This document shows, piece after piece, positions 1-64,000 of a stretch of DNA of 64,000 nt. The position numbers and the translations under genes are program-made. The stretch is from Mycolicibacterium fluoranthenivorans (GTDB lineage: Bacteria; Actinomycetota; Actinomycetes; Mycobacteriales; Mycobacteriaceae). The first letter of the stretch is position 1; every line of letters starts with the position of its first letter. The DNA is taken from positions 124,001-188,000 of the forward strand of contig NZ_JAANOW010000003.1 in assembly GCF_011758805.1 (NCBI RefSeq), given 5' to 3'. Below the pieces are notes generated by a model. The model had not been told where the DNA came from. It ran no database searches and worked only from the letters and a program-made list of their open reading frames with translations.

Positions 1-1
1 G

Positions 2-730
2 TTGGCGGGGCAGCCGCTGGACCGGCCGTTCGCCTGGGCGCTGATCAAGCTCGACGGCGCGGACACTGCCCTGTTGCACGCGGTGGATGCCCCCGAGGGC
101 ACCCTGAAGAGCGGCGACCGGGTGCACGCGCACTGGATCGACGAGCCGGTCGGCGCGATCACCGACATCGCCTACTTCGTGCCCGGCGAGGATTCCGAGC
201 CCAACGGCGCGCCCGACGCGCAGGATCCCAGGGACCCCGTCACCGTGCAGGTGACACCCAGCTTCATCGAGATCCAGCACACCGCCTCGCTGCCCGAGAC
301 CACGTTCCTCAAGGCGCTCGAAGAAGGCAAGCTGCTCGGCGCCCGGACCAGGCACGGCCGGGACGGACAGCCGGGCAAGGTCTACTTCCCGCCGAAGGAA
401 GCCGATCCCGCGACGGGTCTGGAGCTCGACGAGTTCATCGAGCTCCCGGACCGGGGCACCGTCACCACCTTCGCGATCATCAACATCCCGTTCCCGGGGC
501 AGCGGATCAAACCGCCCTACGTGGCCGCCTACGTGCTGCTCGACGGCGCCGATATCCCGTTCCTGCACCTGGTCGTGGAGATCGACCCGGCGGATGTCCG
601 GATGGGCATGCGGGTGCAGGCCGTGTGGAAGCCGCGCGAGGAATGGGGTCTGGGTATCGACAACATCGACTACTTCAAGCCCACCGGCGAGCCGGATGCC
701 GATTACGACTCCTACAAGCACCACCTGTAA
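2..730 (+). CDS. DUF35 / OB-fold protein, Rv3521-like, 5' end outside window
   Basis: The frame is open from the first bases, so the 242 visible residues are probably the C-terminal part of a protein of about 300 residues. Two OB-fold-like segments are visible, one at residues about 10-60 (ALIKLDGADTALLHAVD) and one at about 165-225 (YVLLDGADIPFLHLVVEI). The Zn-ribbon that normally precedes them would lie outside the window. DUF35 proteins partner thiolase-like enzymes, as ChsH2 does with Ltp2 in cholesterol side-chain cleavage. Here the gene lies 13 bp before ltp4 and ltp3, so it is probably their partner. The TTG at position 2 need not be the true start. Assignment to Rv3521 rests on sequence character and gene order. 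Confidence 0.8.
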   Translation: MAGQPLDRPFAWALIKLDGADTALLHAVDAPEGTLKSGDRVHAHWIDEPVGAITDIAYFVPGEDSEPNGAPDAQDPRDPVTVQVTPSFIEIQHTASLPETTFLKALEEGKLLGARTRHGRDGQPGKVYFPPKEADPATGLELDEFIELPDRGTVTTFAIINIPFPGQRIKPPYVAAYVLLDGADIPFLHLVVEIDPADVRMGMRVQAVWKPREEWGLGIDNIDYFKPTGEPDADYDSYKHHL

Positions 731-743
731 AGGGCCCGAACTG

Positions 744-1802
744 ATGACCGAAATCGCAGTGGTGGGCTTCGCACACGCGCCCCACGTCCGCCGCACCGAC
801 GGCACCACCAACGGCGTCGAGATGCTGATGCCGTGCTTCCACCAGCTCTACGAGGAACTCGGCCTCCAGCAGACCGATATCGGCTTCTGGTGCTCCGGAT
901 CCTCGGATTACCTTGCCGGCCGCGCTTTCTCGTTCATCTCCGCGATCGACTCCATCGGCGCCATCCCGCCGATCAACGAGTCGCATGTCGAGATGGACGC
1001 GGCGTGGGCGCTGTACGAGGCCTACATCAAACTGCTGACCGGGCAGGTGGAGACCGCGCTGGTGTACGGCTTCGGCAAGTCCTCGGCCGGAACCTTGCGG
1101 CGCGTCCTGTCGCTGCAGACCGACCCGTACACGGTCGCGCCGCTGTGGCCGGATTCGGTGTCGCTGGCGGGACTGCAGGCCCGGGCGGGCCTGGATGCCG
1201 GCAAATGGACCGCCGAGCAGATGGCCCAGGTGGCACTCGATTCCTATGCCGCCGCGGGCCGTACCGACAGAGAAGAGGTCACCGGCAGCATTGACGACCT
1301 GCTGTCCCGGCCGTACTTCGCCGACCCGCTGCGCCGCCACGACATCGCACCGATCACCGACGGTGCGTCGGCGATCGTGCTCGCCGCGGGTGATCGGGCC
1401 CGCGAGCTGCGCGAAAACCCGGCCTGGATCACCGGTTTCGAGCACCGCATCGAGACACCGATCCTGGGTGCCCGTGACCTGACCACCTCACCGTCCACGG
1501 CGGCGTCCGCGAGGGCGGCGACCGGTGGTGATACCGGTTCGATCGAGATCGCCGAGATCTACGCCCCGTTCACTCATCAGCAGCTGATCCTCACCGAGGC
1601 GATCGGGCTACCGGCCTCGACCAAGATCAACCCCTCGGGTGGGGCGCTGGCGGCCAACCCGATGTTCTCGGCCGGGCTGGAGCGCATCGGTTTCGCCGCG
1701 CAGCACATCTTCAACGGTTCCGCGCAGCGCGTACTGGCGCACGCCACGAGTGGCCCTGCGCTGCAACAGAATCTGGTTGCCGTTCTGGAGGGAGAAGCCT
1801 GA
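744..1802 (+). CDS. ltp4: thiolase-like lipid-transfer protein Ltp4
   Basis: This 352-residue thiolase-superfamily protein matches Rv3522 (ltp4) in size and neighbours. The start is the ATG at 744, 13 bp after the DUF35 stop. The open frame runs further upstream but only over the preceding gene. The C-terminal part carries a thiolase-like glycine loop (NPSGGALAANPMF, residues about 295-310) followed by a region that binds CoA in this family. In Rhodococcus rhodochrous, ltp3 and ltp4 were reported as needed to degrade C24-branched sterol side chains, and the related Ltp2 acts as a retro-aldolase with a DUF35 partner. The stop overlaps the ltp3 start by one base (TGATG), which implies translational coupling. 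Confidence 0.85.
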   Translation: MTEIAVVGFAHAPHVRRTDGTTNGVEMLMPCFHQLYEELGLQQTDIGFWCSGSSDYLAGRAFSFISAIDSIGAIPPINESHVEMDAAWALYEAYIKLLTGQVETALVYGFGKSSAGTLRRVLSLQTDPYTVAPLWPDSVSLAGLQARAGLDAGKWTAEQMAQVALDSYAAAGRTDREEVTGSIDDLLSRPYFADPLRRHDIAPITDGASAIVLAAGDRARELRENPAWITGFEHRIETPILGARDLTTSPSTAASARAATGGDTGSIEIAEIYAPFTHQQLILTEAIGLPASTKINPSGGALAANPMFSAGLERIGFAAQHIFNGSAQRVLAHATSGPALQQNLVAVLEGEA

Positions 1803-2995
1803 TGGCTCCGAAATCAGGTAAGAAACTCGCCGCGGTTCTGGGGACCGGGCAGACGAAGTACGTCGCCAAGCGTCACGACGTGTCGATGAACGGCCTGGTG
1901 CGTGAGGCCATCGACCGGGCGCTGGCAGACGCCGGATCGACGTTCGACGATATCGACGCCGTGGTGGTCGGCAAGGCGCCCGACTTCTTCGAGGGCGTCA
2001 TGATGCCCGAGCTGTTCATGGCCGATGCCACGGGTGCGACGAACAAACCGCTGATCCGGGTACACACCGCCGGTTCGGTGGGCGGCTCCACCGCCATCGT
2101 CGCGGCCAGCCTGGTGCAATCCGGCAAGTACAAGCGCGTGCTGACCATGGCGTGGGAGAAGCAGTCGGAATCGAATGCCATGTGGGCGTTGAGCATTCCG
2201 GTGCCGTTCACCAAACCGGTCGGCGCCGGCGCGGGCGGGTACTTCGCTCCCCACATCCGCGCGTACATCCGGCGCTCCGGCGCCCCCAATCACATCGGTG
2301 CCATCGTGGCGGTCAAGGACCGGCTCAACGGCGCGAAGAATCCGTTGGCGCATCTGCACCAGCCGGATATCACCGTCGAGAAGGTGATGTCCTCCCCGAT
2401 GTTGTGGGATCCGATCCGCTACGACGAGACCTGCCCGTCGTCCGACGGCGCGGCGGCCATGGTGATCGGCAACGAAGAAGCAGCCGAGGCCCATCTCGCC
2501 AAGGGGAATCCCGTCGCCTGGATCCACGCGACCGCGCTGCGGACCGAACCGCTGGCCTACGCCGGGCGCGATCAGGTCAACCCGCAGGCCAGCCGGGATG
2601 CCGCCGCCGCACTGTGGCGTGACGCCGGGATCACCTCACCCATCGACGAGATCGACGCCGCCGAGGTCTACGTCCCGTTCTCCTGGTACGAGCCGATGTG
2701 GCTGGAGAGTCTCGGTTTCGCACCCGAGGGCGAGGGCTGGAAACTCACCGAGGCCGGCGAGACCGCGATCGGCGGCCGCATCCCGTTCAATGCCTCCGGC
2801 GGTGTGCTGTCCTCCAACCCGATCGGCGCCTCGGGCATGATCCGGTTCGCCGAGTCCGCGATCCAGGTGATGGGCAAGGCCGGTGACCACCAGGTGCCCG
2901 GTGCGCGCAAGGCGCTCGGCCACGCCTACGGCGGCGGTGCGCAGTACTTCTCCATGTGGGTGGTCTCCAGCGACAAACCGGCGGGTAAGTCCTGA
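1802..2995 (+). CDS. ltp3: thiolase-like lipid-transfer protein Ltp3
   Basis: This 397-residue SCP-x/thiolase-family protein corresponds to Rv3523 (ltp3). Visible hallmarks are an N-terminal thiolase half with the segment TAGSVGGSTAIVAASLVQ, and C-terminal loops NASGGVLSSNPIGASG and LGHAYGGGAQYFSMWV. The start is the ATG overlapping the ltp4 stop by one base. The stop in turn overlaps the next gene's ATG by one base. The family acts on CoA-bound sterol side-chain intermediates in the cytoplasm. The exact step is not proven by sequence. Confidence 0.86.
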   Translation: MAPKSGKKLAAVLGTGQTKYVAKRHDVSMNGLVREAIDRALADAGSTFDDIDAVVVGKAPDFFEGVMMPELFMADATGATNKPLIRVHTAGSVGGSTAIVAASLVQSGKYKRVLTMAWEKQSESNAMWALSIPVPFTKPVGAGAGGYFAPHIRAYIRRSGAPNHIGAIVAVKDRLNGAKNPLAHLHQPDITVEKVMSSPMLWDPIRYDETCPSSDGAAAMVIGNEEAAEAHLAKGNPVAWIHATALRTEPLAYAGRDQVNPQASRDAAAALWRDAGITSPIDEIDAAEVYVPFSWYEPMWLESLGFAPEGEGWKLTEAGETAIGGRIPFNASGGVLSSNPIGASGMIRFAESAIQVMGKAGDHQVPGARKALGHAYGGGAQYFSMWVVSSDKPAGKS

Positions 2996-3396
2996 TGACG
3001 GCCCCGGTGACCCTTGCCGGGCGGCGGTCGCGGGAAGCGGCCGTCGCCCGCGACAAGGAGGCTTGGCTCGCGCTGTTCGCCGATGACGCGATCGTCGAGG
3101 ACCCGATCGGTCCGTCGCATTTCGACCCCGAGGGCACGGGTCATCGCGGCAAAGCCGCGATCGCCGCGTTCTTCGACAAGGCGATCGCCCCGAGCCAGCT
3201 GGAATTCCACTTCGAGAAGACCTATGTCTGCGGCAACGAGGAGGCCAACGTCGGTCACATCGTGATCGTCGCGGGCGGGTACCGCGTGCAGGCCGAAGGG
3301 GTGTTCACCTACCGGGTGAACACCGACGGCAAGATCGCGGCGCTCCGCGCCTTCTGGGAGGTGGCGGCGGCCACCGCGGGCGCACGCAAGATCTGA
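2995..3396 (+). CDS. NTF2-like / SnoaL-type protein
   Basis: A 133-residue alpha+beta-barrel protein of the NTF2-like superfamily, which includes ketosteroid isomerase and SnoaL-type cyclases. The helix followed by ALFADDAIVEDPIGP and GKAAIAAFFDKAI at residues about 20-65 is characteristic, with an Asp-rich pocket segment. It is translationally coupled to ltp3 through a TGATG overlap and is the last gene of this sterol operon. A role on a steroid or CoA-bound intermediate is inferred from this position. Binding or isomerase activity cannot be told apart from the sequence. Confidence 0.75.
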   Translation: MTAPVTLAGRRSREAAVARDKEAWLALFADDAIVEDPIGPSHFDPEGTGHRGKAAIAAFFDKAIAPSQLEFHFEKTYVCGNEEANVGHIVIVAGGYRVQAEGVFTYRVNTDGKIAALRAFWEVAAATAGARKI

Positions 3397-3455
3397 GTGG
3401 TTCGCGTACCGTTGGGAACATTCATCGTCCAGTTCCCAAGAGTCAACAGACCACC

Positions 3456-4091
3456 TTGCGCCGCTTCATTGTCCCCACCGTCGTCCCCACCGTCCTTTCA
3501 GCCCTCACCGCCTTCCTGATCAGCGGTTGCGCCGGTACCGACGGCAGCACACCCGCTGCGACCAGTCTCCCCGGCTTTCCCGCACAGCCCTCGTCGTCGA
3601 CCACCACGCCCTCCTCGAAGAGCAAGGTCGCACCGCAGTACGAGCGCCTGTTGATCACCGCCGACGACCTCAGTGACGAACAGGACACTTTCCACCAGCA
3701 GTCCGCGCAGTCACAGCCCGACGGCCAACCCGGCGCCAGCGCGTTCTTCGTCAACGACAAGGACGACCGCGCGATCAGCACCGTGGTGTTGATCTACCCG
3801 GACGCTGCCACCGCCGCGGCGACCTTGAAGCAGGCGGAGGCGACGCTGCCCTCGCTGGTGGCCGGGGGCACCCCGCAACCCATCGCGGTGGGCAACGGCG
3901 GCGTCGTCGTGAAAGGCGCCAAGCCCGCAGAGGACAAATCGGTCACCCTGATGTTCTTCACGGTGGACCGGGCCCTGGTACGGCTGGAATTCCAGAGCGC
4001 GATCGGGGACGTCACCACCGACCAATTCATCACCAATGTCGGCAAGATGCAGGCGATCGCCCTGCGGACCGGCCTGGCTACACAGCCTTGA
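3456..4091 (+). CDS. putative lipoprotein, function unknown
   Basis: A 211-residue exported protein. The N-terminus has Arg-Arg, a hydrophobic stretch and a lipobox ending LISGC (Cys at about residue 25), followed by a Ser/Thr/Pro-rich linker and a soluble domain of about 150 residues. This predicts anchoring to the outer face of the membrane. The frame opens with TTG at 3456 and no obvious Shine-Dalgarno sequence is present, so the start is uncertain. It overlaps the convergent gamma-carbonic-anhydrase gene by 14 bp. The soluble domain resembles mycobacterial small lipoproteins but no named family was recognised. Confidence 0.7.
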   Translation: MRRFIVPTVVPTVLSALTAFLISGCAGTDGSTPAATSLPGFPAQPSSSTTTPSSKSKVAPQYERLLITADDLSDEQDTFHQQSAQSQPDGQPGASAFFVNDKDDRAISTVVLIYPDAATAAATLKQAEATLPSLVAGGTPQPIAVGNGGVVVKGAKPAEDKSVTLMFFTVDRALVRLEFQSAIGDVTTDQFITNVGKMQAIALRTGLATQP

Positions 4092-4602
4092 GGCCCTCGC
4101 GGTAGCGGCGGGCCAGATCCTGGTAGGCCTGGGCGTTGGTGTCGATCCAGACCTGCGCGCCGGTACCGGCGATCGGCCCCCTGACCTTGGCCGGCACCCC
4201 GGTGACGAGTACCTCGTCGGGAATCTTGGTGCCACCGACCACCAGCGCGTGGGCGGCGACCAGAGTCCGCGCACCGATGACCGCCCCGTCGAGCACCGTC
4301 GCATGATTGGCGATGAGGGCGTGGCTGCCGATGTGGGCACCGTGAATGACGCAGCCGTGGGCGATGGTGGCTCCCGGGCCGATGTCCACCGGAATCCCCG
4401 GCGGTGCGTGCAGAACCGATCCGTCCTGCACGTTCGCCCCCTCGCGGATGATGACGGGCGCGTAGTCGGCCCTCAGCACCGCGTTGAACCAGACCGATGC
4501 ACCCGCCGCGACGTGCACGTCCCCGATGAGGGTGGCGGTCGGAGCGACGAACGCTGTCGGGTCCACCACGGGAGTTCGGCCCTCGAATTCATAAAGAGGC
4601 AT
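4078..4602 (-). CDS. gamma-carbonic anhydrase-like hexapeptide-repeat protein
   Basis: A 174-residue left-handed beta-helix protein corresponding by position to Rv3525c. Repeating hexapeptide turns run through most of the length, for example VFVAPTATLIGDVHVAAGAS and GANVQDGSVLHA. Histidines in VLHAPPG, IAHGCVIHGA and ALIANHA fit a trimeric gamma-CA metal site. It could hydrate CO2 or act as an acetyltransferase-like relative; the sequence alone does not decide. It lies between the ltp operon and kshA on the opposite strand and is close to the divergent kshA promoter. Confidence 0.82.
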   Translation of the reverse strand: MPLYEFEGRTPVVDPTAFVAPTATLIGDVHVAAGASVWFNAVLRADYAPVIIREGANVQDGSVLHAPPGIPVDIGPGATIAHGCVIHGAHIGSHALIANHATVLDGAVIGARTLVAAHALVVGGTKIPDEVLVTGVPAKVRGPIAGTGAQVWIDTNAQAYQDLARRYREGLKAV

Positions 4603-4657
4603 GGTTCACATATACCGCAGGTAGGCGTGCATGCGTTGCGCGAACGAGGACCAAAAC

Positions 4658-4671
4658 TGTAACGTGTTCTA
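4658..4671. promoter_or_regulatory. KstR operator upstream of kshA
   Basis: The 14-mer TGTAACGTGTTCTA matches the KstR half-site form TnnAACnnGTTnnA, including the outer T and A. It lies 29 bp before the kshA GTG and between kshA and the divergent gamma-CA gene, so KstR could repress both. KstR is the TetR-type repressor of mycobacterial sterol genes and is relieved by sterol-derived CoA thioesters. The match is read directly; binding is inferred. Confidence 0.88.
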
Positions 4672-4699
4672 GTTAGAAGACCGATACGGGAGGCCCACC

Positions 4700-5869
4700 G
4701 TGACTACTGAATCCACCGGCACTGTCGGTGTCAGGGAGATCGACACCGGAGCGCTGCCGGACCGCTACGCACGCGGCTGGCATTGCCTTGGTCCGGTCAA
4801 GGATTTCCTCGACGGTAAACCGCACGGCGTCGAGATCTTCGGCACCATGCTCGTCGTGTTCGCCGACTCGAACGGCGAGGTCAAGATCCTCGATGGCTAC
4901 TGCCGCCACATGGGCGGCAACTTGGCGCAGGGCCAGATCAAGGGCGACACCGTGGCGTGCCCGTTCCACGACTGGCGCTGGGGCGGGGACGGCAAATGCA
5001 AGCTGGTGCCCTACGCCAAGCGCACACCGCGCCTGGCCCGCACCCGCGCCTGGGAGACCGACGTCCGCGGCGGCCTGCTGTTCGTCTGGCACGACGCGGA
5101 GGGCAATCCGCCGCCACCCGAGGTCCGCATCCCGGAGATCCCCGAGGCCGCCGACGACCAGTGGACCGAGTGGCGCTGGAACACGATGCTCATCGAGGGC
5201 TCCAACTGCCGCGAGATCATCGACAACGTCACCGACATGGCGCACTTCTTCTACATCCACTTCGGTCTGCCGACATACTTCAAGAACGTTTTCGAGGGCC
5301 ATATCGCCTCCCAGTATCTGCACAACGTGGGCAGACCCGACGTGAACGATCTGGGAACCTCATACGGTGAGGCTCAGCTGGATTCCGAGGCGTCGTACTT
5401 CGGCCCGTCGTTCATGATCAACTGGCTGCACAACAACTACGGCGGCTTCAAGGCCGAGTCGATCCTGATCAACTGCCACTACCCCGTCAGCCAGGACTCG
5501 TTCGTGCTGCAGTGGGGCGTCATCGTGGAAAAGCCCAAGGGCCTGGACGAGGCGACGACCGACAAGCTCGCTCGGGTGTTCACCGAGGGCGTCAGCAAGG
5601 GCTTTCTGCAGGATGTCGAGATCTGGAAGCACAAGACCCGGATCGACAATCCGCTGCTGGTCGAGGAGGACGGTGCCGTCTACCAGATGCGCCGCTGGTA
5701 CCAGCAGTTCTACGTCGACGTCGCCGATGTCACCGCGGACATGACCGACCGTTTCGAGATGGAGGTCGACACCACGGCCGCCAACGAGAAGTGGCATGTC
5801 GAGGTGGCGGAGAACCTCAAGGCCCAGGAAAGTCAGAAGGCCCAGAAAGAAACAGTTCAGCCGAGCTGA
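4700..5869 (+). CDS. kshA: 3-ketosteroid 9alpha-hydroxylase, oxygenase subunit
   Basis: A 389-residue Rieske non-heme iron oxygenase, the terminal component of the enzyme that hydroxylates C9 of androstadienedione so that ring B opens. The [2Fe-2S] ligands are Cys68/His70 (YCRHMGG) and Cys87/His90 (CPFHDW). The mononuclear iron ligands are His182, His187 (DMAHFFYIHFG) and about Asp305. Length and spacing match M. tuberculosis KshA. The GTG start at 4700 has a GGGAGG Shine-Dalgarno sequence at 4688-4693. A KstR operator lies just upstream. The stop overlaps the next ATG by one base. The KshB reductase is not in this window. Confidence 0.96.
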   Translation: MTTESTGTVGVREIDTGALPDRYARGWHCLGPVKDFLDGKPHGVEIFGTMLVVFADSNGEVKILDGYCRHMGGNLAQGQIKGDTVACPFHDWRWGGDGKCKLVPYAKRTPRLARTRAWETDVRGGLLFVWHDAEGNPPPPEVRIPEIPEAADDQWTEWRWNTMLIEGSNCREIIDNVTDMAHFFYIHFGLPTYFKNVFEGHIASQYLHNVGRPDVNDLGTSYGEAQLDSEASYFGPSFMINWLHNNYGGFKAESILINCHYPVSQDSFVLQWGVIVEKPKGLDEATTDKLARVFTEGVSKGFLQDVEIWKHKTRIDNPLLVEEDGAVYQMRRWYQQFYVDVADVTADMTDRFEMEVDTTAANEKWHVEVAENLKAQESQKAQKETVQPS

Positions 5870-6339
5870 TGACCACCCACGACGAGCGGGCCCAGACGCC
5901 GGACGTTGATCGTCTGGCCCGGTCGATGCTGGAGTTGCTCGGTCACGATGACGAGCACGATCATCCGGCCCGAGACTCTGCTGCACCCGGATCTTGGTCG
6001 AAGGCACCGGATTTCGCCGGCGATCCACACCGCGCCGCTGCCATCCGGGAGGCCACCGCGCGGGACCGGGAGCGTTATCTGACCTCGGGTCTGGTGTCGG
6101 TGGACTGCCGGTTCTGCCATGTCACGGTGCAGGTCAAAAAGCTAGGCCCGGAACAGACCTCGGTGCAATGGAGTAGCGGGGCAACGCAGCGGTGCGCGGT
6201 GTTCAGTGAGATTCGGGCCACCGGCGGGGATCCCGCCCGTGCGCGGTCCTGTCCGAAGCTGACAGATAGCATCAGGCATGCCGTCGCGGAAGGCTGTCTG
6301 GAAGAGGTGTCGAGCGCGCCGCCGCCCGGCGACGGCTGA
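5869..6339 (+). CDS. conserved hypothetical protein, Rv3527-like
   Basis: A 156-residue soluble protein translationally coupled to kshA (TGATG overlap), in the position of Rv3527. The first 60 residues are acidic and His-rich. The last 90 contain a compact Cys-containing segment (SVDCRFCHVTVQVKKLG, then RCAVF and SCPKLT) that could form a small metal site or disulfide. Because it is cotranscribed with kshA, a role linked to the hydroxylase or sterol uptake is possible but unsupported. Only the C-x-x-C plus two further Cys pattern is notable. Confidence 0.75.
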   Translation: MTTHDERAQTPDVDRLARSMLELLGHDDEHDHPARDSAAPGSWSKAPDFAGDPHRAAAIREATARDRERYLTSGLVSVDCRFCHVTVQVKKLGPEQTSVQWSSGATQRCAVFSEIRATGGDPARARSCPKLTDSIRHAVAEGCLEEVSSAPPPGDG

Positions 6340-6979
6340 CGTCGCCGTTGCCCTTGTTCTCGCCCTTGCCGGCGGTCTCGCGGTGAGTGGCTGCGCCCGG
6401 ATCATCGACACCGCGACCCCGCACCCGGCCCCCCGGGTCGGTCCCATCCTCGCCGATCAGGTGGGTGATCTGCTCAGCAAGCGGGCCCAGGACGACAAGG
6501 ACGGCAACCGGTTCGTCACCGTGGTGCCAGATTCCTGCGCCGGTGCGGCCCGGGAGAAGGATGCGCCGTTCATCGTCGACCATCATCCCGAGGCCACCGA
6601 CGGTGGCCACTGGGTGGCCGCCGAGGCTCAGCCGGTGTACGTCGAGGAGATCGTTGCGGTGTACGCCGCTGATTTCGACGCCCGGTCGGCGATCACCGGC
6701 GCCCGCAGCGCGTTGGAGGCGTGCCGCACCCCGTTCACCGTCACCGATATGAAGGGCCGGGAGTACCACTTCAGCATGGGTGTTGCCGGCCGGGGTTCGC
6801 CGCATTCGGTGATCTGGTCGTTCCGCGCCGCCGACTGGGCATGCGACAACGCCTTCGTCGCGGCCCACAACGCCGCGATCGAGATCACCACGTGCGGATC
6901 GGTCGGCGGCTACGACGTGAGCGCCTTGGCCCGTGATGCGCTCACACTCATCGATTCGCTGGCAAATACGAAGGCCTAG
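6278..6979 (+). CDS. PknH-ectodomain-like sensor-domain lipoprotein
   Basis: A 233-residue exported protein. It has a very basic N-terminus (about 20 residues), a hydrophobic segment and the lipobox LAVSGC (Cys near residue 39). The mature part has four cysteines (DSCAGA, EACRTP, WACDNA, TTCGSV), the pattern of the disulfide-bonded PknH C-terminal ectodomain family found in many mycobacterial lipoproteins. The start overlaps the preceding gene by 62 bp. ATG 6278 is the only good initiator that retains the signal peptide. The ligand is unknown. Confidence 0.8.
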   Translation: MPSRKAVWKRCRARRRPATADVAVALVLALAGGLAVSGCARIIDTATPHPAPRVGPILADQVGDLLSKRAQDDKDGNRFVTVVPDSCAGAAREKDAPFIVDHHPEATDGGHWVAAEAQPVYVEEIVAVYAADFDARSAITGARSALEACRTPFTVTDMKGREYHFSMGVAGRGSPHSVIWSFRAADWACDNAFVAAHNAAIEITTCGSVGGYDVSALARDALTLIDSLANTKA

Positions 6980-6981
6980 GG

Positions 6982-7350
6982 TTACCGCGGCTCGTCAGTA
7001 TCGAAGCGCCGGCGCGCCTTTTCGATCTCTGACGTGTGTGTGGCGGCCCAGGCCAGCAGCACCTCGACAGGTGGGCGCAGGGTCTTACCGAGCGGTGTGA
7101 TCCGGTATTGGACGGCGACCGGTCGTGTGCTCAGCAATTCACGCTCGACAATGCCGTTGCGTTCCAGCTTGCGCAGCGTCGCCGTCAGCGACTTCTGCGT
7201 GACGGCGGGGAGGGCGCGGCGGAGGTCGTTGAAACGGCAAGGCCGTTCGCAGAGCTCGTTGAGGACGCTCAACGACCATTTGTCCAGCACCTGATCCAGC
7301 AGTTCGCGGTGCTGAGCGCTGATCACGAAATCGGGTGCGGTATCGGTCAT
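6982..7350 (-). CDS. HxlR-family transcriptional regulator
   Basis: A 122-residue winged-helix regulator. The HxlR signature is clear: DKWSLSVLNELCERPCRFND, LRRALPAVTQKSLTATLRKL and a wing ending in ITPLGKTL. The frame is open further upstream, but the ATG at 7350 (MTDTAPDFV) gives the usual family length. It is divergent from the RidA-type gene with 82 bp between starts, so it most likely controls that gene and itself. No Cys occurs in the usual redox position, but two Cys (LCERPC) lie at the start of the HTH. Confidence 0.9.
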   Translation of the reverse strand: MTDTAPDFVISAQHRELLDQVLDKWSLSVLNELCERPCRFNDLRRALPAVTQKSLTATLRKLERNGIVERELLSTRPVAVQYRITPLGKTLRPPVEVLLAWAATHTSEIEKARRRFDTDEPR

Positions 7351-7378
7351 GAAACCTGGTCTCGTTGAAGTGTCCTGC

Positions 7379-7392
7379 GTATACCAAGTATC
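7379..7392. promoter_or_regulatory. candidate HxlR operator between divergent genes
   Basis: The sequence GTATACCAAGTATC between the HxlR and RidA-type genes is an imperfect dyad: GATAC and GTATA arms on the minus strand, four of five positions matching. It lies 28 bp from the regulator start and 40 bp from the RidA-type start, where an autoregulatory site would be expected. Support is modest because the arms are short. Confidence 0.4.
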
Positions 7393-7432
7393 AATGCTGC
7401 ACCACGTCATCACCGATCGGCAGGAGAATTCG

Positions 7433-7843
7433 ATGTCCGTGCACATGTTCAGCCCGCAGGGCCTGCTGCAGCCCGTCCCCTATCACCATGTTGCGGTGGG
7501 AACCGGTACCCGGCACGTCCACGTCAGCGGTCAGATAGCCAGACTCGCCGACGGAACCCCGGTGGCTCCCGGCGACCTCGCCGGCCAAGTCGCCCAGGCA
7601 CTACGAAACACCGCGACCGCCCTGGCCGGTGCAGGCGCCGGCTTCGGCGATGTCGTCCGACTGACCTTCTATGTCACCCAGTGGGTTCCGGAGCGGATGG
7701 ACGCCTTCATGGCCGGCGTCAATCTGGTGGCCACCGATATCGGACTGCCCTCGCCCATACCGCCCGCCTCACTCATCGGCGTCGAGGCGCTCTTCGAACC
7801 GGACGTGCTGGTCGAGGTGGAGGCCACCGCGATCCTGCCCTGA
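7433..7843 (+). CDS. RidA/YjgF-family protein
   Basis: A 136-residue RidA-type protein. Family members deaminate reactive enamine/imine intermediates or act in related chemistry. Family features are the early GLLQPVPYHHVAVGTG strand, HVSGQIARLADGTPV, FGDVVRLTFYVTQW and the C-terminal LIGVEALFEPDVLVEVEATA. The ATG at 7433 has CAGGAG at 7421-7426; upstream in-frame Met codons would add an unlikely tail. The canonical RidA catalytic Arg (in a P-x-R-x motif) is not evident, since the segment reads PPASLIGVE, so this may be a subgroup without classical imine deaminase activity. It is divergent from the HxlR regulator. Confidence 0.87.
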   Translation: MSVHMFSPQGLLQPVPYHHVAVGTGTRHVHVSGQIARLADGTPVAPGDLAGQVAQALRNTATALAGAGAGFGDVVRLTFYVTQWVPERMDAFMAGVNLVATDIGLPSPIPPASLIGVEALFEPDVLVEVEATAILP

Positions 7844-7845
7844 TC

Positions 7846-8988
7846 CTAGAGTCCCTGGAACCGCTCCTTGACCTGCTCGGCGGTGAGCCCGTAATCACTC
7901 AGCGAGTAGGTGTGCTTGGGTGCGCGCGGGCCCTTCTTGCTCGCCTCGTGGGAGTCGACCATGGCCTGGCGAGCGGCATCGGTGAAGTCGATGCCGAACG
8001 TCCGGTAGATACCCTCCACCGCGCCGATCGGATCCTTGATGAACTCGAAGTAGTCCACATCGCAGAACTGAGCTGGATCATGTTTGGCGCGTTCGGCATC
8101 GAAGAGCTCCAGGCCGCGCGACCAGGTCTCCATCGAATCGGCACCGATGACCTCGCCGCGGAACGTGTCCGACCACCCCTCGGTGGTGTGCTGGGCCAGT
8201 GAACACATCGAGGCCATGATGGTCTCGGCGGGCCGGTGGCACTGCACCACCAGCGCGTCAGGGTAGGTCGCGAACAGGGCGTCGAGCGCAAACAGGTGAC
8301 TGGGATTCTTGAGCACCCAGCGCTTCTCCGGTTCGTTGAGCCCGATCAGCTGCAGATTACGGCGGTGCCGCTGATAGGACTTGGTCCAGTCCTGCCGCGC
8401 CAGCCACCGGGAGTAGGTCGGGATGTGGGCCAGCGTCTCGTAGGACACCGAGTGCAGCGACTGACGCAGCAGCTGCCAGCACTCCTCGACCTCGTCAGCG
8501 GTCATGTAATGCAGGCCGGTATAGTCCGGGTTCTCCTCGTGCGCCTTGGTGAACTGCGCGTCGAGTTGGGCGAATACCGGGTTCTGCGACCAGGTTTCGC
8601 GTGGTGGGCGGGGTTGCGGGAACTCGGCGAGCCACAGTTCCAGACCCTGGTGCCGCGGGTCCGCGGTGAGCAGCCGATGGATCACCGTGGTGCCGGTGCG
8701 CGGCAGGCCGGTCACGAAGATCGGCCGCTCGATCGGCACGTCGGTGTGCTGCGGGTACTGCTTGAACGCCGCCTCCGAGACCAGACGGGCGACAAGGGCA
8801 TTCCGCACGAAGAAGCGCTGCATCTTGCTGCCGAGCTCGGTGAGATCGGCATCGCGTTGATAGGCCTCCAGCAGCACGCCGAGCGCCTCTTTGTAGTTAT
8901 CGTCATCGGGGCCGAAATCATCCAGCCCGCAGGCCTTCACGGCCGAGGCGTGCAGATCCTCGACGGTCCCCACATTGGTGCGCGTCAT
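7846..8988 (-). CDS. sulfotransferase-family protein, Rv3529c-like
   Basis: A 380-residue protein with a PAPS-type phosphosulfate-binding loop, FVTGLPRTGTTVIHRLL, at residues about 91-107, and a downstream region (PEKRWVLKNPSHLFALDALF) typical of the sulfotransferase_3 family. By size and neighbours it matches Rv3529c. It forms an operon with the SDR and DUF1214 genes: its ATG overlaps the SDR stop by one base. A KstR operator lies upstream of that operon, so sterol-dependent expression is expected. The acceptor is unknown and no sulfated sterol intermediate is established. Confidence 0.85.
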   Translation of the reverse strand: MTRTNVGTVEDLHASAVKACGLDDFGPDDDNYKEALGVLLEAYQRDADLTELGSKMQRFFVRNALVARLVSEAAFKQYPQHTDVPIERPIFVTGLPRTGTTVIHRLLTADPRHQGLELWLAEFPQPRPPRETWSQNPVFAQLDAQFTKAHEENPDYTGLHYMTADEVEECWQLLRQSLHSVSYETLAHIPTYSRWLARQDWTKSYQRHRRNLQLIGLNEPEKRWVLKNPSHLFALDALFATYPDALVVQCHRPAETIMASMCSLAQHTTEGWSDTFRGEVIGADSMETWSRGLELFDAERAKHDPAQFCDVDYFEFIKDPIGAVEGIYRTFGIDFTDAARQAMVDSHEASKKGPRAPKHTYSLSDYGLTAEQVKERFQGL

Positions 8989-9782
8989 CAGTACTTGTAC
9001 TCCCCGCAGTTGACATCCAACGTCTGCCCGGTGATACCGCTGGACAGGTCGCTGGCCATGAACAGGATGGCCGAGGCGACCTCGTCCTCGGTCGGCAGCT
9101 TCTTCAGATCGCTGTTGGCCGCGGCCGCCTTGTAGATCTCGTCCACGGTGGTGCCGTACTTGCCGGCCTGGTGTTCGAAGTAACCCTGCAGGGTTCCGCC
9201 CCAGATATAGCCGGGAAGTACCGAGTTCACCCGAATACCGCTGCCACCCAACTCACTTGCCAGCGACTGGGACATGGCCAGCAGCGCCGACTTGGCCAGC
9301 TTGTAGGCGCCCTGCTTGGGATCGGAGTGCCGGACCACCATCGAGTTGACGTTGACCACCGACCCCTTGGCCTCGGCCAGCGCCGGGGTGAACCCCTGGA
9401 TCAGACGCAGCGCGCCCAGCACCGTGAGCTCGATGGTCTCCCGGATGTGCTCGAAAGTGGTGTCGGCGAACGGTTTCATCGACGGTACCCGGAAGGCGTT
9501 GTTGATCAACACGTCGATCTTGCCGTACGCCTGCAGCGACTCGTCGACCAGATTGGCGACCTGCGCGTCATCGGTGATGTCGGTGCCGATCGCGACGGCC
9601 CGACGTCCCAGCCCGGTCACCTCTTTCGCGACGCTTTCCAACCGCTCGACGGTGCGGGCGGCCAGCACCAGATCGGCCCCCTCCTCGGCACATCTCCGCG
9701 CCAGCGTGGTGCCGAGTGCGGGCCCGACGCCGCTGATCACCACGACCTTGTCCTTCAGCAGTCCACCCAACGCGCCAGCCAT
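8988..9782 (-). CDS. short-chain dehydrogenase/reductase, Rv3530c-like
   Basis: A 264-residue classical SDR. The NAD(P) motif VVISGVGPALGTTLA and the NNAFR motif are present. The active site is formed by NVNSMVVRHSDPKQGAYKLAK, with Ser, Tyr and Lys in the YxxxK order. The ATG at 9782 is preferred because GGTGGG lies upstream. A TTG two codons earlier would overlap the preceding stop. It is the middle gene of the Rv3531c-3530c-3529c-type operon under a KstR box. A hydroxysteroid or hydroxyacyl-CoA dehydrogenase role is plausible, but the substrate is unknown. Confidence 0.88.
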   Translation of the reverse strand: MAGALGGLLKDKVVVISGVGPALGTTLARRCAEEGADLVLAARTVERLESVAKEVTGLGRRAVAIGTDITDDAQVANLVDESLQAYGKIDVLINNAFRVPSMKPFADTTFEHIRETIELTVLGALRLIQGFTPALAEAKGSVVNVNSMVVRHSDPKQGAYKLAKSALLAMSQSLASELGGSGIRVNSVLPGYIWGGTLQGYFEHQAGKYGTTVDEIYKAAAANSDLKKLPTEDEVASAILFMASDLSSGITGQTLDVNCGEYKY

Positions 9783-9784
9783 CG

Positions 9785-10918
9785 TCAACCCACCATTCTT
9801 TCGCCGATCAGCTTCTGGCGCAGCGCGATCCGCGCCCGCCAGTCCTCGTCTGAGATCTTGTTCGAGTCGTAGTACGGCAGCACCCCCGCCACGTCGGCCA
9901 GGTCGACGATCTGCACGCTCGGGCCGTCCGCTTCGGTCAGCTGACGCGACACCCGCTGCCAGCGGAACTGTAGATATCCCTTGCCGTGCCCCAGGGTTTC
10001 ACACCAGTTCGTCACGCCGGGGTTCGCATCGGAGACCACGATGCGGACCTTGCCGTCCGGATCCGCCTGCGCCTGAGTGCCGTTCAGCGACGTCTGATGG
10101 TTGATGTAGTCCAGCGAGATGTACCACAGGCTGCCCAGCTGGAAGCCCACGTACGGCGCATCGGTGACCGGCAGCGTGATGACAACGGCCTGATCCGGCG
10201 CAAGATCGTAGTGCCCCACCGAGGAGTACTGGGTGGCCAGCCCGCCCGGGGTCAGCCGCGGTGCGGTCAGCGTGTTCACCGGAAGGTTGTCGTAGAACCA
10301 TTTCGGGAACTGCAACCAGGTCTTCACCCGCTGCACGAGCTGCTTGCCCGCCACCGCATAGCGCTTCTCCACCAATTCCCTGGTGAGCGCGGCCGGGGCG
10401 GTGCCGGCGGTGTCGGTCCGCGCGATGGCGAACGTGCCACGCTGGGCCGCCCAGTCGTTGTAGACCTCGCGGATCACCAATTGGGCCGGCTTGTCCGGGG
10501 TGAAGCGCCATTCGAAGGTGCCGTCGGCGGCAATGTCGAGCTTGCGGTCGTCGAAGGCCGTCTCACTGTCGGGCACGACCTCCTCGGTGTACTCGCCGCC
10601 CAGCAACTGGAAGCTGACATCGGTGGTGGTGCCGCGCCGTCCGGTCACCACATATTCATGGCCGGGCTGCACCCGGGTACCGAAGTACATGGTGTCCGGA
10701 TTGTCGAGGCCCATCTTGGTGAACGGACCGGTTCCGCTGTGCAGGAACGGGTGGTCGCGGTCGTAATCGAAGGCAACGTGCGTGCAGGCCGCGATGCAAC
10801 CGGCCAGATACTGCAGCCCTTCGAGCAGATCGGCTTCGGATTCGATGAACGGAGCTTCGGTGACGAGACGTTCGGCCTCGGCGACGGCGTCCAGAAAAGG
10901 TTGTGCGTACATCCTCAT
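9785..10918 (-). CDS. DUF1214-type protein, Rv3531c-like
   Basis: A protein of about 378 residues with no catalytic motif that I can assign. The C-terminal half (VVITLPVTDAPYVGFQLGSL and the following strands) resembles DUF1214, a beta-rich domain. The gene is first in the operon that continues with the SDR and sulfotransferase-like genes, and it starts 55 bp from a KstR operator, as Rv3531c does. The start is uncertain: ATG codons occur at 10918 and 10912, and an in-frame TTG at 10936. Function in sterol catabolism is inferred from regulation only. Confidence 0.75.
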   Translation of the reverse strand: MRMYAQPFLDAVAEAERLVTEAPFIESEADLLEGLQYLAGCIAACTHVAFDYDRDHPFLHSGTGPFTKMGLDNPDTMYFGTRVQPGHEYVVTGRRGTTTDVSFQLLGGEYTEEVVPDSETAFDDRKLDIAADGTFEWRFTPDKPAQLVIREVYNDWAAQRGTFAIARTDTAGTAPAALTRELVEKRYAVAGKQLVQRVKTWLQFPKWFYDNLPVNTLTAPRLTPGGLATQYSSVGHYDLAPDQAVVITLPVTDAPYVGFQLGSLWYISLDYINHQTSLNGTQAQADPDGKVRIVVSDANPGVTNWCETLGHGKGYLQFRWQRVSRQLTEADGPSVQIVDLADVAGVLPYYDSNKISDEDWRARIALRQKLIGERMVG

Positions 10919-10972
10919 CCGTTCTTCGCGTTCCAATATTGGACCGCAGTGGTAGAGTTTCCGACCTGAGAC

Positions 10973-10986
10973 TAGAACGGGTTCTA
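10973..10986. promoter_or_regulatory. KstR operator upstream of the DUF1214-SDR-sulfotransferase operon
   Basis: TAGAACGGGTTCTA is a perfect match to TnnAACnnGTTnnA, extended to the palindrome CTAGAACGGGTTCTAG. It lies between the divergent DUF1214-type gene and the IclR gene. It is 55 bp from the former and 31 bp from the IclR ATG, so it may govern both directions. Confidence 0.88.
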
Positions 10987-11016
10987 GTTCGCGTCAACGA
11001 TCGGGGGTCAGTAGCG

Positions 11017-11928
11017 ATGACACTCGCGGAACCGGCCGGGCGCGCCTCACCACCCACCGCCCGCGTGGTCGCGATCCTGGACTTCCTGGCACGCCATCCG
11101 CACGATCGGTTCGGCCTGTCCGAACTGGCCCGCCGGGTCGGGCTGAGCAAGCCCACCTGCCTGGGGATCGTCACCACCCTGGCCGAGAGCGGCTACCTGG
11201 TGCGCGAATCTTCGGACAAGACCTACCGGCTGGGCCCGGCGCTGATCACGCTCGGCCATACCGCCCAGGAGTCGATGCGGGTCAGCCCGGCCGCGCGTAC
11301 CGAGCTGGGACGCCTCAGTGAGAAGTTCGATGCCACCGCGGCACTCTCGGGCGTCGTCGACGACCGCATCACCCTGCTGGAACTGGTGGCCCCAACGGGT
11401 ACGCCGCCGGCGGTGCGGGTCGGCCAGAGCTATCCGTTCGCCCCACCGGTCGGTCTGATGTTCGTGCTCTGGGATGAACGAGCCGTCCGGGAGTGGCTGG
11501 CCAAGGAACCCACCATCCCGCTGCGCACCGACAGCGCTCGCCTGGCCCGGGTGATCGCCGAATGCCGTGCCGCGGGTTACCTCGCGGAGCGGCTGACTCC
11601 CGGTGGCCGCCGGCTCTATGCCCTGATGGCCGGGATGTCGAGCACGTTGCCCGACGAATTACGCGCGCTGCTGGGCGAATTGGTCTCCGATATCGGCGAA
11701 CGCGTCTACCTGCCCGACGGTGGCGAGTCGGGGACACGGACCCGGCACGACATCAGCGTCATCGCCGCGCCGGTCTTCGACCATCACCGACGCCAGGTCA
11801 TGGTGGTCTCACTGCAGATCGGGCATGCCCTGACCGACAGCGAGATCACCGAACGAGCCCGCGAGGTGATGGCCAGCGCGGCCGCGCTGACCGCTCAGCT
11901 CGGCGGGTCGAGACCGGACCAGAACTAG
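11017..11928 (+). CDS. IclR-family transcriptional regulator
   Basis: A 303-residue regulator. It has an N-terminal winged helix (VVAILDFLARHPHDRFGLSE, LARRVGLSKPTCLGIVTTLA, residues about 14-70) and a C-terminal IclR effector-binding domain of about 180 residues. The ATG at 11017 follows CGGGGG at 11002-11007. The gene is absent from the corresponding M. tuberculosis order, where PPE61/62 follow Rv3531c. It is read away from a KstR operator, so it may itself belong to the sterol regulon. No effector can be named. Confidence 0.88.
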   Translation: MTLAEPAGRASPPTARVVAILDFLARHPHDRFGLSELARRVGLSKPTCLGIVTTLAESGYLVRESSDKTYRLGPALITLGHTAQESMRVSPAARTELGRLSEKFDATAALSGVVDDRITLLELVAPTGTPPAVRVGQSYPFAPPVGLMFVLWDERAVREWLAKEPTIPLRTDSARLARVIAECRAAGYLAERLTPGGRRLYALMAGMSSTLPDELRALLGELVSDIGERVYLPDGGESGTRTRHDISVIAAPVFDHHRRQVMVVSLQIGHALTDSEITERAREVMASAAALTAQLGGSRPDQN

Positions 11929-12359
11929 ACCTCGGCCAGCACCGCGAGTGCGTCGGTCGGCGCCACCTGCAACCCGCATCGGTCCTTGTAGGCGGTCAGC
12001 GGCGCCTGGATGGCACGCAGCTCATCGGCCTCTTGCGGATGATCCTTGAAGTAGCCGTCGAACTGACCGACCGCGACGAATGCCGGCTGCCGGGTGAAGT
12101 CGATGAGCGCCGCGTTCACGTCGGGATGCGCGGCGAAGTACGCCGACAGCTCCTTGGTGACCGAACTGATGGTGTCGGCCAGCCCAGCCGCGTTGCAGTC
12201 GCCGGCTGCAGGCGCCGACGTCGTCGGAGTCGCCGGGGCAGGCGTGCTGTCCGAGCCCTCCGGATCAGCCCAGGAGGTCGGCATGCCCAGCATGGCGCCG
12301 GCGGCACCGGCAGCGATGAGACCGAAGGTGGCGCGCCGGAAGGTGGCGATACGAGCCAT
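11925..12359 (-). CDS. hemophore-type exported heme-binding-family protein
   Basis: A 144-residue exported protein. The signal peptide (MARIATFRRATFGLIAAGAA) ends near SWA-DPEG. A Pro/Ala/Thr-rich linker and a helical domain of about 95 residues follow, with two Cys (GDCNAAGL and KDRCGLQV) and the AYFAAHPDVNAALIDFT pattern of the mycobacterial haemophore (MHB) family. An AAAGGAG Shine-Dalgarno sequence supports the ATG at 12359. It overlaps the convergent IclR gene by 4 bp. Heme uptake is the family expectation. The heme ligand is not obvious here. Confidence 0.8.
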   Translation of the reverse strand: MARIATFRRATFGLIAAGAAGAMLGMPTSWADPEGSDSTPAPATPTTSAPAAGDCNAAGLADTISSVTKELSAYFAAHPDVNAALIDFTRQPAFVAVGQFDGYFKDHPQEADELRAIQAPLTAYKDRCGLQVAPTDALAVLAEV

Positions 12360-12485
12360 GTGTGTACTCCTTTGCAGCGGATCGGCCGGGGCATCCCGGC
12401 CCTGTAGAGCACGTCGCCTCGGCAAACACGGCTGTTACACACGTGGCGGAAATTCACTTCTGTCCGCACGGCGCGATGTGTTGCG

Positions 12486-13172
12486 ATGGCAGTCATGACG
12501 GACCCGATCTGGCCGTTGGCGGACTTGGAAGTGACCACTCCGACCCTGGGCCTGCGCTACATCACCGACGAGCTGGCCACCGATCTCGCGCGCCTGGCGG
12601 CCAGGGGTATTCACGATCCCGCCACCATGCCGTTCTCGGAGCCGTGGACCGACGTGCCCTCACCCCAGTTGGAACGCAACAGCCTGCAGTACTTCTGGCG
12701 CTGCCGCGCCGAGGTGACCCCCGAACACTGGGACCTGCCGCTCGCCGTGCTCGCCGGCGGGCGGCCCGTCGGGGTGTGCACGGTGCACGCCGAGCAGTTC
12801 CCGGCCCGCCGATCGGTGACGACGGGGTCGTGGCTGGGCCGCGCACATCAGGGCCGCGGCCTCGGGCGGGAGATGCGCCAGGCCGCCTTGCATCTGATCT
12901 TCGCGGGCTTCGGCGCCGGCGAAGCCACCACCCGCGCGTGGCACGACAACGCCGCATCGCTGGGTGTCACGCACTCGCTGCCCTACGCGCAGACCGGCAC
13001 CGCGCAGGAACAACGCCGCGACCGGACCGACACCATGCTCGCCTTCACGATGCGCCGTGCCGCATGGAACCCGATTCGCCGCAACGATATTCACCTGACC
13101 GGTGTGCCGGCCGTCGCCGCGCAGCTGGGCTTCTCACCGCACGCCGGCGAGCGCGAACGGGAGGACGGCTGA
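12486..13172 (+). CDS. GNAT-family N-acetyltransferase
   Basis: A 228-residue RimJ/RimL-like acetyltransferase. Typical features are [20 protein letters not shown] at the N-terminus, the acceptor-side region near PFSEPWTD, and the acetyl-CoA loop [19 protein letters not shown] at about residues 118-136, followed by HDNAASLGV. Two Met codons (12486, 12495) can serve as the start. The gene converges on, and overlaps by 39 bp, the RecQ-like helicase gene. The acceptor substrate is unknown. Confidence 0.85.
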
Positions 13173-15236
13173 CGCACCGGCCGCCCGCACCACCCGTGCC
13201 GCCATGGTCAGCGTCCACCCGGTATCGGTGACATCGTCGATGAGCAGTACCGGTCCCGCATCCACGTGGACCGGCACCTCCCACGCATCCCGCAGTCCCG
13301 CCACCCGGTAAGCCGAGTTCGCCGCGGTGACAGGCCGGTGCTGGGGTGTGTACCTCAGCACCCCGAGATCGGTGAGCCTGCCGAGCTGGGCCAGCCGGGC
13401 CGCGGTCGAGCGGATCAGCTGCGGTCTGGTCGCCGAGTCCAGCGCCAGCACCGCGGTGGGCCTGGTCTTCCAGTCCCACGCCTTGAGCACCGCTATGGCG
13501 GCCTGCACCAGGTCATCGGGGACCTCACCGTCGGGCTCGTCCAGCAGTCGCCGCAGCCGGGTGCCCCAGCCCAGGTCGGTGAGCCGTCCGATCACCCGGC
13601 CAGGTTCCGGGCCGTCCCCGATGCGGCCCGACAGGTCGACACCCAGGGATGCCAGCCCGGTGGGCCATTGGCGGCGTGGGGCGATCTCCACCCCGGGGCG
13701 CATCAGCTGCTCGCGGGCCGATTCGGCCGCCGACACGTCGACCGCGTTCGGATAGCGGGAGCCGACACAGTTGTCACAGCGCTCGCACCGATGATCGGCC
13801 GCCAGGTCGGGGTCGTCGAGCTGACCCCGCAGGAATGCCATCCGGCACCCGGATGTCGACTGGTAGTCGAGCATGGCCTGCTGCTCGCGCTGCCGGGCCT
13901 CCGCCAGCTTTCGGTACCGCGGTTCGTCGTAGCCCCATGGCTGGCCGGTGCTGATCCAGCCGCCCTTGACCCGGCGCACCGCGCCGTCGACGTCGAGCAC
14001 CTTGAGCACCATCTCCAGACGCGACCGGTTGAGGTCGACCAGCGGTTCCAGCGCGGCAGTGGACAGCGCCCGGTCCGGCTCGAGCGCGCCGATCACGTTG
14101 CGCACCATCGCTTCCGACGGGAACGCCACCGAGGAGAAATACCGCCACACGTCGGCGTCCTCGCGACCGGGTAGCAGGATCACCTCTGCGCTGGCGGTGG
14201 CACGACCGGCGCGGCCCACCTGTTGGTAATAGGCGATCGGCGAGGACGGCGCACCCAGATGCACGACGAACCCGAGATCGGGTTTGTCGAAACCCATCCC
14301 CAGCGCCGAGGTGGCGATCAGCGCCTTGACCCGGTTGGCCAGCAGGTCGGCCTCCAACTGCTCGCGTTCGGCGGCCTCCGTCGACCCGGTATAGGCCGCT
14401 ACCGGGAATCCGCGTTCCCGCAGCAGCGCGGCGATATCGTGGGCCTGTGACACCGTCAGCGTGTAGATGATCCCCGACCCGGGTAGCGAATCCAGTTGCG
14501 CAGCAACCCATGCCGCGCGTTGAGCCGGTCCCCCGGCCTGCACCACCGACAACCGCAACGACTCCCGGTCCAGTCCGCCGCGCAGCACCAGGGTGTCCGC
14601 TCCCCCGACGCCCAACTGGGCGGCGACATCGTCGACCACTCGGTCGTTGGCTGTTGCCGTGGTCGCCAGAACGGGTATATCGGACCCCAATTCGGCGATC
14701 AGCGTCCGGATCCGGCGGTAGTCGGGGCGGAAATCGTGGCCCCAGTCCGAGACGCAGTGCGCTTCGTCGACCACCACCAACCCCGCGTCGGCGGCCAGCG
14801 CGGGCAGCACGGCGTCCCGGAAGTCCGGATTGTTCAACCGCTCCGGGCTGACCAGCAACACATCGAGTTCACCCGCGGTGACCCGTCGATGCACGTCCTG
14901 CCATTCGGTCACATTGCTGGAGTTGATCGTCGCCGCCGCCACCCCGGCCCGCTGCGCCGCCGCCACCTGGTTGCGCATCAGCGCCAGCAGCGGCGACACG
15001 ATGACCGTCGGCCCGCGCCCGGCGGCCCGAAGCAGCTTGGCGGCGATGAAGTACACCGCCGATTTGCCCCAGCCGGTGCGTTGCACCACCAGCGCACGTC
15101 TGCGCCCGACGACCAACGCTTCGATGGCCGTCCATTGATCATCGCGCAGTACCGCCTCCTGGCCTGCGAGCTGTTCCAGGATGGCCTGCGCGTCAGTACG
15201 CGTAGGTGTTGGCAGGCTTGGGGATCGGGGTGGCAC
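13134..15236 (-). CDS. RecQ-like DNA helicase with C-terminal phosphoribosyltransferase-like domain
   Basis: A 700-residue SF2 helicase. Motif I is QRTGWGKSA (Lys about 58). Motif [21 protein letters not shown], is characteristic of RecQ. The second RecA domain ends [10 protein letters not shown] zinc-type cluster follows (GCRMAFL and CERCDNC). The C-terminal 150 residues contain [18 protein letters not shown], the PRPP-loop signature of type I phosphoribosyltransferases. No HRDC domain is visible. The GTG at 15236 is chosen because GGAGG lies 6 bases upstream, although the frame remains open further. It overlaps the upstream TIGR03943-type gene by 44 bp and so is probably coupled to it. Confidence 0.88.
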
Positions 15237-15858
15237 GGGTGACCTCCAGGGTCGGGATGAAATGGGTGGAAGGATTCGAGGACCCCGGGATGACACGCCC
15301 TTCGATGCGTAGCCAGGTGTCATCGGGATGACCGGAGACGTTGCCGGACAGATGGACCCGGGCAAGCTGCGCATCCGCGGCGCAGCAGATGATCACCACC
15401 CGGGCCAGGTCATCGCCCATGACGAAGCCGGTGGTGCTGATCGATTGGTTGTCCAGGCTCTTCGTCGAGTCGGCGGCAGCGCGCATCAGCAGTTCGGGCA
15501 GGGAGACCGTGCCATCCGCAGGTAGCGGCGGGAACGGCCGCAGATGCGGCTGCGCGGCCGCCGGCGACTCCGGAGTCGCACCGACCACGCCCATGGCCGG
15601 TACCGCCACGAATGCGGTGAGCGCCACCGGGATCAGCAGCAGCCAGGCCGTACCGCCGTGGTGGTGGTGCTCGGCCGCACCGTGGCGCGCGTCGGCCAGG
15701 AATCCGGCCAGCCCCAGCACCACCAGCAGCACCGCGGCCGCGATCAGCCACGGCAGTAGACCCGGTTTGACGAAGTTGAGGTAGGTGCCTTTCACCACCA
15801 GCAATCCGGCACTCAGCCCGATCAGCAGCACCAGCGTGTTCTGCACGACCCGGCTCAT
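15193..15858 (-). CDS. TIGR03943-type membrane protein
   Basis: A 221-residue protein with two N-terminal membrane segments (residues about 8-24 and 33-52), a His-rich linker ([11 protein letters not shown]) and a third segment. A periplasmic-side domain with the Cys-Cys motif [15 protein letters not shown] follows. This matches the TIGR03943 family, which is regularly encoded next to YraQ/DUF318 permeases, as here: its ATG overlaps the permease stop by 4 bp. The His and Cys clusters suggest metal handling. The transported species is not known. Confidence 0.85.
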
Positions 15859-16841
15859 GACGCGGTCCCCAGCACCAACAGTCCGACCGCGGTGGCAATG
15901 GTGGTGGCCACCAGCAGGGTGAGCGGCGCGAACCGGACCGCGAACGCCCGGCCGAACATCCCGACCTGCATGGCGAACAACTTCACGTCGATGGCCGGGC
16001 CGACCACCAGGAACACCAGCCGGGGCAACAACGGCAGCATGGTGAATCCGGCCGCGACGAAGGCGTCGGCTTCCGAACAGAGGGCCAGCACCACCGCCAA
16101 GATCGCCATCGCGAGGATGCCGAACACCAGATTTCCGGCCACGTGCTCGAACACCCATGTGGGCACGAACGCCCGCAGCAGTGCCACCGCCGCCGCGCCG
16201 ATCACCAGGAAGCCGGCGGACTGCAGGAAGTCGTGCCGGGCCGCACCGGTGAACACCGCCCAGCGCGGGGCCGAATCATCGTGCGGGGTCGGCAGGGTGC
16301 GGGTCACCCACGCGGCGCAGCCCCAGCGTTGCCACAGCAGACCCATGGTCACCGCGGTGAGAAGCGATGCGGCGCAACGGGCCACCACCATCTGCGGCTG
16401 ACCGGGGAACGCGACCGCGGTCGCGACCAGTACCACCGGGTTGATGGCCGGCGCCGAGAGCATGAACGTCAGCGCGGCACCGCCGGTGTCGGGGCTGAAC
16501 AACCGGCGCGCCACCGGGACCGAGCCGCATTCACAGCCCGGCAGGGCAGCTCCCCCCACCCCGGCGGCGGCCACCGCGAGCACCGGGCGCCGCGGCAGCC
16601 AGCGCTGCAGCCGCTCAGCGGTCACAAAGGCGGCGACCAGCCCGCTGACGATGACGCCCAGCACCAGGAAGGGCAGCGCCTGAACGAACACCCCGCAGAA
16701 GATGGTGGCGGCGGCCGCCAGCCGCGGGTGGGTGGACAACACGCCGCTGACCGTCCCCGCCGACAGCGCCAGCACGATGAGACCGACCAGCAGGAACTCC
16801 AGCGAGCCCGCCCTGCGGCGCGTTGTCGCAGTGGTGGCCAT
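15855..16841 (-). CDS. YraQ/DUF318-family permease
   Basis: A 328-residue polytopic membrane protein with about eight hydrophobic segments. The signature GGAALPGCECGSVPVARRL at about residues 95-113 and the later LMLSAPAINPV-like and CSEADAFVAAGF loops identify the DUF318 (YraQ) permease family. It is the promoter-proximal gene of a two-gene unit with the TIGR03943 protein. The pair is common in actinobacteria and often lies near metal-responsive genes, but no metal-regulator box was recognised in the 103 bp upstream. The substrate is unassigned. Confidence 0.87.
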   Translation of the reverse strand: MATTATTRRRAGSLEFLLVGLIVLALSAGTVSGVLSTHPRLAAAATIFCGVFVQALPFLVLGVIVSGLVAAFVTAERLQRWLPRRPVLAVAAAGVGGAALPGCECGSVPVARRLFSPDTGGAALTFMLSAPAINPVVLVATAVAFPGQPQMVVARCAASLLTAVTMGLLWQRWGCAAWVTRTLPTPHDDSAPRWAVFTGAARHDFLQSAGFLVIGAAAVALLRAFVPTWVFEHVAGNLVFGILAMAILAVVLALCSEADAFVAAGFTMLPLLPRLVFLVVGPAIDVKLFAMQVGMFGRAFAVRFAPLTLLVATTIATAVGLLVLGTAS

Positions 16842-16944
16842 GGCCCCTATCTTGCCCGGGCCTCCTGACAGTTACCCAGATCGACGTTTTGGCCGGTTCT
16901 TCTCGACCTTTCCCGCCCGTGTGATCAATTGGGCGGATAGGGGG

Positions 16945-17997
16945 TCAGGCGTTGGAGGCTTCCTGCTCGCGTTTGATCTCCAGCGCGATGTCGATGAGCT
17001 GATCCTCCTGGCCACCGATCAGCTTGCGCTGGCCGACCCGGAGCAACAACTCATGGGCGGGCACGCCATAACGTTCGCCCTGGCGAACTGCGTGCTTGAG
17101 GAAGCTGGAGTACACCCCGGCGTAGCCCATGATCAGTGCGTTGCGGTCGAGCAGGCACTCAGCGGGCATCGCCGGCGCGACGACCTCTTCGGCGGCGTCG
17201 GCGATATCGAAGAAGTCGATACCGGTCTTGACGCCGATCTTGTCGAACACCCCGACCAGCGCCTCCACCGGCGCGTTACCGGCACCGGCGCCGAACCGGC
17301 GACACGACCCGTCGATCTGTTTGGCGCCGGCGCGCACGGCCTCGACCGAGTTGGCGACGCCGAGGCCGAGGTTCTCATGACCGTGAAATCCGACCTGCGC
17401 GTCATCGCCGAGTTCGGCGACCAGCGCCGCGACCCGGTCGGCGACCTGATCGAGCACCAGCGCACCGGCGGAATCGACGACGTAGACGCACTGGCAGCCG
17501 GCATCGGCCATGATGCGGGCTTGGGCGGCCAGTTTCTCCGGGGCGATGGTGTGGCTCATCATCAAGAACCCGACCGTCTCCAACCCGAGTTCACGGGCCA
17601 GCCCGAAATGCTGGATCGAGACGTCGGCCTCGGTGCAGTGGGTGGCGATCCGGCAGATCGACCCACCGTTGTTCTGCGCCTCCTTGATGTCTTCCTTGGT
17701 GCCCACCCCGGGCAGCATCAGGAACGCGATCTTGGCCTCTTTGGCGGTCTGGGCGGCGAGTTTGATCAACTCCTGCTCCGGGGTTTTGGAGAACCCGTAA
17801 TTGAACGACGAGCCGCCCAGCCCGTCACCGTGGGTGACCTCGATGACCGGGACGCCCGCGTTGTCGAGTGCGGCGACGATCGCCTGCACTTCGTCTGTGG
17901 TGAACTGATGGCGCTTGTGATGGGACCCGTCGCGCAGCGACGTGTCGGTCATCCGGACATCCCAGATCGGGTTGAAGAAAATATCGGCGGTGCTCAT
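16945..17997 (-). CDS. hsaF: 4-hydroxy-2-oxovalerate-type aldolase HsaF
   Basis: A 350-residue DRE-TIM metallolyase that cleaves the 4-hydroxy-2-oxoacid made in sterol ring A/B degradation. The products are pyruvate and propanal, channelled to HsaG. The catalytic start region is [15 protein letters not shown], with Arg22, Asp23 and His26. The metal ligands lie in GFHGHENLG, and the C-terminal part is the communication domain that binds the dehydrogenase. Its ATG overlaps the hsaG stop by 4 bp. It is the last gene of the hsaE-hsaG-hsaF operon, as in M. tuberculosis. Confidence 0.96.
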
Positions 17998-18911
17998 GCC
18001 TGACCTCCAGCGGTAGCCGCGACGCGTTCCTTGGCGATTTCCTCGCCGACCTTGGTGGCCGCGGCGGTCATGATGTCCAGATTTCCCGCGTAGGGCGGAA
18101 GATAATCCCCGGCACCTTCGACTTCGACGAACACGGTCACCACATGGTTGCCGCCGTTGACCACCGACGGCTCGTCGAACTGCGGTTCGTTGAGCAACCG
18201 ATACCCGGGCACATAGGTCTGCACCTGCGCCACGACCTCCTTGATCGACGCGGTGATCGCCGCCTGATCAGCGTCCTCGGGAATGGCACAGAAAATGGTG
18301 TCCCGCATGATCATCGGCGGCTCGGCCGGGTTCAAGATGATGATCGCCTTCCCCTTGGCGGCCCCACCGATATCACGCACCCCGGCGCTGGTGGTCTTGG
18401 TGAACTCATCGATATTGGCCCGCGTCCCGGGACCGGCCGACGCCGAGGACACCGACGCCACGATCTCGGCATAGGGCACATCCACCACCCGGGACACGGC
18501 GTACACCATCGGGATGGTCGCCTGCCCACCGCAGGTCACCATGTTCACGTTCGGCGCATCCAGATGCGCACGCAGATTCGCCGGTGGGATCACCCCGGGC
18601 CCGACCGCCGCCGGGGTCAGATCGATCGCCCGGATCCCGGCCGCCTCATACCGCGGCGCGGCAGCACGATGCACATACGCACTGGTCGCCTCGAACACCA
18701 GATCCGGCAATTCACTGCGCCCCAGAAGCCAATCCACACCCTCATGACTGGTTTCCAGGCCCAGTTTGCGGGCCCGGGCCAAACCCTCAGACTCCGGGTC
18801 GATCCCGATCATCCAGCGTGGTTCCAACCACTCCGACCGCAACAACTTGTACAGCAGATCGGTACTGATATTGCCCGACCCGACAATCGCCACTGACGCC
18901 TTATCAGCCAT
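17994..18911 (-). CDS. hsaG: acylating acetaldehyde/propanal dehydrogenase HsaG
   Basis: A 305-residue NAD-dependent acylating aldehyde dehydrogenase that oxidises the aldehyde delivered by HsaF to acyl-CoA. The dinucleotide motif is [15 protein letters not shown] (residues 10-24) and the catalytic Cys127 lies in [13 protein letters not shown]. Length and motifs match M. tuberculosis HsaG. It is cotranscribed with hsaE (14 bp upstream) and hsaF (4 bp overlap). Confidence 0.96.
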
Positions 18912-18925
18912 AAGAACGGCTCTCC

Positions 18926-19711
18926 CTATTCGAAACTCAGTCGGACTGAACCTAGTCCGTCGAAATCTGCTACGAAATCGTCACCCGGACGTGCATCTAT
19001 CGCACGCATGCACGCCCCCGGCAGCACGATGTCGCCGGCCTTCAACCGCACCCCGAACTGGTCGACCTTGCGGGCCAGCCAGGCCACCGACGTGACGGGA
19101 TTGCCCAGCACGGCGTCGCTGCGGCCCTCCGCCACCACCTCACCGTTGCGTTTAAGCACGGCGCTGATGTTCTTAATGTCAATATCCTTGGGCGACACCC
19201 GTTCCGGCCCCAGCACCCAACCGGCCGACGACGCGTTGTCGGCGATGGTGTCACACAACTTGATCTTCCAGTCGGTGATACGCGTGTCGATCAACTCGAT
19301 CGACGGGGCGAACGCCGCCGTCGCGGCCAGCACATCGTCCTCGGTGCAACCGGCCCCCGGCAGATCGTCGGCCAGGATGAAGCCCACCTCGACCTCGACT
19401 CGCGGATAGAGGTACTTCGCCGTCTGGACCGGGCGGTCCTCGAAGACCTCCATATCGGCCAGCAGATGACCGTAATCGGGCTCATCCACGCCCATCATCT
19501 TCTGCATGGCCTCCGACGACAGACCCACCTTGTGCCCGATCACCCGGGCGCCTTCGGCAACCCGCTGCCGGATGTTGATCAGCTGGATCTCATACGCGTC
19601 CACGACGTCGATATCGGCGTAACGGTCGGTCAACGGAGTGGTGGGCGTCCGGCTGCGCTCAGCCTGGGCGAGATCCGCCGCGAGTTCATCGCGTACCTGC
19701 GCACTCAGCAT
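18926..19711 (-). CDS. hsaE: 2-hydroxyhexa-2,4-dienoate hydratase HsaE
   Basis: A 261-residue 2-keto-4-pentenoate hydratase-family enzyme. It hydrates 2-hydroxyhexa-2,4-dienoate from ring cleavage to the substrate of HsaF. Conserved regions include [25 protein letters not shown], the metal-binding [10 protein letters not shown], and [20 protein letters not shown]. It is first in the hsaEGF operon and divergent from kstD. The KstR operator in the 95 bp between them probably serves both. The start is ATG 19711 with only a weak Shine-Dalgarno sequence. Confidence 0.95.
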
Positions 19712-19791
19712 CTAGGTGAATTCCCCTCATAACCTCGTTAAGCCCTCGACCGGCACAGTTACGGGCCTGTTGTCGAAAGGCGCTGCAATTC

Positions 19792-19805
19792 TATAACGTG
19801 TTCTA
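19792..19805. promoter_or_regulatory. KstR operator abutting the kstD start codon
   Basis: TATAACGTGTTCTA matches TnnAACnnGTTnnA exactly and ends one base before the kstD ATG at 19807. No Shine-Dalgarno sequence precedes the ATG. This suggests either a leaderless or very short-leader transcript, or a start slightly further downstream. It also sits in the hsaE-kstD divergent region. Confidence 0.88.
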
Positions 19806-19806
19806 C

Positions 19807-21522
19807 ATGACTGGACAGGAGTACGACGTTGTCGTGGTCGGCAGCGGGGCTGCCGGCATGGTCGCCGCACTTACCGCTGCTCACCAGGGCCTCTCGACAG
19901 TAGTCGTTGAGAAGGCTCCGCACTACGGTGGTTCCACTGCGCGGTCAGGCGGCGGCGTGTGGATCCCGAACAACGAGATCCTCAAGCGTGACGGGGTCAA
20001 AGACACCGCCGAGGCGGCCCGGAAATACCTGCACACGATCATCGGCGACGTGGTGCCCGCGGAGAAGATCGACACCTACCTGGACCGCGGTCCGGAGATG
20101 CTGTCGTTCGTCCTCGCGAACTCCCCGCTGAAGCTGTGCTGGGTGCCGGGGTACTCCGACTACTACCCGGAGACCGCAGGCGGCAAGGCCACTGGACGGT
20201 CGGTGGAGCCCAAGCCGTTCAACGCCAAGAAGCTCGGGCCCGACGAGTCCGGCCTGGAGCCGCCGTACGGCAAGGTGCCGCTGAACATGGTGGTGCTGCA
20301 GCAGGACTACGTCCGACTCAACCAGCTCAAGCGCCACCCGCGTGGTGTGCTGCGCAGCATCAAGGTGGGCGTGCGTTCGGTCTGGGCCAACGCGACCGGC
20401 AAGAACCTCGTCGGCATGGGCCGCGCACTCATCGCACCGCTGCGTATCGGCCTGCGCAACGCCGGGGTTCCGGTGTTGCTGAACACCGCGCTGACCGATC
20501 TCTACGTCGAGGACGGCGTGGTCCGCGGGATCTACGTACGGGCCGACGGCGCACCGGAATCTGCTGAGCCGCAACTGATCCGGGCCCGCAAGGGGGTCAT
20601 CCTGGGCTCCGGAGGCTTCGAGCACAACGAGCAGATGCGGGTGAAGTACCAGCGCGCACCCATCACCACCGAGTGGACGGTCGGCGCCAAGGCCAATACC
20701 GGCGACGGCATTCTGGCCGCCGAGAAGCTCGGTGCGGCATTGGAACTCATGGAGGACTCGTGGTGGGGCCCGACGGTCCCGCTGGTCGACGCGCCGTGGT
20801 TCGCCCTGTCCGAACGCAACTCTCCCGGGTCGATCATCGTCAACCTCAAGGCCCAGAGGTTCATGAACGAGTCCATGCCCTACGTCGAGGCCTGCCATCA
20901 CATGTACGGCGGTCAGTACGGTCAGGGTTCGGGCCCGGGCGAGAACGTGCCGGCCTGGCTGATCTTCGACCAGCAGTACCGGGACCGCTACATCTTCGCG
21001 GGACTTCAGCCGGGACAACGGATTCCGAAGAAGTGGCTGGAGTCCGGCGTGGTCGTCAAGGCCGACACACTGGCCGAGCTGGCCGAGAAGACCGGCCTTT
21101 CCGGCGAGGCCTTGGCCGCCACCGTCGAGCGCTTCAACGGGTTCGCCCGGACCGGTGTGGATGAGGATTTCCATCGCGGCGAGAGCGCGTACGACCGCTA
21201 CTACGGGGATCCGACCAACAAGCCCAATCCGAACCTGGGTGAGATCAAGAACGGCCCGTTCTACGCGGCCAAGATGGTGCCGGGTGACCTCGGCACCAAG
21301 GGCGGCATCCGCACCGATGTGCACGGCCGGGCCTTGCGCGACGACGGCTCGATCATCGAGGGGCTCTACGCCGCAGGCAATGCCAGCTCACCGGTGATGG
21401 GCCACACCTATCCCGGCCCGGGTGGGACCATCGGACCCGCCATGACCTTCGGATACCTGGCCGCCCTCGCCGTAGCCGGAGCCGCCCCGGCGGCGACATC
21501 AGAGTCAGGAAGGGTTGGTTAA
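19807..21522 (+). CDS. kstD: 3-ketosteroid delta1-dehydrogenase
   Basis: A 571-residue FAD flavoprotein that introduces the C1-C2 double bond into 3-ketosteroids. The FAD motif VVVVGSGAAGMVAALTAA opens the protein. KstD-specific segments include EKAPHYGGSTARSGGG and the C-terminal YAAGNASSPVMGHTYPGPGG, where the active-site Tyr and Gly loop lie. It is nearly collinear with M. tuberculosis KstD (563 residues). The ATG at 19807 (MTGQEYDV) is preferred over the GTG three codons upstream, which lies inside the KstR site. The last base overlaps the next start. Confidence 0.97.
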   Translation: MTGQEYDVVVVGSGAAGMVAALTAAHQGLSTVVVEKAPHYGGSTARSGGGVWIPNNEILKRDGVKDTAEAARKYLHTIIGDVVPAEKIDTYLDRGPEMLSFVLANSPLKLCWVPGYSDYYPETAGGKATGRSVEPKPFNAKKLGPDESGLEPPYGKVPLNMVVLQQDYVRLNQLKRHPRGVLRSIKVGVRSVWANATGKNLVGMGRALIAPLRIGLRNAGVPVLLNTALTDLYVEDGVVRGIYVRADGAPESAEPQLIRARKGVILGSGGFEHNEQMRVKYQRAPITTEWTVGAKANTGDGILAAEKLGAALELMEDSWWGPTVPLVDAPWFALSERNSPGSIIVNLKAQRFMNESMPYVEACHHMYGGQYGQGSGPGENVPAWLIFDQQYRDRYIFAGLQPGQRIPKKWLESGVVVKADTLAELAEKTGLSGEALAATVERFNGFARTGVDEDFHRGESAYDRYYGDPTNKPNPNLGEIKNGPFYAAKMVPGDLGTKGGIRTDVHGRALRDDGSIIEGLYAAGNASSPVMGHTYPGPGGTIGPAMTFGYLAALAVAGAAPAATSESGRVG

Positions 21523-22382
21523 TGCCCATCGATGTCGAAAAGGCGCTCGCCGCCGACCTGGAGCCCATCGAATTCTCCTGGACCAGTAGCGATATCCAGC
21601 TGTATCACCTGGGACTCGGTGCGGGTGCGGACCCGATGGACGAGCGCGAGCTGCGCTACCTGACGGACAACACCCCGCAGGTGCTGCCCACCTTCGGCAA
21701 TGTCGCGGTCAGCTTTCACATGACCGAGGCCCCGACGGTGCAGTTCCCGGGGATCGACATCGAGCTGTCCAAGGTGTTGCACGCCAGCGAGGGCGTCACG
21801 GTGCCGGGTCCCATCCCCACCAGCGGTAAGGCCTGGTCCAAGCAGCGCTTCACCGAGATCTGGGACAAGGGCAAGGCCGCCGTCATCGTCAGCGAGTCGA
21901 CCGTGACCGACGAATCCGGCGCGGTGCTGTGGACCACGAGGCGCTCCATCTTCGCCCGCGGCGAGGGCGGATTCGGCGGGGAGCGTGGACCGTCGACGTC
22001 GGCGGAGCTGCCCGACCGGGCCCCCGACGCCGAGATCGCCCTGCCGACGCTGCCGCAGCAGGCGCTGCTGTACCGGTTGTGCGGTGACCGCAATCCGCTG
22101 CATTCGGATCCGGCGTTCGCCAAGGCCGCCGGGTTCGATCGGCCGATCCTGCACGGGTTGTGCACCTACGGTATCGGCGCCAAGGCCATCGTCGATCACT
22201 TCCTCGACAGCGATGTGTCGCAGGTGGCTTCCTACGGTGCCCGGTTCGCCGGCACCGTCATCCCGGGTGAGACGTTGCAGGCCAATATCTGGAAGCAGGA
22301 CGGCAAGTTCCTCGGTGTGCTGACCGCACCGAGCCGGGACAACGCGGTCGTACTGTCCGGAGTGGAACTCATCCCCGCTTGA
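21522..22382 (+). CDS. MaoC-like 2-enoyl-CoA hydratase, Rv3538-like
   Basis: A 286-residue double-hotdog hydratase. The hydratase-2 motif GDRNPLHSDPAFAKAAGF followed by PILHGLCTYG (residues about 187-215) holds the catalytic Asp/His pair. The N-terminal hotdog carries the structural half. It follows kstD with a one-base overlap, as Rv3538 does (named hsd4B or chsH3 in the literature), and would hydrate a sterol side-chain enoyl-CoA. It ends one base before the convergent type VII-associated gene and is the last recognisable sterol gene here. Confidence 0.9.
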   Translation: MPIDVEKALAADLEPIEFSWTSSDIQLYHLGLGAGADPMDERELRYLTDNTPQVLPTFGNVAVSFHMTEAPTVQFPGIDIELSKVLHASEGVTVPGPIPTSGKAWSKQRFTEIWDKGKAAVIVSESTVTDESGAVLWTTRRSIFARGEGGFGGERGPSTSAELPDRAPDAEIALPTLPQQALLYRLCGDRNPLHSDPAFAKAAGFDRPILHGLCTYGIGAKAIVDHFLDSDVSQVASYGARFAGTVIPGETLQANIWKQDGKFLGVLTAPSRDNAVVLSGVELIPA

Positions 22383-23129
22383 TCACACGCGGCGGGCCGC
22401 GTCGTCTCCGGCGGTAGGCCTGCCGTGTTCGTGCGGTGAGACCGGAGCCGGCGCCGCCGTGCCCGGCGCCGGGCCCGCCGCACCGTGCTGCGGCGCCGCC
22501 GCATCGCGTGCGTCCTGAGCGGCCTGCCGCTGGTCCTGCCGGTGTTCGCGGTGGTCTTGTTCGGCCTGGCGCTGATCCTGCTGAGTCTGGCGCTCGTTCT
22601 GCTGCTGCTCACGCTCGTCCTGCTGCTGACGATCGTCCGGGCGGCCCTGGTCCGTGGGTATCTGTCCGGCCAGCTGCGAGCCGAGCGACCCGAGCGAACC
22701 CAGCCCGCCCGCGCCGCCCCCAGCGCCCGAACCCGAGCCACCGCCCTGGCCGGCACTTCCCATGGCCTGCTGCATCATCGAGCCGAAGCTGCCGGTCTGC
22801 CCGCCCAGGCCGCCGGCCGCCTGCATCGGCGCCTGCATCATCTGCCCCATCTGGCCGAGCATGCCGCCCAGCTGCCCGACGGACTGGCCACCCTGCTCAT
22901 CGGCGTTCTGATAGGCCGACTGCGCCGCGCCGACCTTGCCGGAGAACTGGTTCTCTTTCGCCGACAACGCGGTGACATTGGCCGTCAGGGATGCTTCCAG
23001 GGCGGGCAGTACCGACGCGATGGTCATACTCATCGCGTCGGCGCCGGGCGGGATCGTCGGCATCGGCGGCAGTTCGACCGACGCGGCATCCCAGGTGAGT
23101 CCTTCGGGTTTCTCCAGCGGACTCGTCAT
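22383..23129 (-). CDS. ESX/Esp-like secreted protein, Gln/Asp/Arg-rich tail
   Basis: A 248-residue protein. Residues about 35-75 form an amphipathic helical pair (ASLTANVTALSAKENQFSGK) ending SAYQNADEQG, which contains a YxxxD motif, the general type VII secretion signal. A Gly/Met-rich linker follows, then a striking low-complexity tail with about 60 residues of Gln, Asp, Glu and Arg (RQQQDEREQQQNERQTQQDQ) and a Pro/Ala end. It lies 6 bp downstream of the PPE-like gene, so the two are probably co-expressed and co-secreted. No ESX machinery gene is nearby. The family name is uncertain. Confidence 0.65.
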   Translation of the reverse strand: MTSPLEKPEGLTWDAASVELPPMPTIPPGADAMSMTIASVLPALEASLTANVTALSAKENQFSGKVGAAQSAYQNADEQGGQSVGQLGGMLGQMGQMMQAPMQAAGGLGGQTGSFGSMMQQAMGSAGQGGGSGSGAGGGAGGLGSLGSLGSQLAGQIPTDQGRPDDRQQQDEREQQQNERQTQQDQRQAEQDHREHRQDQRQAAQDARDAAAPQHGAAGPAPGTAAPAPVSPHEHGRPTAGDDAARRV

Positions 23130-23135
23130 CGGCGG

Positions 23136-24233
23136 TCACCATTCATCGTCATCGACCTCGTCCTCCCCGTAGTCCAGGGATGGCGGTAGCGCCAGACCCT
23201 GTTTAGTGCCGACACCCTCGGTTCCGCGGTGGCCCATCATCCCGCCACCCATGCCACCCATGCCGCCGCCACCAGCCGCGACGGGCGCGACGCCACCGAC
23301 GACTGCACCGGCTGCGGCCTCGGCCGGCGCCACCGAGACGGGCAGCGTCTTGCCGACCAGGCTCGCCATCAACGGGGTCTGCGGCGACCCACCACCGGCG
23401 CCCGGCAGCCCCGCTGCACGCACCATGCCCGCGCCGCCACCCGCGCCGGAGCCACCCGCCAGCGGATGGTTGGAGAACGCCGAGAACGGCGAGGGCCCCA
23501 TCCCGGCACCGCTGGGCGAGCCGCCCTTACCGAGCATCGAGGTGAGCTGCTGCAGCGGCTGGGTCATCTGCTGCAATGGCTGCATCAGCTGCTGGGGGGC
23601 CTGCCCGAGCGCCTGGCCGAGCTGCTGTGGCAGTTGGGTGAGCATGGATCCCATCTGGCTGAGCATCTGCATCGCCTGCTGTGGGTCCTGACCGGCCAAC
23701 TGCTGCGGGCCCACCGCGGGCGGACCCGAGGCCGGCACACTGGGCGGCGCCCCGATGGTGTTGGCCAGCTCGGTGGCATTGGCGGTCACGGTCGCGGTGT
23801 TCTGCGACAACCCCAGTTTGATCCGGGCCTGCACCAGCTCCTGGGCGTTGCTGTAAGGCATGGACTGCAGTGCCATGCACTCCGCGTTCGTCTCTTCGGC
23901 CATCGTGTTGACCAGCGTCTTGGTGGCCACGACGGCGGCCTCCATGCTGCGCAGCTTCGCGGCGATGGCGGCGGCCTGGGCACCGTTGGACTCATGACCG
24001 CCGATGATCGTGGTGGCCTCGCCTGCCGCGGCGACCGCCGAGCCACCCTGCCACACGTCGGCGAGCTTCATCAGCTGACCTGATTGCCGAGGCACCACGG
24101 TGCCGGTGATCTTGGCCGCCAGTGCCTCGTACTGTGCGGCCGCGGCACCAAGCGCGTCCTCATCGACGTTCGGCCAGCCCGGTCCGGTGACCGTCTGCGA
24201 ACCAAACGGGCTCATATCGGGCTGTATGCCCAT
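23136..24233 (-). CDS. PPE/Esp-like ESX substrate
   Basis: A 365-residue protein. The N-terminal helical domain has a WxG-type turn, KLADVWQGGSA, at about residues 56-66, with long flanking helices. The centre is rich in Gln-Met-Leu (QQLGQALGQAPQQLMQPLQQ), followed by a Gly/Pro-rich segment and an acidic C-terminus containing LDYGEDEVDDDEW, where YGEDE fits YxxxE. This resembles PPE/EspB-like type VII substrates and occupies the position of PPE63 in M. tuberculosis. Pairing with the smaller downstream protein parallels PE/PPE and EspC/EspA-like pairs. Confidence 0.65.
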   Translation of the reverse strand: MGIQPDMSPFGSQTVTGPGWPNVDEDALGAAAAQYEALAAKITGTVVPRQSGQLMKLADVWQGGSAVAAAGEATTIIGGHESNGAQAAAIAAKLRSMEAAVVATKTLVNTMAEETNAECMALQSMPYSNAQELVQARIKLGLSQNTATVTANATELANTIGAPPSVPASGPPAVGPQQLAGQDPQQAMQMLSQMGSMLTQLPQQLGQALGQAPQQLMQPLQQMTQPLQQLTSMLGKGGSPSGAGMGPSPFSAFSNHPLAGGSGAGGGAGMVRAAGLPGAGGGSPQTPLMASLVGKTLPVSVAPAEAAAGAVVGGVAPVAAGGGGMGGMGGGMMGHRGTEGVGTKQGLALPPSLDYGEDEVDDDEW

Positions 24234-24858
24234 GCCAAGGCCCCCCTCGAGCGCATATGAACAGCAGTCTCGAGGTTACCGTGCGCCGGGCAGGCGGCCG
24301 AACACTTGTCGGACGAGACGCCTGAACGGCTGCACGTCCCAGTGGCGGTCGGACCGCCGCGTCCCGTGGGCTGAGCCTCGCAGCCACTCATACCTGTCGC
24401 CGGTATCCGATAACAGCAAATAATCGAGCCAGGACCGCCAGTACTCGGCATTGCCGCGCGCGCTGCCGGTCGGCCCGCGTCCGCCGAAGGGATGATTCGG
24501 TGCGATTTCGCGACGAAACCCGGCACTCTCTCCTAAAATTGACGCAGCAGTGATCGCAAGTGGGGGGCCCTCGATAGGGGATATGCGACGCCGCGAAGAG
24601 CTGGAGTTCATTCCGTTCAGGTTCGGGGGAACCAATTTCAGCGATCTTTCGGCCTCGCAGATTCGCGTACGGAGACGGGCGCCGCCCCGCAACGGGGACG
24701 GGAGCGGACGGGCGTGGACGAGAGGGCTGAGCTTCGACGAGCCGTTGACGCGGCAGCGGATCATGCCCCTTCCCGCCCGACTGCACCCGAACACGAGGGT
24801 GACCGGTACCGGTATCGACCGGAACGGTTCGACGTGCACGTCTGAGCGGGGAGGGCAG
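24234..24858. other. 625 bp intergenic region before the exopolysaccharide operon
   Basis: This stretch separates the ESX-like pair (minus) from the Wzz-like gene (plus). The plus frame of the Wzz-like gene is open back to 24550 without a stop, but that extension has no membrane-protein character and lacks a good initiation site, so it is more likely a leader. A minus-strand frame at 24276-24540 encodes a Trp- and Arg-rich stretch (EYWRSWLDYLLLSDTGDRYE) that looks protein-like but has no ATG/GTG/TTG start. It may be a remnant. No confident promoter or terminator was identified. Confidence 0.4.
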
Positions 24859-26322
24859 ATGAATTCCACATGGAAGCGCCGCATCGAGCAGGTTCGGAGG
24901 CGGTGGTGGGTCGTTGCCGCGGTCACCGTGCTCGCCCTGGCCGGCGGGGCGTTATCTGCGTTGACCACACCCACCACCTATGTGGGGAAGTCGACGCTGG
25001 TGTTGTCGGGGCGCACCCCCGAACAGGACGCGGTGATGATGGTGGGCTACCTGACCATCTTCCGGGAGCCGGCGACGATCCCCCGGTTGCGCGCCGGGAC
25101 GTCCATCCCCGCCGATGTCACCTTCGACGCCCAGACCGTCGCAGCGAGTCCGATTCTGACCATCGAAGCGACCGCAAGCGACCCCGGGACCGCGCAGAGC
25201 GCGGCCACGGCCATGGGGGTGGCGTTCAGCGATGACATCAACGCGGTCCAGAAGGAAGGCATCCAGGACAACGTCACCGACCTGGAGCGTCAGCTGGGAC
25301 AGATACCCCGGGTGGATCCCAACGGTGCGACGAACCCGTACTACGCGTCGCTGCAGGAACGCATCGATGCGGCCCGGGCCAACCTGGCCGACCAGCTGAC
25401 CGCCCTGCAGCCCGAGGCGGGCGTCGCCAAGGTCGCACCCAACATCACGTCGGCCCTCGGCCGGGCCGCGATCGGAGGTCTGGTTCTCGGCATCCTCGCC
25501 GCGTTGGGTCTGGCGGCCCTGTCGTCACGCGTGTCCAGCGAGGACGACCTGCGGGAGAAGACCGGGGTCGAGCCGTTGGTGGAACTGCCCGGCCCCCGGT
25601 CCGGTGAGTCGCCCGGAGTGCGCCGAGATCGGTTGCGCGCCTTGACCAATCTCATCAGCCTTGAGGATCTTCCCAAGCCGACCGTCATCGCACTGACCGC
25701 CGGCCACGGCACCTGGGGATCCCGGAACATCGCCGCCGAGCTCGCCGAGCTGTCGGCCCGACGAGGCGAACGGGCCGTGCTGGTCTACGCGGACAACGAA
25801 CCGGCGCAGGCCCGCGGTGAGGCCGGTTTCAACGAGGCACTCGCCGACCCGAGCCGGATACCCGATCTGTTGAGGGACGGCGACATCCCCTCGCTGAAAG
25901 TCCTCGCTGTGGGTGCGCATCTCGCCGATCGGTACCCGCTGGCGACCCGCGCGAGAATCCTCGCCGTCCTTGACGAACTCCGCTCGCACGGCGACATCGT
26001 CCTCGTCGCCGCCCCGGCGATATCAGACGGAGGTGACGCGTCGCTGCTCTGTGCCGCAGCAGATGCCGCGATTCTCGTCGTCGCTGTGGGGTCGCGCGCC
26101 GGTGATATCAGCGCGGCCGCCGAGGCACTGGAACGCGCACACGCGGCCGTCCTCGGGGCGGTGCTGATCGACGCCACCCAGATCTCCATGCACTCAGCGG
26201 CCGTGGACCGGTCGGACGTGATCGGGTTGGGACAGCGGCCGGCCCATGACCACCGCTCGCCGGTGCACACCGCCGATATCAGACCACATTCGTGGTCGGT
26301 GCCCGAACAAGATCACGCGTGA
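24859..26322 (+). CDS. Wzz/CapB-like polysaccharide copolymerase with degenerate ATPase domain
   Basis: A 487-residue membrane protein of the polysaccharide copolymerase class. Membrane segment 1 (WWVVAAVTVLALAGGALSAL) covers residues about 18-38, an extracytoplasmic domain of about 155 residues follows, and segment 2 lies at about 195-220. The cytoplasmic C-terminal domain (residues about 275-450) has the fold order of BY-kinase ATPases. However, the Walker A position reads TAGHGTWGSRNIAAELA, without GK(S/T), and no Tyr cluster ends the protein. It should set chain length without autokinase activity. ATG 24859 has GGGAGG upstream. First gene of the plus-strand operon. Confidence 0.85.
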   Translation: MNSTWKRRIEQVRRRWWVVAAVTVLALAGGALSALTTPTTYVGKSTLVLSGRTPEQDAVMMVGYLTIFREPATIPRLRAGTSIPADVTFDAQTVAASPILTIEATASDPGTAQSAATAMGVAFSDDINAVQKEGIQDNVTDLERQLGQIPRVDPNGATNPYYASLQERIDAARANLADQLTALQPEAGVAKVAPNITSALGRAAIGGLVLGILAALGLAALSSRVSSEDDLREKTGVEPLVELPGPRSGESPGVRRDRLRALTNLISLEDLPKPTVIALTAGHGTWGSRNIAAELAELSARRGERAVLVYADNEPAQARGEAGFNEALADPSRIPDLLRDGDIPSLKVLAVGAHLADRYPLATRARILAVLDELRSHGDIVLVAAPAISDGGDASLLCAAADAAILVVAVGSRAGDISAAAEALERAHAAVLGAVLIDATQISMHSAAVDRSDVIGLGQRPAHDHRSPVHTADIRPHSWSVPEQDHA

Positions 26323-26335
26323 ATCGACGCCTCTG

Positions 26336-27736
26336 ATGACCGGTTCGCCGCACCAGGCGGGACACCGACTCGGGGACGGCCGGCACACGGCGTGGACGAC
26401 CGCCCCGATCCTCGCCGCCCTGCTGCTCCTGGTGGCGACGTTTCTGCATTCGCCGCTCGCGGACGACCTCCCCGGCAACACCTTCGCGATACTGATAGCT
26501 CTGGTCATCGGCGCCACCGTGTTGTGGATGGACGTATCGCCCACCAGGTTGCGCGGTGTCGGAGCGGTGGAATGGGCGATGGCGCTGTACCTGATGTGGA
26601 ACGCCTACTCGGTGATCGCTCCACACGAGTACTCGACGGTGGTACCGCTGGACGGCTTGGACTACCCGCCCGCCCGGTTCATCATGACCGGCACGGTGAT
26701 CCCGTTCCTCATGTACGTCGTGGGTCGCTACGCTTTCGACCGGCCGGCGGCGGTCCGGCTGGCGCTGTGGACCGTCCTGGCGTTGGCGGCGTACTCGGCC
26801 TGGGTGAGCATCCTCGAGTTCACCGGCCCGGCGAGTTGGGTGTGGCCCCGTTCCATCGTCGACGGGTCACTACCCGCCGATCAGACCTGGGTCGGCCGCG
26901 CGGTGGGTGTCGTCAATCAGCCGGTGGTCAACGGTTTGATCCTGATCTTGGGCTTCGCCATCGCCATCACGTTGATGAGCCGGCACGGCGAGCCGATGTG
27001 GCGCCGGTGCCTGCTGCTCGTGGTCGCGGTGGCATGCGGATACGGGCTCTACCTGACGCACACCAGGGCCGCCTGGCTCAGCGGCCTGGTCATGCTCGTC
27101 CTCGGGGCACTGCTGGCCAAGGGCTACCGTTCCGGATTCACCGCGGCACTCGGACTCATCGCCGCAGTCGTCGCACTCAACTGGTCGGTGTTCATCAGCT
27201 CCGACCGGGCGGCCGGCGGGGTGGGCTCACAAAGCGAGGTGTGGGACCGGCTCAACATGATCCGCACCGCGCTGTGGGCTTTCGGCCAAAAGCCCATCGA
27301 AGGCTGGGGAATCAACCGGTTCAGAGCGGTCAACACCTTCCACCACCAGCAATGGGCGCCAGAGGTGCCGTGGCGCAACGGCTACGGAATGCCCTCGCAC
27401 ATGAATGAACTCGGCATCCTTGCCGAACTGGGGCTGATCGGGCTGGCTCTCTGGATCGGCGTGCTGGCACTCATCGCCCACCGGTTGTGGGACGCCTACC
27501 GAACGCTGCCCGACGGCGATATCTGCGGCAAACCTCTTGCCGTGATCGGGATCATCGCATTGGCGACGCTGCTGTGCACCGGATCCACCGTGGATCTCCG
27601 GTTCCTCGACTTCCCCACCGCCGCAGTCTTCTTGCTCGTCGGAATCGCCGTCGGGTGGTGCGACCGGCACAAGCGGGGGCAAGCGGCGAGCCGGGACAAG
27701 GCGGTGACCCATGCCGTCTCGGCTGCCCACCCGTGA
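26336..27736 (+). CDS. Wzy/O-antigen ligase-type membrane protein
   Basis: A 466-residue polytopic protein with about eleven hydrophobic segments. The Wzy_C-type region is seen at YLTHTRAAWLSGLVMLVLG and in the large loop from residue about 280 to 350 (SQSEVWDRLNMIRTALWAFG). The loop ends MPSHMNELGILAELGLIGL, a pattern shared by polymerases and ligases. It would join repeat units flipped by the Wzx-like protein encoded at 35.2-36.7 kb. ATG 26336 lies 13 bp after the Wzz-like stop. Ligase and polymerase cannot be separated by sequence. The Wzz and Wzx partners favour polymerase. Confidence 0.85.
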   Translation: MTGSPHQAGHRLGDGRHTAWTTAPILAALLLLVATFLHSPLADDLPGNTFAILIALVIGATVLWMDVSPTRLRGVGAVEWAMALYLMWNAYSVIAPHEYSTVVPLDGLDYPPARFIMTGTVIPFLMYVVGRYAFDRPAAVRLALWTVLALAAYSAWVSILEFTGPASWVWPRSIVDGSLPADQTWVGRAVGVVNQPVVNGLILILGFAIAITLMSRHGEPMWRRCLLLVVAVACGYGLYLTHTRAAWLSGLVMLVLGALLAKGYRSGFTAALGLIAAVVALNWSVFISSDRAAGGVGSQSEVWDRLNMIRTALWAFGQKPIEGWGINRFRAVNTFHHQQWAPEVPWRNGYGMPSHMNELGILAELGLIGLALWIGVLALIAHRLWDAYRTLPDGDICGKPLAVIGIIALATLLCTGSTVDLRFLDFPTAAVFLLVGIAVGWCDRHKRGQAASRDKAVTHAVSAAHP

Positions 27737-29231
27737 TGAGACCGTCTTCGCCACACTGACGCTCGCCGGATTCTCCTTCTGGTTCCTGCTCGGTTTTCCG
27801 TACGCCAACCACAACGAGTCCTTCGCGATCGTCGCACAGCTCAAAGAGATCGGGATGATGCGCGCGCTCACCAGCGTCGTCGAGCCCGTGGCGAACTACC
27901 GGCCTCTCGGCCAGGCGCTCGCCTGGCTCGGCTATCGGTCCGCGGGCGCGATCTACCCCGTCGAGATCTTCAATTATGTTGTCGCCGTGGCCGCCTGGGT
28001 ACTCCTGTTCATGTCCTCCCGGGAACGGAAGCTGTTTGCGGTCACGGCATTGATCACCGGCGGGGTGTTCTTCACCGGGTACATCTACCTCTTTCACCTG
28101 CACGGGGTGTTCTACAGCCCACTGCTGTTCGTGACGGCGATGCTGTTCTGGCTGGACCGGGACTTCACCCGCAACCGTTTCGTCGCCCTCACCCTCTGCA
28201 CACTCGTGGCCGCGTTGTTCCATCCCTATTCGCTGCTGGTCTATCTCGCCGGCGTCGGCGGCATGGCGGTCGAGCGATGGCGAACCCTGGCCGGTCGCAG
28301 GGCCATGGTCGCCGGCCTCGCGGCGGCGGTACTGCTGTTCGTGGCACTGCTCGCCACCCAGTCCAACAAGAACGTCCTCACCGCCGGTGAGATGCTCGAC
28401 GGATTGCTCGCCTCGTACCGATTTGCCGAGATCAACCTGATCGCCTCGCTGGTCGCCCTGTGTCTTGCCATCGTCACCGCGTTGAGCCTGCCTGTCGGTG
28501 TCAGACCGCGCAGGATCGTGGCCATCGGGTCAGGCATCGCGGGATTGTTGTTCATCCATGCGGGCCTACCCGTGCTCCTGATCTGGATCGCCGTCTGCCT
28601 CGCCAAGACACTGCTGATGCGGAAATGGTGGATGGCCCTCGTATTGGGCTGCGCCACCTTGTTTCCCGCGCCGACCGCCACGGGCTCGCCCACCTATGCG
28701 ATCTTCGCCCTGATGATCTGCACGGCCATTCTTCCCTACGGGAACTCAGCGTGGGAAGAACGGCTTCGTATGCCGGCCCGAAGGGCAGCGGTCGCCGCCG
28801 TTGCCGTCGCCACGGCACTGCTGGTGCTTCTGCGTGTCGGGGTGGACCTACCGGTCGCGACACACCTGGCACAGCCCTTGATCGCCGAGCAGGAGAAGAC
28901 CTTCCAAATGGAGCAGATCGCCCAATGGCTGGCGTCATCGGACTACTCCGGGTACACACTGCGGTTCGTTCGTGCGGTGCGCAACCCCAAGGACGCCTCC
29001 GACTCCGTCGACCGGACGTTCCGGCCGCCCACCACCGACGAGGATCTGGCCATGTACATGCGCGCGCTGCGCGGCTCCTCCGCGCCGCCGCCGGCGAAGG
29101 ACAAGATCGTCCTGGTGGGATTCGGCGGCGACGCGATGCCGCCAGGCACCGTGCTGCTGACGGTGCCGAGCGCACACGCCGGCGTGGCACGGGTGGTACT
29201 GCCGGAGAACAGGAATCACGATGTCACGTGA
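27711..29231 (+). CDS. polytopic membrane protein, function unknown (GT-C-like?)
   Basis: A 506-residue membrane protein with about nine to ten hydrophobic segments in the first 370 residues, then a soluble C-terminal tail of about 130 residues. The first loop (FPYANHNESFAIVAQ and VEPVANYRPLGQALAWLGYR) has the acidic/aromatic character of GT-C glycosyltransferases, but no diagnostic DxD is evident. It overlaps the end of the Wzy-like gene by 26 bp and precedes asnB by 18 bp, so it belongs to the polymerisation operon. It could add a side sugar from a polyprenyl-linked donor. This is inference only. Confidence 0.7.
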   Translation: MPSRLPTRDETVFATLTLAGFSFWFLLGFPYANHNESFAIVAQLKEIGMMRALTSVVEPVANYRPLGQALAWLGYRSAGAIYPVEIFNYVVAVAAWVLLFMSSRERKLFAVTALITGGVFFTGYIYLFHLHGVFYSPLLFVTAMLFWLDRDFTRNRFVALTLCTLVAALFHPYSLLVYLAGVGGMAVERWRTLAGRRAMVAGLAAAVLLFVALLATQSNKNVLTAGEMLDGLLASYRFAEINLIASLVALCLAIVTALSLPVGVRPRRIVAIGSGIAGLLFIHAGLPVLLIWIAVCLAKTLLMRKWWMALVLGCATLFPAPTATGSPTYAIFALMICTAILPYGNSAWEERLRMPARRAAVAAVAVATALLVLLRVGVDLPVATHLAQPLIAEQEKTFQMEQIAQWLASSDYSGYTLRFVRAVRNPKDASDSVDRTFRPPTTDEDLAMYMRALRGSSAPPPAKDKIVLVGFGGDAMPPGTVLLTVPSAHAGVARVVLPENRNHDVT

Positions 29232-29249
29232 TGCCGGAACGGTGCGGTG

Positions 29250-31109
29250 ATGTGCGGCATCTGCGGCATCAGCAGTACCTCCGATCGGGCGTCCGCACGC
29301 CTGGACCGGATGCTGGATGCGATCGTGCACCGCGGCCCCGACGGCGAAGGCCGCCTGCAGCGGCCGGGACTCGTACTCGGGATGCGACGACTGGCCGTCA
29401 TCGACCTCGCCGGCGGTGACCAACCGATCTTCAACGAGGACGGCTCGGTTGCGGTCGTGTTCAACGGCGAGATCTACAACTTCCGCGAGCTGCGCGCCGA
29501 GCTGGAACGCCACGGACATCATTTCGCCACCCGTTGCGACACCGAGGTGCTCGTGCACGGCTACGAACAATGGGGCGACGGAGTCCTGCACCGCCTCGTC
29601 GGCATGTTCGCCTTGGCACTCTGGGACGAGAACCGCCGCCGGCTGCTGGTCGCCCGGGATCGCTTCGGCAAGAAGCCGCTCTACTACTCACGCGAGGCAG
29701 GCGAGGTGGTGTTCGGATCTGAGATCAAGGCGCTGCTGGCCGCGGGCGTCTCGGCGGATGTCGACGACGCCGCCCTGCAGGACTACCTGGCCCTGCGCTA
29801 TGTCCCGGCCCCCCGCACCCTCTTTCGGTCGGTCCGCCAGCTCCCCCCGGGGCACAAGTTCGTCGTCGGCGATGACGGATTCGCCATCGAGCGCTGGTGG
29901 CAGTTGCGCTATGAGCCCAAGCCGGCGATCACCCTTGTCCAAGCAGCCGACGAGGTCGAAGGCCTGATGCGCACCGCCGTCGCGCGACGCCTCGTGAGTG
30001 ACGTGCCCCTGGGCTGTTTCCTGTCCGGCGGCCTCGACTCGTCCACCGTGCTGTCGTTCATGTCCGAGCTCTCGAATGAACCCGTGCGCACCTTCTCCGT
30101 CGGATTCGACGAGAGCTGGGCCGGCGATGAACTGGCGGCCGCCCGCGCCACGGCACATGCCTTCCACACCGTTCATCACGAGACCCGTCTCGGCCCCGAT
30201 GAGTTCCTCCGGCTCCTGCCTGCGGCGGTCTGGCACCGTGACGAACCGCTCGCCGAGCCTTCGGAGATCCCCCTGATGGCGCTGTCGCGGATGGCACGCG
30301 AACACGTCACGGTGGTGCTCTCGGGGGAGGGCGGCGACGAGTTGTTCGGTGGGTATCCGAAGTACCGGGTCGACGCACTCCTGGACCGGGCCGGTCGACC
30401 CGCACGCGCAGTCATAGGTGCGCGGCAGCTGCACCGTCTGGCCGGCTGGCACCGGCTGCCTCGACGGACCAGATTGGGCATCCAAGCCCTGGCAACTGCG
30501 GCGCCTGCGCAGCGCTGGCCAGCCTGGTTCGGCGCCGACCCCTCGGCCGGCCTGCACTCAGCGGACCTGCGACCACTCGACTCGACTTTGTCCGAAATCG
30601 ACACCGGGCTGGGCCCTTTGGACCGGATGCTCGCGCTCGACGTCCACACCTATCTGGCCGACAATCTGCTCATTCGCGGGGACAAGATGACGATGGCGGC
30701 ATCGGTCGAAGGCCGGATGCCGCTCCTCGATCACCAGCTGGCCGAGTACGCGGCCCGGCTACCTGCCGCTCTCAAGGTCACGCCGAGAAGTACCAAGATC
30801 GTCATCCGTGAGATCGCCCGCCGGCGGCTTCCCGCGACACTTCTGTCCCGCAAGAAGATCGGCTTCGCGGTCCCGGTGGCACCGTGGTTCCGAGGGAGTC
30901 TCGGAGACGCACTGCAGCGATTGACTTTCGGCCCGCAAGCGCGACCCGACCCACTGGTGGATCCAGAGCGGGTTCGGCGTGCTCTCGCCCTGCACCGGTC
31001 CGGTCACTACGACTTCGGGAAAGAACTGTGGAGCGTGCTCACGCTCGATGTCTGGGCAAGGCTATTTCTCGACGGCGCCGAACCCGCGAGCCTCACGTTC
31101 GATCGGTGA
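29250..31109 (+). CDS. asnB: AsnB-type glutamine-dependent amidotransferase, polysaccharide-associated
   Basis: A 619-residue class II amidotransferase. Cys2 of MCGICGISS is the Ntn nucleophile, so the ATG at 29250 is used rather than the adjacent GTG. The synthetase domain has the PPi loop FLSGGLDSSTVL (Ser about 259) and GEGGDELFGGYPKY. Family members in exopolysaccharide loci, including exosortase-linked ones, are thought to amidate carboxylates such as uronic acids. That fits the GDP-mannuronate-forming dehydrogenase encoded at 44-45 kb. Ordinary asparagine synthesis cannot be excluded. Last gene of the plus operon, it ends 7 bp from the convergent GT2 gene. Confidence 0.9.
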   Translation: MCGICGISSTSDRASARLDRMLDAIVHRGPDGEGRLQRPGLVLGMRRLAVIDLAGGDQPIFNEDGSVAVVFNGEIYNFRELRAELERHGHHFATRCDTEVLVHGYEQWGDGVLHRLVGMFALALWDENRRRLLVARDRFGKKPLYYSREAGEVVFGSEIKALLAAGVSADVDDAALQDYLALRYVPAPRTLFRSVRQLPPGHKFVVGDDGFAIERWWQLRYEPKPAITLVQAADEVEGLMRTAVARRLVSDVPLGCFLSGGLDSSTVLSFMSELSNEPVRTFSVGFDESWAGDELAAARATAHAFHTVHHETRLGPDEFLRLLPAAVWHRDEPLAEPSEIPLMALSRMAREHVTVVLSGEGGDELFGGYPKYRVDALLDRAGRPARAVIGARQLHRLAGWHRLPRRTRLGIQALATAAPAQRWPAWFGADPSAGLHSADLRPLDSTLSEIDTGLGPLDRMLALDVHTYLADNLLIRGDKMTMAASVEGRMPLLDHQLAEYAARLPAALKVTPRSTKIVIREIARRRLPATLLSRKKIGFAVPVAPWFRGSLGDALQRLTFGPQARPDPLVDPERVRRALALHRSGHYDFGKELWSVLTLDVWARLFLDGAEPASLTFDR

Positions 31110-31116
31110 CCCGGTC

Positions 31117-32295
31117 CTACTGCAACCCACACCTCCCCGCGTATGACCACAGGTCATAGCGGTACTCACGAAAGATGAAATCGAGATTCGGGTACTCCAG
31201 CGCCTCCGAGGTCATCTCGACCCGGCTTCTCAAGTCGTTGACGACGGCACATGCCGCAAGAAACGTCGCCTGTTTGATTCGGGAATCCTGGCCCGACAAT
31301 CGTGCCCAGAGCAGTTGCCCGAACTGGTTCTGCACTTTGTTGAACAGGTTCGCGTCGACCGGCATCGCCAGACGTTCACGTTGTTCGAGCAGGAGGGGAA
31401 CAAGCCAGTACGCATCCAGCGCAGATTGTCGGCCCACGAGTTTCCGCGTGATTCCGCACGGATTGTCGCGATAGTCGTACACAGACTCGCTCAGCGCCAC
31501 ATAGCGTCCGCACAGCGGAAAGATCACCAGCGCGAAGATCGTGTCCTCGAAGTCCATGCCGTCTGGAAACCGAACCTTCTCGAACAGAGTTCTCCGGATC
31601 GCCTTACCCCACGGGTAACCCGAGGTACGCGTCGTACGTTCGTCGAGTCTCGGCTGGCTGCAGGCTTCGTACCGAACGTGTTCGATCACGCCTCCAGCGG
31701 TGTCGATGACGTCGTAACCACCCTGGACGATATCGGCCTGCTCGCGTTCCGCCGCGCCCACGAGTAGCTCGACACTGTTCGTCGCGAGCCGATCGTCACT
31801 GTCGAGGAACAACAGGTACTTGCCCCGGGCCACGGCGATGGCATGGTTTCTGGCGGTTGCCACCCCTGCGTTCACCGTGCGAATGACGGTGACATCTTTG
31901 TGATCCCGATAGCCATCCACGATTGCGGGGGTGCCGTCCCCGGAGCCGTCGTCGACCACCAGAATCTCGTAACGATAGTTCGTGGCTTGAGCCACGGCGG
32001 AGTCCAGGCATTCCTTCACGTGCGATTCGGCGTTGTACGCGGGGACGATGATCGACGCATCCAGGTCGTCGGGTCCCGGTACCAGGTCAGGGTGGCACCT
32101 CGGTACCGCACGAGGGCGGACTGTCGAAATGCAGCTCTCCGGATCGAGGACGGCTCCGGCGTCCCCCGATCCCCGCATGAACTTCTTGGCGGCGAATCCG
32201 GCGGAGAGCAGTGTCTCGTACGCATCCGCGGCGAATGTCGCGGCGAGCTCCGATCTGGTCGATCGGGCGACCCGCCTGAACACCTTGTCCCGCAC
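31117..32295 (-). CDS. family 2 glycosyltransferase
   Basis: A 392-residue protein. The GT-A domain begins at about residue 80 with DASIIVPAYNAESHVKECLD. It continues with EILVVDDGSGDGTPAIVDGY and the metal-binding LLFLDSDDRL (DxD type). The C-terminal 150 residues are specific to this protein. The GTG start follows the DUF218 stop by 9 bp. Three sampled 60-base lines (31141-31320) hold 102 G+C of 180 (57%), visibly below the sterol genes, so the gene may have a different ancestry. Donor and acceptor are unknown. Confidence 0.88.
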   Translation of the reverse strand: MRDKVFRRVARSTRSELAATFAADAYETLLSAGFAAKKFMRGSGDAGAVLDPESCISTVRPRAVPRCHPDLVPGPDDLDASIIVPAYNAESHVKECLDSAVAQATNYRYEILVVDDGSGDGTPAIVDGYRDHKDVTVIRTVNAGVATARNHAIAVARGKYLLFLDSDDRLATNSVELLVGAAEREQADIVQGGYDVIDTAGGVIEHVRYEACSQPRLDERTTRTSGYPWGKAIRRTLFEKVRFPDGMDFEDTIFALVIFPLCGRYVALSESVYDYRDNPCGITRKLVGRQSALDAYWLVPLLLEQRERLAMPVDANLFNKVQNQFGQLLWARLSGQDSRIKQATFLAACAVVNDLRSRVEMTSEALEYPNLDFIFREYRYDLWSYAGRCGLQ

Positions 32296-32304
32296 GTCGC
32301 CTGC

Positions 32305-32910
32305 TCAACAACCAGGCTGCAGGACCGCGCGGGCGTATCCCGCGCTCTGGTAGGCGTACTCGAATGCCCACCTCGGCACGGAGAGCCGGGCCGGGCTGTC
32401 CACCATCACGAGGTCACCGCCGAAGCACTGCTCGAGAATGAACCGGGCCCGCGAGATGTGGGGGCGGAAGGTCACCACGATGACGGTGTGCCAACCGTAT
32501 TGCGCTGCCAACCGGCGCAGCTCCCGCCCTTCGCCCTTGGTGGTGCCCGGATCCGGATCGAAGCACAACACCCTCGGTCCCTCGATCGCGGCCCCGCAGC
32601 GATGCATCGTGTCGTCATCGGCATCATCCGGGCTGGACACCACCAGGGTCGGTGCCCATCCTTGTGCCTGAAGCTCACGGCCGTAGGCATACCGCTGCGC
32701 CCCATACCCGCCCAGCACGAGAATCGCATCCGCGGTGCGCAATCGATCGATCTGCGGGTGCACGTATACCGGCAGTCCGGCGACGACGATCGCCGCCGGC
32801 AGATACGCCAGCGCGGGGAGGGCCCGGGCCATGCCGCGCCACCGGCGGCGCCGCGGTACCAGCTGCGGCGAGGCGGCAGCCCGGGCCGCGCCGCTACAGG
32901 CCGTCTGCAC
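32305..32910 (-). CDS. DUF218/YdcF-ElyC-like membrane-anchored protein
   Basis: A protein of about 201 residues with one N-terminal membrane segment (ALAYLPAAIVVAGLPVYV) and a DUF218 domain: ADAILVLGGYGAQRYAYGRE, LVVSSPDDADDDT, then KGEGRELRRLA and VTFRPHISRARFI. DUF218 proteins act in envelope polysaccharide metabolism (ElyC, SanA) but their chemistry is unsettled. The start is uncertain. GTG 32910 overlaps the lyase gene by 17 bp; ATG 32832 would give 175 residues and still keep the membrane segment. Confidence 0.75.
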   Translation of the reverse strand: MQTACSGAARAAASPQLVPRRRRWRGMARALPALAYLPAAIVVAGLPVYVHPQIDRLRTADAILVLGGYGAQRYAYGRELQAQGWAPTLVVSSPDDADDDTMHRCGAAIEGPRVLCFDPDPGTTKGEGRELRRLAAQYGWHTVIVVTFRPHISRARFILEQCFGGDLVMVDSPARLSVPRWAFEYAYQSAGYARAVLQPGC

Positions 32911-33688
32911 TGTCGGCCGCCCGGAAGCCGGTGTGGTAGACGATATCGGTGGAGGTGGTGGGCTTGCGATACATCCCCTCCTTGTAATACACGGCGGCGT
33001 CACCAGGTATCAGCGTGCGGACGAAATAGGTATCGGCACCGTTGACGAACGTCTCCCTTATTCCGTTGTGCCATAACCTGATCCAGCCTTTGTCATCCGA
33101 TGCCGACCAATTTATCTGCATCGTCACGTCATGCCACTGCCCGACGTCGAGCGGGGTGTCGAAGATCGAGAACGTGCCCAACCAGACGCCCGGCGCGGAT
33201 TGATCCTCGATCGTCAGCGACCAGAAGCCGTTCCGCGAGTCCACCGTCCAACTGATCGGCGGGCTGCCCGCACCACCGTCTTGGTGCCACTGATTGGTCA
33301 CCCCCCAGCCAAGGTCGCCGTGATTCATCGGGAACGTCTGGTCGAACTTGGTCGAGAATCGATACCAGCGGGTCTGCCCTTCCGAACCGCCGGCATCGGG
33401 GGTATCGCCCTGCACCTCGGCGCGTTCTCCACCGCCGAACGGGGGTACGTCCCCGGGACGGACCTCGAAGCGAGCCACCCTCCCCTTGGTGGGATCGTCG
33501 ACGATGCGCGCCGAATACCCTGGTATGTAGTCTTTTCCGGGACCGTTGTAACCGCGCACCTGCACCGTGGGCCACTGGGCGAAGTCCCCGGTGGCGTAGT
33601 CGCCGGTAAACAGCGGCCCCGCCGCGAGTGCATCCGGCGCCGACCACAGTGCCAGCCCGAGGACAACGGACGAAACGAATAAGCGCAT
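32894..33688 (-). CDS. secreted polysaccharide lyase, heparin-lyase-I-like fold
   Basis: A 264-residue exported protein. The signal peptide MRLFVSSVVLGLALWSAPDA is cleaved near ALAAGP. The mature protein is a beta-jelly-roll resembling bacterial 'polysaccharide lyase' (heparin lyase I family) proteins, with GGERAEVQGD, TRWYRFSTKFDQTFPMNHGD and NQWHQDGG as conserved blocks, and GQWHDVTMQINWSASDDKGW near the C-terminus. A good GGAGGCGTC Shine-Dalgarno sequence supports the start. Inside an exopolysaccharide locus it would trim or release uronate-containing polymer outside the cell. The substrate is not shown. Confidence 0.8.
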   Translation of the reverse strand: MRLFVSSVVLGLALWSAPDALAAGPLFTGDYATGDFAQWPTVQVRGYNGPGKDYIPGYSARIVDDPTKGRVARFEVRPGDVPPFGGGERAEVQGDTPDAGGSEGQTRWYRFSTKFDQTFPMNHGDLGWGVTNQWHQDGGAGSPPISWTVDSRNGFWSLTIEDQSAPGVWLGTFSIFDTPLDVGQWHDVTMQINWSASDDKGWIRLWHNGIRETFVNGADTYFVRTLIPGDAAVYYKEGMYRKPTTSTDIVYHTGFRAADSADGL

Positions 33689-33714
33689 GACGCCTCCGTG
33701 GGTCGATGGATGAG

Positions 33715-34932
33715 TCAGGGGCTTGTCTCCCCCGAGGACCCGGTGCCGTCGTTGTCCACCTGGGCAGTAGACGGCTGGCCGACCGGGTCTGCCGGTCCTT
33801 GCGTGCTGGTCGCCCCACCGGTTTGGGTTGCGCTCGGCTCGGGCGCCGCAGTGGCAGTGGCCGAAGGCTGGTCCTGCTCGGTCGCGGAACCGCCGGCACT
33901 CGACGAGCCGGCCACCGTATCGCCCGGTTCGAACTTGTTGCCCGTCGACATGACGTTCTGTGCTGGCTGTGTCGCGCTGGTCGGTGCGACCGACGGCGGC
34001 TCCGGGGCCACCGTCGCCGCCGTGAGTGCCGGCACCTGCTCCGAAACCTGCGGTGACGGCGTCATTTCACTGGTCGGCAATACCATCTCCATGGCGGAGA
34101 TCGTGGGGGTGATGGGCTCCGGTGGCGCGGGTGCCGGGAGGGGTGGGATCGCGGGTGCTGCCATGAAGGCTGACATGACCGGGGCTGTCGGAGGTTGCGG
34201 CACCGGGGCCAACACCACCACCGTCACCGCAGCGGCCGACGGCGCGGCCTCGGGGGCCGGCGGATCAAGACCGTCCTGGGTGCGCATCCGCGCGGCGGTC
34301 GTGTGCACGACGAATGCGGCGGCACCGTTGATTTCGATCACCTCGACCTTCCCCGACGGCGCCGGCACCGGGGTCACGACGATCTTGTCCAACTCCGTCG
34401 TGACGTCGGAGAGGTCCGAGGTGCCCACGAACACGCCGTCGAGCATCCTGTTCAGGTCCGCCAAATCCGGGTGGCCCATCACCTGCTCCAGCACGGAGTC
34501 CGGCATGGCCAACAGGGCTTGGAGTTTCGTCTCCAGCAGCGCTTGTTCCGCATCGGCCGAGTGGAAACTCAACAGCACCAGCAGGGCTTGCAGCTTCGCC
34601 CGCACCGGAAGGGGTCCGACATCGACCACCGCACTCGGATAGGACTGCGCCTCCGATTCGTCCGCGGCCGGCTGCCACGACGACAACCCGGCATTCATCA
34701 ACCTGAATTCGCCTGTCCGCGAGGCATCGAACGTGTCCTCGAGGACCACCCCGCGCATCGTGGTGATACCGGCGGGTGATGCCGAACGATCGGGGAGCTG
34801 GATCGCGAGCCCGGACTCGACCGTCGAAGGAAACAGCGCCCACGTCGAGACCCCGACACCGAAGACGAGCAACCCCGCGATCTCCCTGCGACCCGCCGAG
34901 CGCGAACGAATGAGTTCTCTTCTGGCTTGCAT
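33715..34932 (-). CDS. membrane-anchored protein with long Pro/Ala/Thr/Ser-rich tail, unknown function
   Basis: A 405-residue protein. A basic N-terminus is followed by one hydrophobic segment (EIAGLLVFGVGVSTWALFP) and an extracytoplasmic domain of about 160 residues. That domain has a Leu-rich helical part (KLQALLVLLSFHSADAEQAL, ETKLQALLAMPDSVLEQVMG). About 190 residues of Pro/Ala/Ser/Thr/Glu-rich low complexity follow. I recognise no family. It leads the minus-strand group with the lyase (26 bp gap), so it may be a wall-spanning partner of the polysaccharide or its lyase. Expression is probably governed by the palindromes upstream. Confidence 0.7.
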   Translation of the reverse strand: MQARRELIRSRSAGRREIAGLLVFGVGVSTWALFPSTVESGLAIQLPDRSASPAGITTMRGVVLEDTFDASRTGEFRLMNAGLSSWQPAADESEAQSYPSAVVDVGPLPVRAKLQALLVLLSFHSADAEQALLETKLQALLAMPDSVLEQVMGHPDLADLNRMLDGVFVGTSDLSDVTTELDKIVVTPVPAPSGKVEVIEINGAAAFVVHTTAARMRTQDGLDPPAPEAAPSAAAVTVVVLAPVPQPPTAPVMSAFMAAPAIPPLPAPAPPEPITPTISAMEMVLPTSEMTPSPQVSEQVPALTAATVAPEPPSVAPTSATQPAQNVMSTGNKFEPGDTVAGSSSAGGSATEQDQPSATATAAPEPSATQTGGATSTQGPADPVGQPSTAQVDNDGTGSSGETSP

Positions 34933-34953
34933 ATGCGATCACCCCTCGGAATC

Positions 34954-34978
34954 GCCTGAATTGCTTATCTATTCAGGC
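34954..34978. promoter_or_regulatory. perfect 8-bp inverted repeat, spacer 9
   Basis: GCCTGAAT at 34954-34961 and ATTCAGGC at 34971-34978 are exact inverted repeats, 22 bp upstream of the anchored-protein gene at 34932. The region is AT-richer than its neighbours. An operator is more likely than a terminator, because there is no T-run and the wzx gene on the same strand ends its transcription about 200 bp away. Confidence 0.5.
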
Positions 34979-35051
34979 TAGTTCTCAGTAGACGCCGGTG
35001 TCAATGAATCCCGCTGACGCTGAGTACGGACGAATTCCCCACGACACCAAT

Positions 35052-35068
35052 GCTATTCACAGAATAGC
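35052..35068. promoter_or_regulatory. perfect 7-bp inverted repeat, spacer 3
   Basis: GCTATTCACAGAATAGC is a perfect palindrome with 7-bp arms around ACA, in the 247 bp between the Wzx-type gene and the anchored-protein gene. It differs from the 34954 repeat but shares ATTC/GAAT half-sites. A regulator-binding site for the 34.9-31.1 kb operon is the simplest reading. Confidence 0.45.
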
Positions 35069-35179
35069 GGCACCAAGAAGAGACATCCGAACGGATCCGC
35101 TCGATGAATATCGTTCCGTGGCATCGCCTTTTGTCATCCCAACTGAAGTGCACCTCCGCCCCCAGGCTGTGCGCACGGT

Positions 35180-36715
35180 TCACCCGGCATGGCGCACCTG
35201 CCGCACCACGGCCGATAGTTCACGCCACGCCGCGGGTGCGAACAACGCCAGGCCGGCCGCGTAGAGCATCAGGTACCCGACACCCTCGCCCAACAGAACC
35301 GCCACACCCGCCAGGAAGCCCCGTTGATCGGAGTGGCTCACCAGGTGCTCGAGAAGGCCGAGCGCGATGGCCGCAGGCGCTGCCACCAGGACCGGCGGCC
35401 CCAGTCGGCTGGTCAACTCACCGAAGGTCACCCCAGCCAGAGGCCGGGCGAGCAGCAGGCTGAGCACGCCGGCGACCACGGACGACAACGACAGCGCCAG
35501 ACCGACTCCTGTCAGCCCGAGGGGCAACAGCGCGAACAGCAGGCAGATCCCCAGTACGCTGGTGAACAGCGTCACCCAGTTGAGTAGGTGGGTCCGGCCC
35601 GTCCCCTTGATCGACTCCATTCCGACGGCCATCAGCGCCACCCCCGGCCCGATTCCCGCGAGGGCCACCAGCATCACGCCCGCCCCTCGCCACTTCTCGC
35701 CGAGCAGCACCGTCACCCCCGGTTCACCCGCAGCGATGACGAAACCCGCCACCGGGACCATCAGGCCCCACAACAGCCCGAGGGCACGCAGGAACGCCGA
35801 CCGGAACCGCTCGGGATCTCCGGCCAACCGGGAGAAGGCCGGGAACAACACATATGAGCCGGCGTCGATGACGGCCGTCTCCGGCAGCGATCCGAGTCGC
35901 CGGCCGTAGCGGTAGTACCCGAGCGCGGTAGCGCTCAGCGCGCCGCCGACCACCGCCGTCTCCAACAGGTCGCGGGCCCGATTGACGACGGTCCAGACCA
36001 CCAGGGGCAGGGAGAACCTGGCCAGTTCCCGCCACAGCGCGAACGACGGCTTACCGCCGTCCGCACCTGGGCGCCAGCCGGCCAGCGTCCACGCGGTGAC
36101 CAGCCACGCCACCGTCGAGCAGTAGGTTCCGATGACCAGCCCCCACACCCCGAAACCGTTGATGCACAGAATGATCGACGTGCCGGCGAAAGTCAGCGCC
36201 ACGACGGGACGGACGATCAGCCGTTCCCGGAAGTCGAAGCGGCGCTGCATGAGCGCGTCCGGCACATAGGTGAGCGCGTGCAGGACGATCGTTCCCGCCG
36301 ACACCGCGGCGATCGCCCCCACGATGTCACTGGAGAAGATCCACGCGATCAGAGGGGCACTCGCCAAGGCCACCGCCGCCCAACCCACGCCGGCGAGCAG
36401 CGTCGCCCAGAAGACGGTGGTGGCGACATCGGCGATCCGGCCTTCGCGCTGCACCAGCGCGTTGGACATACCGGCCTCGGCGAACGTGGTGAGGAAGCCT
36501 GACAGCACCGTGCCGGCGGCGAACCACCCGACCTCGGCCGGTGCGAGCAGTCGCGCCAGCACCAGGGTCTGCACCAGCGATACCAACTGGGTGAAGACCA
36601 GCATCCCGGTCGCGATGGCGGCTCCGCGACGCAGTGTGCCCGACAGTGGACCCACCGATGAGCCCGGCACGCCCGCCACGGGTGCGCCGGTGTCCGCGCC
36701 GGCCGGGCTAGGCAC
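35180..36715 (-). CDS. Wzx-type oligosaccharide flippase
   Basis: A 511-residue polytopic protein of the MOP/Wzx (polysaccharide synthase) family with about twelve to fourteen membrane segments. Typical early features are LSGTLRRGAAIATGMLVFTQ, LVLARLLAPAEVGWFAAGTV and AGMSNALVQREGRIADVATT. It would translocate polyprenyl-linked repeat units for the Wzy-like polymerase encoded at 26-27 kb. GTG 36715 overlaps the upstream GT4 stop by 8 bp; the frame is open further but only over that gene. It is the last gene of the ~20 kb operon that begins near 54.87 kb. Confidence 0.88.
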   Translation of the reverse strand: MPSPAGADTGAPVAGVPGSSVGPLSGTLRRGAAIATGMLVFTQLVSLVQTLVLARLLAPAEVGWFAAGTVLSGFLTTFAEAGMSNALVQREGRIADVATTVFWATLLAGVGWAAVALASAPLIAWIFSSDIVGAIAAVSAGTIVLHALTYVPDALMQRRFDFRERLIVRPVVALTFAGTSIILCINGFGVWGLVIGTYCSTVAWLVTAWTLAGWRPGADGGKPSFALWRELARFSLPLVVWTVVNRARDLLETAVVGGALSATALGYYRYGRRLGSLPETAVIDAGSYVLFPAFSRLAGDPERFRSAFLRALGLLWGLMVPVAGFVIAAGEPGVTVLLGEKWRGAGVMLVALAGIGPGVALMAVGMESIKGTGRTHLLNWVTLFTSVLGICLLFALLPLGLTGVGLALSLSSVVAGVLSLLLARPLAGVTFGELTSRLGPPVLVAAPAAIALGLLEHLVSHSDQRGFLAGVAVLLGEGVGYLMLYAAGLALFAPAAWRELSAVVRQVRHAG

Positions 36716-37943
36716 TCTCCCCCTGTCCGGCAACGACTGTCGTGCTTGCCTCGGGCTCCCCGAACAGGGCCTGCCACGGACGACCGGTGACGTGCCAGGG
36801 ATAGTGCTCGTGCAGCAATGCGTTGGCATTCGCGCGCAACCTCAGCCGTCGGGTCGGATCATCGAGCAGACCCAGCACCGCGGTCACGAACTCGGCACCG
36901 CCGTCCGCGACGACCAGGTGTTCGCGGTGGCGCACACCGGGCAGCGCTTCGACGCCACGTGCCGTCGACACGACCGCGATCCCCAGCCCGAATGCCTCCA
37001 GCACCTTGTTCTTGAGCCCACTCCCGGTCTGCATCGGATTGACCATCACCGGATACCGGGACGCTTCCGCGCGCAGATCGGCCACGAAACCCGTCACCCG
37101 GACCAGTGGCTCCCGTTCGGCCAGCGCGGCCAGCCACGCCGGCGCGTTTCGGCCCATCACCGCGACCTCCACCCCGGCGGCTCGCAGCGCGGGAAACCAC
37201 ACCTCGTCGAAGAAGTAGCTCAGCGCGTGTGCGTTCGGCTCGAAATCCAGGTTGCCCCAGAACACCACCCCCCGCCGCTGCGCCGGTGGGGGCATGGGTG
37301 CGAGGAAGGCGTCGTCGACACCGTTGGGCACCGTGAACACGTTGGCTGCGGTACCGCTGCGCTTGACGATCTCGGCGGTGTCCACGTCACCCACCGTGGT
37401 CACCGCGTCGAACAGCGCGGGCAGCCGGGCTTCGGTGCGACGGGCCCGGTACAGGTCGAGGGCGTCTCGCCAGTTGCGGCCACCACGAAAGCCACCCGCG
37501 TGTGCGAAGGCACGGCTCTGTGTCAGCGCGGTGCTGTCACAGACGTCGAGCACCATCGAGCAGGACGGAATATCGCGCACCAGTTCGACGAGGCTCTCGC
37601 CGAATACGATCACCCGGCGGACGTCGCGTTCGGCCACCACGGCCGACAGCAGGCGGCGCGTAGCGGCGGCCTCGCGCGGCCTGCTCATGCGTAGGTAGCG
37701 CTGATTGTCCAGCCGCAGGTGCCTGCGCAGAGCCTGCGACCCGGTGAGAATCGGCGGGCACTCGGTCACGCTGGCGAACAATGCCGAGTTGTCCATCGTG
37801 GGTGTGCGGGCCGGCAGCGGGTAATGCGGTGCGACCACCAGGTGCCGCTCGTCGGGAACCAGCGCGCACAGCTGTGCCACCCGCAGGTCGTAGCCGCTGT
37901 GCAGCGTGTCCACCCGCGTCGAGGCAAGCACCAGGGTTGTCAC
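36708..37943 (-). CDS. GT4-like glycosyltransferase
   Basis: A 411-residue GT-B glycosyltransferase. The C-terminal donor domain shows VFWGNLDFEPNAHALSYFFD, YPVMVNPMQTGSGLKNKVLE with the family Glu, and the FGLGIAVVSTARGVEALPG loop. The N-terminal acceptor half is less conserved. It resembles the exosortase-linked 'sugar transferase/PEP-CTERM' group 1 enzymes. It sits 6 bp after ACP1 and overlaps the Wzx-type gene. The linkage made is unknown. Confidence 0.87.
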   Translation of the reverse strand: MTTLVLASTRVDTLHSGYDLRVAQLCALVPDERHLVVAPHYPLPARTPTMDNSALFASVTECPPILTGSQALRRHLRLDNQRYLRMSRPREAAATRRLLSAVVAERDVRRVIVFGESLVELVRDIPSCSMVLDVCDSTALTQSRAFAHAGGFRGGRNWRDALDLYRARRTEARLPALFDAVTTVGDVDTAEIVKRSGTAANVFTVPNGVDDAFLAPMPPPAQRRGVVFWGNLDFEPNAHALSYFFDEVWFPALRAAGVEVAVMGRNAPAWLAALAEREPLVRVTGFVADLRAEASRYPVMVNPMQTGSGLKNKVLEAFGLGIAVVSTARGVEALPGVRHREHLVVADGGAEFVTAVLGLLDDPTRRLRLRANANALLHEHYPWHVTGRPWQALFGEPEASTTVVAGQGESA

Positions 37944-37949
37944 GACGAC

Positions 37950-38243
37950 CTACCTCGCTCCCGCCGAGGGCAGCTGCGCGGGGTTCCGGGCCTGTTCCTC
38001 GACGAAGCCGGCGAGCGTGCCGATCGTCTCGAACACCTCACCCCTGAAGTCCTCGTCGTCGATCTCGAACCCGAACTCCCGTTCCAGCGCAACGGCCAAC
38101 GCGACCACGGCCATCGAATCGAGTTCGGGCATACCGCCGAACAGCGGCGTGGACGCCGTCAGCGTGTCGGCCCGGTCCTGGATGCCCAGTGTGCTGACGA
38201 TGACCGCGGTGACGCTGTCGAGGGTCGCCGAGCTGTACTCCAT
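37950..38243 (-). CDS. acyl carrier protein 1 (BtrI / exosortase-associated ACP type)
   Basis: A 97-residue carrier protein. The phosphopantetheine site is Ser43 in PELDSMAVVAL. DSM replaces the common DSL, as in the ACPs that accompany amino-acid-loading ligases and PLP decarboxylases. Helix III follows (EREFGFEIDDEDF). A strong AAAAGGAG Shine-Dalgarno sequence precedes the ATG. It lies 30 bp after the decarboxylase gene, which is preceded by the ligase gene. The likely role is to carry an amino acid thioester made by ligase 1 and modified by the decarboxylase before transfer by GNAT1. Confidence 0.9.
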   Translation of the reverse strand: MEYSSATLDSVTAVIVSTLGIQDRADTLTASTPLFGGMPELDSMAVVALAVALEREFGFEIDDEDFRGEVFETIGTLAGFVEEQARNPAQLPSAGAR

Positions 38244-38273
38244 CCTGTTCTCCTTTTCATCGCTCTGTGGTGG

Positions 38274-39500
38274 CTAGACGAGCACCTCAGCCGGATGCGG
38301 GTGGCCGAGAAACGCTGTCGGACTTGCGGTCAGGCCATACGCTCCGGCCTGGAACAGCACGATCAGGTCGCCGATATCGGCAGGTGGGAGCGCGACCTCG
38401 TCGCCGAGCAGGTCCAACGGGGTACACAGGCAGCCGACGACGGTGACGGGGCCCGCTGCCGGCTCGTCCATCCGGTTACCGACGGCGATCGGGTAGTTCC
38501 TGCGGATCACCTGACCGAAATTTCCCGATGCCGCCAACTGGTGGTGCATCCCACCGTCCACCACCAGGTAGTCGCGTCCACGCGAATGCTTGCGGTCGAC
38601 CACGCGGGTCACGTAGACCCCGCATTCTCCGACGAGGTAGCGGCCGAGCTCGACCACGACCGCTGCCTCCGGCAGGCACGCGGCGATCCGGGTTGCCATC
38701 AGTTCGGCCAGATTCGCTCCGATTGCGTCCAGGTCGACGGGGATGTCCTTGGCGAAGTACGGGATACCGAAACCGCCGCCGAGGTTGACGTAGCGGATGG
38801 GCGAGGGAAGCCGCTCGGCCAGCGCCACGATGAGATCGACGGTCCGGCGCTGGGCCTCACCCAGAATCGCCGCGTCGAGGTTCTGGGATCCGGCGAAGAC
38901 GTGGAAGCCGAGGAAGTCCACATCGGCCGCGACCAGGCGGGCCAGCAGGTGCGGCACCTGTTCCACGTCGACACCGAACTGCTGCGGGCCGCCACCCATG
39001 CGCATACCCGATCCCTTCACCCGGAAGTCCGGATTGACCCGCAATGCGACCCTCGGGCGAAAGCCCAGTCGGTCACCGATTTTCACCACCCGATCGACTT
39101 CGGTCGCCGACTCCATCTCGATGGTGACGCCGGCGGCGACCGCCTTCTCGATCTCGGCCTCGGTCTTGCCGGGCCCGGCGAAGCTCACCCGTTCCGCCGG
39201 CAGGACGGTATCCAGGACCGTCGCCATCTCCCCCGTCGACGCCACGTCCATCGCGTCCACCAGGCCGGCCAGGTGCTGGACGACGGCGGGCATCGGGTTG
39301 GCCTTGACGGCGTAACTCAGGTGGATCGCCTTCGGTAGCGCCGCGCGCAGCCGCTCGACCCGCGCGGTGAGCAGGGCCCGGTCATAGGCGAAGAACGGCG
39401 TGGTTCCCACTCGGGCGGCCAATCGCTGCAACGTCATTCCGCCGAGGCTCAACTGACCGTCGGCGGTGCCGAAGGTGGCGATGGTCGGGTGCTCGGTCAC
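38274..39500 (-). CDS. type III PLP-dependent decarboxylase (BtrK/TIGR03099-like)
   Basis: A 408-residue alanine-racemase-fold decarboxylase. The PLP Lys66 lies in HLSYAVKANPMPAVVQ. The FAGPGKTEAEIEKAV and GGGFGIPYF motifs and the second-domain Cys of VGCLCTPLDLL fit the DAP/ornithine decarboxylase group. The C-terminus AGAYGLTASPTAFLGHP is typical of the exosortase-A-associated subfamily rather than LysA. In butirosin synthesis the relative BtrK decarboxylates glutamyl-ACP. A similar carrier-bound reaction on ACP1 is inferred. It overlaps ligase 1 by 4 bp. Confidence 0.88.
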   Translation of the reverse strand: MTEHPTIATFGTADGQLSLGGMTLQRLAARVGTTPFFAYDRALLTARVERLRAALPKAIHLSYAVKANPMPAVVQHLAGLVDAMDVASTGEMATVLDTVLPAERVSFAGPGKTEAEIEKAVAAGVTIEMESATEVDRVVKIGDRLGFRPRVALRVNPDFRVKGSGMRMGGGPQQFGVDVEQVPHLLARLVAADVDFLGFHVFAGSQNLDAAILGEAQRRTVDLIVALAERLPSPIRYVNLGGGFGIPYFAKDIPVDLDAIGANLAELMATRIAACLPEAAVVVELGRYLVGECGVYVTRVVDRKHSRGRDYLVVDGGMHHQLAASGNFGQVIRRNYPIAVGNRMDEPAAGPVTVVGCLCTPLDLLGDEVALPPADIGDLIVLFQAGAYGLTASPTAFLGHPHPAEVLV

Positions 39501-41065
39501 GGCCCGAGTTCCTCACGCAGTCGCGCACGGTCGAACTTGCCGTTGGGTGAGCGCGGGATCTCCGCCCGCACCGAGACCGACGAGGGCACCATGTATCGCG
39601 GAACCCGCTTGCTCAATTCGCCGATCAGCGCACCCGTATCGAACCGGCCGGCCGTCGCCGGGGTCACCACCAGCTGGATCCGCTGGCCCAGGTCCTCATC
39701 GTCGACACCGAGGGCGACGGCGTCCCGGACCCGGCCCGTCTCATACACGACATCTTCGATCTCGGTCGGACTCACACGATAGCCGGACGTCTTGATCATC
39801 TCGTCCCGGCGCCCGACGAAATACAGGAAGCCGTCCTCGTCGGCGATCACGTTGTCCCCCGACCACACCGCCAGCTCTGGTGCCCGCCAGGGCATTTCCT
39901 GCCGTGGTACCGGACGGAACCGTTCCGCGGAGCGCGCCGGGTCGTTCCAGTAACCGAGTGCGACGAGTGCACCCCGGTGCACCAGCTCACCTTCCTCGCC
40001 CGGGTCGCACAACGAGCCGTCCGGCCGGACAACCAGTATCTGCGCACCGGGGATGGCTTTACCGATGGAGCCGGGCCGCCGATCCAGTTCGGCCGGATCG
40101 AGGTACGTCGACCGGAACGCCTCGGTCAGGCCGTACATGAGGTAGGGCCGCGCATCGGGGAAGACCGCGCGCAGCGTATCCAGGGTGGGCTTGGGCAGCC
40201 GGCCGCCGGTGTTGGCGAAGTACCGCAGGGAGCGGACGGCGTGCGGCGGCCACTTCTGCTCGGCGATCTGTACCCACAGCGGCGGGACACAGGTGAGCCC
40301 GGTGACGCCGTGCTGCGCACACAACCGCGGCACATCGCCGGGGAGCAGGTAGTCCATCAACACGACGTGGGCGCCCGCACTGAATGCGGTCGTCAACTGG
40401 CTGAAGCCGGCGTCGAAACTCAACGGCAACACGGCGAGAATCACGTCATCGGCCGAATTGCCCAGGTATTGTGCGACGCTCTCGGCACCGGCGATCAGGT
40501 TGCGATGGCTCAGCACCACACCTTTCGGCCTTCCGGTACTCCCCGACGTGTAGAAGATCGCGGCCATGTCGAGATCGATCGCCGCGGCGCGCGGTAGGCC
40601 GCCCCGCGGTGTGCACAGGCCCTCCCACGGGTGCACCGCATACCGGCAGGGCGGCGGGTCGTCCGGCAGCGCACCGACCACCACGACGTGCTCCAGGTCC
40701 GGGCATGTCTCCAGGTCGCCCCGAAGCAGCGCCCACCGTTCCGGTGAGGTCACCAGCACCGTGACAGCGCAGTCGACCAGGATGTGCCGCACTTGCGCGG
40801 ATCGCAGCAGCGGATTCACCGGTACGAACACGCCACCCGCCGCGGACGCCCCGAACACCGCAGCCACGGTCTCGACTCGCTTGTCGAGATAGACGGCCAC
40901 CCGTTGCTCGGCAGTCACACCGAGGGATGACAATCCGGCGGCCGCACCTCGGATCGAGGTCCACAACTCGCCGTAGCCGATGGTCTGATTCTTGACCGTC
41001 AGCGCCGGCGCCGCGGGATGTGATCGGGCACGGTGTTCGATCAGATGGTGCACATTGGTTCGCAT
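39497..41065 (-). CDS. AMP-forming acyl/aminoacyl-ACP ligase 1 (TIGR03098-like)
   Basis: A 522-residue ANL-superfamily ligase. Motif A3 is FYTSGSTGRPKGVVLSH, A5 is MYGLTEAFRST, the hinge is FVGRRDEMIKTSGYRVSPTE, and the catalytic Lys lies in SPNGKFDR. The subgroup resembles the exosortase-linked acyl-CoA ligase family found next to a PLP decarboxylase and ACP. It should adenylate a carboxylic or amino acid and load ACP1. The stop overlaps the decarboxylase ATG by 4 bp. Substrate specificity cannot be read with confidence. Confidence 0.88.
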   Translation of the reverse strand: MRTNVHHLIEHRARSHPAAPALTVKNQTIGYGELWTSIRGAAAGLSSLGVTAEQRVAVYLDKRVETVAAVFGASAAGGVFVPVNPLLRSAQVRHILVDCAVTVLVTSPERWALLRGDLETCPDLEHVVVVGALPDDPPPCRYAVHPWEGLCTPRGGLPRAAAIDLDMAAIFYTSGSTGRPKGVVLSHRNLIAGAESVAQYLGNSADDVILAVLPLSFDAGFSQLTTAFSAGAHVVLMDYLLPGDVPRLCAQHGVTGLTCVPPLWVQIAEQKWPPHAVRSLRYFANTGGRLPKPTLDTLRAVFPDARPYLMYGLTEAFRSTYLDPAELDRRPGSIGKAIPGAQILVVRPDGSLCDPGEEGELVHRGALVALGYWNDPARSAERFRPVPRQEMPWRAPELAVWSGDNVIADEDGFLYFVGRRDEMIKTSGYRVSPTEIEDVVYETGRVRDAVALGVDDEDLGQRIQLVVTPATAGRFDTGALIGELSKRVPRYMVPSSVSVRAEIPRSPNGKFDRARLREELGP

Positions 41066-41068
41066 CAG

Positions 41069-41977
41069 TCACCACCGCATACTCGTGAGTTCGCTGTAGA
41101 GATAATCGATTTGGTCCGCCCGCAGGGTGTCGCTGCGGTACATCTTCGCCCTGGGCGACACCTGCACCGACCCGGTGAAGCGCGCATCGACGACATGCGA
41201 TTCGATGAGCGTTGCCGGTAGGCCATGGTGCAGGAGGAGATGGCCGAACAGGTGGCGGCCGGTTTCCCGGAACAACCTCTGGTTGCCGACATGAACGAGT
41301 GCCGCGAACAACGGCAGGTTCTTCCGCCGGACACGCCGGAACATCACGTGACAGGTCTGCGCTCCGCGCACGATGACGGCATGCTCCACGGCGGCCGCGC
41401 CGGCATGGTCGAGATACACCGAGAGATCCTCTGCGCGAAGGCTCTTCTTGATGTCTTGGAAGTGCGACAACACCCGGACACCGTCCGAGCGGACGGGCCA
41501 CGGCACGTTGGGCACCATCACCGTGGACGTGTCCAGCGCAACGAAACCGAGCCGGGTGTTCAGCGCCTGCACATCGATTGACGGGGACAGGTCGGTGAAG
41601 TGATACCCCTGCTGGCGCAGCAGTGCGCGCAGCAGACGCACACCGTGCGATCGGTACGGCTGCGCCACACACCATGCCGCCAGATTGCAGAAACGCTCTG
41701 TTCTGCCGTCGATCCGCCGGTCGGAGTAGAAGGCCAGATGGGCGCCGACCACCTCGGCGCCGCACCGAAGCAGGAAACCGTGGTTGGGCTGGTCCACCGC
41801 CCACGTCGGAATGATCTGCGCGGACCAGCACTCCACGGGTACCCGCGGGTCGAGCTGATCATGCAGGAACTGGGCCACCTCCGGCAGATCCGCGACGGTG
41901 ATCGGCCCCAGTTCCACGGTGGGCTCGACCTCTGCGCCCATGCGCAGTGCCGACCCGTGACCGTCAGACGCCGACAT
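41069..41977 (-). CDS. GNAT-fold acyltransferase 1, predicted aminoacyl-ACP:sugar transferase
   Basis: A 302-residue GNAT-like protein, longer than usual because of a C-terminal extension of about 130 residues. Core segments are PNHGFLLRCGAEVVGAHLAF, ERFCNLAAWCV, YRSHGVRLLRALL and RLGFVALDTSTVMVPNVPW. The protein ends in DQIDYLYSELTSMRW. It is clearly paralogous to the protein at 55647-56492 throughout its length. It lies between ligase 1 (3 bp gap) and the deacetylase gene (14 bp overlap). A deacetylated amino sugar would be a natural acceptor. This function is inferred from context. Confidence 0.78.
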   Translation of the reverse strand: MSASDGHGSALRMGAEVEPTVELGPITVADLPEVAQFLHDQLDPRVPVECWSAQIIPTWAVDQPNHGFLLRCGAEVVGAHLAFYSDRRIDGRTERFCNLAAWCVAQPYRSHGVRLLRALLRQQGYHFTDLSPSIDVQALNTRLGFVALDTSTVMVPNVPWPVRSDGVRVLSHFQDIKKSLRAEDLSVYLDHAGAAAVEHAVIVRGAQTCHVMFRRVRRKNLPLFAALVHVGNQRLFRETGRHLFGHLLLHHGLPATLIESHVVDARFTGSVQVSPRAKMYRSDTLRADQIDYLYSELTSMRW

Positions 41978-43025
41978 CGGTACTCACCTTGTCCTGCGGC
42001 GGTCGCGCACCGACAGAACTGCGCCGGCGCGGTCGCGGCGCGAAGCCGGACACCTTCAGCTTGAACACCGCGAACGACTGATGTGCCGCAAACCCCATGC
42101 GGGGCAGCGCCAACGGGTCCGAATCGGCATCGGCGAATCCGTCGGTGGTCGCCAACGCCCATTGGATACCGTTGCGGCGCAGCGCCGCTTTCGCGCGGTC
42201 GTCGAAGTCCTGCGTCCGGCCGTTGGGGTAGGCGAAGATCCTCGGCGCCCGGCCGGAGTTGATCTCGACCGCCCGGCACGATTCCGAGATCTCCTGATCC
42301 ACCTTGGCGTCATCGCAGCGTGACAGGATCGGGTGGGTTACGGAGTGCGGGTACAGAGTGACCGGCGCGTCACTTGTCAACGCACGCGCCTCGTTCCAGG
42401 AGAGCAGCTCGAACGGCCCGCCGTAGCCATCGGGTTCCTCTCCCAGGGCGGCGACCAGAGACTCCACCTCCACCAGGCGTCGGGCATCGGACACCTCTTT
42501 CACACGCTGGGTGATCTCCTCACGAGTCCGGGTGCGGTCGCCGTCGGTGCGCAGCGATCGAATGCCCAGCCCCTGCGCCGTCAGGTCGATCTCCGTCCTG
42601 GCCGTCTGCGCAAAGGCGTGCCACAGCCGGTCCGGCCACAGCAGTTCGGCCGTCCCCATCGGACCGGTCGCCAGAAACACCGCCGCGGGCAACTCGAGAT
42701 CACGCAACACCGGCGCGGCGTTGGTCAGCAGGTTACGTGTGCCGTCGTCGAAGGTCACCGCCGCCGCCCGGTGGGGCAGCGTCCCGTCCCGCAGTCGCTC
42801 CAACGCCTCCTCCAGCGGGAGAACAGTGAAGTGCCGGCGAACGTAACCCAGGTGACGGCGCAGCGCCGCAGTGTCGATCACCCAGTCGCAGGGCGGCCAC
42901 AGCGGCTCGTCCTGCACCCCGTGGAACATGAGAATCGCCAGTTGGCGCGAGTGCCGCCACCGCGCGAACCTCGGCACTCCGAGCGCGCACAGCAGCCGTG
43001 CCGCCACATCCCTCGTTCTGGTCAT
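41964..43025 (-). CDS. polysaccharide deacetylase (NodB homology)
   Basis: A 353-residue carbohydrate esterase family 4-type protein. The NodB motifs are AAVTFDDGTRN (catalytic Asp and metal Asp) and LYPHSVTHP (the metal His pair). FAYPNGRTQDFD follows. The fold begins at ILMFHGVQDE. No clear signal peptide is present, so it may act on lipid-linked or cytoplasmic intermediates. The ATG at 43025 is chosen because GGAG lies 7 bases upstream; the ATG at 43031 is too close to it. It would free amino groups on N-acetyl sugars for aminoacylation by the adjacent GNAT. Confidence 0.88.
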   Translation of the reverse strand: MTRTRDVAARLLCALGVPRFARWRHSRQLAILMFHGVQDEPLWPPCDWVIDTAALRRHLGYVRRHFTVLPLEEALERLRDGTLPHRAAAVTFDDGTRNLLTNAAPVLRDLELPAAVFLATGPMGTAELLWPDRLWHAFAQTARTEIDLTAQGLGIRSLRTDGDRTRTREEITQRVKEVSDARRLVEVESLVAALGEEPDGYGGPFELLSWNEARALTSDAPVTLYPHSVTHPILSRCDDAKVDQEISESCRAVEINSGRAPRIFAYPNGRTQDFDDRAKAALRRNGIQWALATTDGFADADSDPLALPRMGFAAHQSFAVFKLKVSGFAPRPRRRSSVGARPPQDKVSTDVGV

Positions 43026-43035
43026 CGTCATGCTC

Positions 43036-44244
43036 CTATGCCATGGCTTTCCGGTAGGCGTCGACGGTCATCTCGGCGACCGCAGCCGCGGTGTAGCGTT
43101 GCACCGCAACGTCGTGTGCGCGTCTCCCCATCTCGAGCGACAGCTCCTGGTCGGCAAGAAGTTTCACCATTCGGTCGGCGAGTGTCACCTCATCGTCGGG
43201 GTCAACCAGAAATCCGGTCTCCCCGTCCCGCACCATTTCCGGCACCCCGCCGACCCGGCTCGCCACGACCGGTTTGCCCGCCGCCATCGCCTGCGCGAGG
43301 ATCGTCGGTGCGGTCTCTTGGCGAGAGAACAACACGACCGCGCGGGCGCTGGAGATCTCGCACCGCATGCGTTCGGTGCCGACCAGATCGACGATGTCGA
43401 CACAGTCTTCGAGACCGAAGTCGCGCACCCGGTCCTCGACGAGTTTCGCGTAAGCCGGGTCGGGCTGCGGGCCGACGAGAGTGAGACGGGCCTGCGGTAC
43501 GGACCTCCGCACGCGTGCGAACGCGCTGACCAGACCGACCGGGTTCTTACGGGGCGTGAACACTCCGGCGAAAAGCAGGTGCGGCTGCGTCGGTTTCGGC
43601 GGCGCCAAGGCGAAGAACTCCGCGCCGGCGGGATTCGGAATGCTCACACGGGTACCCCGGATCGGTGCATCCAGCACCTGGGAGTCCCAGTTCGAGATGG
43701 AGATGGCGACCTTGGCGCGGCCGAGCACCCGCCTTTCCAACCGGCGGATCAGTCTGTCCCGCAACCTGCCTTGCAGGCTTCCGTCGTCGAGGGTGTCCGG
43801 CGATGTGTCGGTGAACGTCACACCGTGCACGGTGATCACGGCGTCCGTGCGGCATCGCTGAGCGATATCGCCGTACAGTCCGATCTCCTGTCCGTGCACC
43901 ACGTCGGGGTTCACCTGCGCCACCAGCCTGCGCGCCTTGCGCACGTCCAGGAACGATCTGGTGATCGCCCGCAGTCGGCGTTGCCCGCGCACGCAGTGGA
44001 TCTCGACCTTGGGGCCCTCACGCCGATATTCAGCCGGCGCGTCACCATCGTGGAAGCGCAGCACCGTCACACTGTCCACATCGTCGCGCTCCGCCAGGGC
44101 CGGGACGAGTGTGCTTGTCACCGACTCGATCCCACCGCGCACCAGCCCGGGTTCGAGCGGATACGGCCCTATCATGACGATCTTCAGTCCCGGCCTCGTG
44201 CTGCTGTCCGGCACGGCGCGCACCACCGACGGCACCTCGGTCAC
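43036..44244 (-). CDS. GT4-family glycosyltransferase
   Basis: A 402-residue GT-B enzyme. The N-terminus has KIVMIGPYPLEPGLVRGGIE. The donor domain has HLLFAGVFTPRKNPVGLVSA, VLFSRQETAPTILAQAMAAG and the KPVVASRVGGVPEMVRDGET loop, with the family E-x7-E type arrangement. The GTG start overlaps the stop of the GDP-mannose dehydrogenase gene by 4 bp. One of five GT4-type enzymes in this operon. The linkage is unknown. Confidence 0.9.
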   Translation of the reverse strand: MTEVPSVVRAVPDSSTRPGLKIVMIGPYPLEPGLVRGGIESVTSTLVPALAERDDVDSVTVLRFHDGDAPAEYRREGPKVEIHCVRGQRRLRAITRSFLDVRKARRLVAQVNPDVVHGQEIGLYGDIAQRCRTDAVITVHGVTFTDTSPDTLDDGSLQGRLRDRLIRRLERRVLGRAKVAISISNWDSQVLDAPIRGTRVSIPNPAGAEFFALAPPKPTQPHLLFAGVFTPRKNPVGLVSAFARVRRSVPQARLTLVGPQPDPAYAKLVEDRVRDFGLEDCVDIVDLVGTERMRCEISSARAVVLFSRQETAPTILAQAMAAGKPVVASRVGGVPEMVRDGETGFLVDPDDEVTLADRMVKLLADQELSLEMGRRAHDVAVQRYTAAAVAEMTVDAYRKAMA

Positions 44245-45578
44245 CAGCCGATCCCCTGATAGTTCGGCGCACCCCGCAGTTGCCCGGCATCGGGCAGCCG
44301 CACCAGGTCGATGATGAGCCGGTCCGCCCCGGCCCGTGCGATCGCCTCGACAACCCGGGGCTCCCGCGACCCGATGATCAGCACCTCGCCGTGGTCGAGG
44401 ACCGCGTCGACATCGTCGGTCAGCAGCTCGCCGAGGTGAGGCAGTTGCTGGCGGATATACGTGCGGTTCGCTCCGGTCAACCGGGACAGCATGACGGTCG
44501 CATCGTAGATCTTGACGTGAAATCCCTTGCCTATCAGCCGTTCGGTGAGCTCGACCATCGGACTGTCGCGAAGATCGTCGGTTCCCGGTTTGAAGGACAA
44601 TCCGAAGATCCCCACCTTGTGCCGTCCGTTGGCGAGCACCAGATCGACGGCCCGTCTCATGTGACTCTCGTTGGATGTCAGGAGATTCGCCAGCAGCGGA
44701 ACATCGAGATCGTTTCGGCGCGCGGCGTGCGTGAGTGCACGGACGTCCTTCGGCAGACAGGAGCCGCCGAACGCGAATCCCGGTCGCAGATAGGCGGTAC
44801 TGATGTTCAGTTTGGTGTCGGCCAGGAAGATGTCCATCACCGCATGCGAGTCCAACGCCAGGGAGGAACAGATGGCGCCGATCTCGTTGGCGAAGCCGAC
44901 CTTGAGGGCGTGGAAGCTGTTGTCGACGTATTTCGTCATCTCAGCCACCGGTATCGGGACCTGGAACCGCGGGCCCGGCAGCCCGGCGTACAGACCCAAG
45001 ACCATCTCCGCGCCTCGGGTATCAGTGGCCCCCACAACGGTTTTCGGTGGATCCAGAAAGTCGCGTACGCTCGTGCCCTCGCGCAGGAACTCGGGATTCA
45101 CGCACACTCCGAAGTCCCGTCCCGCCCGCTTGCCCGAGGCCGCCTCCAGCCGGGGGATGAGGACGTCCTCGCAGGTACCCGACACCATCGTGCTGCGGTA
45201 GACGACGACGTGCCACCCTTGCTTCACCGCCAGCGCCGCACCGATCTCGTCGGTGACCTGTTCCAGGTACGCGGTCGACAACCCCCCGCCGTGGGCAGAG
45301 GGCGTACCGACGCAGACGAGTGAGAGGTCCGTACTCGCGACGGCGGCGACCGGATCAGTGCTCACACTGAGATCCCCCGAGCCGACGACCTCGGCGATGA
45401 GTTCGCCTATTCGTTCCTCGACCACCGGCGACACCCCCCGGCGGAGCGCCTCCGTCTTGTCCGGGTTGACATCCACTCCGATCACCCGATGCCCCAGCCA
45501 GGCCAGGCAGGCCGCACTGATGCACCCGACGTAGCCGAGCCCGAACACACTGACCGAATGCGACAAGGTATCGCTCAT
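44241..45578 (-). CDS. AlgD-like GDP-mannose (or UDP-glucose) 6-dehydrogenase
   Basis: A 445-residue nucleotide-sugar dehydrogenase. The NAD motif is VFGLGYVGCISAACLA. The catalytic Cys (about residue 273) lies in GFAFGGSCLPKDVRALTHAA, a string that closely resembles AlgD of alginate producers. Structural motifs NPEFLREGTSVRDFLDPP and GLSFKPGTDDLRDSPMVEL are complete. It would oxidise GDP-mannose to GDP-mannuronate, or UDP-glucose to UDP-glucuronate. The AlgD-like active site favours the former. It overlaps the heparinase-like gene by 4 bp, so a uronate polymer and its lyase are encoded together. Confidence 0.88.
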   Translation of the reverse strand: MSDTLSHSVSVFGLGYVGCISAACLAWLGHRVIGVDVNPDKTEALRRGVSPVVEERIGELIAEVVGSGDLSVSTDPVAAVASTDLSLVCVGTPSAHGGGLSTAYLEQVTDEIGAALAVKQGWHVVVYRSTMVSGTCEDVLIPRLEAASGKRAGRDFGVCVNPEFLREGTSVRDFLDPPKTVVGATDTRGAEMVLGLYAGLPGPRFQVPIPVAEMTKYVDNSFHALKVGFANEIGAICSSLALDSHAVMDIFLADTKLNISTAYLRPGFAFGGSCLPKDVRALTHAARRNDLDVPLLANLLTSNESHMRRAVDLVLANGRHKVGIFGLSFKPGTDDLRDSPMVELTERLIGKGFHVKIYDATVMLSRLTGANRTYIRQQLPHLGELLTDDVDAVLDHGEVLIIGSREPRVVEAIARAGADRLIIDLVRLPDAGQLRGAPNYQGIGW

Positions 45579-47737
45579 CGTTTACCCACCAATCCCATCA
45601 ACGGTGACAGGGACACACCGGACACCGCACCTCGCCGGCCGGCATCGATCGTCAATCCGTGCTGGCCGTCCTGTTGGTACCAGCTGACCTTGAGCGCCGA
45701 GCCCTCTCGGACTATGCGGGGTGCGGCCGTCACCCCGGGGTCGCCGACATGAAGCACCGACAGGATCGCCACCGGCGCGCCGGATCGGCAACGGGCTCCG
45801 ACCAGCCAGGCCGGTCTCCTGGCCTCGAGCCGGTCCGACCACCACCCCAGATTCGACGCGCCGTCCGCCCGTACCTGTTCCGGCCAGATCGTCGTCGTTG
45901 CGGCGTAACAGAGTTCGAGCACCGGCTCACCGTCACGGGTGATCCGCTGGCCCGTCCGCGTGGGTGTCGACACCAGATCGGGGTGCAGCGGCCACGACAC
46001 CGCGACGTCATGATCGGACAGCCCGCAGATCAGGTCGACGACGATCACCACCGGATCCTCGGCCGGCGCGATGAGCCAGCGCCGGTGCACCACCGGGTCG
46101 TCGAGCCGGCAGTATCCGTCATGCTCGGCGTCGACGACGCCGCGGTCGAGATCGACCGAATGCACGGTCGTGCGGGCCCGGCTCCGCCAATAGAACGGTC
46201 CGCCGATCAACGATTGGTCGACGTTGTCGATGCACACCGTCGCGTGGGTGCGGGTACCGCGGTGCATATCGCGCACGGCAGGGTCCCCGTAGAAGCTGGC
46301 CGTCCCGGGATCGGTGACCAACTCGCGCCCCTCGACGCTGAGCGTGATGCCGAGCGCGTCGGCGTGCCCGTGCGCCGCCGTCGCCGGATAGCCGAGGGGG
46401 CCCACATCCATCGTGAGTCGCCGGCGGCCGTGTCGCAGCACCACCAGCCCACCGTTCGGCGCATAGGCGCTGGGCGTCGGATCGTCGCCACCCACACCCG
46501 GCCGGCCGGCGGATGTGCACAACGCGTTGCCCAACCAGGCGGAGGTGAGGGTGCGGTGTCCGTATCTGGCAGCGGTCGCATGTGCGGTGACCGCCCCGAC
46601 GATCCCGAGATGCTCGCGGACCGTGCGTTTGTGTTCGGCACCCAGCCGCACTGCAAAACTATCGTCGTCATCCCCGTACCGGGGATCCGGATCTTCGGTA
46701 CCGACCAGGGATACCAGGTATGCCGCGCCGCGGTTGAGCGCCTCGGTCAACCGGACCGGCACCCTTTCACCACTGAGCTGCAGCAGTGCCACGACCACGG
46801 CCAGCAATTCCGCGGTGAAGATCTGATACGCGACCGACTGCTCGGCGCCGGCGCCGTCGGGCAGGATCAGTCGGTCCGCTTCCTCGGTGAGGGTGTCCAA
46901 CGCACGCCCGTACAACGCTGCGGGAGCGGACAGTTCGGGGAAGAGCAGATGCACGGTCACCAATCCGGCCAGTTCGCCGACCACATGGTTGTTGGCCGAA
47001 CTGAACCGCGAGCGCGCGTGCCAGCAGTGCCGTGCACTGGCATCGAGCATCCGGACGATACGGCGGTATCTCGATGTCGTCATTGCCGGTGCGTTGCGGA
47101 GTCCCTGTACGCCGAGCGCCACCGAGATCGCCCGGACGCCGACTTCGAAAGCGCCCCGCCAGGCGATGCCGCAGCCGATCGGGTTCTGGTCCAGCCACGA
47201 ATCGAGGTGCGCGAAGGCCGCTTCGCTGTAACGCAATTCGTCGGTGTAGAGCCATGCCTGCGCCAACAGCGGAAGATGCTGTAGGCGATTGAGTTCCCAG
47301 ATCCATTTCGGGTCGCGCCGGCCGGCCCGATGGTCGATCCTGCTGCCTGCGACAGCCGGCCAGTGATAATCGGCTATCGGGTCATGGTTCCAATCGACGG
47401 CACGCCCGACATTGACCGTGCGGTGACCGAAATAGGTGCGATCGCCGGCGAGTACACGGTCGGCCTCGACCAGGAGCCGGCCGACCTGCGCGAGGTGCTG
47501 GCTCTGCACCTCGCCGGCCCGCTCCTGATCGAGAAGAACCGGCCTGCCGATACCGTCGCGGAAATCCTGCAGCAACGCGGTCCAGTCGGAGCCGAGATTT
47601 GTCAACATCCTGGAGTCGGCGTACTCACGCAATCCATCCCGGTTGGTCAGGGTGTCGACCACGCGCCGGGCGCGCCAGACCACCTCGCGGGGCGACATCG
47701 CCGTCGCGCGGCCGGCATACCAGGCGAGCTTAGACAC
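45575..47737 (-). CDS. heparinase II/III-like polysaccharide lyase
   Basis: A 720-residue protein. It has an alpha-toroid of about 350 residues containing FSSANNHVVGELAGLVTVHL, where the Asn-His and Glu are family hallmarks. A C-terminal beta-sandwich starts near residue 440 with the AAHGHADALGITLSVEGRE His motif. The family cleaves uronic-acid polymers such as alginate or heparin. No signal peptide is evident, so an intracellular or unusual location is possible. GTG 47737 is used because GGAGG lies upstream and the start overlaps the GT4 stop by 8 bp. It may edit or clear uronate polymer. Confidence 0.87.
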   Translation of the reverse strand: MSKLAWYAGRATAMSPREVVWRARRVVDTLTNRDGLREYADSRMLTNLGSDWTALLQDFRDGIGRPVLLDQERAGEVQSQHLAQVGRLLVEADRVLAGDRTYFGHRTVNVGRAVDWNHDPIADYHWPAVAGSRIDHRAGRRDPKWIWELNRLQHLPLLAQAWLYTDELRYSEAAFAHLDSWLDQNPIGCGIAWRGAFEVGVRAISVALGVQGLRNAPAMTTSRYRRIVRMLDASARHCWHARSRFSSANNHVVGELAGLVTVHLLFPELSAPAALYGRALDTLTEEADRLILPDGAGAEQSVAYQIFTAELLAVVVALLQLSGERVPVRLTEALNRGAAYLVSLVGTEDPDPRYGDDDDSFAVRLGAEHKRTVREHLGIVGAVTAHATAARYGHRTLTSAWLGNALCTSAGRPGVGGDDPTPSAYAPNGGLVVLRHGRRRLTMDVGPLGYPATAAHGHADALGITLSVEGRELVTDPGTASFYGDPAVRDMHRGTRTHATVCIDNVDQSLIGGPFYWRSRARTTVHSVDLDRGVVDAEHDGYCRLDDPVVHRRWLIAPAEDPVVIVVDLICGLSDHDVAVSWPLHPDLVSTPTRTGQRITRDGEPVLELCYAATTTIWPEQVRADGASNLGWWSDRLEARRPAWLVGARCRSGAPVAILSVLHVGDPGVTAAPRIVREGSALKVSWYQQDGQHGLTIDAGRRGAVSGVSLSPLMGLVGKR

Positions 47738-49073
47738 CTGTCGATTCCTCCAACGCCGCTCCGGCGCGCAGTACAGGCACCCGCGCACCGACCCGTTGTA
47801 CGGGAATCCTGTTCCGGTGAAGCGGAATCGGCGTCACGGCGGGCCGCAGATCGACGATGGCGGGCTCTTCGCTGGGCTGCTGGACACCCAACAGCTCGGC
47901 GTAGAACCGGACCAGCGCCCGACTCGATACCTCCCAGGACAGCTCCTCTTCGACCCTGCGGCGGCCCAGCTCCCCCATCTGTCGACACTGCTCGGGATTG
48001 CGCAACAGTGCATCGACTGCTCGGGCAAAGGACAGTTCATCGTTACCCGGCACGTATACCGCTGCGTCACCGGCAGATACCCGCGCCTCGGCGAGGTCGA
48101 AGGAGACGATGGGGCGCCCCATCGCCATGTATTCGAGCACCTTGTTCATCGTCGACACATCGTTGAGAGGATTCAACGGATCCGGCGACAGACACACATC
48201 GGCGGTGGAAAGGCAGCGCTCGACATAGGCATCGGGCACCCGGCCGGGAAACTCGACGATATCGTCGACGCCGAGTTCTGCACTCAGCGAGACCATGTCA
48301 CCGTACACATCGCCGGCGCCCATGAAGATACAGCGGAAGTCGTCGCGCCCGATCTCGTCGCGCAGCCGCTGCACGGCCCGAAGCGCATAGTCGACACCGT
48401 CCTGAGGTCCCATCACGCCCAGGTACGCCAGCAGATGGCGCTTGTCCCTGCGCAGGCTGGTGTCCGGGGACCGGAGGTTGAAACGGTTCAGGTCCGGTGC
48501 GCTGCGCACCACCGTGACCCGGTCCGGTGACATGCCACCGCGCTCGATCGCCACCCGCCGATAGCTTTCGTTGGTCGAGATGACGGCATCCGCTGCGGCA
48601 TAGGTCATCCGCTCGACGTAGCGGGTCAACCGGTAGAGCAGCCGTCCACCGCTCGGGAAGCGCGAGAGGAACAGTTCCGGCACCAAGTCGTGCTGGTCGA
48701 AGACGAAGCGGGCGCCGCCGGGGCGCAGAGCCACGGCGATCAGGAACAGCAGATCCGGCGGGTTGCACGCGTGAACGATGTCGATACGCGCAGTCCGGCG
48801 GACTTTGATCGCCAGCCGCAAGGTGTGCCACAGGGCGAGGAGGTACTCGCGCAGATACCCCGCCGGGCCGCCGGTCGCCGCCCGCAGCGGGTAACGCAGA
48901 ATACGGACACCCTCGATCGTCTCCTCCGGCTCGGTGTCCTGGTTGTCCCCTTTGGGACAAATGACGCTGACCTTGAACCCCGCCCGCGTCAGGGCCCGGG
49001 CTTCCTGCCAGACGCGCCTGTCGAAGGGCACCGATAGGTTCTCGACGAGGATCAGTATGTGTCGCTTCTTCAT
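47730..49073 (-). CDS. GT4-family glycosyltransferase
   Basis: A 447-residue GT-B enzyme. It opens HILILVENLSVPFDRRVWQE, a motif of WcaL/exosortase-linked group 1 transferases (DRRVW). It contains FDQHDLVPELFLSRF and the donor loop STMNKVLEYMAMGRPIVSFD. A C-terminal extension of about 40 residues is unusual. It overlaps both neighbours (8 bp and 4 bp). The donor sugar is unassigned. Confidence 0.9.
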   Translation of the reverse strand: MKKRHILILVENLSVPFDRRVWQEARALTRAGFKVSVICPKGDNQDTEPEETIEGVRILRYPLRAATGGPAGYLREYLLALWHTLRLAIKVRRTARIDIVHACNPPDLLFLIAVALRPGGARFVFDQHDLVPELFLSRFPSGGRLLYRLTRYVERMTYAAADAVISTNESYRRVAIERGGMSPDRVTVVRSAPDLNRFNLRSPDTSLRRDKRHLLAYLGVMGPQDGVDYALRAVQRLRDEIGRDDFRCIFMGAGDVYGDMVSLSAELGVDDIVEFPGRVPDAYVERCLSTADVCLSPDPLNPLNDVSTMNKVLEYMAMGRPIVSFDLAEARVSAGDAAVYVPGNDELSFARAVDALLRNPEQCRQMGELGRRRVEEELSWEVSSRALVRFYAELLGVQQPSEEPAIVDLRPAVTPIPLHRNRIPVQRVGARVPVLRAGAALEESTGV

Positions 49074-50227
49074 GCGTGGACTCCCCCTACTTGTGTGTAC
49101 TCGGCACTGAGCAGACCCTCGATCTCCCGTTGGGCCGCTTCGACGCTGCGGTCCAAACCGAATTCGGTCTCAACGCGGCGGCGCCCCGCCCTCCCCATGC
49201 GGCGCGCCCGGTGCGGGTCCGACAGCAGGCCGACGATCTTGGCCGCCAGCTGCGCTGGGTCTTGTTTCGGTACCAGGAATCCCGTCGTTCCGTCCTCGAC
49301 CACCTCGACGACTCCGCCGACGGCGGTGCAGACCGCCGGACGGGCACATGCCATGGCCTCCAGCAGGGCCATCGGGAGACACTCGGTGGTGGAGGTCAGC
49401 GCGAAGACGTCCATCGCGCAGAGCATTCGGCCCACATCGGCACGGGCACCGACGAAATGCACGTTCGCCGCGATCCCCAGTGCACTGCACAATGTTTCGA
49501 GCCGGGAACGGCACACGCCGTCGCCGACCACCAGGAACCTCGCCCGAGGTACCTCGTCGATCACGATGCGCGCGGCCCGCAGGAACGTCTCGTGGTCCTT
49601 CTCCGGCCGCAGCGAGCCCAGGATGCCCACCACCGGGTCGTCCTGATCCACCCCGAATTCGGTGAGGACGCCGCGGTCGGTGGCGGTGTCGAACAGCGCC
49701 GGATCCACGCCGTTGTGGATGGTGCGGATCTTCCCCGCGGGGTACCCGCGCTCCTGGACCAGAAATTCTCGCTGCACCTTGGCGACACCGAAATAGCCGC
49801 TCGTCCAGCGGATCAGGCCGCGGTCCACGGCGCGATGAAGAACTCCGCGGGGGGTGATCTCACTCGCGTTGTGCACCCACATGATCGTGTGCCGGACCCC
49901 GGCGATGCGGGCGGCGATGCGGCCGAGAGTCTCTGCGTTGTAACCCGACACCACCACGAGGTCGGGCCGGTCCCGCCGGATGATCGAAATCAGTGCGCGC
50001 AGTGCACGAGCGGCTTGCCACTTTCGCAGGTGCAGTGCCGTCGCCGCGATGCCGGCGGCGCCCAGATCGGCGAACAGATCGCCCTCGCCACCGATGCAGA
50101 CCACCGACGGGGTGAACCGCGCCGGATCCATCCGTGGCAGCACGGTGGTCAGATGTCGTTCGGCTCCGCCCGCTCCCAATAGAGGAACGACGAACAATGC
50201 CCGGATCGGTCGACCGTTCATCGGCAC
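49070..50227 (-). CDS. GT4-family glycosyltransferase
   Basis: A 385-residue GT-B enzyme. The N-terminal VVPLLGAGGAERHLTTVLPR is the standard acceptor-domain start. The donor domain has VVGILGSLRPEKDHETFLRA, ALTSTTECLPMALLEAMACA and RPAVCTAVGGVVEVVEDGT. It overlaps the upstream GT4 stop region by 10 bp and the downstream GT4 gene by 4 bp. A specific linkage cannot be predicted. Confidence 0.9.
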   Translation of the reverse strand: MPMNGRPIRALFVVPLLGAGGAERHLTTVLPRMDPARFTPSVVCIGGEGDLFADLGAAGIAATALHLRKWQAARALRALISIIRRDRPDLVVVSGYNAETLGRIAARIAGVRHTIMWVHNASEITPRGVLHRAVDRGLIRWTSGYFGVAKVQREFLVQERGYPAGKIRTIHNGVDPALFDTATDRGVLTEFGVDQDDPVVGILGSLRPEKDHETFLRAARIVIDEVPRARFLVVGDGVCRSRLETLCSALGIAANVHFVGARADVGRMLCAMDVFALTSTTECLPMALLEAMACARPAVCTAVGGVVEVVEDGTTGFLVPKQDPAQLAAKIVGLLSDPHRARRMGRAGRRRVETEFGLDRSVEAAQREIEGLLSAEYTQVGGVHA

Positions 50228-51309
50228 ACCTGCCGGTAGAGCGCGTCGATCCGACTCGCGATGCGGGAGGTGTCGAAGTGATCCCGGACCCTGGCATGGG
50301 CGGCCGCCCCATAGCGGGCACGCAGGTCATGGTCGTAGACGACCGTGCGCAGCGCCACGGCGATCGCCTCGGTGTCCTCCGGCGGGATGAGCAGACCGCA
50401 TTCCCCGCCGATCATCTCCGGTAGTCCACCGACGTCGGTGGCCACGACACACACACCGCGGGCCATCGCCTCCAGCACCGCCATCGGCTGCCCCTCGTTT
50501 CGTGAGGGCAGCACCAACACCTGAGCACGGTCGAGCAGCTCACCGGTCTCCCGCTCCGACAGCCAGTCGTGCACGTCGACGGTGTCTTCCAGGCAGAGCT
50601 CGCGGGTGTACCGACGAGCCTTCTCCACCTCGCCGTCTCCGGCGATCGTCAAGGTCGCCAGGTATCCGTGCGGCGTGCTGAAACCCGGTTCACACACCAG
50701 CTTGGCCCAGGCCTCGAGCAGTCTGAACGTCCCCTTGTGATCGCCGATGCGGCCCAGGAAGGCCACGCTGACGGGCGCACCCGGCGGCGGCTGGACGTTG
50801 CAGTCCGCCAGACGCACGGCGTTGGGAATCGCGACTATCCGCGCGGACGGAGCGGTCATCTGCATCCGGGCTGCCCACAGGTCGCCGAGCGCGACGAAGG
50901 CGTCGGCCCGGCGCAGGGTCGCCCCGATCGCCGCCCGGACGAGTCGCGGCGACTGCTCACAGTCCGCTTGGAAAGCCGAACCATGCATGTGCAGGACGAC
51001 GGGCACCCGGGCCGGCCTGCTGATCCACAGCAGGAGGGATTTCCGGGCGAAGCTGCCACGGGCGCTGGAATGCAGGTGGATCACGTTCGGCCGGAACCGG
51101 ATCAGTTCGATGACGAACCGCACCACCCCGAGCGCGAACGTCGCGATCTTCTGCGTGGTCGAGCCATCGCGGTGCGTGACAACGTGGCGGACCTCCCACT
51201 CACTCCACAACGGTGTCTGCTGCATGGCCCGTACATAGGAGGCGATACCGCCCCTGGTCGCGGTGCTGGTGGAGACCCACAGTGCACGTCGCGCGGCCGT
51301 GTTCGTCAT
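50218..51309 (-). CDS. GT4-family glycosyltransferase
   Basis: A 363-residue GT-B enzyme. The start is ATG 51309, with GGGAGGG upstream; the open frame extends further without a better start. Motifs are STATRGGIASYVRAMQQTPL, VAFLGRIGDHKGTFRLLEAW and VLPSRNEGQPMAVLEAMARG with CVVATDVGGLPEMIGGE. It follows the epimerase gene by 20 bp and overlaps the next GT4 by 10 bp. The acceptor and donor are unknown. Confidence 0.9.
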   Translation of the reverse strand: MTNTAARRALWVSTSTATRGGIASYVRAMQQTPLWSEWEVRHVVTHRDGSTTQKIATFALGVVRFVIELIRFRPNVIHLHSSARGSFARKSLLLWISRPARVPVVLHMHGSAFQADCEQSPRLVRAAIGATLRRADAFVALGDLWAARMQMTAPSARIVAIPNAVRLADCNVQPPPGAPVSVAFLGRIGDHKGTFRLLEAWAKLVCEPGFSTPHGYLATLTIAGDGEVEKARRYTRELCLEDTVDVHDWLSERETGELLDRAQVLVLPSRNEGQPMAVLEAMARGVCVVATDVGGLPEMIGGECGLLIPPEDTEAIAVALRTVVYDHDLRARYGAAAHARVRDHFDTSRIASRIDALYRQVCR

Positions 51310-51329
51310 CGGTGCCGGCCCTCCCACCT

Positions 51330-52307
51330 CTACGCCTCGACCAGCTCGGGCTTCGAACCGGCACGCAGCCACTGGAGGGTGCGGCGAATCCCCTCCTCGA
51401 CGGCGACGGCCGGCACCCAGCCGAGTTCCTCCTCGGCCCTGCGTACGTCGAGCGCGATGGCCTGTACTTCTGCCGGCGGGGCCGGTGCGTAACGGGGTCG
51501 TGCCGTCGCACCCAGTGCCGAGGAGATCAGCCGATGCACCTCGTTGGTGGTCGTCTGCCGCCCGGTCCCGATATTGAAGATTCCCCGAGTTGTCGATGGT
51601 GCCCGGCCGGCGCGAACGAACGCGTCGACGACATCGTCGACATACACGTAGTCACGGGTGGCTGTCCCGTCCCCGAACACGGTGACCGGTCGGCCGCCGA
51701 GCATCCTGCTGCCGAAGACGGCGATCACCCCGGCCTCACCCCGCGGGTTCTGTCGAGGTCCGTAGACGTTGGCCAAGGCCAGCCGGATTGCCGACATACC
51801 GTACAGCTCGGCATAACAGGACAGATAGACTTCACCGGCGAATTTCGCAGCGGCATAGGGTGATCGAGGATCGGCAGGCGTGGATTCGCGCACCGGAAGA
51901 GCGGTCGGCGCCCCATAGCGGGATCCGCCCGACGCGGCGTAGACGATTCGATCGACACCGGCATGCCGGCAGGCCTCCAGCACCCCGATCGTCCCGAGCA
52001 CATTGCAGCCGGCGTCGTGCAGGGGGTCGGCGACCGAGGCGCGGAGGTCGACCTGGGCTGCGAGGTGAAACACCACGTCGGGTCTGGCCGCCGCCATGAT
52101 CTCGATCAACTCCGGTGCGCGAATGTCGAGCTGCCGGAAGGTGAACCGGTCCCCGGCCGACTCGAAGCGGCTCCGGGCGTGGTCGAGGTTGGCGGTGACG
52201 CCGGTGCTGAGGTTGTCGATGGCGACGACCTGGTGCCCCTCGTCGAGCAGCCGGTCGACCAGGGTCGAACCGATGAAGCCGGCTGCGCCGGTGACGAGTG
52301 TCCGCAT
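51330..52307 (-). CDS. NAD-dependent nucleotide-sugar epimerase/dehydratase (GalE-like)
   Basis: A 325-residue extended SDR. The NAD motif is LVTGAAGFIGSTLVDRLLDE. Catalytic residues are present: Ser in YAASGGSRYG and the YAAAK motif in SPYAAAKFAGEVYLSC. VYGPRQNPRGEAGVIAVF is the usual substrate-side region. ATG 52307 is preferred because AAGGAG lies 10 bases upstream; a GTG three codons earlier is too close to it. It probably makes a UDP-hexose or UDP-HexNAc epimer for the polymer. Exact specificity is open. A paralogue with altered catalytic residues lies at 53939-54865. Confidence 0.9.
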   Translation of the reverse strand: MRTLVTGAAGFIGSTLVDRLLDEGHQVVAIDNLSTGVTANLDHARSRFESAGDRFTFRQLDIRAPELIEIMAAARPDVVFHLAAQVDLRASVADPLHDAGCNVLGTIGVLEACRHAGVDRIVYAASGGSRYGAPTALPVRESTPADPRSPYAAAKFAGEVYLSCYAELYGMSAIRLALANVYGPRQNPRGEAGVIAVFGSRMLGGRPVTVFGDGTATRDYVYVDDVVDAFVRAGRAPSTTRGIFNIGTGRQTTTNEVHRLISSALGATARPRYAPAPPAEVQAIALDVRRAEEELGWVPAVAVEEGIRRTLQWLRAGSKPELVEA

Positions 52308-52373
52308 TCCCGTCACTCTCCTTTTCCGTCCACGCGTGTGGGTTTCACGATCTCGAACGTCACGTCGCCCCCC

Positions 52374-53936
52374 TCAGTAGGCACCCGTGCGAGCCAAGAC
52401 AGCTCGCAGGGTCTTCGCGATGATCAGGACATCGCCCACCATCGACCAGTTGTCGACGTAGGAGAGGTCGAGACGAACAGACCTGTCCCAGGACAGATCG
52501 GATCGCCCGCTGACTTGCCACAACCCGGTGATACCGGGTTTGACCAGGAGCCTGCGCAGCACATCGCAGTCGTAGGACTCGACTTCCGGCCGCAACGGTG
52601 GTCGTGGGCCGACGACACTCATCTCCTGCCGCAACACATTGATGAACTGCGGCAGCTCGTCGATGCTGAATCGGCGCAGGATGCGGCCGACCGGGGTGAC
52701 CCGAGGATCATCGCGGATCTTGAACAGCAGGCCGTCACTCTCGTTCATCGTCGACAGGCTCGCGAGCTGTTGATCGGCACCCACCACCATGCTGCGGAAC
52801 TTCAGCATCGAGAACGGCTTCCCGTTGATGCCGATGCGCTCCGCAGCGTAGAAGACGGGTCCTCGGCTGGTGAGCTTGATGGCCGTGGCCGCGACGACGA
52901 GGATGGGCAGTGTCGCCGTGAGCGCGGCCAAGGCAAAGCAGAAGTCGAACGCACGCTTCTGGAAACACTTGGCGCCGCGATATTGCGGCTTCTCGATCTG
53001 CAACAGCGGTAGACCTGACATCGGCCGCATCGCCAGACGCGACAATGCCACGTCGACGACCCCGGGCGACACCATCAGGTCGACACCCATCGGCTCGAGT
53101 TCCCAGATCAGCCGCTGGAGTCGATGGACGCCGAAGTGTCCGGTACCCGCCACTGCGACCGTGTCCGCACCGCATGCCCTGATCGCCTGCACAGCGCAGT
53201 TCTCGTCACCCACGACCGGGATGTCCAGGCCTGCGACTGTGAGGACCGCACCCTGCGCGCCCCGGTATCCCGGGATGCACACCCCGACGACGTGATAGCC
53301 GTCCGACGGATTGTCGACCAACTCGTCAACCAGGTGCGCCACCGCATCCCGTTCGCCGACCGCCAGAACCGCCGTCCGGCATCGGCCCTTGCCCCGTTCG
53401 CGGACAACGACTTTCCGGCAGGCCCACCTGCCCAGCAACAGACCAAACGTCCCGACCGGAAGCGCCACCACCAGGTAACCGCGGGAAAGCTCCAGCTTGA
53501 CCACCAGTTCGGCGATCGCCATGGCCCCGAAGGTCGCCAGGGACGCGTTGACGACTCGCCGATACTCCTCGGCTCCTGCACCGACCACCTTGGCGGACCG
53601 GGTATGGAAGCCCGCCAGCATCGACAACCACAGCGCGGCGATCACGATCGAGAAGGCGGTCACAAGGTGACTCACTGGTCCGGGTGAGGTGACGGTACTG
53701 CCGAATCGCACATACTGCGCCAGCATCACGGCGCCGGCGACCACCGCGGTATCGGCCACGCGTAGCCGAGTGACGTACTGCCGTTGCCAACGTAAGCGCT
53801 CGATAACGGCGGCCGGCGGGGTGCCGACTTCGCTGAGCGGTATGACAACTCGTCGGGCCGCCGGCTCCGCCCGTCGGGCTGGTGCGGCGATCGCTCGCTT
53901 GCCGGGATCCTGACTGACCGTGTTGAGGTGTGCCAT
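52374..53936 (-). CDS. polyprenyl-phosphate sugar-1-phosphate transferase (WbaP/WcaJ-type)
   Basis: A 520-residue initiating phosphoglycosyltransferase. Four to five N-terminal membrane segments are followed by a CoA-binding-like Rossmann region (residues about 180-290). The catalytic bacterial sugar transferase domain (from about 320) contains KRAFDFCFALAALTATLPIL, MLKFRSMVVGAD, RRFSIDELPQFINVLRQEMS and VKPGITGLWQVSGRSDLSW. It transfers a hexose-1-phosphate to decaprenyl phosphate and so starts each repeat unit. It lies 2 bp from the second epimerase gene and 66 bp before the first. Confidence 0.93.
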   Translation of the reverse strand: MAHLNTVSQDPGKRAIAAPARRAEPAARRVVIPLSEVGTPPAAVIERLRWQRQYVTRLRVADTAVVAGAVMLAQYVRFGSTVTSPGPVSHLVTAFSIVIAALWLSMLAGFHTRSAKVVGAGAEEYRRVVNASLATFGAMAIAELVVKLELSRGYLVVALPVGTFGLLLGRWACRKVVVRERGKGRCRTAVLAVGERDAVAHLVDELVDNPSDGYHVVGVCIPGYRGAQGAVLTVAGLDIPVVGDENCAVQAIRACGADTVAVAGTGHFGVHRLQRLIWELEPMGVDLMVSPGVVDVALSRLAMRPMSGLPLLQIEKPQYRGAKCFQKRAFDFCFALAALTATLPILVVAATAIKLTSRGPVFYAAERIGINGKPFSMLKFRSMVVGADQQLASLSTMNESDGLLFKIRDDPRVTPVGRILRRFSIDELPQFINVLRQEMSVVGPRPPLRPEVESYDCDVLRRLLVKPGITGLWQVSGRSDLSWDRSVRLDLSYVDNWSMVGDVLIIAKTLRAVLARTGAY

Positions 53937-53938
53937 GG

Positions 53939-54865
53939 TCAGCCCACCAGATCCACGCCGTGCGAAATACGCTCTGCAGAAATAATTCTCCGTGACACTT
54001 CTTCGCGTTCCGAAGCGGGATCGGTCGCCGTGAGGTCAGTCAGCCAACGGACCGTCCGGGCGATCCCGTCCGGGAGATCAACCAGGGGAGTCCACTCCAG
54101 AGGGCACCGGGTAGGAGTGCCGGTGCCGATATCGCACGTGCCGGTGATCTGCACGGGCGCATGACCGGCACGTACGAGTGCGTCCACCGCGTCATCGACG
54201 TACACGTAGTCACTGGCACGAATGTTGTCCCAGCCCCTGATCTGCGAACCGCCGGCGATCATGGCACTCGCCAGATCCGCGATGGCGTTGCCCGGGCCAC
54301 GGTGATTCTGACGCGGGCCGTAGACGCTGCCCAAGGCGAGGCACAGCGGGGCCAGATCGTACATCTCGGCGTAGGCGCACAGATACATCTCGGCGGCGAT
54401 CTTGGCGACCCCATGTAGTGAGACCGGATTGGTCCGGCCGCTCCCCTCAGGCGGCCGTCCCGCACCGATGCCGTACCGGGCGTCCCGACAGCCCGCGTAC
54501 ACGATTCGCCGAACCCCGGACCGGCGGCTCGCCTCACAGAGATTGATCGTGCCGAGTACGTTACTGCGCGCGTCGAATTGCGGATCCATGACCGATACCT
54601 GCGGATCCATCTGCGCCGCCAGATGAAAGATGATGTCCGGGTTGGCCCCCGCGATCACACCCGCGAGCTCCGGCGCCTGAACATCGAGGCAGATCAGCCT
54701 GAACTGTCCGGGCCTGCGCTCGTTCCACCTCATCGCGTCCTTCAGGTTCGCGACGCTGCCCGCCGTGAAGTTGTCGACTCCGATGACCTGGTGGCCGTCG
54801 GCCAACAGACGGTCGACGAGCGTGGAGCCGATGAATCCGGCCGCGCCGGTGACTAGAGACCGCAT
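53939..54865 (-). CDS. epimerase-like extended SDR with altered catalytic residues
   Basis: A 309-residue extended SDR strongly similar to the protein at 51330-52307. The NAD motif LVTGAAGFIGSTLVDRLLAD is intact. However, the YxxxK motif reads SLHGVAKIAAEMYLC, with His (codon CAT) for Tyr. The catalytic Ser region reads YAGCRDARYG instead of YAASGGSRYG. Epimerase or dehydratase activity is therefore doubtful. It may be a regulatory or scaffold partner of its paralogue. ATG 54865 is taken as the start; a GTG 33 bases upstream is also in frame. First gene of the ~20 kb operon. Confidence 0.88.
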   Translation of the reverse strand: MRSLVTGAAGFIGSTLVDRLLADGHQVIGVDNFTAGSVANLKDAMRWNERRPGQFRLICLDVQAPELAGVIAGANPDIIFHLAAQMDPQVSVMDPQFDARSNVLGTINLCEASRRSGVRRIVYAGCRDARYGIGAGRPPEGSGRTNPVSLHGVAKIAAEMYLCAYAEMYDLAPLCLALGSVYGPRQNHRGPGNAIADLASAMIAGGSQIRGWDNIRASDYVYVDDAVDALVRAGHAPVQITGTCDIGTGTPTRCPLEWTPLVDLPDGIARTVRWLTDLTATDPASEREEVSRRIISAERISHGVDLVG

Positions 54866-54940
54866 GGCACGTCCGTCCCCGGCACCGCGGTGGGCCACGC
54901 CGGCGATCCCCCACCGCCATCAACAGCTAATTCGTCACGC

Positions 54941-55023
54941 ACCCCTTAACTATCGGGTCCCCCACCGGTCCCGTACATGGACCGTCGGAGCGATCTTTCG
55001 GTTGAATCCCGATCTAGTTCCAG
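54941..55023 (-). promoter_or_regulatory. shared promoter/operator element, copy A
   Basis: Copy A aligns without a gap to 62984-63066. I count about 55 identities over the first 80 positions, clustered in blocks: ACTATCGGGT (54949-54958), GTACATGGACC (54973-54983), TCnGAGCGA and TTGAATC. Read on the minus strand, CGATAGT could be a -10 region, and GGTCCATGTAC a near-palindromic activator site overlapping the -35 region. The expected transcript would start about 75-80 bases before ATG 54865. It drives the long exopolysaccharide operon. Confidence 0.7.
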
Positions 55024-55030
55024 GGACTAG

Positions 55031-55455
55031 CCGTAGTACATCGGGGGGCACGGAAGTGATTGCAGCAAAACATATTCAGACTCCGACGAGCAAAGCCTAA
55101 CCCGTCGCCGGCGCACGTATGGACACGGTGGGTATCACGCCAGGTGAACGCACGTCATCAGGCATTGCACCGGATGACCGGAACACCGAGGTGCGGGGCG
55201 TCAGATCCGCAGGACGCGAACGGGATCCGATCCCGGTACGGGATCGCCGACGGATCCGGATCGCACCCGCCCGAGACCTGGTCCTTCGGGCGATGCGAAC
55301 TAGATCCTCGCGGACCGTCGACCCGCACGACGACAATCAGATCAGCGGTGCGATGAGTTGCGTTCCCGCTCAACGGCGAACAGCCGCATCAACGCTCAGC
55401 AATGCCGCATCTCGGCAACACCGCGTCGCCGAAGTAGCCCGGCCTGACGTACCTT
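55031..55455. other. 425 bp region without a recognised gene
   Basis: This stretch lies between promoter copy A and the small membrane peptide gene. A plus frame at 55119-55532 is open for 137 codons but has no family character, and its second half runs antisense to the small peptide gene. The 15-bp palindrome CGGGATCCGATCCCG sits at 55221-55235 among further GATC repeats, possibly a transcription-terminating or protein-binding structure for the operon ending at 55456. No T-run follows. Confidence 0.4.
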
Positions 55456-55608
55456 TCACCACGAATCGGTGGACTCCCACAGCCGGCACTGCGGGATTCT
55501 CGATCGAAGACGCAACAGCAGTGCGATATTGATCGCTATCAGAATCCCGAACACGCCCACGGTGGCGATGCCGACAACCGCTACCGCACCCATGACAATT
55601 CCCACCAT
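55456..55608 (-). CDS. 50-residue small membrane peptide
   Basis: A 51-codon frame with ATG at 55608 and a GAGGGG Shine-Dalgarno sequence 8 bases upstream. The product has a single hydrophobic stretch of about 30 residues (VAVVGIATVGVFGILIAINI within it), then LLLRLRSRIPQ and a short polar tail ending TDSW. The positive-inside rule would place the C-terminus in the cytoplasm. It lies 38 bp after the GNAT2 stop on the same strand, so it is the last gene of the glmS operon. Function is unknown. It could be a membrane anchor or accessory of the acyltransferase or synthase complex. Confidence 0.65.
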   Translation of the reverse strand: MVGIVMGAVAVVGIATVGVFGILIAINIALLLRLRSRIPQCRLWESTDSW

Positions 55609-55646
55609 GGCAATCACCCCTCAGCACCGGCGAATTGGCCGACCGG

Positions 55647-56492
55647 CTACCACGGAACGCACGCCAGCTCGCTGTAGAGGTAGTCGATCTGCTTCGGTTC
55701 CAGACTCGGGCTGGAGTACATCTTCGGCCTGTTGTTCAGGCTGAAGGACAGCAGGGGCCGGTGTTCGATGGTGCGCAATTCAGCGAGGGTCGCCACCAGT
55801 CCCCGCCTGACCAACAAGTGGCGGGTCAGCGGGATTAACGAACGGTGGAACAGGTCAAGGTTGCTGACATGCAGGATCATCGCGTAGCCCAGTGCGCCCA
55901 TGTACCGGAACTCGCGGTACATGACGTGGCCGGACTCCTGACCACGGGTCAGGACGAGGTGCCGGGCGGCGAGCGCCTGTGCATGGTCGCGGTAGAGTGC
56001 CAGCCCCGATCCGACCAGTGACCGTTCGATCACGTCCGGATCGGCACTGATCCTCGTGCCACACCGGAAGGTCGGCCACGGCAGATTGGGAATGAGAGCG
56101 GCCGAGGTGTCCAGATAGCGAAACTTCAACCAGGCCAGAATCTCCCGAGGCCCCTCTTTCGGGGACAGACTGGTGAAGTGAAAGCCCTCCTGCGCCAACA
56201 TCGCGTTGAGCAGAGACATGCTCTCGCCGCGGTATTCGGGCAACACGCACCACGAGCCCATGTTGCAGAACCGTTCCAGCCGGCCCGCCACCAACCGCTC
56301 GGAGTACAGAGCCAGCAGGACGCCCACGACGCGCTCCCCGTCACGGAGCATGAATCCGTGATTGGGGGCCTTATCCTCCCACGGAGCCGAACACGATGCG
56401 GTCCAAGGAGTCCGGTCATTGTGATTGGTCCGAAGGAACTCCGCGGCCACCGCGATGTCGGCGTCCGTGATCGGACTCACCTCGGCTGTCAT
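55647..56492 (-). CDS. GNAT-fold acyltransferase 2, paralogue of GNAT1
   Basis: A 281-residue GNAT-like protein. ATG 56492 overlaps the aminomutase stop as ATGA; a GTG 12 bases upstream is less likely. It parallels the 41069-41977 protein in order and motif: PNHGFMLRDGERVVGVLLAL, ERFCNMGSWCV, HFTSLSP, YLDTSAALIPNLPWP, RGQESGHVMYREFR and a terminal KQIDYLYSELACVPW. Lying beside a lysine 2,3-aminomutase and a carrier-protein loading system, it is the candidate to transfer beta-lysine from the carrier to a sugar amine. This role is inferred. Confidence 0.78.
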   Translation of the reverse strand: MTAEVSPITDADIAVAAEFLRTNHNDRTPWTASCSAPWEDKAPNHGFMLRDGERVVGVLLALYSERLVAGRLERFCNMGSWCVLPEYRGESMSLLNAMLAQEGFHFTSLSPKEGPREILAWLKFRYLDTSAALIPNLPWPTFRCGTRISADPDVIERSLVGSGLALYRDHAQALAARHLVLTRGQESGHVMYREFRYMGALGYAMILHVSNLDLFHRSLIPLTRHLLVRRGLVATLAELRTIEHRPLLSFSLNNRPKMYSSPSLEPKQIDYLYSELACVPW

Positions 56493-57934
56493 CGGTCCCC
56501 GCACACCGTTGACGTCACCGGCCGAACGTGCGGTGAGTCATTGTCCCGCCACCATGCCTGCCCGGATTCCGGCAGACTGCCCACTGGGTCGTAGAACGGG
56601 TAGACACGGTTCAGGGCACCGACATCCGCAGCGTCCAAACCGGTGCGGTAGTTCTTGGTCCAGTAGGAGATCCCCAGGTCGCGGTCGTAGCGGACCGCCT
56701 GATGCACCCACCGCTTACCGACATACGGCACATCGCAGACGATTCGCGGTGTCGCGAAACCCGGCAGATAGCCCATGATCGACAACTGCAACTGCTGCGC
56801 TTGCCACAGCGGGGTCCGCCAGTGCTCCGCACTGGGCACCATGTCGCACATGTAGAAGTAGTACGGCAGGATTGCCGCTTCGCCCTGTAGAGCGAAGCAC
56901 AGGTCCAGCAGATCGTCAGCAGTGTCATTCACGCCGCGCATCAGCACGCCCTGGTTGCGCACATCTCGCAGCCCCGCGCCGAGCAGGGCCCGCGCCGCCG
57001 CGGCAACCAGCGGAGTCACCGACCGCACGTGGTTGATATGGGTGTGCAGCGCGAGGTTGACGCCACGGGCGGCGGCCAGCTGAGCGACGCGACCCACGCC
57101 GTCGACGACCTTCGGCTGAAGCCAATGCTGGGGCAGCGCGGCCAACGCCTTGCTCGCCAGCCGGATATCACGGATGGTGTCGATGTCGAGTAGCTGCGCG
57201 ACAAACGATTCCAGCCGCGGCCAGGGCACATTGGCCACGTCTCCGCCGGATACCACGACATCACGCACGGACGGTGTGGCTCGCAGGTAATCCAGCATTC
57301 GGCCCTGCCGTTCCGCCGGACTGAGCGTCAGCCTGGCCTTGCTGACCGTGGGTGTGGAGTTGCCGACCAGATCCATCCGGGTGCAATGCCCGCAGTACTG
57401 CGGGCAGGTCGACAGCAGCTCGGCGAGTACCTTGGTCGGGTACCGGTGGGTCAGTCCCTCCACCACCCACATATCGCTTTCGTGTAGCGAATCCCGTTCG
57501 GCGTAGGGGTGCGATTCCCACACCGGCTCTCGGTCGCTGAGGACTGGCAACATGTAACGCCGGACCGGATCGGTGTAGAAGGCCTCCGTCAACCAACGGC
57601 GCTCCGGCGCACAGTGCGCGGCCATGGTGTTGAGCATCTGCGGCGGCACCAGCATCGACATGGTCGCCCGCTGTTGCTGATCGGCGGCCAGATCGGCGTA
57701 GAACCCATCGTCGAGCAGGTCGCCCACCACGGCGCGTAGCTGGTCGATGGTCTTGACGGAGTGCGCCCGCTGCCATTGCGGATCGTGCCACTGCGCCTCG
57801 GTGACCAGTGCCCAGCCCGGGTAGCGCCGCCAGTCCGGCTCTGAAAGATTCCTGCGTACATAGGTATACGGCTGATCTACCGCCGCGGCGAATCCGGCCC
57901 GCTCGGGTTCGATGGCTTCGGTCAGTGACGTCAT
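56489..57934 (-). CDS. lysine 2,3-aminomutase (radical SAM, PLP)
   Basis: A 481-residue KamA-family enzyme that converts L-lysine to beta-lysine. The radical-SAM cluster is Cys177, Cys181 and Cys184 (CPQYCGHC). SGGD at about 229-232 is the SAM motif. The PLP lysine is probably Lys407 in DVPYVGKRW, replacing the PGGGGK of clostridial enzymes. Asp337 (GVND) and Asp364 (YMCDMV) align with the two aspartates that bind the lysine side-chain amine in the clostridial enzyme, which favours lysine over glutamate. ATG 57934 overlaps the oxidase stop by 4 bp. Relatives make beta-lysine for antibiotics such as viomycin and streptothricin. Confidence 0.9.
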   Translation of the reverse strand: MTSLTEAIEPERAGFAAAVDQPYTYVRRNLSEPDWRRYPGWALVTEAQWHDPQWQRAHSVKTIDQLRAVVGDLLDDGFYADLAADQQQRATMSMLVPPQMLNTMAAHCAPERRWLTEAFYTDPVRRYMLPVLSDREPVWESHPYAERDSLHESDMWVVEGLTHRYPTKVLAELLSTCPQYCGHCTRMDLVGNSTPTVSKARLTLSPAERQGRMLDYLRATPSVRDVVVSGGDVANVPWPRLESFVAQLLDIDTIRDIRLASKALAALPQHWLQPKVVDGVGRVAQLAAARGVNLALHTHINHVRSVTPLVAAAARALLGAGLRDVRNQGVLMRGVNDTADDLLDLCFALQGEAAILPYYFYMCDMVPSAEHWRTPLWQAQQLQLSIMGYLPGFATPRIVCDVPYVGKRWVHQAVRYDRDLGISYWTKNYRTGLDAADVGALNRVYPFYDPVGSLPESGQAWWRDNDSPHVRPVTSTVCGDR

Positions 57935-59319
57935 CTGGACAGCACCTTCTCCGAGACAGGTGTCCGTTCGTCGCCGTGGATCAGCTCGGCCGCGACCCGC
58001 CGGCCCGATCTGATCGCACCCTCCATCAACCCGAAGAACTCCAGACTGGTTTCGGTGCCACACCAGTGCACGTGGCCGTGCGGATCGGTCAGCGTCGGCC
58101 CCAGGTTCAACCAGTCGCCCGGACCGAACAGGGCGGCATAGCATCCCCTGCTGTACTTCTCGGCAAGCCAGTCCGTCACGGTGCACTGCGTCGGCGCCGG
58201 CAACTGCGGGAAGATCCGGCCGATGTGCGCCAGGGCCGCATCCCGTTGTGCTGTCGCCGACAGCGCGGAGAATGCGGTTGCCGCCGCGCCGGTGACAAAA
58301 CCGGTCAGCACACCGGCTGAGCCATCCGGCGGAGAGTCGTCGACCGTGGACAGCAAGGGCCCGTTCGTACTCACCGACCATCCGGACAAGCCGAACTCAC
58401 GCCACAGCGGGGCCGGATAGCCCAGTTGCACCTTGACCGCGCAACCGCGACCGGTGACCGCCGTCGCGCGCAGCGCACGCAGAGCGGGCCGGAACTCGAT
58501 TCGCTGCGCCAACAGCGGTGGCACGGCGAGCACCACCCGGTCCGCTCGATACCGAGAACGGGCACCGGACGCCCCATCACATTGGACCACCACGTCGCCG
58601 GCGCTCTGCTCGATTGCGCACACCGGCTGCCCCATCCGAACCCGTGCGCCGAGCCGTTCGGCGAGTGCCTGGCACAGCAACTGCGCGCCGCCGTCGATCC
58701 GCCATTCCTGCGCCCCACCCTCGAAGGCGTTGAGATAGCGGATACCCCCGCCGGACCTCAGATAGAAAGCCATGTGCAGGACGGAGATCGCGGCCGGATC
58801 GGCCGCCATCATCTCGCCGAGAAACAACGGGAAGAAGGTGCGCGCGTCCGGATGGCGAATCTCGCGGGCCAGCCAGCTTGCCGCAGACAGGCGATCGAGC
58901 ACGCCCGCGTCGGCGCTCTGCCACGGCGCATCCGGGCGGACATCGGCCACGAGTTCGTCGAGGCGATCGAACATGCCACCGAGCGCAACCGCGTCCAGCG
59001 GGGGCATCCGGCTGGCGCTGGTGGTCCGGCGGCCCGACAGCAGGAATGTGCTGTCCCCGGTCATCGTGGCCGGAACCAGTCTGAGCCCGTGCTCGCCCAC
59101 CAGTGCCAGCAGTTCGGTGTGCCGTGCGCCGAGATACGCAGCGCCCCCGTCGGCCGTGACACCGCCGGGCATCGAGACGCCGTGGATGCGACCACCCACC
59201 CGGTCCCGTGCCTCCAGCACGGTCACCTCCGCGCCCGCGGCCACCAGATCGAGAGCCGCCGTCAATCCCGCCAGACCAGCACCGACGACCAGAACGCGCA
59301 TGCCGGCCGCTGCGTTCAT
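57931..59319 (-). CDS. FAD-dependent amine oxidase
   Basis: A 462-residue flavoprotein of the monoamine/polyamine oxidase family. The dinucleotide motif VLVVGAGLAGLTAALDLVAA and EARDRVGGRIHG start the protein. The C-terminal FAD segment is HVHWCGTETSLEFFGLMEGA. ATG 59319 overlaps the carrier-protein stop by 4 bp. It lies between the carrier protein and the aminomutase, so it probably oxidises an amino group on lysine, beta-lysine or a carrier-bound derivative. Which nitrogen is attacked is unknown. A bona fide polyamine oxidase elsewhere in metabolism is a less likely alternative. Confidence 0.85.
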   Translation of the reverse strand: MNAAAGMRVLVVGAGLAGLTAALDLVAAGAEVTVLEARDRVGGRIHGVSMPGGVTADGGAAYLGARHTELLALVGEHGLRLVPATMTGDSTFLLSGRRTTSASRMPPLDAVALGGMFDRLDELVADVRPDAPWQSADAGVLDRLSAASWLAREIRHPDARTFFPLFLGEMMAADPAAISVLHMAFYLRSGGGIRYLNAFEGGAQEWRIDGGAQLLCQALAERLGARVRMGQPVCAIEQSAGDVVVQCDGASGARSRYRADRVVLAVPPLLAQRIEFRPALRALRATAVTGRGCAVKVQLGYPAPLWREFGLSGWSVSTNGPLLSTVDDSPPDGSAGVLTGFVTGAAATAFSALSATAQRDAALAHIGRIFPQLPAPTQCTVTDWLAEKYSRGCYAALFGPGDWLNLGPTLTDPHGHVHWCGTETSLEFFGLMEGAIRSGRRVAAELIHGDERTPVSEKVLSR

Positions 59320-59537
59320 TGCGCCACCGCGATCACTTTGGTGAACAGCCCTTCCGCCGAAGGGCTTTCGCTGAAATCGTCCCATGACAACTCCACCCCG
59401 AAGTCCCGCGCGATCGCGCTGAGCACCCGGGTGGCCAACAGTGAATCACCGCCGAGTTCGAAGAAGTCGGAGTGCGGGCCCACCTCGCGGGTGTTGAGCA
59501 CCCTACGGAAGATCTCGACGATATGGTCTGCGCTCAT
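59316..59537 (-). CDS. peptidyl carrier protein 2
   Basis: A 73-residue stand-alone carrier protein of the NRPS type. The phosphopantetheine Ser32 lies in FFELGGDSLLATRVLSAI, the standard PCP motif, unlike the DSM of ACP1. Both ends overlap neighbours by 4 bp (amine oxidase and adenylation enzyme), which implies equal expression. It would be loaded by the adenylation enzyme encoded immediately upstream. Confidence 0.92.
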   Translation of the reverse strand: MSADHIVEIFRRVLNTREVGPHSDFFELGGDSLLATRVLSAIARDFGVELSWDDFSESPSAEGLFTKVIAVAQ

Positions 59538-61093
59538 CGCTCTGCTCCTTGGCTTCGGTGATCCTCGGCGGCCCGCTGCGTTGCCGCTCGATCGACTTTT
59601 CCGCTCGTGGTGTACTTCATCGAGGTGACGAATGAGATTCTGCTGGGCACGAATTGGCTCGGCAGGCGTTGACGTAGGTAATGCTTGAGCTCACCCGAGG
59701 TGGTCGGCGCGACCGCGACCACGTACGCCGCCAACGAGGTGCGGCCCAGTACCCGTTCACCGACGACGACCGCGCCTCCGACAGCGGGGTGCGTGATCAA
59801 CTGCGTCTCGATCTCGGCCGGATGTACCCGCACACCAGAGACTTTCACCTGTTCGTCGATGCGGCCGCGCGGATACAGCAGACCGTTCTCCCCCCGGGCG
59901 ACCAGATCCCCGGTGCGGAACCACCGTTGCGGTCCGCAGTCGCGATCGGCGAGCGGGAATGCGGCCGCGGTGAGTTCCGGAGACCCGAGGTATCCGTCTG
60001 CCAGGCTGGGGCCCGCCACCAGCAACTCACCTTCGTCGGTCACATGGTCGCGCACATGCGGCAGCCTGCGGCCGAGCGGCGCCTCGGCAGCCTCGGCCGC
60101 GACTTCCGGCTCGGTCCCGGGACCGGCCAGCTGGACGGCATGGGTGATCATTGTCGTCTCGGTGCAACCGTAGGTGTTCAGCAGTGTGACGTGACCGATG
60201 CCGAGTTCGCGCCACTGCCGCAGCCGGGTCGGATCGACCCGCTCACCGCCGATCACGACCAGCCGGACGCAAGCCGGTAGCGTCGCGTGTTCTTCGTGTA
60301 GGAAGTACACCAGCTCGTGCCAGAATGCCGTCGGTAGGTCGAGCACGGTGATACCGAGCTCGGCCAGCATGCGCACGAAGGCAGGGAATGAACCGGAGTG
60401 TGCGATATCGTCGAAAACCAGTGCCGCGCCGGATGTCAGCGCGGGCAGTATCTCCTCCAGGCAGGTATCCCAACCCAGCGAGGCGAATTGGAGCACACGG
60501 TCGTCAGGCGTGAGATCGAAGAGCCGGCGCAACGCCCGCACCGTGACCGACAGCGCATATCGTGATACGACAACGGGTTTCGGCACTCCGGTGGAACCCG
60601 AGGTGCAGAGCACGTAGGCCGCGTCGGCCGGCCGACAGATCGGCTGTGGTGATCCGGTATCCGCTGCCGCAATCTTCTTGTCAAGGATTTTGACCTGCAG
60701 TTCCGCCGTTCCGCACATGCCGGGGACGGTGGCATACAGATGCTCGATACCGAGCACCGCAGCCAGACTCTGTATCCGGGCGTCCGGGAGGGCGGCAGCG
60801 ATCGGGCTGTACGCTGCGCCGGCCTGCAATATCCCGATCAGGTGCTCCACCATCGCGGGCGTATGAGTGACCAGAGCACCGACAGGACGAGACGAACTCC
60901 CGGCTCCGCCGGCGCGATAGCACGTTGCCGTCTCCCGAATGCGTTCTGCGAGCTGCTGGTAGCTGATCGTTGTCCCGTTGTGCACGATGGCAGTGCGTTC
61001 CGGCCAGTCACGGGCCGCGGCGGCGAAGTCGTCGACCACGTCGCGCCACGTGGTCGACGAGCCTGTCACGGTGGCTGCCCCGATCGAATTCAT
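59534..61093 (-). CDS. stand-alone adenylation enzyme (NRPS A-domain type)
   Basis: A 519-residue A-domain. Core motifs are A3 LCTSGSTGVPKPVVVS, A4 region LGWDTCLEEILPAL (retaining an Asp where alpha/beta-amino binding occurs), A5 LNTYGCTETTMI, A7 RWFRTGDLVAR, A8 GRIDEQVKVSGVRVHPAEIE and A10 TTSGKVDRAA. The VLDLPTAFWHEL segment is typical of free-standing amino-acid-activating A-domains. It should activate an amino acid, probably beta-lysine or a derivative given the aminomutase, and load PCP2. It lies 15 bp downstream of glmS. Confidence 0.9.
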   Translation of the reverse strand: MNSIGAATVTGSSTTWRDVVDDFAAAARDWPERTAIVHNGTTISYQQLAERIRETATCYRAGGAGSSSRPVGALVTHTPAMVEHLIGILQAGAAYSPIAAALPDARIQSLAAVLGIEHLYATVPGMCGTAELQVKILDKKIAAADTGSPQPICRPADAAYVLCTSGSTGVPKPVVVSRYALSVTVRALRRLFDLTPDDRVLQFASLGWDTCLEEILPALTSGAALVFDDIAHSGSFPAFVRMLAELGITVLDLPTAFWHELVYFLHEEHATLPACVRLVVIGGERVDPTRLRQWRELGIGHVTLLNTYGCTETTMITHAVQLAGPGTEPEVAAEAAEAPLGRRLPHVRDHVTDEGELLVAGPSLADGYLGSPELTAAAFPLADRDCGPQRWFRTGDLVARGENGLLYPRGRIDEQVKVSGVRVHPAEIETQLITHPAVGGAVVVGERVLGRTSLAAYVVAVAPTTSGELKHYLRQRLPSQFVPSRISFVTSMKYTTSGKVDRAATQRAAEDHRSQGAER

Positions 61094-61108
61094 GGCACTG
61101 CTCCCGAC

Positions 61109-62896
61109 TCACTCGACCGTCACGGATTTGGCGAGATTCCGCGGTTTGTCCACGTCGCGCCCCAGGGCCAGCGCCATCGTGCGGGCCAGTATCTGCAGCG
61201 GTACCGTCGCCGCGATCGGGCCCCACGGCGCGGCGGGATCATCGACGACCGGTATGGCGCCACCAGCGCACCCGACCGTGATGACATGACCACCGCGGGC
61301 TCGAACCTCCGCGACGTTACCGGCGAGCTTCGGGTCGCCGTTGTCGATGACGATCACGGGCGTGCCCACACCGACCAGAGCGAGCGGTCCGTGCTTGAGT
61401 TCTCCGGCCGGATAGTGCTCGGCCCACCTGTAGGTGAGTTCCTTGAGTTTGAGCGCACCTTCGGCCGCGTACGGCAGCCCCAGTCCCCGTCCGATGAAGA
61501 TGAATCCGGCCTCGGCTGCGAATTGGTCGACGAGCGGCGGGATGACGCATTTGGCGACGGCACTCGCGGCGGCCAGCTGGTCCGGCACACGACGGAGATC
61601 GTCGACGAGTGCCGCGGCCGACCGGGCCGAGACCCGATTCATCCCTACCAGAGCCGAGATCATCAGCGCCGCAGCGGAGATGACCTGGCAGATGAAAGTC
61701 TTGGTGGCGGCCACACCGATCTCGGGCCCGGCTGAGCTTCCGACGACGGCGTCCGCCAACCGGGCCAGCGTGGACTGCGGGTTGTTGGTGAGTGCGAGCA
61801 CGGGCGAGATACCGACCGCGCCGGTCTGCACGCCCCGCAACACATCAGCCGTCTCACCGGACTGACTCATGGCTACAACCAGCTGCGCTGTATCCGGGAC
61901 TTCTTGTGCCGCTTCGCTTCCGCTGACCGTGGTCGTGGGAACCCCGCCGAGCCGGCGTGCCAGGTTGGCGAGCACATTCCCGGCATTCAGGGACGTCCCG
62001 CAACCGATCACCCGCAGCCGCTCGAACGGTGGCAGGTTCAGCTGCTCCCAGAGCGCACCGTTGGCGATGCCGTCCGCAAGTTCGTCGAGCACCCGGGCTG
62101 CCGCCTCGGGTTGTTCGTCGATCTCCTTGGCCATGTAGTCCGTGTAACCGTTCAACTCGACATCCCGGCCGCGCCATGGGCAGCGGGTGAGTGCGGGCGG
62201 CGGTATGACGATCCCACCGCGACGCCAACTGTCAGGGCGTGCGAGTTCGACGATATCGCCGTCACCGAGCACCCGGTATTCGTCGACCCAATCCGCGATC
62301 GCCGCAATATCGCTCGCGGCGAAGTCACCTTCTGCCGTGTGTCCGACCACCAGTGGGGAACCCTTGGCGGCGACGATGATTCGGCCGCTGCCCTGCTCCA
62401 ACACCGCAAGCGCCCATGAGCCGTGCACGCGGGCCAGCGCGTTCTGCAGCGCCCGGACCAGATCAGTGCCGCGCCGCCGCTCGTCCTCGATCAGATGGCA
62501 CAGAACTTCGCTGTCCACCGTGGTGACGAAAGTGTGTCCGGCACGATCCAGTTCAGCACGCAGGCTGGCCGCGTTCTCCACGATCCCGTTGTGCACCAAG
62601 CTGATCTGTCCGGCGCAGTCGACATGTGGGTGGGCATTGCCTTCGGTCACCGCGCCATGGGTCGCCCACCGCGTATGGCCGATCCCGGCCCCGTCGAACC
62701 GGGGGCCCGCCCAATCGTCGAGCAGAGCTTCCAGGGCTCCGATGCGGCCGGTCGTTCGAAGTCGGGCGATATCGCCGCCGGTCGTCCGCAGCGCCATGCC
62801 GACCGAGTCGTATCCGCGGTACTCGAGCCGGCGCAGCCCCACCCGAAGATATTCGACGGCAGAGCCTTCCGTCCGGCATGCGATGATGCCGCACAT
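61109..62896 (-). CDS. glmS: glutamine-fructose-6-phosphate aminotransferase, locus-dedicated copy
   Basis: A 595-residue GlmS. Cys2 of MCGIIACRTEG is the glutaminase nucleophile, which fixes the start at ATG 62896. Two SIS domains follow, with GCGTSLNAGNVLANLA and MSQSGETADVLRGV, and the C-terminal DKPRNLAKSVTVE. It makes glucosamine-6-phosphate, the precursor of UDP-GlcNAc. As glmS is essential and usually located near glmM or other housekeeping genes, this copy is probably an extra one that boosts amino-sugar supply for the polymer. It heads the operon behind promoter copy B. Confidence 0.92.
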   Translation of the reverse strand: MCGIIACRTEGSAVEYLRVGLRRLEYRGYDSVGMALRTTGGDIARLRTTGRIGALEALLDDWAGPRFDGAGIGHTRWATHGAVTEGNAHPHVDCAGQISLVHNGIVENAASLRAELDRAGHTFVTTVDSEVLCHLIEDERRRGTDLVRALQNALARVHGSWALAVLEQGSGRIIVAAKGSPLVVGHTAEGDFAASDIAAIADWVDEYRVLGDGDIVELARPDSWRRGGIVIPPPALTRCPWRGRDVELNGYTDYMAKEIDEQPEAAARVLDELADGIANGALWEQLNLPPFERLRVIGCGTSLNAGNVLANLARRLGGVPTTTVSGSEAAQEVPDTAQLVVAMSQSGETADVLRGVQTGAVGISPVLALTNNPQSTLARLADAVVGSSAGPEIGVAATKTFICQVISAAALMISALVGMNRVSARSAAALVDDLRRVPDQLAAASAVAKCVIPPLVDQFAAEAGFIFIGRGLGLPYAAEGALKLKELTYRWAEHYPAGELKHGPLALVGVGTPVIVIDNGDPKLAGNVAEVRARGGHVITVGCAGGAIPVVDDPAAPWGPIAATVPLQILARTMALALGRDVDKPRNLAKSVTVE

Positions 62897-62983
62897 CATC
62901 GGGCCCCGCGATCGGATTCTGCGCACCTCTGATCGAGTGCCACCAGCGACCATTCGGCGGCCTCCTGAGTTAATCCCCCAAAC

Positions 62984-63066
62984 ACCACTTCACTATCGGG
63001 TGCCGAAAGGCGTTGGTACATGGACCATCAGAGCGAATTCCAGATTGAATCGGGGACTAGATCCCG
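62984..63066 (-). promoter_or_regulatory. shared promoter/operator element, copy B
   Basis: Copy B has a constant offset of 8043 bases to copy A at 54941-55023. ACTATCGGGT is at 62992-63001 and GGTACATGGACC, a 12-bp dyad with one mismatch, at 63015-63026. TTGAATC is at 63045-63051. Most of it is intergenic; the last ten bases overlap the LuxR 3' end. The inferred transcript start is about 90 bases before glmS ATG 62896, close to the spacing seen for copy A. Confidence 0.7.
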
Positions 63067-63962
63067 GATTGGTACCCGGGGGGATCCTCGGGCTGCAGGA
63101 GGGTGCGGGCGACCACCGCGGCCTGCGCCCGGGTACTCACGCCGAGCTTGGTCAACAAGCTGTGCACGTGATTTTTGACGGTGTGGATGGCAATGCAGAG
63201 TTCTTCGGCAATCTGCCGATTCGCAAGACCCAGTTCCAGCATCCGCAAGATCTGGATCTCGCGAGCGGTCAGGACTAGTTCCTTGGAGGCCGGCGGTCGC
63301 TGCGAGGCCAGTGCTGACAGCCGACGGAGGAGGATGGCCGAGACCCTCGGCGAACAAAGCGATTCTCCCGCAGCAACTTTGCGGATCAAATCGATGAGAT
63401 CGTCGAGCGATTCGGTTCGGAGGTGATAGCCGGCCACACCCGCCTCGGCGCAGGCGACGATCTCCGATTCGTCATCCTCCGAGACCCCCAGCACCACCAC
63501 GCGCAGATGCGGACCCAAGGCCAGCGCATGACGCAACAGCGTCGCGCTGTCTCGCGACGCCATGTTCAGCAGAATCACCCGCGGCAGTGTCGAGTCGAAT
63601 GCGGCGACCAGCGACGGCAGATCCCAGGCCACTCCCGGCGCCACCGCACCATGTGCGGCAAGGACGCCGTACAGATAGTCGCGGTACAGGGTGCAGTCAT
63701 CAACGATCAACACCCGCACGTCATGAAGCAACGTCAGCCCGTCGGCCAGCTCCTGGCGGGTCTCTGCCCACCGGCCGTTCGGCGCCAGATCCCACCCGAG
63801 CGGTTCGTCACGACGGACCGGAAATGATCTCGGGTTAGCTGATCGACGGCCGTTTCCCGACGAATGACCTCGCGACGCCTCGGCGAGATCGTCAGTGGCG
63901 TCGCCTGGTGCAATCGCTACGTGTGGTGCCTTAACGGTCAGATCACCAGTGCTTGAGTCCAT
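63057..63962 (-). CDS. NarL/LuxR-family regulator with non-canonical receiver
   Basis: A 301-residue regulator with an unusual N-terminal extension of about 80 residues, a receiver domain (about 82-200) and a LuxR HTH (about 230-290; LTAREIQILRMLELGLANRQ). The receiver keeps the acidic pair (VLIVDDCTLY), but the phospho-acceptor position reads ILLNMASRD, with Asn (AAC) for Asp. The conserved Lys is replaced by Arg (GYHLRTES). Classical phosphorylation is thus unlikely. It lies immediately upstream of glmS on the same strand and beside promoter copy B, so it is the leading candidate regulator of both exopolysaccharide operons. Its own promoter is at or beyond the window edge. Confidence 0.88.
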   Translation of the reverse strand: MDSSTGDLTVKAPHVAIAPGDATDDLAEASRGHSSGNGRRSANPRSFPVRRDEPLGWDLAPNGRWAETRQELADGLTLLHDVRVLIVDDCTLYRDYLYGVLAAHGAVAPGVAWDLPSLVAAFDSTLPRVILLNMASRDSATLLRHALALGPHLRVVVLGVSEDDESEIVACAEAGVAGYHLRTESLDDLIDLIRKVAAGESLCSPRVSAILLRRLSALASQRPPASKELVLTAREIQILRMLELGLANRQIAEELCIAIHTVKNHVHSLLTKLGVSTRAQAAVVARTLLQPEDPPGYQSGI

Positions 63963-64000
63963 TTCACTGGCTCGACTTGTCGGGCGCCGGATAGGACATC

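Follow-up and report, generated by a model that had tools for sequence, protein, structure and literature searches.

The window analysed here, a 64,000-nt stretch of the Mycolicibacterium fluoranthenivorans genome (GCF_011758805.1, contig NZ_JAANOW010000003.1, positions 124,001-188,000, forward strand), carries a polysaccharide locus of the Wzx/Wzy type that, judging from gene content and profile matches, hosts two 'load, edit, transfer' modules (Table 1). It appears probable that these two cytoplasmic modules charge carrier proteins and edit the bound amino acids, and that paralogous transferases then aminoacylate amines of polymer sugars before export. On the best reading, module 1 would add a decarboxylated acidic amino acid and module 2 would add beta-lysine or its oxidation product. 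We infer these steps from features directly visible in the sequence, namely gene content, operon-like packing, conservation at pocket and catalytic positions, and the match between transferase clade and module type.

Table 1. Features of the polysaccharide locus and its two aminoacyl modules (window coordinates).
Feature	Position	Strand	Basis
Wzz/Wzc-like chain-length protein (weak assignment)	24550..26322	+	TIGR01007 44.5 bits, cut-off 108.05
Wzy/O-antigen-ligase-type polymerase	26246..27736	+	PF04932
AsnB-type glutamine amidotransferase	29247..31109	+	PF00733; TIGR01536 491.5 bits, cut-off 267.1
Wzx-type flippase	35180..36829	-	PF13440, PF01943
Glycosyltransferase	36708..37943	-	PF13692; TIGR03087 below cut-off
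Module 1 acyl carrier protein (ACP1)	37950..38243	-	PF00550; Ser in 30/30 rows
Module 1 PLP decarboxylase (DEC1)	38274..39500	-	TIGR03099 580.8 bits, cut-off 478.45
Module 1 AMP-forming amino acid:ACP ligase (LIG1)	39497..41065	-	TIGR03098 733.9 bits, cut-off 592.35
Module 1 putative aminoacyl transferase (GNAT1)	41069..41977	-	Tandem-GNAT AF2 model, pLDDT 91.7
CE4 polysaccharide deacetylase	41964..43031	-	PF01522
Glycosyltransferase, GT4 type	43036..44244	-	PF00534
Nucleotide-sugar dehydrogenase, uronic acid supply	44241..45578	-	TIGR03026 365.9 bits, cut-off 189.8
Heparinase II/III-type polysaccharide lyase	45575..47788	-	PF07940, PF16889
Glycosyltransferase, GT4 type	47730..49073	-	PF13692
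Glycosyltransferase, GT4 type	49070..50227	-	PF00534
Glycosyltransferase, GT4 type	50218..51372	-	PF13692
NDP-sugar epimerase/dehydratase (SDR)	51330..52316	-	PF01370
Initiating polyprenyl-phosphate sugar-phosphate transferase	52374..53936	-	TIGR03025 418.4 bits, cut-off 295.55
NDP-sugar epimerase/dehydratase (SDR)	53939..54898	-	PF01370
Module 2 putative aminoacyl transferase (GNAT2), GNAT1 paralogue	55647..56492	-	43% identity to GNAT1
Module 2 KamA-family radical SAM aminomutase	56489..57934	-	PDB 2a5h; TIGR03820 best NCBIfam, below cut-off
Module 2 MAO/putrescine-oxidase-type flavin amine oxidase	57931..59319	-	PF01593; best PDB monoamine oxidase 8p84
Module 2 peptidyl carrier protein (PCP2), LGGDSL motif	59316..59537	-	PF00550; Ser in 17/17 rows
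Module 2 stand-alone NRPS-type adenylation enzyme (LIG2)	59534..61093	-	PF00501, PF13193
GlmS, glutamine-fructose-6-phosphate transaminase, amino-sugar supply	61109..62953	-	TIGR01135 535.3 bits, cut-off 418.05
LuxR-type regulator, possibly of the locus	63057..63962	-	PF00196

An earlier note on this DNA had described two carrier-based amino-acid modules within one polysaccharide locus, and the gene content bears this out: all components named for module 1 (ACP, PLP decarboxylase, AMP ligase, GNAT) and module 2 (GNAT, aminomutase, amine oxidase, PCP, adenylation enzyme) were found in place, GNAT1 being recognized by its modelled fold and GNAT2 by its identity to GNAT1. Profile matches likewise recovered the initiating transferase, nucleotide-sugar dehydrogenase, CE4 deacetylase and GlmS that it had listed. 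It had also set Wzx, Wzy and Wzz among the modules; Wzx does lie inside the range described, whereas Wzy and the weakly matched Wzz-like protein lie outside it, on the plus strand. Overall, the observation is partly confirmed, holding in its essentials, and its interpretation is partly supported.

With an initiating transferase, Wzx and Wzy all present, the locus qualifies as a Wzx/Wzy-dependent exopolysaccharide (EPS) locus, sharing glycosyltransferases and a Wzz-like protein with others of this type and differing from them by its two aminoacyl modules with dedicated carriers. The Wzz-like protein shows two hydrophobic segments by eye and returned no match in a Pfam scan; a Wzz identity for 45575-47788 was dropped on the Pfam assignment. 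The AsnB-type amidotransferase probably belongs to the locus, its counterpart adjoining Wzx in the NAZ190054 locus. In M. vaccae and M. aurum, relatives of the LuxR-type regulator sit close to module 2. A promoter scan of 53900-64000 returned no promoter-like site. Together with the sugar enzymes, GlmS and the CE4 deacetylase would provide a sugar that bears a free amine and is linked to a lipid or a nucleotide; the deacetylase, in which inspection by eye showed no clear signal peptide, may uncover the amine of the acceptor. Every module gene except the two transferases matches a Pfam or NCBIfam family (the weakest, ACP1, at E 4.5e-8), and since, in addition, the sets recur in other genomes, the modules are beyond chance.

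In module 1, where LIG1 and DEC1 are joined by a GTGA overlap, the PDB chains nearest to DEC1 are those of BtrK (246.9 bits; next 160.8, on the diaminopimelate [DAP] decarboxylase side), in agreement with the butirosin analogy of the earlier note; a DAP or ornithine decarboxylase identity was rejected on scores below that of BtrK. Full-length LIG1 has gramicidin synthetase LgrA as its top PDB chain, two domains of which add up, and VinN as its seventh. Its pocket region, in contrast, is nearest VinN, with D218 and R318 aligned without gaps and D218/T286/R318 (VinN D230/S299/R331) present in 50 of 50 rows. Conservation was scored on rows of at least 45% identity (60% for KamA) and 80% coverage, the window included and rows below these limits or with stops excluded. 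LIG1 therefore has the VinN-type signature of an Asp (Asp230) for the amine and an Arg (Arg331) in a shortened beta13-beta14 loop, the roles of these residues being those given in PMC11253843. VinN Phe231 and Lys330 are replaced in LIG1 by A219 and F317, so that the substrate need not be 3-methyl-Asp. Fatty-acid loading by the ligases, which the earlier note had named as a finding that would overturn its proposal, was rejected for LIG1 on these VinN-like residues. LIG1 would load Asp or Glu onto ACP1 via the side-chain carboxyl, DEC1 would remove the free alpha-carboxyl to give beta-alanyl- or GABA-ACP, and GNAT1 would transfer the decarboxylated residue from ACP1. Two loci run counter to this scheme: the NAZ190054 copy lacks a decarboxylase between LIG1 and ACP1, and in locus L048, which has LIG1, ACP1 and the transferase, no decarboxylase and no KamA were detected.

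The genes of module 2 are linked by ATGA overlaps at LIG2/PCP2, PCP2/oxidase, oxidase/KamA and KamA/GNAT2. KamA, which had no match in the Pfam scan, scores 157.4 bits against the lysine 2,3-aminomutase equivalog TIGR03820, far under its cut-off of 525.4, and its seven key positions (CxxxCxxC, Arg134, Asp293, Asp330, Lys337), whose names and roles we take to be those of the lysine-binding type, are kept in 19 of 19 rows; the alignment to 2a5h spans all of them but the last Lys. A glutamate 2,3-aminomutase was rejected on the lower score (99.1 versus 157.4 bits) and the retained Asp pair. The LIG2 pocket reads, by eye, D-T-E-D-V-G-T-M-I-K, and DTEDVGTMVK is presumably the reported beta-lysine code; literature searches for DTEDVGTMVK and DTEDVG found no paper. 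Over the 17 rows, one of them from the window, seven columns are constant (D, T, E, D, G, T and K) and three vary (V/I, M/L and I/V). LIG2 also follows the diamino-acid rule, in which acidic residues bind the two amines in PosA (PMC10522769), with D209 (code position 1) and E213 (position 3), located by eye, in 17 of 17 rows; the loaded acid therefore probably keeps both amines. The beta-lysine analogy drawn in the earlier note is thus upheld by both enzymes. The oxidase was considered as an optional extra, since in L072, L080, L081 and L082 it lies apart from KamA, and this was rejected because the gene is present elsewhere in all four genomes (the G251 copy with an internal stop). KamA would make beta-lysine, LIG2 would put it on PCP2, the oxidase, acting before or after transfer from the carrier, would convert the terminal amine to an aldehyde that can cyclise to a five-membered imine, and GNAT2 would transfer the beta-lysine-derived group. 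The 'cationic' coat of the earlier note does not stand as worded and becomes uncertain, because this MAO-family oxidase would take away an amine. Wzx, Wzy and the Wzz-like protein would then export and polymerise the decorated unit, which would also contain uronic acid.

GNAT1 and GNAT2 form one family, a kinship overlooked in the earlier note. The AF2 model of GNAT1 has an Eis/NMT-like, tandem GNAT fold, as is also the case for FemX, and neither protein matched any Pfam or NCBIfam family, acetyltransferase families included. Two short peptide patterns retrieved 75 loci with this transferase, a procedure that will have missed distant relatives. Parts of module 1 accompany it in 55 loci, parts of module 2 in 18 and neither in two, and in none of the 75 do both modules lie beside one transferase. 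Sets are complete within 8 kb in 47/55 and 14/18 cases, respectively; the other four module 2 loci lack the oxidase (two loci) or both ligase and oxidase (two loci) within that distance, and the genes concerned lie elsewhere in the genome. Furthermore, transferase clade pairs with module type, with a single label change on a 76-row tree (0 of 500 shuffles as low) that was built by a quick method, carries a long-branch warning for L089, L085 and L084 and leaves out three rows shorter than 200 aa (L025, L034 and one of L083, its second piece). All module 2 records in this set come from Mycobacteriaceae, Nocardiaceae and Gordonia, and its pairing therefore counts as one event.

The earlier note knew of no such mycobacterial polymer. 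The system is not confined to mycobacteria, the transferase occurring with module 1 in other Actinomycetota, Rhizobiales and Burkholderiales, although a phylum-wide genome draw yielded no further module 1 record. Separate expression of the modules, which that note had considered damaging, has a partial counterpart at genome level: ligase 1 is absent (E <= 1e-120) from 14 of the 16 module-2 genomes searched, out of 18. M. aurum and M. bacteremicum have a related locus with module 2 parts and without module 1; a simple insertion of module 1 into an M. aurum-type locus is not claimed, because Wzx is also placed differently in M. aurum. Among the 68 loci that span 19 kb or more, 61 have polysaccharide genes (glycosyltransferase, Wzx, CE4 or like), as against two of 20 random stretches, the controls being mycobacterial only and the loci of mixed kinship; seven of the 75 loci were shorter and left out, and seven of the 68 had no polysaccharide gene by the queries used.

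LIG1 and DEC1 are also members, above cut-off, of the known 'exosortase A system-associated' pair TIGR03098 and TIGR03099. NCBI assigns the pair no role ('hypoth_equivalog'). Exosortase (PF09721) had no match in the window's own genome and was found in two of ten transferase genomes searched, both Burkholderiales (L084, L086). Literature searches found no paper on the pair under that name or its accessions, and none on the ligase or decarboxylase that mentions exosortase; Haft 2006 (PMC1569441) contains no occurrence of ligase, TIGR03098, acyl-CoA, asparagine synthetase, acyltransferase or FemAB. A TIGR03099-like decarboxylase occurs below cut-off (408.8-423.7 bits) in 17 genomes of one family, none of which has this transferase, and this speaks against the preferred reading; in the one inspected, at locus L112, FemAB proteins and a MurJ-like flippase adjoin the decarboxylase.

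In the VinN/VinO/VinL system (PMC11284099), a free-standing carrier receives an acidic amino acid, which then undergoes PLP decarboxylation on that carrier. Module 1 resembles this vicenistatin system and butirosin BtrK/BtrI in carrier loading and on-carrier decarboxylation, but those feed a polyketide or an aminoglycoside, whereas the product here would reach a polysaccharide via a tandem GNAT. In DltABCD (D-alanyl teichoic acids) and AlmEFG (glycyl lipid A), an adenylation enzyme, a carrier and a transferase decorate a surface polymer with an amino acid (PMC12930378). The window differs in having two modules and two edited residues, and no DltB (MBOAT) or DltD Pfam match was found among the locus proteins scanned. 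To our knowledge, both systems use other transferases and lack on-carrier editing. In viomycin and streptothricin biosynthesis, a KamA-family enzyme feeds an activating enzyme. The same holds, as in module 2, for EF-P beta-lysylation and epsilon-poly-beta-lysine (PMC10522769 for the latter). In these systems the residue goes to the core of an antibiotic, to a peptide chain or to a lysine of a protein. We know of no amine oxidase in any of them. Among the literature matches listed (titles and beginnings of abstracts), which include papers on EF-P and on insect cuticle and a study of EPS from anaerobic granules (PMC6036115), no beta-lysine-bearing polysaccharide is described.

Several other explanations would accommodate part of these data. 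Transfer of the carrier-bound amino acids to a small secreted product resembling an aminoglycoside or streptothricin, with its genes lying in a polysaccharide locus by accident, would fit the antibiotic pathways from which both editing logics are known and the BtrK and VinN chains nearest in the PDB. We regard it as unlikely, since none of the 22 genes scanned between 35180 and 62953 encodes a domain of condensation, thioesterase or PKS type, the gene train also holds Wzx, five glycosyltransferases and the initiating transferase, and the 61/68 versus 2/20 counts favour a polysaccharide context. Aminoacylation of some other part of the envelope, for instance peptidoglycan cross-bridges or a lipid, with the neighbourhood shared, is likewise improbable: the FemX-like tandem GNAT model and a TIGR03098/TIGR03099-like pair in genome G330 (locus L112), beside three FemAB proteins and a MurJ-like flippase, speak for it, but L112 has no match to the transferase or ACP1, and the 61 loci with polysaccharide genes point elsewhere.

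It is possible, if doubtful, that module 2 delivers plain beta-lysine, the oxidase serving another role such as clearing misloaded or excess lysine. The acidic residues of LIG2 at both PosA amine-binding code positions (PMC10522769), with both amines probably still there, agree with this, whereas the oxidase gene, which overlaps each of its neighbours, PCP2 and KamA, by ATGA and is kept in four of four genomes where it is not beside KamA (one copy, in G251, with an internal stop), argues against it. By comparison, the notion of ordinary acyl-CoA ligase and acetyltransferase genes of an EPS locus, with ligases activating fatty acids, seems very improbable despite the NCBI name of TIGR03098 (acyl-CoA ligase), given the VinN-type Asp and Arg in all 50 LIG1 rows, the NRPS amino-acid pocket of LIG2 and the carrier protein beside each ligase.

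Returning to aminoacylation of a polysaccharide as the preferred reading, a broader version, which we put forward as a speculation with rather low odds, is that it represents a widespread, unrecognised form of carrier-protein-dependent EPS aminoacylation, in which one tandem-GNAT family works with interchangeable editors (a BtrK-like decarboxylase, or a lysine aminomutase plus an amine oxidase). In this organism, free primary amines from module 1 could react with aldehyde or cyclic imine groups from module 2 and so cross-link the coat, much as oxidised lysines cross-link collagen.

Taken together, these data propose a role for a ligase/decarboxylase pair carried by NCBI as 'hypothetical equivalogs' of exosortase-linked loci, draw attention to a transferase family lacking a Pfam or NCBIfam model, and predict amide-bound beta-amino acids in bacterial coats, for which species with a related locus without module 1 are natural comparison strains. 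Relatives bearing one kit or the other suggest a general way of altering bacterial coat chemistry, and the resulting coat charge and possible cross-linking would be relevant to how environmental actinobacteria and rhizobia attach and to their biofilms and flocs.

The window covers 64 kb within a genome of 6.4 Mb, and its two carrier-protein modules lie within a single train of polysaccharide genes. The plus-strand genes for Wzy, the Wzz-like protein and AsnB are probably members of the same locus, because in Mycobacterium sp. NAZ190054, whose locus is the best match among the named ones, Wzy and the Wzz-like gene are part of the train and AsnB adjoins Wzx. The stretch of about 750 bases that follows GNAT2 may contain a promoter dividing the train.

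Features of the window (G000:C3:124001-188000) and of the loci (L-numbers) of other genomes
Feature	Coordinates	Strand	Content
Ordinary neighbours	13134-22382		DEAD-box helicase, HMGL-like aldolase, FAA hydrolase, FAD-binding dehydrogenase, MaoC hydratase
Plus-strand polysaccharide genes	24550-31109	+	Wzy, Wzz/Wzc-like protein (weak assignment), AsnB-type amidotransferase
Protein lacking a Pfam or NCBIfam match	33715-34932	-	Hydrophobic N-terminal stretch, Pro/Ala/Thr-rich tail
Polysaccharide gene train	62953 down to 35180	-	GlmS, module 2, two SDR sugar enzymes, initiating sugar-phosphate transferase, GT4 glycosyltransferases, Heparinase II/III-type lyase, nucleotide-sugar dehydrogenase, CE4 deacetylase, module 1, one more glycosyltransferase, Wzx
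Module 1	37950-41977	-	ACP1, DEC1, LIG1, GNAT1
Gap between GNAT2 and next gene	54899-55646		No recognised gene; 85-aa ORF without Pfam match
Module 2	55647-61093	-	LIG2, PCP2, oxidase, KamA-type enzyme, GNAT2
M. iranicum and M. vaccae	L039 9983-15873; L113 4718-12247		Two module-1 transferases flanking a single ACP-decarboxylase-ligase set
Gordonia	L047 1772-5331		Two large proteins upstream of module 2, without Pfam match
Trebonia kvetii	L048 8109-10855		TIGR03098 ligase (741.7 bits), ACP, transferase
Rhodococcus sp. JCM 9791	L083 6675-7522; L014 3882-5251		Transferase and oxidase, each broken across two frames
Genome G330	L112 7356-18739		TIGR03098 ligase (594.0 bits), TIGR03099-like decarboxylase (423.6 bits)

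To establish how the transferase family of GNAT1 and GNAT2 is distributed, we surveyed 84,980 species genomes with two short peptide patterns and recovered 75 loci, from Actinomycetota, Rhizobiales, Burkholderiales and one Magnetococcales record. Parts of module 1 were present within 8 kb of the transferase at 55 of these loci (ligase, decarboxylase and ACP all there in 47) and parts of module 2 at 18 (all four partners in 14); two loci had neither module, and none had both beside one transferase at this radius. Each of the four loci with an incomplete module 2 belongs to a genome that has the oxidase at another site, one copy having an internal stop, and the ligase was likewise located elsewhere in the genome for the two module-2 loci that had no local copy.

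A transferase tree, inferred with a quick method from 76 rows (74 from the loci and two from the window), shows one change of module label, and none of 500 shuffles was equally low. Module-2 rows form a clade with a support of 80, to which Trebonia kvetii is sister (support 91). The pairing with module 2 is a single event and not many, since its rows are confined to Mycobacteriaceae, Nocardiaceae and Gordoniaceae, save one misassigned in the taxonomy table. Rhodococcus coprophilus is among the natural carriers of module 2. Within the 251 Mycobacteriaceae genomes, the transferase occurs in four and the KamA clade (E <= 1e-100) in five, namely the same four plus a genome whose match is truncated by the end of its contig.

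The two modules are separable. LIG1 (E <= 1e-120) was detected in two of the 16 module-2 genomes searched (of 18), NAZ190054 and M. vaccae, and in the latter it lies on a separate contig, inside a module 1 with two transferases. The NAZ190054 locus matches that of the window at 51-84% identity across matched genes, and 43 bases separate LIG1 from ACP1; there is therefore no decarboxylase at that site, and a full module 1 is present at another site of the genome. At the related locus of M. aurum no module 1 was seen, and LIG1 was not found elsewhere in that genome (E <= 1e-120). There, LuxR, GlmS, LIG2, PCP2, oxidase, SDR, Wzz-like, Wzy, GT, lyase, dehydrogenase, Wzx, GT and deacetylase genes occupy one strand. 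The opposite strand carries GNAT2, KamA, the initiating transferase and SDR, and module 2 is spread across about 25 kb. Taking module 1 out of the window would not simply give this order, in which Wzx is placed between dehydrogenase and GT. For the genes other than PCP2, the 20 kb examined in M. bacteremicum (L072) have the same arrangement as M. aurum.

Several loci depart from these two patterns. Neither decarboxylase nor aminomutase was found at the Trebonia kvetii locus, where an unedited acid is perhaps transferred, and the paired transferases of M. iranicum and M. vaccae perhaps serve one donor and two acceptor positions. Five module-1 loci (L038, L041, L056, L059 and L079) have decarboxylase and ACP without a TIGR03098-like match, and a weak LIG2 match (26-33%) lies nearby. 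The split frames of Rhodococcus sp. JCM 9791 may reflect either sequencing error or decay.

LIG1 and DEC1 are members of TIGR03098 (733.9 bits; cut-off 592.35) and TIGR03099 (580.8 bits; cut-off 478.45), respectively, hypothetical equivalogs that NCBI labels "exosortase A system-associated". Among 346 genomes drawn from across the phylum, two had a TIGR03099 score above the cut-off, each with the transferase close by. The transferase itself was present in three, the third having a 9.5 kb contig with transferase, ACP and an AsnB-type protein from which ligase and decarboxylase are absent. A further 17 genomes of this draw, all of family f18, encode a TIGR03099-like decarboxylase (408.8-423.7 bits, under the cut-off) and gave no transferase match, which speaks against an obligate link between decarboxylase and transferase. 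In the sole f18 genome inspected, G330, the ligase passes its cut-off of 592.35, the decarboxylase falls under its own, and the pair adjoins three FemAB proteins and a MurJ-like flippase. As for the exosortase itself, none was found in the genome of the window, and among ten transferase genomes searched it was present in two, both from Burkholderiales (L084 and L086), and not found in the other eight; provided that contig numbers denote the same records, contig positions would place the exosortase genes of these two genomes about 12-14 kb away from their transferase loci.

The closest PDB chains to DEC1 are those of BtrK (246.9 and 246.6 bits; runner-up 160.8), one of which carries the name L-glutamyl-[BtrI acyl-carrier protein] decarboxylase. 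For full-length LIG1 the top PDB match is the two-domain LgrA, with VinN seventh, and for its substrate-binding core the closest chains are those of VinN (106.0 and 104.4 bits; runner-up 62.7). LIG1 residues D218, T286 and R318, each invariant across 50 of 50 rows, align with Asp230, Ser299 and Arg331 of VinN. A review (PMC11253843) assigns amine binding in VinN to Asp230 and places Lys330 and Arg331 on a shortened loop facing Phe231 and Ser299. LIG1 aligns across this region without a gap, presenting Ala for Phe231 and Phe for Lys330, so that the module-1 acid need not be 3-methyl-aspartate. VinN is described in PMC11284099 as placing 3-methyl-Asp onto VinL, the thioester being needed before VinO decarboxylation. 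The product of module 1 is therefore likely to be beta-alanyl-ACP or GABA-ACP.

In module 2, the KamA-type enzyme is closest, of six NCBIfam families, to lysine 2,3-aminomutase (157.4 bits, far under the equivalog cut-off of 525.4), and its sole PDB match is the L-lysine 2,3-aminomutase 2a5h. Across 19 of 19 rows its key positions do not change: three Cys, the following Arg, the two Asp that bind the side chain of lysine, and the PLP lysine. The closest PDB chains to the amine oxidase are monoamine, cyclohexylamine and putrescine oxidases, and the gene junctions from LIG2 to GNAT2 are four-base ATGA overlaps. The LIG2 pocket reads D-T-E-D-V-G-T-M-I-K, with GrsA positions assigned by eye, and varies across 17 rows at just three positions (V/I, M/L and I/V). 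It has the Asp, Glu and Thr of a diamino-acid pocket in which, according to PMC10522769, the alpha-amine is bound by Asp (position 1) and the side-chain amine by Glu (position 3), aided by a Thr and a Ser. Since both amines thus still have an acidic counterpart in the LIG2 pocket, the oxidase would probably act after loading, and the module-2 group would then be an aldehyde or a cyclic imine instead of a dication; the earlier note had envisaged a cationic or zwitterionic coat. Within the proposed mechanism, certainty is lowest for the acceptor, for the acid of module 1 and for the step of the oxidase.

To assess the genomic context of the transferase, 68 loci of at least 19 kb were searched by tblastn with proteins of the window and of the Gordonia locus L047, with 20 randomly drawn segments of 20 kb, taken from six genomes of the same genus as the window, as controls. 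At least one polysaccharide gene was present in 61 of 68 loci versus 2 of 20 controls (54 of 68 versus 2 of 20 with window proteins as sole queries), and a CE4 deacetylase match in 33 of 68 versus 0 of 20. In L047, module 2 is surrounded by a GT2, a CE4 deacetylase and a GH39-like protein. One or both of the large proteins upstream were matched in 12 of the 75 loci, counting L047.

Every enzyme type in the locus is already known, and carrier-dependent aminoacylation of surface polymers has precedents in Dlt and Alm (PMC12930378). At the level of titles and abstracts, we found in the open-access literature no role for the TIGR03098/TIGR03099 pair, no transferase family as its partner, and no module of lysine aminomutase and amine oxidase serving a polysaccharide. 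A signal peptide is not clearly visible by eye in the CE4 deacetylase of the window, as would suit a pathway that deacetylates and aminoacylates in the cytoplasm, with export afterwards.
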